Source: Membranipora membranacea
Taxonomy: Eukaryota > Bryozoa > Gymnolaemata > Cheilostomatida > Membraniporidae
Assembly (NCBI GenBank): GCA_914767715.1
Contig: OU612069.1
Coordinates: 9,545,387-9,609,386, forward strand
DNA: 64,000 nt
Direction of reading: 5' to 3'
A program made the translations under genes and the position numbers. Under the pieces are notes generated by a model. The model searched no databases. It saw only the letters and a program-made list of their open reading frames with translations, and had not been told where the DNA came from. Below, piece after piece: positions 1-64,000 of this stretch. The stretch's first letter is position 1, and the number at the start of each line of letters is the position of its first letter.

Positions 1-209
1 CTTTATAATAAAAAAATTAATATTATATGAATAAATATTTGTTATTTTATTTTTTTATTGAAGATTGTCCTCCAATCTTATTTCATGAAGCATATCCCAC
101 CTCACAGCCATTCCTTAAGGCTCTGCTCTGCTTCATATCATCACTTACAGTAGCATAGCAGTTGTAGGAGAAGGCGATAGCTTGCTGCTGACTTACACGT
201 CCTTTTTAG
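1..209. other. AT-rich leader, nothing recognised
   Basis: Strongly AT-rich at the left edge and then mixed sequence. I see no reading frame or repeat that I can support. It may be intron upstream of the candidate exon at 210. Confidence 0.4.
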
Positions 210-479
210 ATGCTCCTGACCTTGATGCTCATTCTAGGTTTCATTCACTGTATTGTCTTATATTTCTTGAGGATAGAAAAATGTTCAAAAGCTGAAAAAG
301 GTAAGATGCTTGATCTGCGGACTTGTGTGATGTTATCATTTAGAGGAGTGATTGGCGTGCTACTAATCTATATGTTATATTGTTGTGCAATGCCAAAGCT
401 GTTTTATTGGAGATTGTGGGCACCTCAACCAACAACTCCCAAACAAAGCAGCATTGGTGCACAAGCTAGCAGCGACTAG
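210..479 (+). CDS. Possible terminal exon of a membrane protein (89 residues, two hydrophobic segments)
   Basis: An open frame starts with ATG directly after a pyrimidine-rich stretch ending in AG at 208-209, so 210 may be a splice acceptor boundary rather than a true start. The product has one hydrophobic segment at about residues 2-20 and another at about residues 43-62, followed by a polar Ser/Gln-rich tail and a TAG stop at 477-479. A possible splice donor (GTAAGATG) lies inside the frame at 301, which would end the exon after residue 30 and leave the second segment untranslated. I do not recognise the family. The reading frame and hydrophobic pattern are seen; gene status is inferred. 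It could be a chance frame. Confidence 0.3.
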   Translation: MLLTLMLILGFIHCIVLYFLRIEKCSKAEKGKMLDLRTCVMLSFRGVIGVLLIYMLYCCAMPKLFYWRLWAPQPTTPKQSSIGAQASSD

Positions 480-1574
480 AGCATTCAGTATTAGCAGCGA
501 GGCTTGATAAAAAACTAAAATGATATTATACATCAACCTGTGACTTCTTCATTGAGCCCACTCTCTAAAAGTTGGCCTTGTGAGAGCTATTTTGTCATCT
601 GGTGTGCCCATTAGCATATAAACTTCGGCATATTAGGAGTTATGACCTCTTCAGAGAAGGTGTGATAACTTCAAAATTAAAGTTTTTGTCCGGTAAATTT
701 TATTTATCTCATTGTTTTTGCCCTTGTTATCATCAGAAAATTATGTTGATCAGGTTGATCTGAAACGGATATTTTATTCCACTCTCTTCTATTTATTTAA
801 TCTGAGATCGATCAGAAATCGGAACATCAAGTCAGTTAAGACCTCGCTGCTACTCTGAAATCGTTCTAATTATTTAATTTTGTGTGCATGTGTGATCATC
901 GTAATATTTTGTGTTGTTTGATAATCTACTTCTCATTCTCTGACTACCAAGCTAAATGGTATCACTGGTTTTGTAACAAGATTACTACATGTTAATTATA
1001 CATGTGATCCAGATTGCTTACGCTCCCCACCCATGTCTGGTTGTTAGTTTTGGCTATCATCAGAGGAGTGTTTGATATTGGAATGCCACAAAATCTCACT
1101 TGAAGTCTGGAGTCAAAATGGCACCAAGATATCGGATACATTCTGGCAATTCACTAAAAATAAGTTGCTTGTTATGCATGTTAGATTCCATCCATGCAGC
1201 CATACAGGGATTCGTATCAAAGAATGGATCTTCATAGTACCATTTTTCTCTTTGATTACATAATCAAGGTGCTCTCTAAAAATTTCTTTACTAGATAAAA
1301 CAGTAAGGATTCTGATCACAACAACTTGACTGGGGTGGTGTTAATAACTTATTTTTCATTATTTAAATCATTTTATAGAATTTATTACTCAGTAGATGTT
1401 AATTTAGAGTTGAGGTTAATTATTCAGTTATAGATTTTGTTGTGATTTATCGAGTGTCCTTCATTTTATGTGTTTTGTCCTATTTTATTTGATAGCCTAA
1501 CTCAATATTCTACGTTGAGGTGAATATATAGCGAATTGAGTGCCTTAGCAGTTTAGTTTGTGTGTTTGCAGTAG

Positions 1575-1640
1575 CCCAATGTGTTGCCTCTGATTGGTTG
1601 AGTCTCACTCAACCCAACCAATCGGAGCCAACACATTGGT
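1575..1640. repeat. Foldback repeat, CCAATGTGTTGG...CCAACACATTGG family
   Basis: The two halves are near-perfect inverted copies around a short loop. The same core (AATGTGTTGGCTCTGATTGG and its complement) recurs at 12160-12225, 18472-18530, 21940-22255, 22672-22745, 27413-27440 and 61205-61510. It is therefore a dispersed short inverted-repeat family (MITE-like). Confidence 0.75.
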
Positions 1641-1702
1641 AGCTTCCTGTAAAACAGCTGAGGAACTTAGGCTTTTTATGCATAGAAGTTCTTGAGTGTT
1701 TG

Positions 1703-1744
1703 CCATAGAGTTATTATATACTATACTATATGATAACTCTATGG
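1703..1744. repeat. Small hairpin
   Basis: CCATAGAGTTAT and ATAACTCTATGG flank an AT-rich loop. It is a local inverted repeat with no further assignment. Confidence 0.6.
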
Positions 1745-2600
1745 TGTTTGCTGCACCTTTGATGTGATGCAATCATTCTCTGGCATGACAAACTCTGATG
1801 TGACATGACCTGACACAAACACCTGCCTTTCAAGATGAATCAAATGATTCTCCTTTTCTGAAGTGTGTGACAAAATCTTTGCTGTTTCAATCCTCACTCA
1901 GTCTTCTTGTAACTCTTGTTTTCAATGGTGGTTGCTCCAAAGAAAAAAATACAGTCTCAGCAGTTACCATCCCTACAAGCGAATACGATAGAAATTTTTG
2001 AATCTGCATAGCACTCTCAAATCTGCCCCAGTCAAAGAAATCAAAATTTTAATATTTCACTTCGACAATCCCTGAATCGTTCGCTCCTTTACATGCTCAG
2101 GTGCATGTATATCTATCTTTTACCAAGGTCTATGACAACTGACTGCTTCTTATTATCATGCTATGGATCTAAAATTTCCGTTTGCTTTCATATTCTTATT
2201 TAAACAGTGAATCGGCTTCACCACAGTTGTTTGGAGTGACATCGCTCTGTGGTAATTTAGAAGTGCCCACGCTAAATAGTCTTAGCTTATTATTTGGAAA
2301 TCAGTGAATATGTCAGCATTAGTTTTGAAAGTCACCAGGAGTTCAATTGGAGGAGTTGGACTCATTGAACAAAAACTCATCACTTGATATTAATAATATT
2401 TATGGTACATGACGGGTACGTGGTGTTAATATATATGATCTGTCCTCAGAGTGACCCTAGAGTGACGAACCCAGAGTGTCCATCATCTATACCCAGATGA
2501 TTGATTAGGATAGATGACACAAATGTCAGGCGAGGTTGATTAACCAGGATAAAAGCACCCCCCAGGGTCTAATTTCCTTGGAACTTATGCATTTTTATAG

Positions 2601-4112
2601 ACTCCACCAGAGAGACCATCCTCACCACGACCTATGACCCCTGAAAACACCCCTAAAGAAGATAGTGTGGCTGTCATCGCTGACTTGGTGAATAACCTCC
2701 AGCCACCGAGCCGACACACGTCTGACTCCAGCAGTGACAGCGGCAGAGGCTCCTCGGAATTCTCCAAACCTGGTGAGCTATAAAGATGGCTACTTACATC
2801 AAGACTACTACACTGTTATCATGTGTATCTCTGATTTTAGAGTCAATTTAGTATGTGTACCTAACATGTCCAGGCACCTAATTAACTAAATTGGCCACGG
2901 GACATCACACCGAATTCCTTCTGATGAACTCATTCGAAGTGAATTAATATTCACTCTCTATCAAACAGAGATATACATGCAATTGTTTATCATGTCATCA
3001 GCGTTAGAAATGCGACTACATTATTGTATGTTCGGTCAATGTATTAGATTTGATCAGTGAGGCACTCTTTTTATTCACAGCCTTCATTCATCGATTAAAA
3101 TTTCCTTTGTTATTATTGAGTTTTTATTTTTAGAGGCACCAAGTAGGCCTCCACCTAAACTTTCATCTGAAAGACCGTCACCAGCACCAAGAGCTGTCCC
3201 TAGACCAGCTGCTAGATCAAACCCGGAACCAGCCGCTCTGCCCACAAAACATGTGGCTCCGCCCACAAAGCCTGCAGCAGCCCCTAAGCCTTCTCTGTGC
3301 AAGGTGGAGCTTATAGCTGGAGATCAGGTGGAGACTATCTCTCTATCTACCAGTTCTAACTATATAAAGCTTATGGATGAAGTTGCAAGGAAGTTCACAT
3401 ACCAGCCAGATACATTCAGTCTGTGGTAAGTAAAGACTGAACATAAAGTCATCGCACTGATACTAACCAGCCTTATCAGACAACCTATCATTTTAACGAT
3501 CATTGATGAATTATTCTAGGCAGGAAAACAAACATACACATACTGGGTGATATTTCTTTCTGTTCCCTGATGACTTTTCAAAAATTCTGTCCCCTCCCGG
3601 ATTTCATCTTTTTGTCAAGTTATCCACCTGCCGAAAGAGAGACAGATTGCCTGGCTCTTCATGTCTGATCTAGCTGTATATGTGTGGGGACTTGGTAATC
3701 TAGTCAACATGTTAGATTATGTCAACAACATGTGCTTAAGTTTAACTTTCCTAGTTTCCTAGTTAGTTGGTGACCGAACGATAGTTCACGCAAAATTTTG
3801 GTTGGCGGATATAGGAATGAAAGCTAGCCTTGAATTTCCCTGTTTCAGGCTTATGCGAACAGGCATTGTTTGCTCCTGCAAATAAGGGTAGTTAATACGT
3901 ATACACACTTTCTGTATTACAATTGCTTTGTCACCACCATGAAAGTGTATTACTAAACAACATTCAGTGCAGTACATGAATAATTCTGTACTTTCAGGTA
4001 CTTGAATAGACAGGGAAGCTACACCGCTATAGAAAACCAGGAGGTTATGGAGCATGTGTGGAAATGGAAAGTCAAGAAAAACCAGCTGACAGTCTATGTG
4101 TTCGGTGTTTGA
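2601..4112 (+). CDS. 3' end of a gene with a proline-rich linker and C-terminal PB1-like domain (three exons)
   Basis: Exons 2601-2772, 3134-3425 and 3998-4112 have clean AG acceptors and GT donors and matching phases (0/1, 1/2, 2/stop), giving 192 residues ending in TGA at 4110-4112. The first part is rich in Ser, Thr and Pro (acidic, with SDSSSDSGRGSS). The second is Pro/Ala-rich with PPPK-type stretches that could bind SH3 domains. The last 80 residues look like a PB1 domain: a lysine in the first strand (CKVELIAGD), then at the position of the OPCA loop YLNRQGSYTAIENQEVMEHV, and a final strand QLTVYVFGV. The acidic OPCA residues are absent, so a basic-face (type II) PB1 partner role is inferred. 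A similar linker plus PB1 occurs in p67phox/NOXA1-type proteins, but no SH3 follows here, so orthology is not claimed. The 5' exons are missing. Confidence 0.7.
2816..2982. repeat. MITE family A copy
   Basis: It carries ATGTGTATCTCTGAT near the left and CAGAGATATACATGC at the right, with AATTCCTT and GAATTAAT cores. The same order of blocks recurs at 6268-6480, 11362-11575, 19845-20176, 20936-21080, 26165-26385, 33898-34090 and 59174-59378. It lies in the intron between the first two PB1-gene exons. Confidence 0.7.
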
Positions 4113-5844
4113 TGGCACCTTGCGCTTGTGTTTGATGGCAAACAGTGTAGGTGCTTGGTGTTTGATTGCCTTGATGCAGTGATCTTTTCTCTGTGATGTA
4201 ACAGTTTATATTTTTATCCAAAGTTTCAACTCTCAACTCTGTGGCAGAGCACAATTGATATATTCCCCTATAGTATTTTTCCGGCAATATATTTTTCCCC
4301 AAGTGACACATCAAAATACTGTGCAAAAGTGTTTTTTAACGATAAAAAACACTTTTATCGTTACAGAATATCACTTGAATGAGACAGAAGCTCTATTTTT
4401 GGATTTCTTATGTTCAAACATTGTGCAAATAGCAATGCCACATTTTCTATATCATGACAGAAGCTCTCAAAAAAAGTTTTTTTAATTCATATCTCGATCA
4501 AAAGTACTATGCAGGACATTATGTCGTTGTTGTTTTTTACCCACTAATAACTACTATGCATCCACTTAAGAAGTCATGTTTTAGTGTAGACATAGACAAA
4601 TCAATCCAAACTTTTCTGATATATATTTTTTTTAACTTTGATTTTTAGCATTAGACATGACATCAATATCTTACTAACATATTTCTAACAAACATTTTTT
4701 TGACCTCATTCAAATTTTGAATGCTCAACTACAGTTGCTCTCCTGGCTTGATATATGAAGGATAAGACTGCACTGCTTTTTTGCAACTAAGATATTCTAC
4801 CCTCAACTTTCAACACATAATTTTTTAGGGCATTCCGCGTCAGGTATTATGAATTCTTATTCTTTCAGTTCAACTTTACGCATTAGTAAATCATACACAT
4901 TTTACAACGAGTCTGAGAAATAAAAAAACTTTACAATTCATGATGTGCCTTCTTTTGGGTGTATAGGTCTCAGTTGCAACTTTAACATGTAATAAGATTG
5001 ACCTCTATTTTACAGGTAACTCCCTGATATCTAGGTCATACCTTACCCAGTGGGCAAAATCTGGTGGTAGCCAGGTCGCTACAACATATCCTGACACGTG
5101 ATACCACGTGGTGTGCTCGTAGGAAATCAAGGGGTTGTGCGACCAATTGAACACGTAGCTACGACGTGTTAACCCCAATGTAGCAATGTGTTAACCAGGT
5201 AACCTAGCACTCTCAGGTGTGTCTTTGTCATTTCATAGTCCCAGAATGAATTAATGTGGAGCAAAATAGCGGCTGATGGATTCATAATGCCCAATTTTCG
5301 GAACAGGCTGAAGCAGTTTCCAATCATGAAGTTTTCATCTAAAATGTTAATGTATGCTGTTTATGACTGTCTCAGATCTCCATTTTAGAGTCAAGCTGGC
5401 ACTTCTAATGCATGTTACATTATGAGGGGGAAATCGTCGAGGATGATATTTTGTCTCCGTAGCGTAGGTCTAAAAAATTCAAACTTAGTTCCGTTATTGA
5501 ACGAACAATAGGCTCCAACAACTTCAAATATTTGAAACATGTTGACGCCGGTGTTTATACATCAAAATCCAGAAGATTGAGAGCAGGACTAGCCAATAGA
5601 AGATGGGCTCTTATCTGATTGGCTCTAGGGTCAGGGTCGAGCTGACTATTGTCTATATGGTAGGCAGCACCCAATGAGCTTTGGTGTACGGGTAGTTTTA
5701 TGGCCTCAGACTATCCTGCAGCAGAGTGTGTTCAAATGACCATCGTCGATCATATTATTTGATCCACTCAGGCAGCAGTTGGATCAATACCTCTCAACAC
5801 ATGACATTGCCATGAAACAAACCTTGCACGATTATTGTGCTGCC
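4113..5844. other. Intergenic region downstream of the PB1-like gene
   Basis: No supported gene. It is AT-rich, with scattered short frames lacking splice context. An AATAAA lies at 4919-4924. Confidence 0.5.
4919..4924 (+). terminator. Candidate poly(A) signal AATAAA
   Basis: A canonical hexamer about 800 nt after the stop at 4112. It is the clearest such signal I noticed downstream of the PB1-like gene. Use is unproven. Confidence 0.3.
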
Positions 5845-6045
5845 TCAGCGCAACATGTCAATCATAGCGATATGCTGTCCATTTAGATGTAACTTTACAG
5901 GCCTATTGTTGTGCTCGAAATTGAGCTGAATGCTGCCAGTTTTGCGGATATTGAACGTTGTGTCTGACATGCCAAGTGGCACTGGAATTACTACTCCGAG
6001 CATGTCATTGTTATCCTGCTCAGGATAAGATGGGCGTGGAGGCAC
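5845..6045 (-). other. Unexplained minus-strand reading frame, 66 residues
   Basis: Read on the minus strand, a frame runs from just inside the first exon of the large gene to a stop at about 5842-5844. A possible acceptor AG precedes it. The composition looks protein-like rather than low-complexity, ending with an alternating strand pattern (IRKTGSIQLNF, then VKLHLNGQHIAMID). This loosely recalls the C-terminal strands of capsid-like genes carried by Polinton-type elements, but the resemblance is too weak to call. It overlaps the start of the large gene by 16 bp, so it is a relic, a promoter-region coincidence, or the last exon of an antisense transcript. Confidence 0.2.
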
Positions 6046-8319
6046 TCACAATGGTTCTTGGTGTGGTACTAGTGATGTTGACTGCTCTGCACTTGCCACC
6101 TGTGTAAGTAATTACCTCATTCTTTATCACAAGACATTGCAATGAGGCAAGCTAGTGAGTTCTCGAGATCCATCGAGACGAACAAGCCAAGGTTGTGACA
6201 TTGTTTTGGCTACAATAGCGTGTGAACTCCACAGCACAATGTGCAGGTGTTGCCGGATCTGTGTTCAAGCCAGACTGACATTGAGATTTCTCTATTATGT
6301 GTATCTCTGATCTTTAGAGTCAATTTAGTGGCAGGACCTAACATGTACCCACCCCTAATTAATAAAATTGAACATGGGTCGACACACCAAATTCCTTGTG
6401 ATGGTACTACTACTTAGTGAATTAATTCACTCTCTATTGATCAGAGATATATATGCAATAGATAGTATATCACGTGATCAGTATGTGTTCAAGCAGCTCC
6501 TATATTGTAAGGTTGTCATGTCTGCCACTAGGCTCCCTGCTGCCACTTGTGTTTTCAGTTTGCATGCATGTGTGTACATAAAAAACTGTTTCAGGCTCTA
6601 TAGGCATATTACACTGAATCATTCTTTATCAATTAATTTGTAGTACTATACCACACTATCAGTATATACACCTCTTCGGTCTTGCTGGATCAGTGTGTCT
6701 CGCTATAGTGTTAGATTTATATCTCTTCCAATACCGGTATAACAACCAATTAAGTCTTTGTCAGGAGCAGGAGTATATATAAGGTCAAGGGCAGCCTAAA
6801 GACTATTGCCAAAGAGTAAAGCATGTTATAGTCAGGCAGTTACTTACGATAAAGTTGTGTCAGATTTGCATGGTAAAAATATTCTATGCATTACTTGTCA
6901 TGAATTATTGATGGCGGAAAGAATGCCTTCAATAAAGGGAAGGTAACTCCACTTCTCTGCATAATGATGTCATATTAACGCCAGTTGGAGCATTGAATTT
7001 TTTTACAATGCAAATCTGACACAACTTTATGATAAGTAACTGCCTGACTATAACATGCCTTGGTATTTGGGTAGTCTTTAAAATAATCATAATTTTAATA
7101 CTTTGACAGAACTGCGACTACCGATTCCTTGCCTTATGACAACACAAAATGTGTAAAATCACATCAGTTTCACAATGGAGATCTGGGTAACTATTACAGA
7201 GGCACAGCAAACATCGGGCTGTTCGGCAGACTCTGCAATGGCAGCCGCTCTGAGTAAGTCTTCAAATCTCAAACTGGGTCTCTCAATGTCTAGTCTAGAG
7301 GGGTGAGCCTTTGTATTGATTGTATTGTAGGGTCAGACCTAGAGCTGCGCCAATTTTTAAACGGCAAAACAAGTTGATACTACAATCATGAATTTATTAT
7401 AACCATCTCACTATTTATTATTTATGATAAACATGCTCACAAGAATCACCTCAAACAGATTCAGTTCATCAAACTTTAGCTGACATTGTAATGCATCTCC
7501 CATAAATTTAGTTCACCACTCAGGGCTCTCAACCACTCAGATTTAGTCTGAGTTACTCAATTTTTGTGTGTTCAACTGATGAGGGGATTTTGGAATATGA
7601 GCTAAAAACTCAGATTTTGTCTCAAATTTGTATACGTTTGGGAACTCCTCCTAGTTTGCCCTCATTTTATGATTATAAAGAAACTTTTTGATGTTGTAAT
7701 AATATATGGAACACAATAACAAGGATGCAGTTTACAGTGGTTCTACATTGAACATCTGCTAACAACTCTAAAATCCGAAAGGTTCATCTTAAGAGATCTA
7801 AATTGTTCTCTCGGCTGCGTCGACCAATCCCGTATAAGATGCTTCCAGAGCCCACATACCCTCAGCTGTTTATGCACAAGACGCTTCACGCCTTTGAGAT
7901 GCCACTAACCGATAATGGCAAAACTTAGGCTTTGAATCCTCGATGGTCGAGAGCCCTGACACCACAGTTGCATCATCTTATGTTATGTCTTATAATAATA
8001 TACTAAAAATCTAAGAATAAAAACATGTCAAATCTTTTCCCGTTTTTTTATGTCCCAAGATCCCTTCTCTAAGTCATCCTTTTAACCAATTGCAAATGTC
8101 ATTTTGACCACAGCCTTGTTATCAACTGCAAAAACTAAAAACTAATTTTTGTCACAATTTTAATCTTTAGTGATGAATTGTATACATGGTCAAGGCACAA
8201 TAAATACTGCCGATGGTCTGCAGTGAAGTTTGTAGGAGACAGGAGAATGAACACACACGCTGCCTGGTGCTATGATGAGGATAATAACGAGATGGAATGT
8301 GAGATCTATCCCTGCCACT
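6030..8319 (+). CDS. Exons 1-3: signal peptide and kringle domain
   Basis: Exons 6030-6103, 7110-7253 and 8171-8319 encode residues 1-122. Exon 1 is almost entirely a hydrophobic leader ([16 protein letters not shown]), and its donor is a consensus GTAAGT. Exons 2 and 3 give six cysteines at about residues 39, 67, 86, 106, 116 and 121, with YYRGT after the first, YCRW at the third, AWCY at the fourth and ECEIYPC at the end. This spacing, over about 83 residues, is the kringle pattern. In known proteins kringles bind ligands such as lysine side chains; whether this one does cannot be seen. A domain split across two exons by a phase-2 intron is normal for kringles. Confidence 0.8.
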
Positions 8320-11300
8320 GTAAGTGCTATATTTATAACATCATTAGAACTGATATTTCAGAGATCCAACTCCAATAACGACGCGGTGGATGGGAAAAGT
8401 ATGAGGGGGAGGTATGTTTGCAACAGCAAAATGTTCTATGAAAAACTGAGGCATGTTATTTACCCAAGACGAGTAAAGTAATCGTGGGAGGGAATGTTCC
8501 CCTTTCCGCCTTTGTTAAAAATGGAGAAAATTCATGCTAATCAATGTCTTTAAACTATATGAGCTCCCGCCTTAGCTTGCGATATTTAGTGCTAGCTAGC
8601 ATATTGTCACCCCAAAATAGCTAGTTTCAACTTGAGCTAATGTTTACTCTTCAATGGTAGATCCCGTGTTAGTGCTCAAACTTTGCCTGGGTTGCTGGCG
8701 CTGGCATTTCTTTATAAACCACATCCCAAGAGTATCGAGTTATCGAATTCGAATAATTTGTTTACCTTTTCAAAAAACACAACTTACTCATGACATCCCT
8801 TTGATATGAATTTATGGCTCAGCGGTAAAATATATGCGTGGCTATTTGTGGAGATATGCCGTCAATATAAAGCTTTATGTCAGGATCTAATTAAAAACAT
8901 AAATCTGGCAGCTTTTACATTATGCATTGATTGATGTCCCAGTAACGACCATCAAGATCTCAGGCAAGCTGCTTGACAAAAATTTACCAGGGTCAGCTAT
9001 AACAGATTCTGAACTTGTGGACCAATCAAAGATGAGAAATGCGGTCCAGCAACCATACGTAAATAGCCGTACGCTTGTTCAGGGTCAGATATGTTCCCCT
9101 CATCCATAATATAATATATATCAGTGTGACATTCCCTTTTCACAGCTGATGGGCCAGGTTCTGAGAGTCAGACTACATATATAGGGAGAACGCACTTATC
9201 CATTCATTCTAAGACTATGGTGGTATACTACCGAGGAGTCCCAGGAGCAGATAAGCTGTACTACACTTACTATCCGAGGAGTATACAATGCATTGTCGAC
9301 AGGGCGCCATATGATGTATACACTGACAATACTATACCGGAGAACATCCAATCTTATAGAGGCGATGTAAGTCTATTTATCTTTTGAATGTACACTCCCG
9401 CAATGTCCAGTCCTATCTAAAGTAAAGTGGTAAGGTATTGATGATGTGAAAAGTTTTTGGACTAAATGATAATAATGCCCAACTTTTGGATACTAGCGAT
9501 AAAAAAATGTTTATGTTTAAGATTAAAATGGGTGTTAACATGTGTGAAAAAAGCGCATCATCTATATTAGATTTAATTATCAGTGGACTTCACCTAGCCC
9601 TGTGACAAGCCTACACTGTACCCAGTAACCTACCATGTCCAGAAATACAGAATACATTCTTATTTTGTAGTATTTATTGTGTTTTTTGTTCTTTTATCAG
9701 ATGATCATTGAGAATGTATTTCTGAATATATATGTAAAGAATAGAAGACTAGACGAGAACCACCTAACAGCCGATCAGTACAGCGGAAAGATTGGGTGTA
9801 TCAAAAACCAGAAATATATCTCAGCATCTATCAAACAAGGTAGTATCATTTCTCTGTAGTGTTAATGTTGGTTGAGGTGGTAGTGGTGTTGGCAGAAGTG
9901 GCTGTGACGGGTATCAGTGGTCATTGCGGTGTTGTTAGTTGTAGTGGTGGTGTTGTTAGTTGTAGTGGTGGTGTTGTTAGTTGTAGTGGTGGTGTGGTGG
10001 TGGTGGTGTGGTAATTGCAAACTAAAGATCAGGGTAATCCTAGATCAAGATTGATCCAAATTGACTTTCTTGGAATTGCATCCCTTCACTCATAAGCCAT
10101 AGCTTATCAGTAGTATTGTAGTAGTAGTGTTATTGTTGACAGTGGTGGTTGTAACAGTGAAGCAGTATTGGTTGCGTAGGGTGAACTGATAGTTGTGTAA
10201 GTTGCATTGGTGCTGTCAGTGGTTTCCTTAGTGGGTTAGTTAGTGGGTTGTAATGGCGGTAGTGGTTATGACAGGCCGGGGTATCGGTGTTAGTAGTATT
10301 TTCGGTGGTGTTAGTGGTGATGTTGTAGGTGCCGTTTATTGAACCTGATGTTCGAAATGATTGAACAGTATTTTGCTATAGCATTGTGAAGGTGGTGTCT
10401 CATCTGACATTTGACAACAAGGTATTTGTGACTTTGGGAAAGAGCCAGGGGGGTCTTTCAATTAGAAAGAGTGGTCCTTTACTAAAGCAAATTATCACTA
10501 TCACATCGCTCAAAATTATCACTCACTTGGTGTTTCAATTAGAGAAAATCGCTCCCAAATCGCTCAATCACAATGTATAACATAGTTCCATCAAGTGACT
10601 GAGCGATCTGAAAGCGAGGCCCCTAGCAGGTATCGCTCACTCACTGAGTGAGCGATAAGATTGCGATTTTGGCTGTTTCTAATGGAAAGACCCCCTTGTA
10701 TCCCACTTCTGGCTCAATATCACAGGCTGCTTGGTGTCATGTCATTATATAGCTTTGAGTGTTTATAATAGCATTGAAAGCTGTGATAGCATATAGCTTA
10801 TGTGATAAAAGCTTTGCTCTAACACCTGTCTGTGTTGGTACTGGCCTTATGATCGCTTCTCGGCCTATTGGCTAAGATCAAAATGTCACTGCCAACGGAC
10901 AATTAGTGCCTGTTTCAGTTTTTGGCAGCTTGCTGCACACTCACAATTAGGAGGTCCTCTATGGCCTCACCTCTAAGGATGCATTCTAGTTTTCTAGGAA
11001 GTTTTGTGTCCCTCTTTAGGGGCAGCCCACCCTCTGTTTTGTCATAAACAGGGCCTTATGACCAGTGGCTTTTCAACATTGGCCTTAGGGTGAATGATCA
11101 CCCCAAAGCTACTTTTATAAATATCACTGCTCATACTGCTGTTGTGGTTGTAGATACCCTGACTGATTTCTTGCATTGGGAATGTCAGCCCAACAGTGCA
11201 TTCTGTACGATTACGGACTGTGGAGGATTCTGGTCTGACAAAGAGTACAGGTACAGTGGTAGAGAACCTAAAGGGAGACACTTCTATAGAGAAGCGCTAA

Positions 11301-14300
11301 CGTGAGTCCTCAACACCCTACACAGAAGTGAAGGTCATAGGCTGCTACTAGGGACCACAATGATCTATGATATACTATCGCGTGTATATCTCTGATCGAT
11401 AGGGAATAAACTAATTCACTTAACCAGAGTACCATCACAAAGAATTTTGTGTGAAGTTCCGTGTTAAATTTTGTTAATTCGGTTTGGGTACATGTTAGGT
11501 ACTGCTACTAAATTGACTCTAACGATCAGAGATACACATCATGATAGTGGTAGTCTCGATGTCAGTGTGACAAGGGACAACCAATTTCGGTTTTGCTTTG
11601 TTTCAGTCAGTTTAGTACAGTCACCAGCATTGAGATTTTATAACTGTACATGGCTTTATTGAGATACTCATCTCATAACCCATGAGAAGAATTTGATACT
11701 TTCATTGAGATTCTAGTATTGACCTCAAAGCATCTATCTAATCGATTAATTAATCAAGATGTTGTCATAACTCAGTTGTAACAAGGAGTAACTCCTTGGT
11801 TGTAACCACTGATATATATTATATGTATGAGGGGAACATATCTGACCCTGAACAAGCGTGTGGCTATTTATGTATGGTTGCTGAACCGCATTTCTCATCT
11901 TTGTTTAGTTCACAAGTTCAGAATCGATAATAGCTGACATATGTTAACTTTTGTCAAGCAGCGATTCTGAACTTGGGGACCAATCAAAAATGAGAGATTC
12001 AGTCCAGCAACCATACATATATAGCCATACACTTGTTCAGGGTCAGATATGTTCCCCTCATCCATATAATATATATCAGTGGTTGTAACTTGTCTTTTTG
12101 TGCAATCATACAATGTTTTTGAGAGACAGTAAAAACTAACTATACTTTTCTCATTGCTGTCATTGCCTGTGATGGCTCTGTTATGATTGGCTATTGGGTG
12201 GACAATCAGAGCCAACACATTGGCTAGTCATTTCCCACCTTTTATGATTTAATGATTTTATTGCAGGTTCTCTCCAATAGATCCGACTACATTCTTCCAA
12301 AAAAAGGCTCTAGCTGACAAATTTGTTGAATTCTTCTGGGGTAAGAGTACTACGTAAAAGCCGCATTGAAACAAAACTACAATAAGTTGCATTTAGGTCG
12401 AGTTGTTGATTAATTAGAATTGTACAACTCATCAGTTTCCATGTAGGGATTGCTACCACTGTTGTGTCGGCTGTGGCCTCGTGGCGAGACAACTCTAACG
12501 CTCAATCATTTATCCTCTAACAGGCATGTATCCTTATTTAGAATATGATTTGAGTAATTTGAATAACATTAGATAACCCAATTACTCAAATCATATTCCA
12601 AATAAGGATAGATTGCCTATTAGAACATAAATGATTGAGCACTAGACGACGCCACATCAGTGAACACAACCACTGACCCAAACTGCAGACCCACAGACAA
12701 TTTGTGACATTCCAGTGTTATGATTATAATAGAATGTCAAAAAGTCTTGCTTGTCACTGTTTTTGAGTCCTCAAAACTCACGACTTGCATGGATCCTCAT
12801 TCTCACTCATTCATCATCATCAGTGGCGTATATTAGCACTCACGGCCCAATAGCTCAGTGTGTAGAGCGCCCGCCTAATAATCATTGTTAATAATATTGT
12901 TGTGGGTTCGAATCCCATCAAGGTCAGCTTTTTTTCAAATGGGTGCTTTATAACTGGAGCATTTTTACCGTAATCTTCTACTGCTATTGAGTTGTTTTCT
13001 GAAAGTACCCAACAGCTCAGTGAGCCATTGAAATACCTCTCTGCTTGCACTATTTTGCTACCGATATGCAAAAATTTTCGTGGTGGGAGGGCGCTTAAGC
13101 GCCCCTCCCACACCCTCCCCGCCACGCCTACGGCGTGTGGATCGGGCTGCGCCCGATTATTATGCTCATCTCTGAAAAGTCAGTGAGTGAAATTTTTTAG
13201 AATATACGCCCCTGATCATCATCATCTTATTAATCTCACTCGGAGTGCTTTGGCTTCTTTATCAAGATACAGTCTTTGTAATTGTCGGTAGAGAAAAAAC
13301 AGTTTGTCAACGAGATAAGAATACAGTTAATTATTCTTCGATTTAAAGCCCAATAACTAGCTACTGCCATGAAAAAAGAAATATCTATATGTAATATGTA
13401 AATGTAATATATATATATATATAAGCTTCAGATGTTGTTGTATCTCAGGTTCAGGACCAGAGCGAGTTGGGTTGAAGTATTTCAGCTGTGAGGCAACAGT
13501 CAGGACAACGAACATTTATCCAGACCTACACTATAACTCTACTCAGCTGAATTATGAGCTCAAAGAATTGGGGCGGAAATATCAACAGGACTTTGCTACG
13601 ATTCCCATGACAGGAGGCTGTAAGTTTCAAGCATTGATATGAATTTATGGATTAGTGGTAAAATACACAGTATGGCTATTTGTGAAAAAATTACATCAGT
13701 ATAACTTTTTGTCAGTAATTGGATATAGCTAAAATTTTGGCAGCTTTGTCGTTATGCATTGACTGAAGTCCCAGTAAGGCCCTTAAAAAACTCAGGTAAG
13801 CTATTTGACAAATGTTTACAAGGGGTTGGCTGTAGCATCACAGAACTTTTGGACCAATCGTAGATGAGAAATTATTTCTAGCAATCGTATGTAAATTGCC
13901 ATACGCCTGTTCAGAGTATATATCAGTGGTTTCAAGTGATTCAATGATTTTCCATTCAACGTGTTTCAACGAGTTTCAATGAGTTTCCTATAGTTTCCGT
14001 GAGTTACAATGAGTTGTTATGAATCAGTGAGTGAGAGAGCAAGTGAAAAGTAGAGCCGTGACCTGGAAAGATATGTAGCTGTGCCTGCTACCTTTATAGC
14101 TCAATAGTATACAGTTGCATGGGCATCACACTCAATCACATCAGTGCTCATGTATCTGTAAGAGCAGCCATTGCGGCCACAATGGTCATTTTGTTCAGCC
14201 AATTGCACCCTTACGTCGAAACAAGTTGAGACTGACACATTTTCTCGTCTTGTTCGAAAATAGAGGAAATTCCACAATATGTCCAATGATTGTCTTCAGT

Positions 14301-17300
14301 ATTCTGCCCCGTCTCAGATTCCAGTCAACACACATAGAAAAGTCTAATTGTTGCTTTATTGCAGTGGATAGAAATTCCCCATTATCTGTATCAAAAGCAA
14401 ATTTTGCCAACAAAATGGTGTGATTAATTGGTGTCCTCCCTGAAAAACAGTGTCCAATCCCGAAAAAGTTTGGGTGTGCATGCATGAGATGGTCTTTTAT
14501 CAGAATATATAAATACAATTCATCGCATATATTTACAATCAGAGGTAAGAAGGACAGAAACATTTATCAAACTTATTTTGGGATGTCCTTGCATCACCCA
14601 CACATGTTTATAACAGACAGAACTTCTAGCTGTTCCCTCTTCTTCCACTACAACTACTTGATAATTGTTCATCTCAGACTTTCCTTTTCAGCTGTTACTG
14701 CAGCACCAATACAATATTCCACAATGAGATGTCTGTAGTACAACAATCTTGGGTAAACTTCTTTATCTTTAGGTGGTGATGCTGGCATTTGTGGCTGGCG
14801 GCCACCAAATATTTTCCTTGAGCAATTGGAAAGTGTAACAGCTAAAACTCGGAGTCATGGCTACTTGGCGGGAACCAGAATAATATACAAAATAAGAGTA
14901 ACCTTTGGATTTGACATGCAGGAACTTCAGGTACTTACTGCAGTAAAACTTTCTCGTACTCGATGACGAAGTATGTAACAGGGTTACATCTCGTAGCAAT
15001 AGTTTATAAATGTCCAAACACTGCAGTCTCCTCCTTTGGTCCCAATCACAGACCTTGTGACCTAAAAGCGTCCATGAAATTAAGTTTGGGATAATGGGGA
15101 TAATCAAAGCCGTTTCTCCAGCTTATCAGCTTCAAAACAACATTGACCGTCTAGGACCGCCAGAAGCTGTGATATGATAATTGAAGTTGACCCTTACCAA
15201 TTTTCGCTCGTGTGAACAGAAAGCCTGTGTGTGAAGTCCCATCAGGGTTTTCGACCAATATTCAGACTTTTACATATATTGAACTGTCAAAGTGAAAGCA
15301 ACTTTTTTTCACCTCAAAATCTGCGTTAATCTCTTAGTTTTTTGTTTTGGATTGATCTCTATGATGACAAAAGTCATGTTGGATTACAACTTTTTTTATT
15401 CAATTTTGATGAAATTACATGAGTCCGAAGTTTTTAATGGTGGACATATATGCAAAATGTTTGTTTATGACATCATATCCCCCTATGCAAAACTTATTTT
15501 GATAAGTTGTAACATCAGTCTTAGTGGCCCAATTGAGCTGTTCTTGGGCCCATTTTGAAGCTTATAAGCTGGAGCAGTTCCTCTGATTGCATTAAGTTTT
15601 ATTTCATGGATACTTTTAACATTAGCATACCACCGGTTGCCACCCGCTGAGCAGTAAAAGAAAGTTGAAATTTTGGTTGACCTTATGTTGACCTTGGTGA
15701 CCCAATCAGATCATTTCTACAAGTTGATGTCCATTCATTTCAACCAGAAAATCAACAAAGGTGTGTTTTACTTTGGGAACTTTGCATTAGTAGTAAAATG
15801 ACATTTACTTTTCAACAAACAGTTCTTTGCATATTATATATGAATTCCAGGCTTTGTGAGCATATGGGCAGTCCTTTGTGAAAGCACAAAATATGCTCTC
15901 GTTCCCAGCTGCTCATAGTAATTTCAATTCTGACACTTAGCCTGTGCCTTTAAGCATGTGCTTTTAAGCCTCCGCAGTCAGCTGAAAGCAAAGGGCTCCC
16001 ATGTGCACCCCATTCCCATCATTATCCCACAATATTATGTTGATATTCTGCAGTTTGGTATTGAATATGATCACAAAGAAAAGAAGAGTTCCACAGGGCG
16101 CGGAGAGTTACGATATTTTGGTTGTGATTCACGAGGCAACATTTATCAGCGGAACGACACGGAATGGATAAAAGAAAGTCAGGAGTTTGTCTTTGAAGAG
16201 ACCAAGTAACTATCTTGACTTACCACAAAGACCAAAGACTACCCAAAGACCAAAGCTCTCATTTCCTGCAATATGATGTCACAGTGAACAGGGAGTGATT
16301 GTTTCTTGTATTGCACATCCTGTTCATTGTGACATCATATTGCAGAGAATGAGAGTTTCTCTTTCAATCATCAATAATACATGCCAAGTAGAGCATTGAA
16401 TTTTTTAACCATGCAAATCTGACACAACTTTATCATACATAAATAACTGCCTGACTATAACATGCTTTGGACTTCTGGTTTATTTTGCTGGGAAATCTCA
16501 TTTTATTTGATTCATGCTCCGACTTCACATTTTTGCTTACTTAAAGACTTTTTGAGGCTGCTCTTTTGTATCACATCTTATTCTCCATATTTTATTCTAT
16601 CATGTGAGCGATTTTCAGCTTTAGAATCCAAATATTGAGGAAGTTATGGCCTCTCAAACTTCCAGGGTGATTGCCTTCAATCGGCATTGGGAATAAGCGG
16701 ATGTTTCCCCTGGGGTACGTCACAACCATAGACATGTGTTTTGTCTATGGTCATACTTATTATGAGTTATTAGTTAAAACACTAATAATCACACAGATAA
16801 GATGATGATCAAAATTCCGACCTGGGTGGGAATAGAACCCAGGTCCCCATACCTATAGGCAACAACGCTACCATCAGGCCACTTGGACCAACCAGGTCAG
16901 CCAGTAGACAATATAGCTAAGTGTTAGCGTTAGTGTTTGGACCTGGGTTACAGATCTGAACATTTTGATCATCAAAATATTTATTAGTATATCGTAATAA
17001 GTATGATGGTTGTGACGTACCCTAGGGATTGTCGGCTGATTCTTACTGCCGATAAATTGCCGTCACCTTGGAAGTTTGAGAGGCCATAACTTCCTCAATA
17101 TTTCGATTCTAAAGCTGAAAATCGCTCACATGATAGAATATAATATGGAGAATAAGATGTGATACAAAAGAGCAGCCTCAAACAAAGTCTTTAATAAGCA
17201 GAAAATAACTGCCTGACTACAACATGCTTTGGTCTTTGGTCCATAGTTATCTTCAGATAACGCATTAATCATCCTGTTTTACCATTTTCAGCCAGTATGT

Positions 17301-20300
17301 TGGCACTCCCTTCCAGAACTGTATTGTGTCTCGCTATGCAGCTCGTGAGCCGGGAGTTATCGTCACTCTCATCAGGCGTGTGAACGCACAGAATTCTGGT
17401 GATCGTAGATTATTTGTCAAAGAGTACAACAGCGATGTCATATATTATGGTCCAACCCTTGAAGTCAACGGTGAGATTATTTATTTGACACATTATGGAA
17501 AACTGATATTGTCTGCCAAATAAAATGTATAGTATAGTATAGCGTATAAAAATAACTAAACTTATTATGGAATTATTAATGCTACACGGTCTAGCTACAA
17601 CAAAACCCTCCATTAATCCCATGTGCTTTTAGTTCACAAAAACATGACATGAATTATTAATTATGAACAGAGAGGAATCTTTGGTGCTTAATACCATCAA
17701 ATTCAAATGCCGTTGAGTGAGGCACCATGAATACTAATACCAGTTATCCTGAGGGTTTTTCAATCACAAAGAGCAATGCTTTACTAAAGCAGGCTATCAC
17801 TATCACATCGCTTGAAGTTGTCATGCACTTGGTCTTTCAATTCGACAAATTCGTTCCCAAATTGCTTACTCAGAATATATTTAGTTAAAATCGCAAGTGT
17901 TGTCTCCGTCCGTGGACTGAGAAATATCAGTGCCTTAAGGGTGCGGCCGCCGTATTCGGCGCCAAGTTGCTCTCAGTTTGCAGGCAGGTTGGAGCACACC
18001 TGGGGCGTCATATGAGCCCAGTAGTCAGTAGACTGCAGCGGGATTCGAACCCAGAACCTCCAACAGTTGCGCGTTAAAGGGCAGGCGCTCTTACCAACTG
18101 AGCTACCTCCATACTCCTATGACTGAGTGATCTGAAAGCGAGAGCCTAGCAGGTATCGCTCACGCACGTAATTGAAAATCCACCCTGACTCACGAAGTAT
18201 TCATGAGCAATCAACAATTAATTTCTAAAGATTTAATAGAATACACAGCGGGTATATCGGTACCAGCATTGCTTTAATTAACTGTAAAGGCTGATCAAAA
18301 TGACCAATCAAAGAAGGATAATAGTTGGTCTTTGTCTCTGCCTATTGTCTAGTTGACCAACCAGCACAATGGATGGAATGGCAGCAGTGGAGTGAATGTA
18401 TTAGTACATGTAATGACAATAATGGATCAAATAGAAGGAACCGGACGAGAATCTGCGAAGCTGCGTAAGTAGCCATTGTGTTGGCTCTGATTGGCTGTGT
18501 TTAGGAAACTCACTCCAGCCAATCAGATCTAACACAGGATTAAGCTTTTTTACTGACTTATTCATTTGTTATTTGGCCGTAGTATGTTATCAATCCTAGA
18601 TCTAAAAAACACACAATCAGTTTTTAAACCACTGCTGCCACACAACCAAATGTATGCATATAGAATTCTGTATAGTTCAAAACTAATAAAATGAGGCTGC
18701 AATCTCAGCATTGTCACCTAAAGAGCAAATAATTTGCACAAACTGATCGTCAAAATTAGGGTATGATATTAATTATATACCGTATCATGTGACATAGTTA
18801 CTGTCTTACTAGTACACGGCATAAGCTAGTGCGTAAATTTCATGCCCTGATTTTGAAGTTCAGTTTGTGCAAATTATTTGCCCATTAGGTGACAATTCTG
18901 AGATTAAAGTCTAAATTAGTTATCTTGGAGCTATACAGAATTCAATGAGCACAAATTCGCCTGAGTGGCAGCAGTAGTTTAAGATTCATTCTGTATCAGC
19001 AGTCTAATACATTTTGCCAAAATACCTGGATAGAGAAGTAAAGTTTATCTCAAGGAACATGTGGTGATTTAGTTTGATTGACCTCAGCCCCACAACACAG
19101 TCAATCGGGAAGAAATCTCAGAGCTTACAACAACGCCCTCAAGTTCCTTTTTTGGGGTGTGGTGTCTTATAATGTTGACTCACCGGAGAGAGGCTGTTTT
19201 AAAGGGTCATTCCTATTAGAAAATTTGATTTATTATCCCAGGAAATAGACTATTGCGAGTTCATAGAGCAAATAAAAATAATTAAAAATGAAAAAACTTT
19301 TAAATTAATAGCAAGGGTCATAATGGATCATAGAGGTCACTATGATCAACTATGATCTCGATTTACAGACTTTGCAGCAGTTTTATCGCAATAAGTTCAC
19401 AGGCTATTTTATTTCATATGCCCTAATGACTTATCGGCCTTAGATCTTTAAAACCACATCAAACATGGCCTAGTAGGACTGACACTTTAAGGGACAGCGA
19501 CTCAACATCAACATTCTTGTTTTAATCAATCAAAATGAGGCACTCCAAGCACCCATATTAACAAATCAGAATGAAGCACCCCAAGCACCCATATTAACCA
19601 ATCAGAATGAAGCACCCCAAGCACCCATATTATCTAAGACAATTTATTTTTTACTCGATGCAGCTAGTTTCATATTACAGATATATCGCCCCATATTACA
19701 AATTCAAGCCTGAGAACCTTAACCTTCAAGGAGAGCTTTGCCGTCTGCCGCCAGAGAATGATCCAACCCATGAGAAAGATATAGAGTTTGACATGTGCTA
19801 TGGCGATGGCGAATGCACCGGGGATGGTGTATGTAAGTTGAAAGCACACTGACATTGAGATTACACTATTAAAATATGTATCCCTGATTGTTAGAGTCAA
19901 TTTAGTAGCAGTACCTAGCATGTACAAACCCGTATTAATAAAAAAACACGGGTCGTCACACCAAATTTCTTGTAATGGAACTCTTACTAAGTAAATTAAT
20001 TCACTCTCTATTTTTTTAAACCTTTATTGACAAGCAATCTTCATCATTAAAATGATGTTCTTCCTATTGTGCCAAGATAAAACAAAAATAAATAAATATG
20101 GAATTAATAAATAACGGAGAAATATTGGAAGATAAAGACTAACAATGAAATTTGATAAGATATATACATGCAATAGTATATCACATGATCAGTGTGAGTT
20201 GAAAGCTCTTTCATTGAGGGCACGCAAACACACTTTTTTATACCCTTGCTCTCAATTTTATTTCCTCAGTAAGCAAATGTTTTTGTCTCCTTCTTTGTGT

Positions 20301-22972
20301 GAGAAGTCAACCCTACAATCCAATTGTACTCTTGAAAATTGGTAACTAGATGAAATAAAAAAATGAAGAGCATTACCATGATAGCTGATAGCCCTTATTG
20401 ATAATTACTTTTTTTTATCATGTTTTAAGCAATAGCTGAAGGATTGACAGCCTCTTTAAGTGTGGAGGGAGTAGAGATAGATTTACGGGATACTCCGCCC
20501 ACATCTCTACCTGAGGATATCATTGAGCTTACACGACATATTGATCCTGAAAGTAAGAAGAACAACTTTTAAAAAATCCATTCTTTATAGTAACAGTCCT
20601 ACTAGGCCATGTTTGGTATGCTTTTAAAGATCTCCGGCTGAAAAGTCATTAGGGCATATTAAATAAAACAGCCTGTGAACTTTTTTGCAGTAAAACTGCT
20701 GCAAAGTCTGAAAATTAGGATCATATTGGATCATAGGGATTTTATTGCCCCCAGACCACTATGATCCGCTATGATCCTTGCTAAAATAATTGAAAAAAAA
20801 CTATATGCTATAAAAAAATGAAAATTGTGGACATTTTTTGCCCTATGTACTCACAATATTTGATTTACTGGGGTAATATATCCACTTTTCTAATAAGACT
20901 GACTCTTTAACTGATGTCATCATGTGGTTAGAGCCACACTGACATTGAGACTAGACAATTAACATGTGTATTTCTGATCGTTAGAGTCAGTTTAGAAGCA
21001 GTACCTAACATGTACCCAGCCCTAATTAGTAAAATTGAACATGGATCAACACACCATAATCAGAGATATACATGCTGGGTTAGAGCTAGTGTTTTACAAT
21101 ACAAAAAAAATCATGTGATAAGGACAGAACAAAGAAACTGAAGTATTCGATCATACCAACTTCGGATTGACAGTGCCACAAAGAAAACCAAATGACCAAC
21201 ATATGTTTTGCTACGTTTGAAAACAAAATTCTTTGACTTGTGTTTTGGTCAGCTAAGGTTCTCAGTTTAGCAAATTTTAATCAATTCAGTCGCTAGGTTG
21301 GTGTGCACAGATAACCGACCGGGATGGATTGGTGTCATGTGCCCTAAGAGGCATCTAATTTGACAAACGGACATTGCTACTACAAACCACTGTTTTCTCA
21401 TAGCGTGTGTGAAATAACATCTGGTTCAGCAAGCATGTGTTATGATCTGATATCTAAACTGAATAAACTATCACCCTTTCTGTCATTGAAGGCTTTCGCA
21501 GCTGTAACATATGGAATCAGATCATCTCCCCTGTTAGAAGCTCAGTTGATTGTTACTCCTATGAAAGTTAAATGATTAAAACAGTAACACTTTATAACCA
21601 AGGAGTAAAAGAGAGGAGTGAAAACTAAAAATTGTTTACAATGAAGTACAATGGTACTTCCGATTCTCTATGTAGCCTCGGCTTTTACTCCTTGTTATAA
21701 CCATCATCTCTTCACTCCAGTTGATGAGGATAAGCTTGAGTTACCGGACGGCACATCAATACGCTGGTCGGATCAATATTACACACCTGAGGATGAACAG
21801 CAGAGCTTTCTGGTACCCGGAGGAGAGGTAGTTCAGGCGATAGTCAAACCAGGCAGCTCGCTGACTGTCGTATGGACTATCGACCTGGACGCTGCTGGCG
21901 TCTCTGATGATTATTTTCTTCATTATATAGGTAAGAATTAGCCGATGTGTTGGCTCTGAATGGCTGGTGGGTGGGAAAGAGCCAATGAGAGGTCAGATAG
22001 TAGGTACTCTCCTGATTGGCTCTGATTGGCTGGTGGGTGCGAAAGAGCCAATGAGAGGTCAGATAGTAGGTACTCTCCTGATTGGCTGGTGGGTGGGAAA
22101 GAGCCAACGCCAGGTCAGATTTCCTGAAACTACCTATATGAGTTTAGTGAGTGTTGAATCATTCAGTTTTACTTTTACTATATATCAGTAGGTGCTCTCT
22201 ATGACCTGGCATTGACTCTTTCTCCCACCAAACAGCCAATCATATCAGAGCCAGTATATTGACTAGGTAAGAGTATGCATTAGAACCTGACTTGAGTTGA
22301 CTTACATGTCAGCAAAGAAAAAAGCTTTATCAATTATGTTGTCAAGTCACATGTTCAGCTTGGTTAAGTTTAGATTTTCCGACTTGACTAGATGTGGACT
22401 GACTTAATCCAGACTATCACAGTGGCAATTAGTTTTGTCACAAAAACTACCCAGGTGTAACCAAAATTGAAGATCAGTCAAAAAACTTTTCTAAACTCCG
22501 AAGTTATAGGTAGCCAGTAAATGACAGGCATGCTTTTCTGCTATAAAATTTTCAAACCTTCTAAAGTCTTGATACGATAGACTTAAGTATTCTGTTTTAT
22601 CAGGAAGTTGGGAGTCACTTCTAACTCCTTTTTTCAATTCATGCTGATATTCCTAGTTGGACAGATACTAGCCAATGTGTTGGCTCTGATGTGATTGGCT
22701 GTTGTGTTGCCCATCCATAAGCCAATCAGAGCCAGCGCATTGGCTAACAAGTCCTTAAATTGTAACTTACACTCTTTACCCGTTCAGGTGTGGGAAAGGC
22801 GCAGGACCCTATTAAGAACTGCATCGAGTTGAACATAAATCCCTGTTCTGTTGATATATGGGCTCCGAACGGCAAACCAACACAGTTTTACCATAATGTC
22901 GTAAGTTGACCAATAGGGAGTGTTAAATAGGATCCCATAATTGCATTTTCAAAGATTCTAAAGAGGATTGGT

Positions 22973-23026
<54 letters not shown>

Positions 23027-26000
23027 TCTGGCTGGCTGGCTTGCTGGCTTGCTGATTGGTCGATCGGTTGGTCGGTCGGATGGTTGAAAGATAAAAGTAG
23101 ATATCCATATGCCATCTTAATAGTTGTTGGCCATGATTTTCATCAAGCGTAACATGTCATACGTAAAATTTTCCATTTGTAGGAAATCGATGAGAGTAAG
23201 TGGGTCTATGATAAAAACGTACATCTAGATCAGGATTCCGACCCAAATGCTTACCAGTATCTACAAAGACTGTGAGTTTTAATTGTATGCTTGATTAATA
23301 AGCTCATTTTTGCATAATTGATTTATTGATGGGCAATAATGGTCACATAAGGAAGATTTTCAGGTTGTTTCTCTTGACGATACAATTTGAGCTACCTTTG
23401 AATGTGCGAGAGGGCCACTTGGCACAACCTTAGAATCAAGCGGTATCTTGTTCTGTTGGACGGTCGTTTCCCAGATTGGTAAAGGTCAATGGATTTTGGT
23501 TTGGCACGAGCGAGTCTTAGAATAAACCACGGAAAAAAATTTTTTTTTTATGGCTGATGACTAAAACGCTTGGTAATAATTTTTTGTGCTGACACAAATG
23601 CTAGGACAGAGAGTGCACTCAAACCAGGTTTCATATCAAATATCTGGCATCTGAATTATGACAATACACAATGAATCATATGATCTCCAAGGTGATATAC
23701 AGGAAAACTTTCACCATCATTGATATTATTATAGTGGTTGGAAAATTGAGGCTACTTTGCGTTCAGCTACGGTTACAGTAAAGCTTGAGAACTTGGATAG
23801 TACTGACACAGGGTTGTATATGCCCCGAGCTGTGGCAAGAACTGAAGCTTGGTTATATTCAGTACTGGCTCTAAGACCCCTTCTGGATCTCAGGGTCGAC
23901 TTTGGAGGTAGGATCTCACATGTCTATTGTGTATCTCACATGCCTATTGTCTTGCAATGGGGGACAAATTCAGGAATTGCCCCCAAAGATTCCTAATTAG
24001 GACTGGTTGTAAGCGCTCTATGTCTGAATTCTGAATATTGGCTTGTTGCCAAAGTATTAAATGTGTTCATACTTTCACCAAAGAAGCACAGGCATATGCG
24101 ATCTGTAGATTGCAGAAGGTAGCTGTACCTGGGCCAACACAAAGTTCTGGGTTAAAATCTCGCAGCAATCTATAGACACTACTTGGCCCCAACCTGCCTG
24201 TTAACTAAGAGCAACCATGCGTGGCCGCCTCCCATTAGATAGATACTGTGCTTGCTCAGTATAGGACCAGTGAACTTAGATTTTAACCATTTTTACCAAC
24301 ATAAAAGCAACCCATTGTCTATTATCAATTCCTTCTAAACTGAGCTGAAAATGGATTAAATGGGAATATTTTGGTATTCTAAGGCAATATGATGGGATTA
24401 AGATTTATCTCCGATCCCATTGTTTTGAGTTAAAAAGCTGATTTTCTCCCAAACTGGCAGACTGAGAGGTGTAGAAATTATGACAAAGTATTAAGACACC
24501 CTATCTACACATACAAACACTGTCAAATTCTTGCCCTAAAGCCGTTAAAATAAACTGAAAGATAACTGTTGGTGTATTCTGGACTAGTAGGCCATTCATA
24601 AATCTAGTCCCTTCTTACAGTCAAGAGCCTGATAAAGGTATTAACTGGGGAGAAGAGCCTAAGATATTTATAACTTTTGATTATATTTTGCCCAAATTAT
24701 GCATCATCAATTCAAACATTCAGCACATATATTAATGAAATAATATATGATTTTTATTCTATTACTTTTGGATAATTTAGATCAAGCAGATAGTCTTCAG
24801 TCGACCAAAACTGGAAATTATTCCCACATAATATCCCCAGTGCCTGTAATTGACCGCCATAATTACAGGCACTGGGGATATTATGTGGGAAAATTTGGCG
24901 GTTTTGGTCAACTGTAATAGTCCTCTTTTCCGGAGAAGTTCATCAACAAAGTGTGGGGGAGGTAAAGCTGAATTAAAATTTTAGAGGCAGAAGTAAACAC
25001 ATACGGAGAGGGAGGTCCATCTCTAACATTATACAATCTCAGAAAGCACCCCAGGGAAGATTACCCACAACTCATCACACTTAAAGCAAATAGCGGAGCC
25101 CTGGATTACTTTGTGCAATATGCCTTCCAGAATTTAATTGTGCCCGTGTCCAAGGTATTCAACGCAAAGGTAAGTACATATTACAGGGCTGTAGTTTTAG
25201 GGGAGGCAGGGTATCACTGCCTCCCCTGGATAGCTAAGTAAAGTGGTCCAAAATAACTATAATTTTTAATAATGCAAGTCAGAACGAGCTTTACTATTAC
25301 AATTCCTATTTATCTCACCTGTTGGTTCATTGTTTGTACCCTCCAGAATTATTGCCTCCCCTAACATTTGTTCTAAAGTACAGCCCTGTATTATCTTGTA
25401 TGCAAGATGGCAGCGGTTGTTCTCTACCACTGGGTGTCATTATTATGCGTGGTAAGCATGGAGAACAATTAAGTGCCCCAAAATCTAACACAACTTACCT
25501 TATTAGATATTGGGCCTAGACGATACTCATACTAATTTTTTAGCTGGAGATACTGAAGCCTGTCTTGACGAGCTTTGTTTGGTGGGGGGGGGGGGGGGGG
25601 ACAGACAAAACTTAGATACTCCTTAGCTAGTCTTGACATTAGGGCAACGTAAAACTAGGTTACAGTTACAGAAACTTCTAAGTTGAGACAGGGAGACAGA
25701 TCGATTTTGAATTTAAGATTGCATATGATTAGATTATCTTGATCACAATTTTACTCTTTATTGATGCAGACAATCGTATTGGCCTGAGTTTGTATTAAGG
25801 GTTTGTCATGAGTCTTCTCATTGGCTGAAGGCATAGCTATAGCTTTTGTTATCAGAATTATTTTTAGCTGAAGGATAGCCTCAGGTTCTGTAATAAATCC
25901 TGCTGTTTTGAACTACTGTAGGTTGAGGTAGGGTGCAACCCTCTGCCACACAAGGAGTATTTCTGGTTAAGGTACAAGAGCTACCCAGTAGATATATTTC

Positions 26001-27977
26001 ACTATATATTTAACCCACCAAACTTTATCGGACTCAAATACTCACTTGAGATGTTTGTTAACCAAAACTATGAAACCATGGATTACATCAACGATTGTGA
26101 GTATAACATAAGCACATTGATGTCCAAGAGAAGTCCACATGTAGCCTTATCTCAAAGCATGCTGATGATATGATATACTACTGCATGTATATCTCTGATC
26201 GATAGAAAGTGAATTAATTTATCTAGTAAGAGTACCATCACAAGGCATTTTGAGTGACGACCTGGGTTCAGATTTAATAATAAAGGGTAGGAACATGTTA
26301 GGTACTACTAATAAATTGACTCTAGCGATCAGAGATACACATGTTAATAGTGCCAATAGTGTAATCTCGATGTCAGTGTGATCTCAAAGGCCCTTTTTTT
26401 TCTCTTTTTTTTTAAACAAAAGAAAAAAAATGTGACTTTGAGATAAGGCTAGTGACTAGTCCATATGTGGCCTTGAACAGATTTTGTACATTTTATGTAC
26501 CATTGAGGCGTCAAATTGTTCGTAGGCAGACCAGTTGTCATGTCTCGCTTTCAAAAAGCTAATTTTGAGTATAGTGAATGTTACCTCACCTTACTAACTA
26601 TAGGCTCCCACCTCAGCTACCCAAAATCAGATGGTTACTTATATTTTGTTACCTCCTAACTAACCGAACTAAACTCTAGCTAGTATTTACTCATCTAGAG
26701 TATCCAAAGCAATGGATGGTCGGGAATTGGTATCAGGAAATTTTAACACACTCATTTGCATATGGTAGGGACAACACAATTCCAACAAGGGAAGAACAGT
26801 TTAGAATGGCAGAAGACTTAAAAGTTTTGAATTCTTTTTACAGATGATGTGTTTGCTAGCACTTTTGAGATAGAGTATAGAGGTCAGTTGTACAGCCTCT
26901 TTAAGCCTCGCCGGTTGACTAGATCCACACCAGATTCAATCAATGACATATTCAAACTATGGCCTGAGGGATTAGACTTCAATCACTTGAACAGGACTGA
27001 GCAATACAAGATCTTCTGTGACGAGACACCGAGTAAGTTAATTCCCTGAATTTTTTAACTAGAACTGTTACGATCAGGGACCCACCGCAAAGATGCATGT
27101 CTGTAGGATTCCAGGAGATCGGACTTGTATGGGAACTTGGTATAATCATGTATGAACTATTAATGACATGTGATTACTGATGTTGGTTGTAACAACTCCT
27201 CCTCATTTATGCAACTGGGCTTTAGACCATCTTAGGCTGAGTTAGATGTTTGTTTTGTTTGACTGTTCTGTAAAAAACAAGAAACAAAAATGTTAGTGTG
27301 TTGTTGGTAATCTAAGGTCCTTCTTTTATCGTTTTCCAAGCATGCATTTATTTTTATTCAACACCCAGATAGCAGATGCGTTAATGTAACTACTCCAACT
27401 CATATCTATCCTGGCAAATGTGTTGGCTCTGAATGGTTGGATGTAGTGAATATTTCCATTCTATTATTTGTATTATGTATAATGTAGGATTATACCAACT
27501 TCATAATTTGTGTTATGACACAATCTACTACGCTACAGTGGTTATCTAATGAGATACATCATACAGTACTGCGTATACCACTGTACAACACACAAGTCTC
27601 CAGCTTAAAACCATTAGTCAAACGCTGTTTCGAGGCCTTCTCTAGTACAACCTCCTCATGACAAGCCCCAGCAGCATGAAGCCACCCCTGTGTTTTGTGA
27701 GCATCTCATTCCATCACTTTATCCATCCATCCATTAATCCTAATCACAATGTTATACAAATGTAATACTATCACCTTACTTATGAACTTGAGCTTGTTTG
27801 GATACAACTTCACTGCTCCAATTAGTTAATGTGGGCTCACTAGTTAGCGCCATCAACGAAAAGATGGTGAAACTGGTAAGTGCGCTTGCTAGAGACCTGA
27901 GTCCAACTGTTGGAGCTTTTTTGATTGTGTGATTGATTGTGTGATTGATTGATTGAGTGATTCAGTGATTGATTGAC

Positions 27978-28008
<31 letters not shown>

Positions 28009-28009
28009 G

Positions 28010-28058
<49 letters not shown>

Positions 28059-29495
28059 CAGAGTCAAATAGTGTATATTGCCTGATATAAACCATAACCT
28101 GTCACCTTATATATTGATATATGTTGATTTATGTTGTAAATTACAGTTGATGGCAACTGGTCAGAGCCGATATGGACAGGAGAACTGGTACCAGAAGTGA
28201 CTTGTGGTACGACCACTAAGAAGTACATAAGATACTGTAATAATCCTTCTCCATACAACGGGGGACTAGACTGCGAGGGTGAAAGTAACTTATACATAGA
28301 AGTAGACTTGATACCGTGTTTTAGTAAGTAATGCTAAACTCAGATTACATTTGTAACTTTGCTTTTGATCATTTCAGTAATATCAACATGTGCTTGTTTC
28401 TTGTATTGCACTTCCGGGAGACTGTGACATGTGACAATGTAGAGAGTGGGAGTTACCTTCATTTATGGGAAGCACTATTTCCACCATCAATAATTCATGC
28501 CAAGTAGATCATTTTCACCATGCAAATCTGACAAAACTTTATCATAAGTGCTGAGATTTAATTTAAACTGATGTTGAACTTTAAATGTAATTTAAAATAA
28601 TTATTTAAATTGCCGAAAATTAGAAAGTTTTGATTTTAATCTCACCATAGCTGGGTTTAAATATTTGCACGATGGTATGATCACAGTGGTATAATAAGTG
28701 TTTACCTCTAGGAGGTTGACCCTTTATCAAAGACACCAGCTGGCAGGACTGGCTCACATGTTCGGTTCCTTTATAAACCAACATGGAGCAGTACCATGGT
28801 TCTGAAGGAGGCAGGGACACGCTGCCTCCCCTAGAATGCTTAACAGAGTGGCCTTAAGGTACTGTCAAAGACCAATCCAAATATCAACATATCATATATA
28901 ATACTTTCACGGCTTCACAAAAATAAATGCATTGTATGGCGTGACGTAAAAAGTCAGTTTAGACTAGTCATAGATCAGAGAAAATCAAATTTTACTATGA
29001 ACGCAATCTCTAAGTATGCATTCCACCTGGTTTGAAATTTCTTGCAATTAATCTGACTCCCCCATCTGCTTTGACAAAAACAGCGTTTTCTGCCTCATTT
29101 CCTCCCTAAAATGACACAACGTCATCGAATCAAGTTTTTGTTCAGGTATTCATTTTCAGTAGCTCGACAGCTTTCCAACGGTATATGATATGTTGATATT
29201 CGGATCGGTCTTTGACATTACCTTAAAAATGCTATAATCGAATATTCCATGTCAGAATCAGCTCATTTGGAACTTCCATTTGCTATTCATATCATTGAAA
29301 TGCTTTGGAGGCTGAGGATTAACCCCAGACTCCACAGGAGCAGCTTACAATACCCAACCAGGTGTTGCTTCACACCCTAGAGGATTCTCCCTACCATTTT
29401 TCCTAAACTATGGGCCTGTATCTCTGGTCCATAACTCACCTGATAACATCTGCTGGCATTGATTGATTGATTGATTGATTGATTGATCGATCGAT

Positions 29496-29560
<65 letters not shown>

Positions 29561-32500
29561 CGAGGAATGGGATAAATAAACCTGATGAATTTATCTCAAC
29601 GTATACATTAAATATGAGTATTATATATTATGGTTATGGGTCCACAGTCTCAGGATTTGAAACGACTTGTTAGCATATTATATTTGGGGCTTAAGACTTG
29701 AAATCTGAAATTCAGACTAAGGATATCCGACTTCTGACTTGGCTTTAGGCTTCAGACTTAAACTTCAGACTGAAGACATGAGACTTGGATGACAGGCTGT
29801 TGAATTGATCAATGTGTTATATATTACCAGTTGATGGAGGTTGGAGCCTTTGGTCTGAATGGAGCTCACCTAGTGCTTCCTGTGGTACTGAGGTTGTTGT
29901 CAGGAACAGGGAGTGTAACAATCCCATCCCTAGTGGTGGCGGTGCAATTTGTGGTGGTACTGAGGCTCTTTACGATCAGCAGAGCATCTCCTATATGACT
30001 TACCAGCATGAGAATAAATGTGGTATGAGTAATACCTGATCCTCACTGATCATGTGATACACCAATCATGTGACACACATATCGTGTATATGTAAATGTG
30101 TCTCATGTCGGAATTGTTACATCCCAAGATTGAATTGCTATGATTGCGGTTAGGTAGGTTTGTTGACTCTATCAAAGATACACATACTTTCAAACCAACC
30201 TCTATTAATAAATAAATAAAAAATAAATAGTTATTTTGAAGTCAGTGTGCATCCTAACATACAAAATGAGAAATTGAGTTTTATTGATTTTAGTTATTTT
30301 ATTAACAACTTTTTTTAGTTTCATTTGACACCCAGTTATATACAAACCAGGAGCAAATATGGTGAATTCAGCACATATATATTAGAATTGAACCTGTAAA
30401 TAAGACAGAAACTATTCACAGCTGATCTAGGCTAGCATAATACAGTTCAGATCTTGAATCACTAGTCAAAGGATTTTATATTTGTTGGTTTACAGCCAAC
30501 AATTGTTTTCTCTCTTGTAACATAATATCATTGTCATTGTCAGGTGTTGATTGTGAGACAGATCTGGACTGTGCAGGTATGGGCTCAAAGGCTTTCTGTG
30601 ATGGTACACCTAATAAACGCTGCCTATTCTACTGCCAGGACAGTCTGCACTGTGCTGACGGTGTATGTACTGAGATAACCAGATTGTTTGGTCAGCAGAT
30701 AACTGTATGTATGGATGAGTGTGGCGGAGATTTTGGCAAGACTTGTAATATGGACACTCATGTCTGTGTCGGTGAGTCAAGGCACAATTCACATGTAGCT
30801 ATTTAAGTAGAGCATGAATGATTAAGATTGATCAATTGATTTATTGAGTGGTTGATTAATTGATTGATTGATTTTCATATTGCATTCAGTATCATTACTG
30901 GAAAATTGAACCTGAAAATGAGCTTTAGGCCTTCATCAATATGACAATTGCAAAGTTTGTTAAAGTATGTCATTGAAAATGGAAAAAATGGTTTGACACA
31001 TTTCTGAGTTTTACTTTTCTTAAGTCCCAAAAGTGTGTAGTCTCGCGATATGACCTTCAATTTGTAAAGCAATATGATAAGGGGTGGATACTAAGGTTTA
31101 ATTTACTTTAAGTTACTTAGTTAAGTCATGTAGGTTTATATACAGTCCAGTTATTGCTTGGCTGACAATACAGTCATGGAATAGGACAAAACAATATGGA
31201 AATCCCCTGAATGTATGACATGCATGCATGTTAATGAACCAAATGCTAAAATTAACAAGACTAACTGGTTAATACTGAGTTTTTTGTATTGTAAATATTT
31301 ATCTTATATTTTGTGGATCTCTTTGTTGCTGACAGGTAGAAGGTGTATGATAAAATGTAATGGTACATTGGCCCCAGAGAACCAAACTTGTCCTGAGTCA
31401 CAGCACTGCAGCAAAGTCAACAACTACTGTACTACCATCTGTAATGTATGTATCATATCCTTGCATCACGTCAAGTTCAAGTGTTGACTTGACTTAAAAC
31501 TTAATGTGTCATTTGAGTCGACTTAAAAAATTTAAGTCCATTTCCCACCTCTCCTTTAATGTCTGGTGATTTTTCAAATATTGATTTTTCATATTAAGCC
31601 ATGGCCATGAAAATCACCATGATTAAAAGGTTGTTACATTGATGTGTGGCATCTTTAAAGATTTGAAGCTGCCAATCAGCATGGCACTGATGTATTACAG
31701 AGGTAGCGACACCAGGCTTTGCATTGTATCAGTTTATAATTGGACAACAACTGAGACAGTATTTTGTTGGTTCATAATTCTAAAGTATGAGCATTAGGCA
31801 TCCAATCCCCCAGCCGCGAGGACGGATGAGATATGCATTTTTGATAATCAATCACATAACATATTGTTGATTGTTCAAGCATAAATTGTGATTGTCTGAT
31901 GACTGTCCTTCCTTCTTATTAGAAGAACCAAAAACTATAACATATGTACATATACTTAAACCACTGCTGCCACACAGCCAAATGTGTGTTTATAGAATCT
32001 GTGTAGCTCAAAACTGATAAAATGAGGCTGCAATCTCAGCATTGTCACCTAATGAGCAAATAATTTGCACAAACTGATCGTCAAAATTAGGGTATGAAAT
32101 TAATTATCTACCGCATCAGGTGACGTAGTTACCGTCTTACTAGTGCACACTGTACACGTCATAAGCGGGTGAGTAGATTTCATGCCCTGATTTTGAAGAT
32201 CAGTTTGTACAAATTATTTGTCCATTAGGTGACAATTATGAGATTTAAGTCTCAATTAATTATCTTGGAGCTATGCATTCAATAAGCACAAATTTGCATG
32301 AGTGGAAGCAGTAGTTTAATCACTGAACGTAAAATCTGACAAACATTCAAATTCTTGGACATGCCATACTATCTATTGTTTTGGTTTGTTGTAACTGATT
32401 ATCTGATGATTGTAGTCTCGACATTCGTGTGCAGAGTGGTTGGGAGTCACTGGTACATGTTTCAAACTTGATGATAATCCTGAGACCTCTGACCCTGAGT

Positions 32501-35500
32501 GTGTGGTCGGCTGTTATACTGATGAGGACTGCACTAACAGTAACATGACTTGTCAAAAAGGTACATGGATAAATCCCACAATGCAATAAGCATCCAACAA
32601 TACAATGAGGTAGTACCATAGACTTCATATACTTAGTACAACTATATCTATGGGGTAGAACAATACAATGAGTATCCCATATCACATCAGTATCCCACAG
32701 TCCTGTCAATGAGAAAAGTATCCCATAATGCAATAAGTATTCCACAGTTCAATGGGTTACCCACAATACAATGGGTTTCCCACAATGCAATTAGTATCCC
32801 ACAATACAATGAGTATTTTATGAAAATCCAAAAGTCTGGAATTCAAAATGAGCTAGGGCAGGTAAGTGATAGCATCACTGATTTGGATCAAATTTTTTCC
32901 ACCTCAGTTGATAGCATACATGAGACTAATTTTATGTAATAGTAATCTTATAAACGTGTGGTCGGCTGTTATACTGATGAGGACTGCACTAACAGTAACA
33001 TGACTTGTCAAAAAGGTACATGGATAAATCCCACAATGCAATAAGCATCCAACAATACAATGAGGTAGTACCATAGACTTCATATACTTAGTACAACTAT
33101 ATCTATGGGGTAGAACAATACAATGAGTATCCCATATCACATCAGTATCCCACAGTCCTGTCAATGAGAAAAGTATCCCATAATGCAATAAGTATTCCAC
33201 AGTTCAATGGGTTACCCACAATGCAATGGGTTTCCCACAATGCAATTAGTATCCCACAATACAATGAGTATTTTATGAAAATCCAAAAGTCTGGAATTCA
33301 AAATGAGCTAGGGCAGGTAAGTGATAGCATCACTGATTTGGATCAAATTTTTTCCACCTCAGTTGATAGCATACATGAGACTAACTTTATGTAATAGTAA
33401 TCTTATAAACGGGTTACATATGCATTTTGGGAACTGCGTTAACAAGCTTAAGGGCATTATTTAACTACGTGGTCATAAGTGTGGCAGTATTCCCTTGTGT
33501 ACCCTGTCACATAACGTCTTATTCTATTTACAGGAATGTGTTTGGTAGATGATATTGGAGACATTTCTTGTGAGGGAGATCAGAATTGTCCTGAGACCTC
33601 TTTCTGTCACCCTGATGACAATGTTTGTGTGGGCCCGAGTAACACCACCGCACCGTGCGGTAAGATAACAGATTGTGGATCTCTGGCTATGTGCACCTGT
33701 ACAGATTGTGAGATGTCGGGACAGTGTGTGCGCATCATCAACATCAACGTAGCCTGCCAAGAGGAGGAAGATTGTGGTTAGTACTCACACTGATATATAT
33801 CTATATATATATATATATATATATACTTTTATTGGCATAAATCTCATTTGTTTAAAATATTTTTCATAAAAACCAAAAAAAAACTTTTAAAAATCAAAGT
33901 ATTCATTTCTGATCCATAGAGAGTGAACCTATTTCACTTAGCATGAGTACCATCACAAGGAATTTGGTGTGATGACTCGAGTTCTAATTCACTAATTAGG
34001 GGTGGGTACATGTTAGGTACTCATACTAAATTGACTCTAACGATCAGAGATACACATGATAATAGTGTTGTCTCAATGTCAGTGTGGTTGGTTTTGATAA
34101 TCTGATGTTCTGTTTGAGGGTCAAACCTGATTGAAAGTCTGGAAACGACAGTCGCTTTCACTGATTTTTTACCTCTATGCTGTGTCGTTAGTTTTCACTT
34201 GTTTATTAATGCATGATGTAACTGTTCACCGATGGTGCAGCATAAACAATGCTTTTGTCATTTGTATGGTATGGTATCAAAAAGCTTTCATTTGAGATGA
34301 TAATCATGCCCCCTTTAGGGCTGACCATCAACAATTAGCATCGCATAGATCAGTGAAAAGACAGTCCTTGCACAAAGTTGCCTCATCAATTCATAGGATT
34401 TTTATAGAATTTAATTTTCCTTCCTTTTTTTATAACATTTATTGACAACAATATTCATCATTAAAATTAAGATGTTCTCTCAAATGTGGCAAAGCAAACA
34501 ATAAAGAATAAAAGAAGAATCACCGAAATACACAGAAAACATTGAAAATGAATATTTAATAGATGATTTGACTAACAGGTAGATTCAGTGCCCTGAGTGA
34601 GCGTGTAAGGTCATTGCTCATTGGTCATTCACTCTGAATTTTCCTTCTAATTACTAACAGGTTTGTATGAGAATTGTGTGGGTGGTGAATGTCAGATACA
34701 GCAGGATGCTTATGGCCTCGTAGCCACAGCTGAGCTGACCTGCAGGCGATGTAATGAGGACACTTCTTTTCAGTCCACTTGTAGTAGCCCCGAATGTCAG
34801 TGTGAAGGAGATGATATGGACTTTTACGCTGGAGCTACTAGGTGTTTACTCAAGCGTGACGCTATCACTAATACAGAGAGTGAGTGGATAGTTTGCTAGC
34901 TGTCTTTTGTTTAACTGATGAGGCACACCAATTTTGGTTTTGTTTCATTGATTCATTGATTTATCGATTCATCGATTCATTGATTCATTGATTGGATGCT
35001 TTCGACATTGCAAAAGGTTTTTAGAGAGAATGCTCGTATAAAGGCTATCTTGGTAGTAACAATGAAACAGGAAAACATAATACTGTTTTCTTGTTTCATT
35101 GTTGCTACCAAGATAGGGTGGATGACTTTAGTTCAGTGATAGACCTTTATTATATCACTGAACTAAAATCATCCACCCTATTTTTCTCATGTGCGTAAAA
35201 TCTTTTCTCCACTATGTCAAGTATTACATGGGCAAGGGCTACACAGGGTTAATAGATGAGATATGTTTCACAAATGTGTAGTAATGGTGTTCTAATCACA
35301 AGGTCTGTCTGAGGCCGAAGACTGAGAAATGTTGCCTCAAAGGGGGTTGGTCCGCCCTATTCTGAGCCAAGTTGTTCTGAGTTTGCAGGCCTGTCGAAGC
35401 ACACTTACGCGCTCTTACTACTTCCTACTCCTGTGTTGTTTTTATAACCAGATTGTAACAATGATCCTGAACAATGTGCTGGATATATATGTAAGGGTGG

Positions 35501-38080
35501 GAGTTGCTTTCCCATCTGTAATAAGAAGTATGATTGTCCGTTTAATCACCACTGTCAACGAGGAAGGTGCCGCCAAAGCTGCCTGTCAACTGGAAAATCA
35601 AACTACGCACTCCAAGGTAACATAGCAAATATTTGGTTTATTCTAGGCTGACCAGGTCTCTGATAAGAACAATGTCCCATTTTCAATCAATCACACCATC
35701 AGGGTGGATATATTTTGTTGTGATAGACACCAATAGACTGTAGCTCAAGTAATGGAGTCAATATATTTTATATATATTATTATAATTATTACATATATTA
35801 TCATATTATACTTGAATACACATATCAATGTTCAGAATTTATACTTAAAAACATATTTTTAAGTATAAATACGAATGTCTTTGAATTGTGTTGAAAAATG
35901 TCTCTTGAATTGTCTTATAAATGTGAATGCGATGAAAATTGTCTTTTAGTGCACATAAGTTAAGTTTCCCTATAACCCCAACAGGGGAAAATTTACTTTT
36001 GATTTTGATTTTTGATTGATTTGATTTGTTGATTCCACTAATCAAAGGATTTTGGCAAAACATAAATAATAAATCTTTAATATATACAACTTGTATTTAC
36101 ACACAGATACAGTCATATTACCTTTCACTGTATCGTACCTGTATTGTTGTAGAGATGTCGTGTGGAGATGGACTGACTTGTGATGAGAATCTGTGTAAGA
36201 TGGAGTGTGTAGAGAACGAGCATTGTCTCCCTGATCAGAGATGTGTACAAGACATGTGTGAGGATCTCTGTAACATTGGTAAGTTTCATCGTTAATTTAT
36301 CAATCAATTTGTAATAATTATAGTGTAAGTTTCTTGTTAGTTAGTCCTCATCTTAGTTGTAGCTTATACACTTCAGAGGAGTAAATATTAGCTAGAGTTT
36401 AGTTTTGCTAGTCTTTGGTTCACTTGGCAGCAACTACGCAATATTCTGCAAGTACAACAGCATCTGGTATCGCAACTGTTTCCAATAACGCTCATATAAA
36501 GTCAATAATACAGTCAACCACTAATTGATCAAATATTGAATAATAAAGTCAGACTTTGATAAACGCCTAGTAATATTACTTGAAGAACAGTGATTCCATT
36601 AGTCTGAGCCCTCCAGACTTTTGCCCTCTGTCTGATAGCCCCCCTCCCCCGCGCTTTCCTAAGCGTTAACCAGTAAAATAAGATGATTGAATAAAATTCA
36701 AAAGTAGATATGTTAATACTCAAGTTAATTAAATTAATTTAATCAATTAAATGCTTTCTCTCCCCTCACATAGATCGAGATTGTCCCAGAGGATACAAGT
36801 GTGCCGGGGAGACTTGTGAGAAACCCTGTTCCCATGACGACCAATGTAAACATTACGAGTTCTGTCATGGCTATCTGTGCTCGCCCATCTGTGACCCAGT
36901 AAACTTCCATGAGATATGTGGAGTTAGCGCCAAATGCATACTGGGAGTGTGCAGCAGACACTGTTTGGTGAGTAGCATATTTTAATACTTGACTAATGGA
37001 TGACATGCTGGAAAAACAGCTAACACTCACTACAAGGTGTCCCAGCAATGGGCCATGTAAGGTCAACAACCCTAACACGTACGCTGTGTTGCATAGGGTG
37101 GCAATGGTGGTGTGGACTTCGCAATGGGACGAGAGAATACAACTCTGAGTAGTGAATAGCGACATGCTGATAAGCGCCATCAACCTATTCTTTTTTTGGT
37201 ATGGTGGAATGGCGCAAACGGTTAGCACACTTGCTTTTCACTGCCATGCGATTCTTGTCACAGGACTAGTGGGTTCAAGTCCACAATGAATATTCCAGCC
37301 CCCAGCACCCTCAGTTTATACCTCCCCAATGGTAATATAAGTTACAAATATAATGTGATGTTGTCTTAGTGCATCCCATGATAATCTGTCTTGCCTCGAC
37401 AAATTCTGTTGGCAAGATCGGGAAAACTGTCGAGAAGAGAGTTTCCTCCTAGATTACAATTGAGGAGAGCACATTTGAAAATGGAGATCCCCCTCCAACA
37501 AAGCTTAACAACAAAGTTTAATGATTGGTGTAGTTTGCCTCACCCATATCTAGTTTGTAGCGATTTAATCCCAACTATTTTTCTGCAGAATGACGCGGGC
37601 TGCGCAGATGATCAGATGTGTCTGGGTAACTCCTGTGTACAAAGGTGTCTGACGTCACATCATTGCCAGAGACCTGACACTGAGTGTGTACATGGGACGT
37701 GTACCAGCGAGTGCCAGTCCGCTGAATCATGTGGGGACTCAGGCTCAGGATGGGCTTGTGACAATAACTTGTGTGCTAAGACTTGTACTTCTCAAAAATA
37801 CTGCCATCTTTCTCAGGTGAAATTACTGATAAAGCATCTGCTGGCTGGAAAAAAAATTGATGTAGAGTGCCATGTTTTGCAAGTATTAAAAAAAACCAAG
37901 GAGCCTTGTAAGATTGCCCACACAAAATTGATTGATTGATCGGTTATTGATTGTTGGTTGGTTTATTTAACTGATTGATTTAACTGATTGATTAAACTGA
38001 TTGATTGATTGATTGATCTATCGATCGGTCGGTTGGTTGGTTGATTTGTTGGTTGATCGGTTGGTTGGTTGCTTGATTGC

Positions 38081-38135
<55 letters not shown>

Positions 38136-41100
38136 GTTGGTTGGTTGGTTGGTTGATTGGTTGGTTGGTTGATTTGCTGGTTGGTTGGTTGGTTGGTTGA
38201 TTGTTTGATTGATTGGTAAATGGTTGTTGATAATGAATTAATTACTGACTTTGTCAAAACCTTCAATGTATAAGGTAATCATCTAAATATATTTTAGATA
38301 TGTAAGGAGGAGAGATGTATAGTAGTCATAGGAGATGAGTGTGAGATACACGCTGACTGTAATTCTCATCCCCAATATGCATATAACAGATGTGTAGAGG
38401 GAGCCTGTGAGTCCGACTTCCTACCATACACCAACTGTACCTCTTCTGATCATTGCGGTAAGCAGAATTACTGAACGGCCTCATCAAAATTTGTCTAAAA
38501 TGTTCTTATCTATCATATCTAAAGAACAAATAGATAATTGCGAGTCTCAGGGAAAAAGGTTTTTGTGTTCCCTGCTAGCAGGCTGATGTTCTCATTGGTC
38601 AGTGGTAAGCAATTTCATGGACCTCTTCTGATCATTGCAGTGAGCAAGGTGTCTTGGAATCAGAAAGACTGATGCCATAAAAGCAAATTATCACCATCAC
38701 TCAAATCATATCCATCCATTATATCAGGTCTTTCAATGAGGCAGATTTGTTCCAAAATTGTTCACTTAGAATTGATATAGTTCCGTTTGTGAGTGAGCCA
38801 TCTTGGGACGAAACCCCCAGAATCAATCAGGTAATGATGTAGGCTGCTTTTAATTGAACGACAGCTCGGCATCACTTGAACTCATCATTTAACTTGGCAA
38901 TAAATTGCTCTTGTGTATGCAAAGATTGGCCACATGAAATATAAATATAACCAGTTATTTTGGTAATAAATTGAGGGATTATCGAAAAAATTAACTATCA
39001 TCTGTATCAAGCCTGTGGCTGCAGTCAATTAATTGCGACTGATTCTATTGGCTAATTTCCATACAATATGTTCAGCTCTACACATGGTCCAAGGTACCAA
39101 TCATTGTTTAAGAGGTACAGTTTGTATAGGCCTCAGAAACTCAGTACAGTCGTGCAGTGGTCTTTGCCGAATCAATACGGTTTGAGCTTAAACACCATCT
39201 GCTTACTTGACTGTCACAAGGGTAAATTTGCGAGCTTATCAAGCAACATTACTGAGCAGTATATTCCCAACAATACAGAAGGTTGGCATCATCCTTGAGG
39301 AATAATCAAACATTGCCTTTCTCATAGTATGTCTTCGTTCTTGGATCCGGATATCAATCACCTGTTTTTTTAATGTTATTTATAGGTAGCTTTGCAATCT
39401 GTATTGATAATATCTGCAAATGGCCAGAAGATAATACGGGCAACATCTTACCCACCCCACCTTCTGTTACGTGTGACCCTATGGAGGAAGAGCCATGTGA
39501 CCATGTGATCCAGGGAGGAATCTGCACTAACTCCAGTGATTACAGTACTCGGACTGTATGTGACTGTGTGACAGAATATCAGAAGTTATATGGTCACTGT
39601 GTGCCTACAATATACTGTAAGTGTGGATAGTCCACATTATACTGTAAGTGTAGATAGTCCACAATAGACTGTAAGTGTAGATAGTACACAATATACTGTT
39701 AGTGTGGATAGTACACAATATCCTGTAAATGCGGATAGTCCATAATATACTGTAAGTGTGGATTGTCCACAATATACTGTAATTGTAGATAGTACACAAT
39801 ATACTGTAAGTGTGGATAGTCCACAATATACTGTAAGTGTGGATATTCCACAATATAATGTAAGTGAGGAAAGTCCACAATACACTGTAAGTGACTGTGT
39901 GACATGATATCAGAAGTTATATGGTCACTGCGTGCCTACAATATACTGTAAGTGTGGATAGTCCACATTATACTGTAAGTGTAGATAGTCCACAATAGAC
40001 TGTAAGTGTAGATAGTACACAATATACTGTAAGTGCGGATAGTACACAATATCCTGTAAGTGAGGATAGTCCACAATATACTGTAAGTGTGGATAGTCCA
40101 CAAAATACTGTAAATGTGAATAGTCCACAATATACTGTAAGTGTGTATAGTCCACAATACACTGTAAGTGTTGATAGTCCACAATATACTGTAGGTGTGA
40201 ATAGTCCACAATACATTATAAGTGTAGATAGCCCGCAATACAGCTGTACATCGTTAGTGAGAAGGAGAGACAAATTGCAATACATAATCGATACACAGAC
40301 TGTATAGAACATGAATAGCATTTCAGTACTAGTATTTACTAGTATCCACTAGTACATACTAGTACTGAACTGTAGTTCATGATCAGTACTAGTTTGCCTG
40401 ACTAGAAAATTCTTTTGTGTGTGTGTCGTCTGAAAGACCTGTATTGCTATACAGCAGTGATATCTTGCGGGCATAACATGCAGGCTCGAATACATTGTTT
40501 TAGCCTGTGATGATGAGACACCTTGTCCTAATGAACATATATGTGGGGGTGGTCAGTGTTACCAGAAATGCAGTCAGCAGAGAGACGTGTGTGAGAATGG
40601 GTTAGTCTGCACTCATGGCGGTGTGTGCGGTTTTCCGTGTGAATCTACCCCACAATGCCCTCCTGATACTAAGTGTGTGAACGGCAGATGTGAAAAGATG
40701 GTTAGTGTTTGTTGTTGCTGTTGTTTGTTTTTGTTGAGACTTTTTACAAATTGCGTTAATCTCAAAAAAATGATTAGACTTTTTTGACTGTTTCAGGACT
40801 GCATTAGCTTTGTCATGCATCCTCAGAAATCAGTGACAAGGCATTCTGCGCATGCTCAGCTCTGGGCATGAGCTGATCTCTGCAAAATTGAGCCTCGGAA
40901 TTCCGAAGCCATCTGATTGGCTACCTGCTCTGGTGACATACTTCCCAAAGTGTGCGGATTTGTTATCAATAGTTATCCTCTCTTGTCATTATTAGCTGAT
41001 TTTGATTGACAGTTTATACAGGGGATATCCCATTTCCCCTTTCCAAAGTTGCAATCAGAACCCAAACTAAACTCATTGTTCTTGCACATGCGCAAATTCA

Positions 41101-44100
41101 AGTCACGCATGATGCATACTTAGCCTTACGACACCTGCTTTGTGGTAATGATACCCTAGTTTATCAGTGATCTACATGCCCAGTCAGATCACGAGAGTCA
41201 GTATGGTGACAAGGTGTGACAATGCTAGGGCTGCAATAGTTAAAGGCATCCAAATCTTTTACTTTTAATAATAATAATAATAAAGTTTATATGTGAAACG
41301 CTTAATAAAATTGCAGAGCAAAAATTTCTAAGCGTTATTACATTAAAACTAATAAAATAAAGGTGAAATAAAATGGATAAAATATGTGCATGAGGATAAA
41401 ATTAAAACATAATTCTGATACTGCTATATAAATCTATTTTACAATGGTTTTCAAATATGAAATGTTTGAACGTGTAACACATTGACCAAATAAGCAAACT
41501 TTTGATTGTCACAATGCATGGTGAAAATTCTTACCTAAATAGTGCCATCTTATACTCACCTAGCTGTGCAAATAAAATGGGAAATAAAAACAAATCTGCA
41601 GACGCAATCTTCAGACCTAACCATATCTGAGGAGAAATATTCACCAAATCTCTTTATTTTGTTAATGTCAGATCTTTTATTTCTCTTTTCACTAGTGTAC
41701 GCCGTCATATTTTAACGGATATTATTGGGGCGGAGAGCTTGGCTGCTCTAACCCAGCTCAGAGGTGTATTGACGGTATCTGCCGCCCTCTGGCTGAGACT
41801 GATTTAGATTGCCCTTCTGGAACCTTCAGGCTAAGTGGGCTGTGCGTCGCTTCCTGTAATTCAGGTGGGTGTGTTTCACTTCCTGTTCTTCAGGTGGATG
41901 TTTGTCACTTCCTGTATGTCGAGTGGGTGGGTTTCACTTCCTGGGTGTTATGTTCCGCAAGGCTCTTTTAAGTTTAAGTTTTGATTTGATGTTACTCAGA
42001 TGGGTGCCCGCTGTATAGCTCTAATAGTCATCATTTTAACAAAAAATTACTCGTATATTGGATCAAAGAGTAAAAAAAAAAATTTTCTTATTTTAATTCA
42101 TGACAAGGTGTTTTATGACTTGGCAGTTGCCTCAAACTGTTGTGAACCCATTATATGCACAACAGCTGAACTCTTCTTTGTTCCTGCTACATAGATGACC
42201 AATGCCCGGAGATCTGTGCTGTGGGGGCATGCTCTGGTTCCTGCTCTCGATCAAAGCAATGCCCTCACCGATATAAATGTATGAGTGGCAGATGTTACCA
42301 TCCGTGCTATAGACAATCTGAGTGTGGCCCATACGATGGGAGATATCAGTGCAAACTTGGTTTATGGTATATATCCAGCGGAATTTGTTCTTACGTTGCC
42401 CCAAATGTGCCCACTACTCCCAAGGTGGGTGAAAACATGTTATGTGAAAGCTACGGTTGACCAAAACCGTGAATTTGTCAACCGTAGAATGCCTTCTGTT
42501 TTTAGCAATTTCAAGTTGCAATACTGTTAATCATATAAGAGTTTATTGCCATCATGTGAGATATGTAAACTGGAACTTGTCTAATAAAGAAGAAATGATA
42601 TTACTCAAAAAACCATTGACCTGAGCGATGATACAGAATATGATGAACCTTAGCAGTATGGTACTCGTAGACTGCAACAGGGACTGCAACAGATGCTGCA
42701 CCAGGGGCTGCAACAGATCGCTTAGCGTCATCATTGAGTTCTATATCTGGAATAGCATCATTACCTTTCTTTTGAAAACAATGGGCTTGCAAAAATAGCC
42801 AAGCCCTAGTTGCAAACTAGAAATGCCCAAATTATCAACGCTGAGGACATTATTGATCACAATACAATTTTCCAGGCTGTATGATTCATGATAATAGGGA
42901 CAGCCAATGAGATCAAAGTCAGATGTGTTCCTGTGTTGAGTGTTCTAAATGTACAACGATATGATACTATTTCCATTCCATGAGGAGAATTTAATTCAGT
43001 GCTCTGTATACATTATGTTCTGTAGCACTACCTGGATATCACAAGAGCCATAGGGTGTGACTTTCATGGAGATTGGAGTGTCAAAGAGGCTGGACTCACC
43101 TGTGAGCTTGGATTGGGTAATCCCAACACAGGTACCAACTATTATTTCGAAATAACTCAAAAGGGACTTTAAAATCATACATAAGGTACCTTCTTAAATC
43201 TTCTTCAGATTGTTCCATATCAATGTAAACAAACTCTAATACATATTTGGCACATGTAAGGAATCAGAATTGGGTGATCTATCATCCTGGATAGGGATAA
43301 GAGAAAGTGAATCTGAACCGCAGGCCCACTTTAGAGCCACACTTATAATTATGGTGGCTTAATAGCGAGGTATTGCGGTACGTATCATGTTATCACCAGA
43401 GAAACAGTGTATTTAAACATACATGTACCCGCTTTTGCATAGAACACAAAAAATTCATTAATTATTAATTACGCGTAAATATCAAAGTATAACTTTTGCG
43501 GCTGTCTGCTACATTAATCATAGTCCTCTTCTACCGTCAGGTGGTGGTGCTGGATTCATGGCATACGATGTTCTGGCCTTCACATGCTTCAGAGACTCTG
43601 ACTGCAAGTCCTCACTGCTCTACTGTGTCGGAGGGTTCTGTACGATAGGGTGTACCTGTAGAGGTAGCGAGTGTCCAGATGAGAGAACCGCCTGTGTATC
43701 TAAGTTCCCTGATGATAAAGATCACACTAGATACTTCTATCATCTGAGGTAGAAACCCTCATTGTCTAATTAGCTACTGTACAAGCTTGCTACCTATAAG
43801 CTTTTTTGTTAACTTGCTTCTTTCTCAGATTATGTCAGCCATAGTTAAATAATTCAACCTCAGCAATACAAATCCGGCCAATCAAATGCTTCAGCATTAA
43901 ACCCATTAGCTTTTTGTTTTAATATCCTGTCAGTACTTGATTAAAGGGCAACCAAGGTTTCAAACATGTTCTCATTGATTGATAGCAGATTGCACCTACT
44001 GTATATAGGGAAATAGGGAAAAAGACCAAATCTAATTCGGATGATTATTCAGCCAGAGTTATTGGGAAACATTTCATCCATCAGGTACTCAAACTCAGCT

Positions 44101-47100
44101 AAAATAGAATACCACAGAGCAGTTTCCTGTTCCTGTTATTATTTAGCCTGTACTCTATCATCATCACAGCAATGTCTTGGAATCTCCCCTAAATTGAAGT
44201 GTTACCCAGCTTAGAGTCAGCAACTACTTTGAGTTTTGCATCGCATAATGCTCAAAGCTGATGCTGCCTAGCACATAATTTATTACCCATTAATGCATCG
44301 CTGCGAAACCTTGGTTGCCCTTTAAGCTCACGGGTCAGAGTCAGTGATTACAAGAATGATTAACCTGACAGGAAGTAATGAAATCAGTAATACCTTTATA
44401 AGCTTCGGCTTCTTATCGTCCCCAGATGTAATGGCACTGCGTAGTACTTAAACACAAAAAAATACGTAGCTTCCAGGGGGGTCTTTCAAATAGCAACAGC
44501 CAAAATCCCAATCGCAACTCATTGAGTGAGCGATACCCTGCTAGGCTCTCGCTTTCATATCGCTCAGTCGTTGATAGAATCATATATACATTCTGAGTGA
44601 GCGATTTGAGAGTTGTTTTGTCTAATTGAAAGACCAAGTGAGTGATAATTTTGAGCGATGTGATAGTGATCACTTGCTTTAGTAACGCATCACTTTTTCT
44701 AATTGGAAAACCCCCAGAGTATAATATTGGTTTGGTCTCTCGGTAGACTTAAACAGCCTTGCCTTGTCTTGTTAACAGGCTTCTTTCTCATATCATGTCG
44801 GCCAATCAAACGCATAGATTTGATAGCTATCTTTGTTTTTATCTCCGGATGTAATGGCACCGCCCAGTACTGTAACATTGAAACAAATTCATATAGTTGC
44901 TAGACTATATATTGCTTTGGTCTTTCGGCAGCCTTAAACAGCCTTGTCTTGTCTTGTTAACTTGCCCCTTTCTCATATCATATCGGCCAATAAACTAATT
45001 CAGTAAAACAAATCGGCCAATCAAACAGATTCAGTAAAACAGATCAGACTATCAATTGCCTCAGTATGATAGCCATCTTTGTTTTTATCTCCAGATGTAA
45101 TGGCACCACCCAGTACTGCCCACCACGTACTTACTGCGGGTTACATGAAGGATTCCATGTGTGTCTGCCTCTGACAAACACAGCCTGCTGGAGACAGACT
45201 GATTGTGTGGATGTACACGGCGGTACTTCACTGTACTGTAAAATCCCTGCTGATACTGAGGAGGGTGTGTGTGTACTTGCTGAGGACACTGGAGCCTGGT
45301 GTTCTAACCTCGAGAATTGTGGTAAGTGTAATGAAGTTGGTTCTATTAAGGATGGCTTGCTTATAAAAAGGCTGTCCACTCACCATCAAAGTCAGTAGAC
45401 ATGTGCCCCATGTATAGTCTCCTCAAAGTCACAGATCAAGTCAGTCTCTGTCATATATAGATCAGGGTAGAAGGAAGCTTGGTATTCCATTGCTCAGCTT
45501 TCATAATATTTACAACTGCATATAAAAATGATGCCATGCTGCTGTGGGGATAAAGGGCGCTCAAGACCATAAAAAACCCTTACCCCCTATCAAAGTATTC
45601 AGTTGCTTTCTCATAAATTGTCTTGTATTTTGTTTTGTTTTGTCACCTTACCTGACTCCTATGTTATACTCTAGCTGATGGTATGTACTGTAAAGATAAC
45701 GCATGTGAGAAGATCAATGAGGGGATAATCCCATACTATGACTTCAGACCTGGTGAATATTATTATATATTAAATTATATATTATTTTTATACATATTTA
45801 TATTATATTACATATTAAATATCATCCTATCAGTTTCCTCCTCTGGTAATCGAATGAAACGTCTTCATGATTGCTTTATTGGTCACATTTGTTTGTGGGA
45901 TTTGTAGAATGGGTTGAGTGTTTTGACTATGTTGATTGGTTTGGACCAATTGATGCATTTGATAATGCCACAATTGCTATGAGGGGAGGATGAAGTGTAG
46001 ATAACTGGTCGTTTTCCCCCTCAATCCTAAAGATTTGAAGAGGCTTAAATCCAAATTATTGGAGTCTGAGGAGGACAGTGACGGGTATTTACTCTTGTTC
46101 CACCGTTCACTGAAATATCTAACTGACCTAATACAGTGCAGTTCACTTAATTCAAACCTCTGGGGACCACAAAAATTTGCTCTAATTGAGCAGAGTTTGA
46201 ATTAAGTGACATTAGAATGCATTGAGATCTGGCTGAAGGGACCAATTTTCCTTGTCTGAGTTAACAGGAGTTTTGAATTATAAAGTTTGAATTAACCAGC
46301 TTACACTGTACTTTTATCACCGCCCTTATCTTATTTTTCTGATTTTGTCAGATTTTGGGGACTTTAATCTTACTGCGGATGAGTTTGATGAGTCGAGGTA
46401 TCCCTGCCGTAAGCACGGCATACTCAATCTACGTTATGATGATAAGGAGGGGAGATGTGTGTGTCCAGATGGTAGTGTTATATACGGTAATCGATGCTTT
46501 TATACATCGGTCACGGGACATCTTAACTGTAAGTTTGAGATATACCATAGTTACTTGTGAGATGTGCTTATTTTCAACTGTTTTATTATTTCTGACATCA
46601 GTTGCTGCTATTAGGATCTTCATTGGTAAATAGAGTGATTGAACAGAAAAAAATCATAGAAAATAAAAAAGTCTTTTGTTTAATTGTTCAATGCTCATGG
46701 CAAAATCTTCAACACAAGTTGATTCAATAACTTATTAAATAGTTTTTAAAAGTGTATTTGATTTGGAATCATAGGAGAGTGATTTGTCTCTAAAACACAG
46801 TAGATCAATTCAAGACGATTTGCAGTGTTGATAAATCACTAGTTTACATATTATGGATACAGTTCAGAGTCTTGATAGTCAAATTATCAATTTATTGATA
46901 TGCAGTAGGCAGTATATATATCGAGGTATACACCAAGAGTGTTGAGGGCTGGAATAATCATCCTTGAAAGCTCCCACAGTGGGACTCGAACCCACAACTA
47001 CTGCGGCACCAATCGCCTGGCAGTGAATAGCATAGCAAGCACTAGTGTTGATAGCCGAATTATCAATTTATAGATACTTTCTATGTATATCTCATACCGA

Positions 47101-50100
47101 TTTGATCAGGTCAATCACAGTGTCAAACTACTTCTATTTTATAGATTGTTTCAATGATGAAGGCTGCCCAGGAGAGTTTGTTGAGTGTGTATCTAACCGC
47201 TGTTTGCCCAGGTGTATTCAGGGATACTCAGCCAGTAGTGAGTGGATATGTGTGCAGGGAGTAGCTCAGCCTAAATGCACTGTAAGTGGTTGTTGTAGAT
47301 ATAATTGTTGTTGTGGTTATTGTGATCGTGCATGTGAGTGTGCATGTGATTGTGATTGTGCATGTGATTGTGATTGTGCATGTGATTGTTGTTGTAGATA
47401 TGATTGTTGTTGTGGATGCAGTTGCTGTGGTTGTTGTTGTGATTGTTGTCGGTGTTGTGGTTTATAATGTTTTTGTTGTGGTTTATGTTGCTTTCGATTG
47501 CAATCTTTATGATTTCCCAAGTACCTCTCATCACTAGCAATAAAGATATGTTTATAGCTATGAAATGCTTAGACAGTAGGCCTCTGAGAACCCTTTGGCT
47601 CAACAGTACCAACAGATTGGTAGTGACCATTTGAGTAACATGTTTTAAGCCATGGAAGCATTTGGTTATTGTTATGATGTTAGGCTTGTTAAGTCTGGCA
47701 ATCTAAAAACCTCAGTTATATTTTTTTTAAAGTTTCCATTAATGGTTTCATGTGTTATTTTTTAGCGACACGCTGAGTGTGACTTAGACAGTCCCTGTAT
47801 ACAGGGATCATGTACTTCTCATTGTAAGGATGACCCTGAAGCCTGTGGGACTCATGCTATTTGTATAGATGGCACCTGTTATCAGCACCCAATGACACCA
47901 TCTAGATGCAGTGTGCTTCAGCTAACGTGGGTTCCATCGGAGAATATATGCGTAACTGGCTGCTCACTAGGTAATAAAGATGCATCTACATATCATGGTA
48001 CACTGAGACTGACTCTGGTTGAGGCGTGAAGATTACTGATTAACAGTAGACTACATTATCATCAAGTGAATGTTGAAAGGGAAACTTTAATCAGGGCCAA
48101 TTTACTCATTCCTGACTGACAAGATCTGAGAGGTAAAACTGGAAGAATACCTCCCTCTCCCTAAGATATACGCTCCTGATTAGTATCATTTTCCTTTGCA
48201 GACAGCGACTGCGTGTCAGGAGTTTGTGCTGCTGGTTTCTGTTCGTCCTCATGTGACCCGCTGCAGGGTATATGTACAGACGGTAGGACATGTCTAGGTG
48301 GACAGTGTCGTACAGAATGTGACACAGACACATCATGCCCTGATCACTTCAAGCAGGACTGTATCAATGGCATCTGTATGGAGAAATGTCAGGTATGGCT
48401 CTCACTCATATGGAGATTACATTATTTAGTATATGTATCTCTGATCGTGTGTCAGTTAGTTTAGTCTGAGTACCATATGTGTTCCCCCCTACTTCTAGAC
48501 AATTATCTCAAAAAACGTCAGGTACGACTACATAGAATAGATAACGGAAACAGTAGTTTATTGACAGTAGCGTGATACTCAGCCTTATGGTCGAGATTGT
48601 ATGAACTCCTAGGCCTTCAGCTTAAGTAGCTGACATATTATTGGATAGACAGGAGCATATAATGATCAATCTAACACCCTTTTTATTTCTATCTATGTAT
48701 GTTTGTCAATCCCTACTGCATAAAGAGAAAATACACCGCATTTAACTCTTTGACTACGCCGAGATTTCAGAGTAGTGCAGCAAAGATAAAGATAAGCTAT
48801 TTTTCTCTCGACCTGTTGCAAAAATTTTTTTGAGCAATTTCAGCAGTCAGGGTTATACTTGAATTTTGTTCGCACCTGCCTGCATCCAAATTGCCTGCAA
48901 ACTGAGAGGAATTTTGCGCTGAGTGTAGCGGGCCCGCCCTCAAGTCACCTTTATTTATCTCTCAGTCTTTGAACTGAGACAGAAGATTTTTGTATAAACA
49001 AAAGACAAGACAAGATTATTGCATTCTATGTAAACCACAAACCACATTGGCTACTATTTTATAACCTTGCAGAGTGAACTTCATTGTTCTGAGTTCTTGA
49101 CATGCAAGCTGGGGAATTGTGTCCGTCTATGTGGAAGAGACTCGGATTGTGGCAGTGGATTTTGGTGTACAGAGGGTTTGTGTGCTCCTGATTGTTCTCG
49201 GGCTCGACCATGCGGAGATGGGTAAACATCCCTAACATTGTATCTGTAACAATTGCCATGTCAATGCAGTATTATGTTTACAGTTTAAAATTCAGTCTAA
49301 AATATGAGCACAGAAAACCTGACAAGCGACTCAGTCAAATCAACAAAGCCTTGATTTGCTGGGAAATTTTCAACCATTCAAATTCCTTCCTAGCTGATCT
49401 CTATCTTTAGGTAGCGACTTTGCCTAAAAAGATCAATTACCAGCACTGACATAATATAATCACCTCATCTATATAATATACTATTTAAAAACTTTATAGC
49501 TTTATTTAGATCCTGTCACAAAGCTTTATACTGATGGCATAACTCAACAAATAGCCACGCCATGTATTTTACCGCTGATTCATAAATTCATATCAATGAT
49601 TACCGGATACCCAATACCAATCATTCATCCACAGCCATCCATCACAAGCAGTGTTCCATATCTATTTCTCTAGACATCAGTGTAGCTCCGAGACTTTCAG
49701 CTGCCGGACAACCTGTAGCAAGGACAGTGATTGTACAGTCTATCAGCTCTGTAATGAGGGCAAGTACTGTGAGACCCCCAGAGGCAGTGCTTGTGCGATC
49801 CATGAGGACTGTAGGATACCAAGGCTATACTTCTGTAATCCACATACTAACGGAACATGTGAACTGATAGACAAAACTGGATCACCTTGTCGCAAGCAGG
49901 ACTGCGGTAAGTTTAAGTTGCTACAAACAGGACAGACATACTTTGTTGTTGTTACTGTTGCTGTTGTATTTGTTGTTGTTGTTGCAGCTGTTGTTGTTGT
50001 TGCCGTATCTGTTGTTGTTGATGCTGCTGTTTTGTTCTTGTTCTTTTAATGTGTTGTCATTGTTGTTCTTCCTATATTTCTAAGGGTTGTTGCCAAGCAT

Positions 50101-53100
50101 GGTACTGAATAAAAACGACTTGAAAAATTGGGCAATCCATTGATAATTTATGACTTTGCTGTTGTACTCATAACAATCTAGGTTCGTCTCATTTTTTCAG
50201 GGTTGAATGAGTATTGTACCATGGATGGTTTCTGCAGACTGAGACCTGAGTGGGATGGAAGCCCGACTACGCACCCGACATCCCCTCTACCAGGAGATAT
50301 ATTTAAACCTAAGCCTACACCTGATCAATGTAAGTCTCATCTGATATAACTCAGGTATCTCGACCTGAAAACTGTTCGAATGCAGAAGGTAACTTCACCC
50401 TTTGTTCAATGTGTAGGTATTGTAAATGTGTAACTATGTACTGTGATATATACATACATAAACAGTGTTTGAAAACAAAATTAAAGTTTACATGGAAAAA
50501 ACACTGTTTGGGTATATTTGTATGCAAGTATGCATGAACAAGAGACGTTGGACATATTTCCATTAGTTCAAAATAGAGTAAAAATTTTTTAAGATGGTTG
50601 TATTTGTTCGTCTGCCTGGCCTTGCATATCACAGATTTGTCTTTCTCTTAGCTTGTAGCTCTATTTCTGACTGCCGTGCTCAAGGGGATGTCTGTATATC
50701 ATACCATTGTTATACCATTTCTGATGGGACAGATCCAGGTCTGTTTAATTCTCCCCTCCATCTTTTCAAGCTTGATCTATTTCCATTTTCACTTTGATAG
50801 TTTATAACTTTGATAGTTAGGAGGTTTTCCTGGGTAATCCTTCTCTCATGGTTTACCATTGAGGGAAAGACATGAAAAATTTGATGAAAAATGCTGCATT
50901 CTCTTTTAAGGGAAACAGCGTGAATGACATTTGCAGCTTCTTATCCGACCACAATACTGCTGTTTGCATTCTGTTTCGATGTAGGTTTGATCATAGATCA
51001 TCACCTGGATCCTCACCTCACAAATATACATTCTGTCATTCGAGGTGTCAGTCTGGCAGATTGACACTTTGACACCTTGACAGTGTGACAGTTTGACAGT
51101 CCGACAATTTGAATATGTAACATCATGTATTTCTCATTAGCCTACGGAGGATGTGAGGAATATTCAGACCCACAGAAGTTTTTCTCATCAGACGGACTTA
51201 AAATGCTGGGATGTGAACATTCTTATCAGTGTGACTCAAACCAGATCTGCATTAACTGTATATGTGCAGCTACCTGTACAAAACAGTCCAACTGTACTGA
51301 TTTTCAGGTAGGTCACAAACGCTCTGATCTCAAACGTCAACCAGGTGATAAGGGATTTGCTACATGTAAAAACAAACTTTTTTGTCTTTCCAATACTGTG
51401 GAAACATAGCTGATATTAACGCTACTACCTGAGATTGGGATGAATGTCATAGAAATTATGATCTGTACAAATAAATCAAATAAATCATATCAGTCAGTTT
51501 GGCCAGTGGTTAGCGTGTCTGCCACTTGACCAGCCGGTCGTGGGTTCAAACTCCGTCCGGGACCGTCCGTCATTTCGACTTTGACTGATCACACAGTCCC
51601 TTCAGATCAGGACTATAAATAATGGAGGTCTTCTGTATGTACAACACCATTGTGCATGCAGATTAAAGAACCCTCCTATATGGTATAGCTCTATACAGGA
51701 GGATGCTGCCATCAACCGCTGCAGCTGGGTTAAAGCTGTCAGTGGCTGAAAAGTGGCACTAACGACTCGGAAACCTAGTCGTCACTATAAACCTCTTCCT
51801 ATGCCGCACCTCGGTGCAATCATTGTCTACTTAGACGGAAAGAAAATATTATATTATATTAAATATATCATGGTAAATGTGGTAATGAGTAAATTATCAA
51901 GTGATGTTATCTACAAATTCTCAGATTTCTCAGTTGTTCTAATTGACAGACCCAGTGTGTTTCCAAATGGCTGTGGCTTACAAACTGTGATTGACATTTG
52001 AAGATTTTATCGACACTAATATTTTATTACCTTTTTTCTTCTTTGTTACAGGAGTGTTTTAATGGTATATGTATGGAGAAATGTAACAATGATCTCTCCG
52101 GTAATTACGGGGATGGTAGAGACTGTGCTTCAGGCACTGATGTATGTCTCGATGGTTTGTGTAGAGATACTTGTAACCCAGGTAAATATCCTTGTTATTA
52201 TAACCACTACATACAAACACCTAAACTTTCAGTTTTATCAAGTTTGCAAAATGTTTAAATTTACTTTGTGTAATGAGATCATCATGAGCACCTCCGAAAG
52301 GGAGAGAAAGATTTCAGAGAACGTAAGAAGGCGTAATGTGTCGTGCAAAATCACATTAACTTTGAACAAGCACTGACAAATTAGCTAACTTAATATGTAT
52401 TTATAACGCTGTTTCTCAGAATGAGACTTAAATAAACAATGGTCCTGCTATAATTGCCTAGCTGATTTTCTAATTCTACTCAATAATATCATCATTATCA
52501 TCAACAGCTTCATCATAATCATCATCGCTACAATAATTAAAATATGTTCTTGAATAGAGTTGAGTTGTTTTTCGGCAAGTACACAATTCAGAAATTCATA
52601 CCCATTTGGAGTTACCTTTAGAGAATGTAGGGAATGCTAATTAACAATTTTTTGTAACAGGGGACAGTATATATAACGGTATCTGCTCTGGTGGTGTGAT
52701 AACTCCTACATGTGATACAAACAAACCCTGCCCGGCTGGTTACCTGTGTGAGGACTTTGTGTGTGAGAAGTTGTGTAGTGATGACTCAGAGTGCTCTACC
52801 TCACAGATATGCAGAATGGATATCTGTACCACTAATTGTAGCCTTGTAAGTTATATCGTAGAACACAGGATGGCGAGATCGAGAAAACTGTAGTTAGTCT
52901 CCTTATTTATTTTCTTTTTAAACTTAATTAGCATAACTTTCATTCAATGAGAATATTTTACAAAATCAGCCATTGAGAAAAAAAGGAAAAAAAATTATTT
53001 TTAATCAAGATGATGAAAGAGATAATCAGAAAAATTATGTTTGAATGATTTATAATTGAATATTGAACATATATTAAATGGTTATTGTTAAAAGTAGATG

Positions 53101-56100
53101 CTATTGTATTATCCTTATGGATCCTTTTTCAAAGCTACTTCATCGTTTTTCTATTGTAATAAAAAATATAGTGAGCTATTTCATCGTTTTCTATAAATTT
53201 CATATTGCACTATAATACTGATAGAAAATGACCAAGTATTTTAATACTAGGCTAAATTTATTCCTTTTAGGGATTCCATTAATAGTCTGTTGTTTTCTTT
53301 CTCCCATAATTCGACACAGAACCAGTAAGCATATTCATCTTCATTTTTCTAATAATTCAACCCTGTATCTGTAGGGTGCTTTTGGTAGCAAGGAATGTAT
53401 CGATGGAATAGAAGTGAACAGGTGCTACTCTAACTTAGACTGTGGTGGTAGCAGGGTGTGTGCGGAGGGTGTGTGTACGCCCACATGCTCATGTAATGTC
53501 ACTGAGGAACTAGTCTGTGAGGGTGAGTGTTTTCCTCTTCGTATGATAAACCCCAGCGGAGTGAATACCAGCTAGAGTTTAGTTTAGCTAGTTTGAGAGC
53601 GGCTAGAATTAACTTTCCTTGGCTAAGGAGTTTGTAATACAAAGTAATGGGGTTTAGTAAAAGCTAGCTAGCCATAAATTTCACTATAACAAACCTGTGC
53701 ATAAGTGTTTTCTTCTTTCTGCAAATATTATACTGGGTATTGATTGGCGGTAGGGTAGTTATTTTGCTCATACACCTTATTCCGTTGACCCTATTCTCTC
53801 TTTATTCATTAGATACGTGTGATATGGAGCATGGCTGGATGTGTAATGCTACGTTAGGTGGTTGTACCAATGATAACAACACTGATGCTGTCGGAGCCTC
53901 TGTCTATAACCTTCCTTGCAGTGTAAGTAAAGGAAGGACCTTGAAACTTTGTGGATTACCTTCCACTATCCATGAAGAATAACTTTCAAAAATATCCCCG
54001 AAAGGAGTCAGTGTCGATGATATTCAGACTGGTATTTATTTACCAAAGAAAACCAATCAAAAAACGGCCGGTATCAAACCCTCCAATCAAAATTGCCCTG
54101 TACTAAACCAACCAATCAAAACGCCTGATACTAAAGCAACCAATCATAACATCATGCATGGCCAATATTATGTGTCATGTGTCCGTAGGGTCACCCACTG
54201 CTGGTAAAAAGCGTTATCTCATATTTGGATAATTTCAACTCAATTAAACTAATCCCTTATTTAAATGAAAACTAATTATCCAACAATGTTCTTCTTTTGG
54301 AAATTAAATAAAGGATTAGTGACATGACATAATTGGATAATGTAAACTAATTAATAATTGTTTACTCTCAAGGAAATTTAATCTAAAGTTGGATACCTCT
54401 GAATTATTAAAATATGAGATAACGCTTTTTACCAGCAGTGGGTAGTTGTTATCAATTAAAAAGAGTGCGCATATTTTTAAACCAAAAGTGCATGACTCAA
54501 AGTGAGCACCAACACTCGTCAGATGTACCATAGTATTGAGTCTCAAATTGATTATTTCAATCTTCATGGTCGTAGTCACTTTGGATTTCTCAGCTTTAAC
54601 TTCCCCCTAATTGTACCTTTTACAGACAGATGATGACTGCCCTCACTATAACTTTTACTGTTACATCAGTAACCGACATGGTGCTGTGAGCCGGTGTAAA
54701 CCTGTCGTACCACAAGGACAAACATGTGATCCTTATGTGGTGTCTTATCAGAATGTCCCTGTAGACTGTGGTAGGTATCCATACTAGCTACACTCTACTA
54801 TTGTTAAAGAGGTGGCGCAATCCAGGAACATGAAACAATACGAGATATTACATCTTCTCGGTCCCTGGAACCCATCTCGTTTCACGTTCGATAAGAAATG
54901 TCAACTTCTACGTTACTGATATTTTATGAATCATTGTAAGAGATTATCTTTAATATTGTCGCGAGCGTGTAACTCCCAATCACATTAATGTCAAAACTAA
55001 CAAACAACAGGAAGCGTAAGTGTGACGTTAGTTCCATGTACCAGGAGAAGACAATTACGAGATATTGCAACCTCTCTATTTATCGTGACTCTACCTAGGA
55101 GGACTTGTGATGAGTGCGAACGAGACTTCTGTAGCTAAATCCATGCTATAGCTTCATTTGAGTCCATCTCTGTTTTGGTCTTCACTTTAGACCAAGTTCC
55201 CAAATCATTAAGTGCCATCAAGCAGCGAATAATTCGGGAAAGACGCCACTTGCGGTTCTCTCAGCAAAAAACTATCAAGTTATGATTTTAACAATTTCTG
55301 ATTAACCAGTGTAGAAAGTTGATGACAACTATACTGAATTACCCCTAATTCGGTATATTGGGCATGCTAATGTGTTTCCAACTTTGTCACAATATTGGAC
55401 GTCTTTATTAAGCTTTGTTTGCCATGGCAGTTTTTTCACTCACTTTTGTTCCAACAGTGTATTTTGCCGATGGTTAAGAATTACTAGACAGTATGGCGAA
55501 TCCGTGGTTGGTGTGAGTATTTGCTTTTCTGTTTCCTCAAAGGTGTGAACAGTGAGTGTGTCGATAGTAGATGTGACTGTATACGTAATGGTGCTGGAGC
55601 ATGTGTAGCCTCACCACCAATCATGTGTGATCCTGAAGATGAAGGGACGTGTCCTGGTGAACTCGAGTGCCACCCGACTTATGGCTGGTGTACGTGCCTC
55701 ACTGGGTCTATGATTAGTGAGAGATGTGTTTCTCAGACTATGACACCTGGTGGATTCCATATCAATTATATGGCTCGTAAGTATCCGGTGAAAATTAACA
55801 TTTTGTAAGAAATTTATTTCTTTAGAATAAAATTGTTTATATATTTATGAGTTTTTCTGGTCAATGAGGCTTTCCGCACAGCGATGTTATTGAAGCAACT
55901 CAGAATTCTGATTGACTGAACATCAGGATATTTAGCGTAGGGCAAAGGTAATTAGCCTTTCCTTCCTTTGCCTCAGACAAGGTGACAGCTGTAATCTCGA
56001 GTTTTCCTTATAGTAGAATAAGAATCAGCTAGGAGCTGAAGCATATCAAACTGACGTCACAAGCTAATCGCTTCTAAAGGGCTGCAAATCCGGCTCATAG

Positions 56101-59100
56101 ATATAAAACACAAAAAAGTATTATTCGTTATTTGGACTGCATATTAGGTCGAAATCACTGGGGCACTCAAACTAAAGCATGGAGCTGATAATAATGTGAC
56201 TTAGTACATTATGTACTCTCTAATTTAAACCAACAATTTTAAAAAAATACTCTTTACCATATACAAGTAAAAACGCACATATAGAGCAGAACTGAAAGAG
56301 GGGTATGATGCTATGCAATTATGCAGTATGAAATGATTGCTGATATGCGATGCGCACTTCAACAGTTATGTATAACCCAATCATTTTCTGTTTGAAGCCT
56401 GTACTCCTGAGTCCGGTTGCTCTGAGCATTCTTCCTGTGTATCTGGTAACTGCTATCCTGAATGTAGCTCAGTCAGATGTACTAGAGCTCCTTGGCTCTC
56501 CTGCTACCAAGGTACATTGTAAATTGTGAATAATATTTAGTTCATGAATGTGGTTCTACTTTTGTGATTCTGTTATTTGCATAGTTATACACAGTTTTAT
56601 ATAAGTGTTTGTATGTATGTATGTATGTATCCTATCTTATTATCTTACTCTCTAGATTTAGGAGAATGAATAGTATTGATCTTCACTCAAGAAGACGTCA
56701 CGCTTTAATTTTTAAGATCCTATTGATTTGTACGGCTTGGAAGCAGTGGGGTCTCGTTCTTCTTCGAAAACTGCGCAATCTATAATTGCGTTTACATATC
56801 CCGACAACTTCCTATTTGTTAGTCTTATATTTTTTAAATGGTGACTCTTCATAAACAAGGAGTCTACTGCCAACCAACAGTCTATGAGACCTTTATTTGG
56901 AACCAAATCAGAAACGTGGGACAAGTGACAAAATCTTATTTTGCTACTTTGCCACATATTTCCAATTTTTGACAGCAATGCATTTATTTTTTATTTTATT
57001 TTATTTTATTTTATTTTATTTTATTTTATTTTATTTTATTTTTATTTATTTGTTTGTTTACCATAGGAACCTGTACACTGACATGTACACATGATGAGCA
57101 GTGTGATAGTGATCAGTTCTGTACGTCGGGAGGACTTTGTGCGCTGAAGTGTGATACACTGGAGGGATGTGCTTTAAATCAGCTATGTGCAGATGGGCAG
57201 TGCATGGCATCCTGTCACGATACATTACATAACTGTACTCAGGGGGAAGTGTGTCTTTTTGGTCACTGCATCTCTCTATGCACTGCAGGTAGGGTACAAA
57301 CTTAACCGATGAAGTCATTTCCAAGTGACAATCATCAACTGAGCCACAAATTATTTCACCAAGTCATGAGTCATTGCTGTGTCAAAAATCATTACTCAGT
57401 CATGAGTCATTAACGAGTCACAATGTTAATCCCGAGTTCTGTATGAATTGTTCATTGTCATATTCCCTCATCCAATGATTTATATTTATCAGCTAAAATA
57501 TTAATTTTGACTTGACCATCCATTTTACATTCACTAGCCGAGAAAAGAACTCAAGCAGTTGTTGTCAAATGTATGACAAATATCTTACAGATTCAGAATG
57601 TTCGGGCGCCTGTGTTGAGGGTTTGTGTGGTATGTCCTGCACTTCAGACTTAGACTGTGATTCTGGTAAACACTGTCAAGCAGGTAAATGTATTAAAGGC
57701 TGTAAGGATGACTGGAACTGTCCACTAGACCAGATATGTCTACAGGGATACTGCTCCTCTCCTTGTCAGGTGAGACTCTGTCTTCTCTATTCACTAGGTT
57801 TATTTGATCTTTTTACTGCCTTCAAGCACATAGTAGGCCTCCTGTATTTATGGTCCTGACCCCAACTGATCTGGCTAGGATGAATGGGTTGCCAGTGCCA
57901 AATCAGAAATGAGAGCCGGCGCCGGGAATCGAACTTGGATCATAAGACCACAAGTCCTTACCCTTAACAATCAGACCTCTCCTCCTAACCTGACTCTTGA
58001 TGCATATTTCTGTCACTTACCAATCTTATATTCTGGACGAAGTCACATCAGGGAGAATGGAGAATTCTCCCTGGTCACATTGAAGCAAATAAAGTGTATA
58101 TGTGAAAAAAATTCAAAGAGCAAATATCCAAATAAGGCCAAAGTCTGCATCACAACTTTTAGCGACTGTCTGACAAAAGGCCAGTTTTAACCGTAAACCT
58201 TTTGTAATGCAATGTAGATGTAATGCGATGTAACTCATAGGAGTGACAGGATAATATCAGAAATATGTTTGTAGTCCCCCCCCTTGAAGTTAACTTGCAA
58301 TTATTTGTATTCTTTATTATATTTTTTTTTATCATTCAGCCATCAGAAGAAGGATGTCGTGATACTTGTATAGAGACATCACAATGTGCTGCCGGACTGA
58401 CCTGCCAAGAGAACACCTGCTCTGGCAGCTGTTATAAACATGAAGACTGTGGTAAAGCTGGCTATGTGTGCTCCTCTGACGGTGAGGCAGATTTGATATA
58501 AGACCACCCAGAGGCCTAACCACTAAATATAGTCTGTCAGCTATATCTGCAGTATTTATGCAGTATTTTTACACTGAAAAGATTCATCACTGCTCTAAAG
58601 TAGATAGATGTGATAGGTTACTGGGCTTGTTCAGTGTACATAAGTACCTCATAGAGGAGCAGTTGGGGAGGGGGAATTCTTAGCACTAAACATAGTTTTA
58701 CCTAGATATGTTATGAGATTTTCTATGTAATATTATTGCAGAACTAGCTGATAGATCTTTCGGTAGTCTTTGACTGGGACGATTAAAAGTTCACCAAGTT
58801 ATAACTTTGAAACCCGGAAACATAATATAAACATATACATGTCATGGTACATTGCCGTACAGAATCAGAAACATATGACTGCTAGTGACTTGAGCATTGA
58901 GCAACTTCCATTACACCTATAGTTAGTCACATCTTCTTCATGTTATTTTGGGTGTGCATATTTTAGTTAGAAATGATTGGGAGGGGGGTCAATGACTCCT
59001 AACCTGAGTAAATCCTATACGACTCAGAAACCAAAAGGATTAAAATAAGTGAAACCAATCACCATTTTGTAGAGAATCCAAGATGCGATGGTACATACGA

Positions 59101-62100
59101 TGCCTGCGGACCGCTGACAAGTGTGGATGTGGAGGCTAAACAGAGATCAGCCATAGACCCAGGTAAATATCACGCTATAATAATATGGTAAAGTATCGCA
59201 TGTATATCGTCGATCGATAGAGAGTAATTTAATATGATTACCATCAACAAGGAATTTGGTGTGCCAACCCATGCTAATTTTATAAATTAGGGGCAGGTAC
59301 AGACTAGGTATTCTTACTAAATGAACTCTAGCGATCAGAGATACACACGCTAATAGTATAGTCTCGGTGTCAGTGTTGGTAAATACCTCACCTGTGCTAT
59401 TCAGAACCGAGAAGCCAAAGTCAAACAGTGGATCCAGTCTGGGTTTTTTTGCAATATCCGTCTGACTTGATATCAGTGGTAGTATTCCCAGACTATGCTT
59501 GAGGTAGATGACATGAAGAGCTGATATGTGTAATGTTATTTTACATTATTCACTTTTACCCAAAGTGTGCCACTTTCGCATGTCAAACATCTACACTTTC
59601 AATTGCATTTTTTTTTCTAAAATAATTATAAAATGTGTAGCGCACATAAGCGAAATTGTTAGCCCTTTTCCATTACCTAATAGCTGCGAATCTGCCGTTT
59701 CATCAAATCTACGCATACAAAATAACCCTAATTTATAATCTCACTCATCTGCCTCTCTCCTTCCTTTTTCCCCTAATTGTCTGGCTCTAGGGCTAGCTAC
59801 AAATCCACTCATAATCAATCATTAACCAACTAAAACATTGATGTTGTGACCACAAATGTTGCAATTTTCACACCTGTCGCAATCAACCACAATTGATGCA
59901 ATCATGGACCTTTTTTTCTCTATTTATCACTTGAATTACGATTGATTTCAGAGTTGTGTTCTGATTGGGATAAAGCTAAGTGTGCGGCAATTACAGATCC
60001 ATCAGATTGCACAAAAGGTGAGTGTGCAACAATATATGATAATAATGATAATTAAAAATGATAACGATAGAATAATATAATGGTAATTATAATAAAAAAA
60101 ATAATAGACACGATAATTGTTATACGTTTTCTGCCTTTCGTCTTGTCCTCGCCATGAGCATAGTAACCTCTAACTTTCATAGGAGGACAACTACAAGTGT
60201 AATTCTTTAGAGATCATTGTAAAGCTTGGTTATATCTGAGAGATCAGTGCTGGGTCAGGTGATGTTAAATACTCATAGACATCGATAAATAGGTGCCTAA
60301 TCTGTTTTTGCGGTTTTCGTTATTACTGGTTGACCAAAATCAGTGTTAGGGATTTATGCTGTTATAGCTTGTTAACTTGATGAATTTGAATGTACGGAAA
60401 AAGCCTGTTACCCCCAGATAGTAGGCAGGATACGTGGGTTAGTTTTTCAGCTAGCCCATTAAGTTCATTCTTGAAACAATCCCTACCACTGATTTTTTTA
60501 TATACAGAAGATTCACGAAAAGTGGAGCGACTCCTAAGAGCGGCTTAGGCTCTATTGGCTCTATTTCTATGTAAATACTGGTTTGAGTCATGAGAAACAT
60601 CACCCAACAACATACTTGTCCAAGTCACTCTTTAGTCATGATCATAACTTCATCTAGTACCCATTGGGATGCTTGTTCTCATCTATATAGTGAAAGTTGA
60701 ACCAAATCACTGATCGATGATACAATACAATGTACATTGATGTTTATAATTACAGAACAGGCTCTACAGTGCTGTGCCACCTGCTCATACAGATCTGGAT
60801 GTAAGGTTATAGACGATGAAGATTGTTATGATTTGTACAGCCCTTCTCACTGTTACTCCAGTGTGTTCCGCTCAACGTGCTGCATCTACTGTGAATATAA
60901 CAGAAAGGTAAATTATAGTCTTAGTGCTCAGATGGCTGCCATCTGAGCACTAAGACTAGGTTCATAGTAGCTGAGTTACTGCCAATTAAGTGGACAGTCA
61001 ATTGATTGCAGAAGGGTGCAGATAAATTGATACGTCCAATTATAGAGCACAAAATTATGAGACCTGGCCAATCATATTTGTCCAATTATCTTTTTGCTAG
61101 TCGTATCTCAATCTGCCATACAACAAAACCTCTGTCTATATTGTTCTAATGACATTTTTACTGCCATATAAACCATGCAGTAATATGTTTTGCACTATAT
61201 CTTGATCAAGCTCTTTTGAACCTAGCTGGTGTATTGGCTCTGATAGGCTGGTGGGTTGGAGAGAGCCAATGCCGGGTCGGATGGTACATTTCCTGAAAGT
61301 ATATAATTGTATATATAGTGAATGTGAAAACAATTTAGCTCACTATGGATCAATATAACTCTCAGGTGACTGGCATTCTCCCTGCTGGCATAAGCTCTCT
61401 TTCCCACCAAATAGCCAATCAGATCAGAGCAAACTAGTTGGATACTTTGAATCATGTGACCTGTATTGTAACCCAGCAGCCAATCAGATTAAAGCAAACT
61501 AATTGGCTATATTGAATCACACTGCTTGTATTGTAGAGCTACTTGGGTGAGAATCACAGATACGGTGATAGACATGATTCCTGTAGTAAGGATGATTGTG
61601 GATCTACTGCAGAGTATGATGATGGCTGTGCTGAGACCTGCTATCAGGAGACATATAAACCATACGAGGTCACTGATGGTAAGAGTCCCCGCCACTGATA
61701 TGAATTTATGGATCAGTGGTAAAATGCATAGCGTAGCTATTTATGGAGATATGCCACAAGTATAAAGCTTTGTGTCAGGATCTAAGTAAAGCTATAAAGC
61801 ACAATATGCATTGATTTACGTTCCATGAACTTTATGAGAGATACGGTCCAGCAACCATACATGAATAGCCATACGCTTGCTCAGGGCCAGATATGCACCC
61901 CTCACCCATATAATTATATCAGTGGTGTCAACCGCTATCAATAAATTGTGGCTCAGTCAGGCCAAACAAGATACACCAGTGATGCTTATTGATTCTGTAA
62001 CAAAATTTTAAGGAAGGACCACTCTCTCCAGTGTTATGCTTGCAAGACTTGAAAAGCAGTGTTCCCATGCCAACCAAGACAATAACCAAACACAAGCCGC

Positions 62101-63433
62101 TGTGGTTCACCCAGTGATTGTGCTATGAGTGAATAATTTTGCCATGGTCGTACAAGGAAAAATTGTCGAATTGTCATCGTTACATAGATGTCTACTCAGT
62201 TGTTGTGTGGCAACTATTGCTCTTGAATGCAGACATCAATGGTCGCAATATCAGGTCATTTTTCTATTGGAATTGATATAATCTCCTATTCCCAACTCAA
62301 ACACCTGACTCTTAGAGAAAATAACCAGCAAAACAAATACAAATCAACTACATTAACTGACCTGATGTCATGTCATGTCATGTCATGTCATGTCATGTCA
62401 TGTCATGTCATGTCATGTCATGTCATGTCATGTCATGTCATGTCATGTGATACCATAGATGCTGGCAAAAGAAAATTGTCAACTCTGTGCTGTTATAGTT
62501 CCCATTCTGTTTACTTTATTTTCAGAAAATATCCAATGCGCTGACGCTGGACCTCATTGTGCTAAAATACCAGTGGTATATCAATGTCTCAAAAGTACGT
62601 CTTGGTCATTGTATAATAATGAGTATGAGTATATATGTATGGTCATATATGTCAAACTTTCTTGTAAAATTTGTAAAATATTGATTAAGTATCTTTTGAC
62701 ACAACGCTCAACTCCTTTATAACACAAAAATGCTTTGCTTTTGGGTGGATTAACTCAATGTTAAGTAAGCGAGAGTTCAAGTTACCCCCCCCCCCCTTAT
62801 TACTTGGTGAGAGTGCGGATCAAAACTCACAGATATACTTCTATCAAGATCAACTATCAAACATAACCGCTGGTGTTGTTATGGTCTTGTTCAATTTTAT
62901 TAATTTGGCAGTTTTTTTTCAACACATGTATGTATTTGTGTTCCTTCTTAAATCAGCAGTTTGATGTACTGGAGTGAATTGCACTAGATAAAAAGAGTTA
63001 GCAGTAAAATACACCGGAGTAAAATATAAAATTATAAAAATGGATACTAAATATTACGTTGAAAATGAGAGTATTTACAAAAAAAAATGACACTGACTTT
63101 ATTTACATGTGTGTTTCAGCTGAGTCAGTTGAGTGTTGCTCGACATGTGTAGAGTTAGCTGGCGGTTGGGATAAAGCAGATGACTGTTATGAGAACGATG
63201 ATGGGCCTTCTTGCTATAGAGAGGCGCACAGGGCTACGTGTTCGCTCTTCTGTGAATTCAAGAGAAAGGTCAGGACCTTGTCATTGTTGTCAATTTTCGG
63301 TGGGGTATTACATTTTATGTACATACTTTTTTTTTTATTGTCAGTCTACAATCACTGTTTCGAATGTTTTTCATGCAGTGAAAGAAAAGACTTGAAAAAT
63401 AAGAAAAAAGCAACCGGAATAACATCTTGTTAG
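6030..63433 (+). CDS. Giant kringle/TSP1/cysteine-rich array surface protein, 66 exons, about 3,581 residues
   Basis: A single plus-strand gene model built exon by exon. All 65 junctions use GT-AG and every donor phase matches the next acceptor; the total is 10,746 nt, exactly divisible by three, with no internal stop. Domain order: signal peptide (1-24), kringle (39-121), unrecognised region (122-560), TSP1 (561-598), unrecognised region (599-1065), two TSP1-like exons (1066-1188), an array of short four-cysteine units (1189-3334), two ShKT/PLAC-like modules (3335-3527), possible transmembrane helix (3531-3552) and a Cys/Lys-rich tail. The start is ATG 6030, because it opens a hydrophobic leader ending at a GTAAGT donor; ATG 6051 is a second in-frame choice. 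A secreted or membrane-anchored adhesion or recognition role is inferred from the domains only. Several introns hold copies of the neighbouring exon boundary. It could in principle be two genes, but no internal stop or second signal peptide supports a split. Confidence 0.85.
6268..6480. repeat. MITE family A copy in intron 1
   Basis: Begins near CTGACATTGAGATTTC and ends near AGAGATATATATGC, with the family blocks TGTATCTCTGAT, AACATGTACCCACCCCTAATT and GTGAATTAATTCACTCTCTAT between. Confidence 0.75.
6797..7081. repeat. MITE family B copy ending just before exon 2
   Basis: Inverted arms CTAAAGACTA ... TAGTCTTTA and GTCAGGCAGTTACTTA ... TAAGTAACTGCCTGAC, plus GTGTCAGATTTGCATGG and its complement. 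The right end is about 27 bp from the exon 2 acceptor. Other copies: 16229-17260 (interrupted), 28391-28550 (partial) and 63852-64000 (cut by the window end). Confidence 0.8.
8802..9126. repeat. MITE family D copy ending just before exon 4
   Basis: Runs from GATATGAATTTATGG to ATATATCAGTG and ends about 19 bp before the exon 4 acceptor. Related copies: 13634-13930, 11806-12088 (foldback arrangement), 49505-49605 (reverse, partial) and 61694-61925. Confidence 0.75.
9146..17470 (+). CDS. Exons 4-11: unrecognised N-terminal globular region
   Basis: Exons 9146-9366, 9701-9839, 11154-11301, 12267-12340, 13449-13619, 14773-14930, 15982-16205 and 17292-17470 encode residues about 122-560. Cysteines are sparse, and the sequence is rich in Tyr, Ile and Arg with alternating hydrophobic stretches that suggest beta structure (for example [10 protein letters not shown] and [16 protein letters not shown]). 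I recognise no domain. Exon 10 has two close AG candidates (15976-77 and 15980-81); only the second keeps phase 0 in frame. Exon 6 likewise starts at 11154 rather than at the upstream ATG. The region lies between the kringle and the first TSP1, a place where other proteins carry catalytic or binding domains, so a divergent known fold is possible. Confidence 0.75.
9895..10015. repeat. GTGGTGTTGTTAGTTGTA minisatellite
   Basis: About three copies of a 24-bp unit followed by GTGGTG runs, in intron 5. Confidence 0.8.
10448..10698. repeat. MITE family C copy with GGGGGTCTTTC termini
   Basis: Left end GGGGGTCTTTCAATTAGAAA; right end CTAATGGAAAGACCCCC. The interior has repeated TCGCTC/GAGCGA motifs. 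Other copies: 17753-18190 (with a SINE inside), 44475-44716 and a decayed copy near 38650-38830. Confidence 0.85.
11362..11575. repeat. MITE family A copy in intron 6
   Basis: Reverse-oriented copy with ATATCTCTGATCGATAG at the left and GATCAGAGATACACAT towards the right. Confidence 0.75.
11806..12088. repeat. Large foldback built from family D ends
   Basis: Both halves carry CAGGGTCAGATATGTTCCCC or its complement with ATATATCAGTGG outermost, so the block folds on itself. The arms meet around 11940, near GTTCAGAATCGATAATAGC. Confidence 0.75.
12160..12225. repeat. Partial copy of the CCAACACATTGG family
   Basis: Contains TGATTGGCTATTGGG and CAGAGCCAACACATTGGC. Same family as 1575-1640. Confidence 0.6.
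12500..12641. repeat. Long inverted repeat in intron 7
   Basis: GCTCAATCATTTAT ... ATAAATGATTGAGC on the outside and TATCCTTATTT.GAATATGAT with its complement inside, giving a hairpin of about 140 bp with a few mismatches. Confidence 0.85.
12818..13216. mobile_element. Composite element with tRNA-like head and GTGGCGTATATT termini
   Basis: Imperfect terminal inverted repeats (AGTGGCGTATATT / AATATACGCCCCTGA) bound a block that starts with a tRNA-like stretch: an A-box-like TAGCTCAGTGTGTAGAGCG and B-box GGGTTCGAATCCC. The 3' half is GC-rich, with GGGCGCTTAAGCGCCC and GGGCTGCGCCC palindromes. It fits a tRNA-derived SINE carried in, or fused to, a non-autonomous DNA transposon. Confidence 0.65.
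13634..13930. repeat. MITE family D copy starting 15 bp after the exon 8 donor
   Basis: Begins at TTGATATGAATTTATGG shortly after the GTAAGT of exon 8 and ends at TATATCAGTGGT. Confidence 0.75.
16229..17260. mobile_element. Family B MITE interrupted by a foldback element that holds a tRNA-like SINE
   Basis: Outer family B sequence runs 16229 to about 16490 and resumes about 17203-17260 (AACTGCCTGACTACAACATG). Between them, arms of about 130 bp at roughly 16545-16680 and 17045-17190 are inverted copies (AGGAAGTTATGGCCTCTCAA and its complement). Inside, about 16815-16890 read on the minus strand is tRNA-like, with GATGGTAGCG and B-box GGGTTCTATTCCC. Three nested insertions are the simplest explanation. 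Confidence 0.7.
17753..18190. mobile_element. Family C MITE split by a minus-strand tRNA-derived SINE
   Basis: The left part (to about 17880) and right part (from about 18120) align with the uninterrupted copy at 10448-10698. The insert reads on the minus strand as GTAGCTCAGTTGGTAAGAGC, with B-box GGGTTCGAATCCC, then a tail shared with 48840-48975 and 35290-35420. Confidence 0.8.
18353..18464 (+). CDS. Exon 12: thrombospondin type 1 repeat
   Basis: The exon encodes residues about 561-598, with W-x2-W-x2-WSEC ([10 protein letters not shown]), then ISTC and RRNRTRIC, the classical tryptophan ladder and CSxTC-like start of a TSP1 repeat. Only the first half of the usual six cysteines lies in this exon; the following exon (19681-19832) supplies further cysteines ([14 protein letters not shown]), so the repeat probably spans both. 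TSP1 repeats are extracellular and often bind glycosaminoglycans or matrix proteins. Confidence 0.85.
18472..18530. repeat. CCATTGTGTTGG foldback 7 bp after the exon 12 donor
   Basis: GTGTTGGCTCTGATTGGCTG and CAGCCAATCAGATCTAACAC form the arms. Same family as 1575-1640. Confidence 0.75.
18624..18982. repeat. MITE family E copy
   Basis: Ends TTAAACCACTGCTGCCAC and GTGGCAGCAGTAGTTTAA are inverted, as are AATTTGCACAAACTGATCGTC and its near-complement inside. A second copy lies at 31956-32319. Confidence 0.85.
19200..19490. repeat. MITE family F copy
   Basis: Contains GCAGCAGTTTTATCGCAATA and CATGGCCTAGTAGGACTGAC. The copy at 20593-20910 carries the same blocks in the opposite orientation. Confidence 0.75.
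19540..19635. repeat. 35-bp tandem repeat upstream of exon 13
   Basis: Three copies of a unit containing AATGAAGCACCCCAAGCACC end about 45 bp before the exon 13 acceptor. Confidence 0.85.
19681..27032 (+). CDS. Exons 13-21: second unrecognised region between TSP1 repeats
   Basis: Exons 19681-19832, 20436-20552, 21721-21930, 22788-22900, 23183-23271, 23735-23907, 24985-25169, 25922-26096 and 26844-27032 encode residues about 598-1065. Exon 13 completes the TSP1. Exons 14-18 contain a beta-rich stretch in which [14 protein letters not shown] (about 840-853) resembles the strand E-F region of an immunoglobulin domain, although the conserved cysteines are not obvious. Exons 19-21 are Tyr/Phe-rich with few cysteines. 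In exon 20 the GTGAGT donor at 26097 is required for phase; the GT three codons of context away does not fit. No known domain is claimed. Confidence 0.75.
19845..20176. repeat. MITE family A copy, interrupted, 13 bp after the exon 13 donor
   Basis: Begins CACTGACATTGAGAT and follows the family to TTCACTCTCTAT near 20015. It is broken by an unrelated AT-rich insert to about 20155, then ends AGATATATACATGCAATAG. Confidence 0.7.
20593..20910. repeat. MITE family F copy, inverted
   Basis: GTCCTACTAGGCCATG at the left and GACTGACTCTTTAA at the right match the complement of 19200-19490. Confidence 0.75.
20936..21080. repeat. MITE family A copy, right part shortened
   Basis: CACTGACATTGAGACT, then GTGTATTTCTGATCGTTAGA, and a short right end AGAGATATACATGC. 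Confidence 0.7.
21940..22255. repeat. Tandem GGTCAGATAGTAGGTACTCT units inside the CCAACACATTGG family
   Basis: About two and a half copies of a unit near 70 bp, starting 9 bp after the exon 15 donor. The unit includes GATTGGCTGGTGGGTG and GAAAGAGCCAATGAG. Confidence 0.8.
22672..22745. repeat. CCAATGTGTTGG foldback before exon 16
   Basis: GCCAATGTGTTGGCTCTGAT and AATCAGAGCCAGCGCATTGG form arms about 30 bp long. Confidence 0.8.
22972..23075. repeat. (TGGC)n simple repeat
   Basis: Tetranucleotide run degenerating to TCGG/TTGG at the right. Open frames across it (Ser-Gln-Pro-Ala repeats) are artefacts. Confidence 0.95.
24092..24260 (+). repeat. Degenerate SINE-like copy
   Basis: AGAAGGTAGCTGTACCTGGG and TTCTGGGTTAAAATCTCGCAG resemble worn A- and B-box regions; the tail (CTGTTAACTAAGAGCAACCATG) resembles the 3' part of the SINE at 17880-18125. 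Confidence 0.45.
24798..24914. repeat. Foldback with a perfect 30-bp core
   Basis: 24822-24851 and 24861-24890 are perfect inverted copies around a 9-bp spacer. Imperfect outer arms (GACCAAAAC / GTTTTGGTC) extend it to about 117 bp. Confidence 0.95.
25584..25600 (+). repeat. G17 homopolymer
   Basis: An uninterrupted run of 17 G in intron 19. Its length is prone to sequencing error. Confidence 0.9.
26165..26385. repeat. MITE family A copy in intron 20
   Basis: GTATATCTCTGATCGATAGA at the left and GATCAGAGATACACATG at the right, ending near TCGATGTCAGTGTG. Confidence 0.75.
27838..28060. repeat. Worn tRNA-like copy followed by (GATT)n
   Basis: GCGCCATCAACGAAAAGATGG, AAGTGCGCTTGC and GAGTCCAACTGTTGGAGC match the layout of the SINE at 37165-37300. 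A GATT/GAGT repeat from about 27920 follows. Confidence 0.6.
28147..30022 (+). CDS. Exons 22-23: two divergent TSP1 repeats
   Basis: Exons 28147-28323 and 29831-30022 encode residues about 1066-1188. Each begins I-D-G-(N/G)-W after a phase-1 intron. Exon 23 has [15 protein letters not shown], then RNRECNNP and a terminal cysteine. Exon 22 has lost the middle tryptophans and the first cysteine pair but keeps [20 protein letters not shown] and later cysteines. Both are symmetrical 1-1 exons, the usual form for shuffled or tandemly duplicated TSP1 modules, and are clearly related (CNNPxPxxGG in both). Confidence 0.85.
28391..28550. repeat. Partial MITE family B copy
   Basis: Contains TTTCTTGTATTGCAC, GGGAGTTACCTTCATTTATGG and CATGCAAATCTGAC, as in 16260-16450. 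Confidence 0.65.
29456..29562. repeat. (GATT)n repeat with a GATC patch
   Basis: About 25 tetranucleotides, with three GATC units near the middle. Confidence 0.95.
30544..39616 (+). CDS. Exons 24-34: cysteine-rich array, blocks 1 and 2
   Basis: Exons 30544-30771, 31336-31445, 32416-32560, 33534-33776, 34661-34879, 35452-35616, 36153-36278, 36774-36967, 37589-37816, 38298-38457 and 39386-39616 encode residues about 1189-1871. The recurring unit is about 20 residues with spacing near C-x3-C-x5/6-C-x5-C-x4/5-C, for example CENEH-type [18 protein letters not shown]. It resembles EB-module and Dickkopf-N-like cysteine arrays, but a family assignment would need a profile search. Exon 34 ends block 2 with a Pro/Thr linker ([17 protein letters not shown]) and a CDC motif like that of exon 56. 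All introns are phase 1 or 0, as expected for module duplication. Confidence 0.8.
31956..32319. repeat. MITE family E copy in intron 25
   Basis: Near-identical in order to 18624-18982, including GAGCAAATAATTTGCACAAA; it ends at GGAAGCAGTAGTTTAA. Confidence 0.85.
32501..33410. repeat. 455-bp direct tandem duplication covering the end of exon 26, its donor and intron
   Basis: 32501-32955 and 32956-33410 are two copies with only two differences that I can see (ATACAATGGG/ATGCAATGGG; ACTAATTTT/ACTAACTTT). Each copy starts with the last 60 nt of exon 26 and its GTACAT donor. Each also contains an internal short repeat based on CCCACAATGCAAT. Confidence 0.95.
33797..34090. repeat. (TA)n run followed by MITE family A copy
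   Basis: TA dinucleotides to about 33826, then AT-rich sequence, then the family A blocks from TTTCTGATCCATAGAGAG at 33908 to TCAATGTCAGTGTG. Confidence 0.75.
35045..35179. repeat. Two adjoining hairpins
   Basis: Arms 35045-35076 / 35085-35116 (32 bp, two mismatches), then 35114-35141 / 35152-35179 (28 bp, one mismatch). The hairpins share TAG at 35114-35116. Confidence 0.9.
35290..35420. repeat. Decayed SINE-like copy before exon 29
   Basis: GACTGAGAAATGTTGCCTCAA and GAGCCAAGTTGTTCTGAGTT match the tail region of the SINE at 17880-18010. Confidence 0.5.
37165..37300 (+). repeat. tRNA-derived SINE-like copy
   Basis: ATGGCGCAAACGGTTAGCAC as A-box region and GTGGGTTCAAGTCC as B-box, on the plus strand. 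No closed acceptor stem, so not a functional tRNA. Confidence 0.65.
37932..38215. repeat. (GATT)n / (GGTT)n simple repeat
   Basis: Nearly 290 bp of alternating tetranucleotides between exons 32 and 33. It ends about 80 bp before the exon 33 acceptor. Confidence 0.95.
38619..38645 (+). repeat. Copy of the exon 33 end and donor
   Basis: CCTCTTCTGATCATTGC followed by AGTGAGC repeats the exon 33 boundary at 38440-38463 (CCTCTTCTGATCATTGC, then GGTAAGC), about 180 bp downstream in the intron. Confidence 0.8.
39600..40240 (+). repeat. Minisatellite made of the exon 34 donor region
   Basis: More than 20 units of about 27 bp built around CAATATACTGTAAGTGTGGATAGTC. The first unit is the real exon end (..ATATACT) and its GTAAGTGT donor, so most units repeat a consensus-like donor. 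At 39891-39955 a longer piece of exon 34 (starting TGACTGTGTGAC) has also been copied into the array. Confidence 0.95.
40504..46528 (+). CDS. Exons 35-42: cysteine-rich array, block 3
   Basis: Exons 40504-40700, 41696-41864, 42195-42424, 43026-43131, 43541-43748, 45095-45321, 45675-45752 and 46352-46528 encode residues about 1871-2335. The four-cysteine units continue ([18 protein letters not shown]). Exon 38 is short (106 nt) and was found by phase logic: exon 37 ends in phase 0, exon 39 needs phase 1, and 43026-43131 supplies exactly that, with a clean acceptor and two cysteines. Exons 40-41 form a distinct longer unit (CWRQTDC ... [14 protein letters not shown]). Exon 42 is an EGF/EB-like piece with a CVCPDG core. 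Confidence 0.8.
41845..41950 (+). repeat. Three-copy repeat spanning the exon 36 donor
   Basis: The TCGCTTCCTGTAATTCAGGT boundary at 41847 recurs as TCACTTCCTGTTCTTCAGGT and TCACTTCCTGTATGTCGAGT at about 30-bp spacing, with a fourth partial unit. Confidence 0.9.
43941..44325. mobile_element. TTAA-flanked terminal-inverted-repeat element, 377 bp
   Basis: TTAA at 43941-43944 and at 44322-44325 flank inverted ends AGGGCAACCAAGGTTTC ... GAAACCTTGGTTGCCCT. A TTAA target duplication is typical of piggyBac-type elements. No transposase frame, so non-autonomous. Confidence 0.85.
44475..44716. repeat. MITE family C copy, inverted
   Basis: GGGGGGTCTTTCAAATAG ... CTAATTGGAAAACCCCC, with GATTTGAGAGTTGTTTTG and AAGACCAAGTGAGTGATAAT inside, the complement of 10448-10698. 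Confidence 0.85.
46132..46310. mobile_element. TA-flanked MITE with CAGTG ends
   Basis: TACAGTGCAGTTCACTTAATT at the left and AATTAACCAGCTTACACTGTA at the right. TA duplication and CAGTG-type ends fit a mariner-like non-autonomous element. Confidence 0.7.
46955..47045 (-). repeat. tRNA-derived SINE-like copy, minus strand
   Basis: GTGGGACTCGAACCCAC is a complement B-box; GCACCAATCGCCTGGCAGTG lies where the anticodon arm would be. It resembles the copy at 37165-37300. Confidence 0.65.
47145..55776 (+). CDS. Exons 43-56: cysteine-rich array, blocks 4 and 5
   Basis: Exons 47145-47281, 47766-47970, 48202-48392, 49073-49221, 49674-49906, 50201-50329, 50652-50738, 51141-51307, 52052-52181, 52661-52845, 53375-53522, 53813-53922, 54626-54770 and 55543-55776 encode residues about 2335-3085. 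Exons 47-48 repeat the long-unit plus Pro/Thr-linker arrangement of exons 40-41 and 33-34 (CAIHEDC ... [12 protein letters not shown] ... [11 protein letters not shown]). The end of exon 45 and the start of exon 51 are close relatives (NGICMEKC in both, with similar nucleotides). Exon 56 has [14 protein letters not shown] and CTC, matching exon 34. Exon 49 has a weak donor (GTCTGT). Confidence 0.8.
47282..47470. repeat. TGTTGT/TGTGAT repeat immediately after exon 43
   Basis: A low-complexity tract starting at the donor. Read in the exon frame it gives an apparent run of cysteines, but GTAAGT at 47282 and the loss of spacing show it is intron. Confidence 0.8.
48840..48975 (-). repeat. SINE tail copy, minus strand
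   Basis: GCCTGCAAACTGAGAGGAATT and GCGGGCCCGCCCTCAAG match, inverted, the tail of the SINE at 17880-18010. Confidence 0.55.
49935..50045. repeat. (GTT)n-like repeat in intron 47
   Basis: GTTGTTGTT-rich tract after exon 47; the valine-rich frame across it is not coding. Confidence 0.85.
51480..51830 (+). repeat. tRNA-derived SINE with long unrelated tail
   Basis: GGCCAGTGGTTAGCGTGTCTG (A-box region) and GTCGTGGGTTCAAACTCCG (B-box), followed by about 280 bp of body ending near CTATGCCGCACCTCGGTGC. Confidence 0.7.
54193..54443. repeat. 250-bp terminal-inverted-repeat MITE
   Basis: ACCCACTGCTGGTAAAAAGC and its complement GCTTTTTACCAGCAGTGGGT form the ends, continuing into TTATCTCATAT / ATATGAGATAA. 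Confidence 0.9.
56398..59162 (+). CDS. Exons 57-61: cysteine-rich array, block 6
   Basis: Exons 56398-56511, 57067-57288, 57591-57769, 58340-58481 and 59073-59162 encode residues about 3085-3334. Exons 58 and 59 hold the most regular units in the protein ([35 protein letters not shown]). This regularity suggests recent duplication or strong constraint. Exon 61 is short and less cysteine-rich ([19 protein letters not shown]) and forms the boundary to the C-terminal modules. Confidence 0.8.
56985..57050. repeat. (TTTTA)n pentanucleotide repeat
   Basis: About 11 units directly upstream of the exon 58 acceptor; it may serve as an unusually long pyrimidine-rich tract. Confidence 0.95.
57850..57985 (-). 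repeat. tRNA-like SINE copy, minus strand
   Basis: GCCGGGAATCGAACTTGG is a complement B-box, with CTTACCCTTAACAATCAGACC as complement A-box region. Confidence 0.6.
59174..59378. repeat. MITE family A copy after exon 61
   Basis: GTATATCGTCGATCGATAGAG at the left, GATCAGAGATACACACG towards the right, ending TCGGTGTCAGTGT; it starts about 12 bp after the donor. Confidence 0.7.
59952..63433 (+). CDS. Exons 62-66: two ShKT/PLAC-like modules and possible transmembrane C terminus
   Basis: Exons 59952-60017, 60756-60907, 61537-61678, 62526-62594 and 63120-63433 encode residues about 3335-3581. Exons 62+63 and 65+66 are paralogous pairs: a short exon with C-x3-D-x4-C-x8-C, then CC-x-TC (QCCATC, ECCSTC), then D-x2-DCY ... 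SxCY ... RxTC-x3-C and EYNRK/EFKRK. This resembles ShKT and PLAC cysteine frames but matches neither exactly. Exon 64 is a separate acidic cysteine-poor spacer. After EFKRK the frame stays open for 54 codons and encodes a hydrophobic segment ([20 protein letters not shown]) and a Cys/Lys tail to TAG at 63431-63433. The alternative is a weak GTCAGG donor at 63269 joined to AG at 63378, giving an immediate TGA. Confidence 0.75.
61205..61510. repeat. Foldback of the CCAACACATTGG family before exon 64
   Basis: TTGGCTCTGATAGGCTGGTGG on the left and CAAATAGCCAATCAGATCAGAG on the right, with a tandem CAATCAGATTAAAGCAAACT piece; it ends about 26 bp before the exon 64 acceptor. Confidence 0.7.
61694..61925. 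repeat. MITE family D copy 15 bp after the exon 64 donor
   Basis: Starts ACTGATATGAATTTATGG and ends TATATCAGTGGTG, shorter than the copy at 8802. Confidence 0.75.
62366..62450. repeat. (TCATG)n pentanucleotide repeat
   Basis: About 16 units in intron 64, roughly 75 bp before exon 65. Confidence 0.95.
62785..62796 (+). repeat. C12 homopolymer
   Basis: Uninterrupted cytosines in intron 65. Confidence 0.9.
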
Positions 63434-63851
63434 AAATACATCATACATTATTTTACATGATCTGCGTGTAATTTTGTATTTTTTCATGTTGGCGACAAAA
63501 TGGCAAAAGAATTTGTTCGATTAAAAGAATCATGAATTATTAAAACTCTTGACTTTCTCTATTTCATTAATCAAGAGTTTCTCAAACATTATTTAAAGCG
63601 ATTCGTGCGAGCGCATATAGCTTCATATGCTGTAAGCTTTATTATTGAAATACCCAGCTAGGGGGACGAATAACAGTGGGTTCTAGTTAAGCTAGTTTGG
63701 GCTCACCAAGTGTTGGCTAACGCTAAATTTTGGTTAGTCTGATGGGAATCTATGAATAAACTCAAGAGCGCGAGTAAGCGTTAGCTAACCTTAACTTTAG
63801 CTATTTCAAAGCTGTTCGAAACTGCGAACTGTTCCTCCTGTAAACACTTAG
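63434..63851. other. 3' flank of the large gene
   Basis: Apart from the two ATTAAA hexamers I see no gene or clear repeat here. Confidence 0.4.
63520..63544 (+). terminator. Candidate poly(A) signals ATTAAA (63520-63525 and 63539-63544)
   Basis: Two copies of the common variant hexamer lie about 90-110 nt after the proposed stop at 63433, supporting the view that the large gene ends inside the window. Confidence 0.4.
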
Positions 63852-64000
63852 ACTACTCAAAGACCAATGCATTTTATAGTCGGGCAGTTATAAATTTGTG
63901 TCAGATTTGCATGGTGAAAAATGCAATGCTCTACTTGGCCAGAATTATTAATGGTGGAAAGAGTGCCTTTCATAAGGGAAGGTAACTCTCATTCCCTGCA
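63852..64000. repeat. MITE family B copy, cut by the window end
   Basis: Contains GTCGGGCAGTTA, GTGTCAGATTTGCATGG and GGGAAGGTAACTCTCATTCC, matching 6797-7081 and 16240-16450. Confidence 0.8.

Follow-up and report, generated by a model that had tools for sequence, protein, structure and literature searches.

A clustered family of predicted giant cysteine-rich membrane receptors in the bryozoan Membranipora membranacea, with an 84-exon gene model for one member

The stretch of Membranipora membranacea DNA considered here (the window, 64,000 nucleotides on contig C5, with positions counted from its first base) holds most of a predicted giant gene, which is real and runs past the window edge. 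Exons 1 to 66 of 84 lie on the + strand at 6030-63268 and the remainder at 64112-75755, outside the window. Upstream, on the same strand, 3134-4112 is the end of a separate gene whose exon ends were placed by eye, and whose C-terminal part scores 23.2 bits against the PB1 domain (cut-off 23.6). Two kinds of repeat are found within the giant gene. The first is a 27-bp tandem array of 23.5 copies at 39607-40248, which is largely intronic, its first bases touching the end of exon 34. The second is a dispersed family in introns (11366-11549, 26169-26352, 33884-34067 and others), of which two other copies match the reference copy at 78% and 68%; this family may represent a short transposable element.

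Only two stop-to-stop frames of at least 150 codons (164 and 184) are present in the 64-kb window, so that the claim of a giant gene depends on splicing. The exon chain was obtained with a semi-Markov splice-graph predictor of our own, which uses generic donor and acceptor matrices and a codon model trained on the giant gene itself, followed by curation by eye and hand. Depending on the setting the automatic predictor returned 113, 66, 81 or 72 exons, and because of this variation the final chain was curated by hand, most heavily in the N-terminal third. Under one setting the best chain scored 567.0 on the + strand versus 42.7 on the - strand, and in all eight first-order Markov resamples the best-chain score (14.5-29.2) stayed far below the + strand value.

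An earlier sequence-only reading of the window had proposed a complete gene of 66 phase-compatible exons and about 3,581 codons, ending at 63433. The chain from the ATG at 6030 stands, the curated in-window version having 66 exons and 3,543 codons when exon 66 is extended to the proposed stop; its completeness does not, as the full model has 84 exons. An alternative in-window chain of 67 exons (3,505 aa) avoids the read-through by a short extra intron, and this intron, at 76 nt, is an outlier among 65 others of at least 231 nt. The outlier intron, together with the overlap of the supposed membrane helix of the read-through with a T-rich tract, led to the examination of 100 kb of the same contig on each side of the window. 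The predictor was restarted at exon 66 and the downstream sequence inspected; one weak additional exon (64994-65041) and the part of the chain past 75693 were removed or corrected on visual inspection, and 18 exons were added to the 66 in the window. In a tblastn search with the in-window protein all 12 rows outside the window fell no more than 5.3 kb past its end. Positions 63269-63433 (+ strand), previously taken as coding, are the start of intron 66 (843 nt), which is followed in phase by exon 67 at 64112-64238, and the stop lies at 75755. The C-terminus at 63433 is thus rejected as an artefact of the window edge. That the protein nevertheless ends there, whether anchored in the membrane by the hydrophobic read-through segment or secreted, is very improbable: the read-through frame is indeed open for 55 codons and includes a hydrophobic 19-mer at 2.26, but 3.1% of 55-codon windows in the introns of the giant gene are open by chance, the hydrophobic codons past 63268 are those overlapped by the T-rich tract, and exon 67 continues the CC-x-x-C module of the preceding exons and has a counterpart on contig C8 that is 51% identical over 35 aa.

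The full model (84 exons, 6030-75755, + strand) has a coding sequence of 13,686 nt for 4,561 aa with 481 cysteines, of which the sequence-only reading saw about three quarters. All 83 introns are of the GT-AG type, 54 in phase 1, 20 in phase 0 and 9 in phase 2, with lengths of 207-1,507 nt (median 602). The junctions had been expected to be free of stops and frame breaks, and so they are: there is no internal stop, the single stop being at 75753-75755, and where both members of a neighbouring exon pair can be tested, that is among the 70 of 83 non-terminal exons with exactly one open frame, 60 of 60 pairs are phase-compatible. In 81 of 83 introns no GT within 40 nt is better than the chosen donor, and in 73 of 83 the chosen acceptor is the best AG; such frame and splice-site tallies are figures of consistency and not independent proof, since the boundaries were partly picked by the same scores. 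The least certain exons are exon 19, whose acceptor scores -0.9, and exons 81-84 of the tail; these tail exons were placed by the predictor alone, without paralogue support, the coding score of exon 82 being -0.5 or 1.9 by setting.

The N-terminal part, or head, of the protein starts in exon 1 (6030..6103, + strand), which by eye and hydropathy contains the start codon and a signal peptide (residues 1-27). It is followed in exons 2-3 (7110..8319, +) by a six-cysteine kringle-like module that is very diverged. The six cysteines and the motifs YRGT, YCR, WCY and CxIxxC align with those of kringle proteins (MAFFT), yet unlike these the joined exons (98 aa) match no Pfam family at E<=10, nor does exon 3 of the paralogues on C6 and C8, in which this exon is conserved. 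A kringle profile was built from nine PDB kringles and three from the same genome, and scores were ranked against cysteine-fixed shuffles. Here exons 2-3 rank 85 of 1,000 (84 of 999 shuffles score higher), and exon 3 taken by itself ranks 135 of 2,000, compared with 44 of 1,999 for its C8 paralogue and 9 of 1,999 for that on C6. Kringle exons above the cut-off are present at four other places in the genome. The N-terminal kringle of the earlier reading is not upheld by Pfam, the similarity to the kringle profile is not significant for the giant gene and mild for the C6 and C8 paralogues, and exons 2-3 are possibly a decayed kringle, at best a very diverged one.

Two orphan regions make up much of the remaining head, and their ~830 aa match no known family. 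The first, N1 (exons 4-11, 9146..17470, +, 416 aa), has no match to any Pfam family, and pieces of it are conserved in paralogues. The second, N2 (exons 14-21, 20430..27032, +, 418 aa), carries sub-threshold Pfam labels only, such as Ig_CD22 at E=0.17; exon 18 within it (23735-23907, +) shows by eye an Ig-like DxxDTGLY strand, and exons 19-21 have no match in the paralogue DNA examined. Between the two regions exon 12 (18353..18464, +) encodes the first half of a TSP1-like repeat that is matched in the C6 paralogue, exons 12-13 reaching 19.9 bits for Pfam TSP_1, below the cut-off of 21.6. Two further TSP1 repeats in exons 22-23 (28147..30022, +) exceed this cut-off in two stretches (PF00090, 37.9 bits, with exon 22 scanned in a shorter form), in agreement with the TSP1 repeats proposed from the sequence alone.

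The head is followed by a cysteine array in exons 24-60 (30544..58481, +) that consists largely of ~21-residue units of the pattern C-x5-C-x5-C-x2-G-x-C-x3, similar to DUF7107. The units continue beyond the window in exons 68-80, and the whole cysteine-rich stretch (aa 1167-4256) spans 3,090 aa with 447 cysteines, interrupted by CC-x-x-C cassettes. A unit profile, self-trained on 23 array units, has 39 matches in the in-window protein, 49 in the whole protein and 54 in the six frames of the window, 46 of the last being in exons. Among the eight non-exon matches only one, at 32967, scores above 12 bits, and it belongs to a duplicate of the 3′ portion of exon 26 (32956..33015, +) that lies within a 455-bp tandem duplication at 32501-33411 (~99% identical). 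This copy was left out of the model because no acceptor was seen before it.

Pfam scans of two long pieces returned nothing, and the chain was therefore scanned in short pieces. DUF7107 (PF23416) reaches 36.6 bits (cut-off 24.6) in the piece with exons 67-72, with its best stretch in exons 68-69, and exon 68 is above the cut-off in a profile search of the genome as well. Exons 58-60 fall just below the cut-off at 23.6 bits, and other array pieces score 13.8-19.5 or have no match. As only one stretch passes, the remaining array was assigned by the unit pattern. The EB module (PF01683, best 21.8 bits, cut-off 24.3) and Dickkopf_N (PF04706, best 19.1 bits, cut-off 25) remain below threshold. The long cysteine array in one chain that had been described earlier is thus confirmed, with DUF7107 above cut-off at one place; the difference from known DUF7107, EB and Dickkopf_N repeats is that here 49 units are strung along a ~3,100-residue stretch of a predicted membrane receptor with an orphan head. 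A DUF7107 profile search of 14 control genomes gave no match, and the word DUF7107 was not found in the literature searched. Outside the loci of the family described below, a DUF7107 exon above cut-off is present at C4:2122598-2122741, with more cysteine-rich frames nearby. Many units of the DUF7107 type are also seen in P0002, a protein of 2,334 aa from a 22-kb ENA contig that by eye is phage-like, and such repeats may occur outside animals.

The array is interrupted by CC-x-x-C modules, those in the window being encoded by exons 61-66 (59073..63268, +), where the three-exon cassette 62-64 recurs as 65-67. The sequence-only reading had regarded them as ShKT/PLAC-like ends. They lie within the chain, some 1,000 residues from the C-terminus, and exons 62-66 match no Pfam family at E<=10; the same is true of two C8 counterparts. 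A separate gene at C8:5.168 Mb (C8:5160001-5170000, positions 5361-8234) contains a counterpart of the cassette with the same intron phases, in which two exons match by sequence (37-51% identity) and the match of the first is limited to cysteine pattern and phase.

Only two segments of the 4,561 aa reach a Kyte-Doolittle value of 1.6, the N-terminus and residues 4278-4306, and a transmembrane helix is predicted at ~4282-4303, its exon lying outside the window. Hydropathy therefore predicts a type I single-pass protein, composed of a signal peptide, an ectodomain of ~4,280 residues, one helix and a Ser/Lys-rich tail of ~255 residues. For three paralogues the DNA at the final C-terminal match was examined, and all three ends contain the transmembrane exon, entered in phase 0 and left in phase 1, with a C-x5-C-x4-C start followed by the hydrophobic helix. 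This pattern, defined after inspection of these ends, occurs once in 264 kb on both strands, in the giant gene itself. The designation as a surface protein is in this way supported by an exon beyond the sequence on which it was first made. The 255 residues after the helix are 23% Ser and 16% Lys, with 10 SP and 5 KSP motifs; Pfam labels there are sub-threshold only, and no enzyme domain was found in the tail. A sequence search of the genome with the transmembrane and tail stretch detected no paralogue at E<=0.01, and the tail may not be a signalling device common to the family.

Relatives outside the genome were sought among 5.77 billion proteins by a method that needs shared 5-residue words and similar length, with queries covering all but the last ~1,070 aa. 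Residues 1-1700 had one match, to a fish thrombospondin-2 (43% identity over 6%), for which the TSP1 repeats are presumably responsible, and the array with the CC modules also had one, to P0002 (27% identity over 24%). With residues 1-3400 of the 3,505-aa query, none of 874 candidates passed E<=1e-3. The earlier view that the architecture has no named match is borne out to the extent that this word- and length-limited search, without the last ~1,070 aa, yielded no whole-chain relative, and no description of such a chain appeared in the titles and abstract openings returned by the literature searches made. TSP1 repeats are present in some thrombospondins. Pfam scans of pieces of the chain detected none of the domains that define the C-terminal region of thrombospondins, namely EGF, type 3 repeats and an L-type lectin/Con A-like domain. 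In the literature searched, the giant proteins of early animals that come closest in their relation to TSPs are the mega-thrombospondins, for which an Ig-like domain is reported in sponges (PMC6526912), and they differ from the present chain in the C-terminal region that defines thrombospondins. The giant gene shares with the thrombospondin superfamily and the mega-thrombospondins the character of an extracellular protein of early animals that is very large and has many domains, and it differs from thrombospondins in its transmembrane helix and cysteine array.

Within the same genome (339 Mb in 18 sequences) paralogues were sought with queries from three parts of the chain, and the counts of matches are lower bounds. 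At least 31 matches were obtained with the N-terminal query, 21 in its own exons and 10 elsewhere among the matches listed. The array query gave at least 52 (12 in the giant gene and 40 elsewhere among those listed) and the C-terminal query at least 46 (likewise among those listed, 18 in the giant gene and 28 elsewhere, including the separate C8:5.168 gene). Grouped by place and strand, a grouping of our own that counts loci from matches and does not equate them with whole genes, these represent at least 11 loci including the giant gene, eight of them on C5. Head, array and C-terminal part occur together in the giant gene, at C5:7.726-7.804 (+) and at C5:8.603-8.659 (-); head and C-terminal part at C6:1.236-1.288 (-) and C8:1.944-1.965 (-); array and C-terminal part at C5:3.914-3.951 (+), C5:7.979-8.009 (+) and C7:14.600-14.627 (-, two matches only); head and array at C5:7.897-7.932 (+); the array only at C5:7.948-7.962 (+); and the C-terminal part only at C5:8.567-8.570 (-). 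The paralogue matches to head, array and C-terminal exons are collinear with the giant gene, and 10 kb of the C6 locus match exon 3 as well as parts of N1, TSP1 and N2 in the order of the giant gene, the individual pieces being 27-43% identical.

The degree of divergence among the copies is uneven. In the region of the exon-37 counterpart (~575-600 nt, introns included) the copies at 7.95 and 7.98 Mb are 98.8% identical, that at 8.62 Mb is 96% identical to both, and that at 7.92 Mb 81%; other copies around exon 37 stand at 40-54% nucleotide identity, and the giant gene is 40-47% identical to six other copies. Two head exons with their flanks are 95% identical over 753 nt between 8.658 and 7.897 Mb. 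By these sequence comparisons the giant gene is one member of a clustered family, some members of which were copied very recently.

It is very likely that the gene is one membrane-receptor gene of a family. The head, with its kringle-like module, two orphan regions of ~417 residues and TSP1 repeats, would bind an extracellular ligand; the disulphide-rich array of ~3,100 residues would act as a long stalk that keeps the head away from the membrane; and the tail might connect to the cytoskeleton or to adaptors via phosphorylation sites. A predicted binding head, a stalk and a tail with phosphorylation motifs together suggest an adhesion or recognition receptor, its likeliest task being cell-cell or cell-matrix adhesion or recognition at the surface. 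That the task is of this kind rather than structural is judged moderately probable from the architecture. A structural matrix or coat protein, mechanically strengthened by the disulphide array and simply tethered by the membrane anchor, would suit the 481 cysteines in 4,561 residues with their dense array at aa 1167-4256, and TSP1 modules, as in this chain, are common in matrix proteins; such a protein is nonetheless unlikely in view of the transmembrane exon, kept in three of three paralogue ends, and the long charged tail.

The adhesion or recognition receptor could also be of a more special kind, a family of polymorphic allorecognition (self/non-self) or immune receptors whose heads would differ from copy to copy and from one individual to the next and would tell self apart from non-self or microbes. 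Allorecognition receptors such as those of the Hydractinia ARC and Botryllus fuhc are clustered, lineage-restricted families of surface proteins, and the Hydractinia proteins are of the Ig type and much smaller than the 4,561-aa predicted receptor. Sponge aggregation factor is marked by Calx-beta and Wreath domains. The allorecognition or immune reading is favoured by at least 11 loci with eight on C5, by near-identical copies beside strongly diverged ones, and by a family that is lineage-restricted as far as the protein searches reached. Duplication alone, however, is frequent among structural and adhesion families as well, no Calx-beta domain was found when the chain was scanned with Pfam, and the nearest copy found is ~0.9 Mb away, tblastn with the full protein having placed 0 of 230 rows outside the giant gene in the surrounding 264 kb. 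The clustering and the recent copies fit a recognition family and do not prove one, and the allorecognition or immune reading is regarded as rather unlikely, if the least so of the alternatives. The giant gene probably belongs to a clustered family, still undergoing duplication, of giant type I membrane receptors for adhesion or recognition.

Genes of this kind can be hidden or truncated by a fixed window, by exon-wise annotation and by protein searches that are limited by length. To our knowledge the receptors for self/non-self recognition or tissue cohesion in early animals are mostly unknown outside a few models. A tentative proposal, held slightly below the allorecognition reading and a little above the structural one, is that M. 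membranacea has a new clustered recognition system, in which at least 11 loci would specify giant type I receptors and would diversify by recent segmental duplication for self/non-self or partner recognition. These receptors would combine an orphan head with a disulphide "mast" and, at least in the gene modelled here, a tail that can be phosphorylated. A cluster of giant receptors that have an orphan head and include recent copies would provide a concrete and testable set of candidates.
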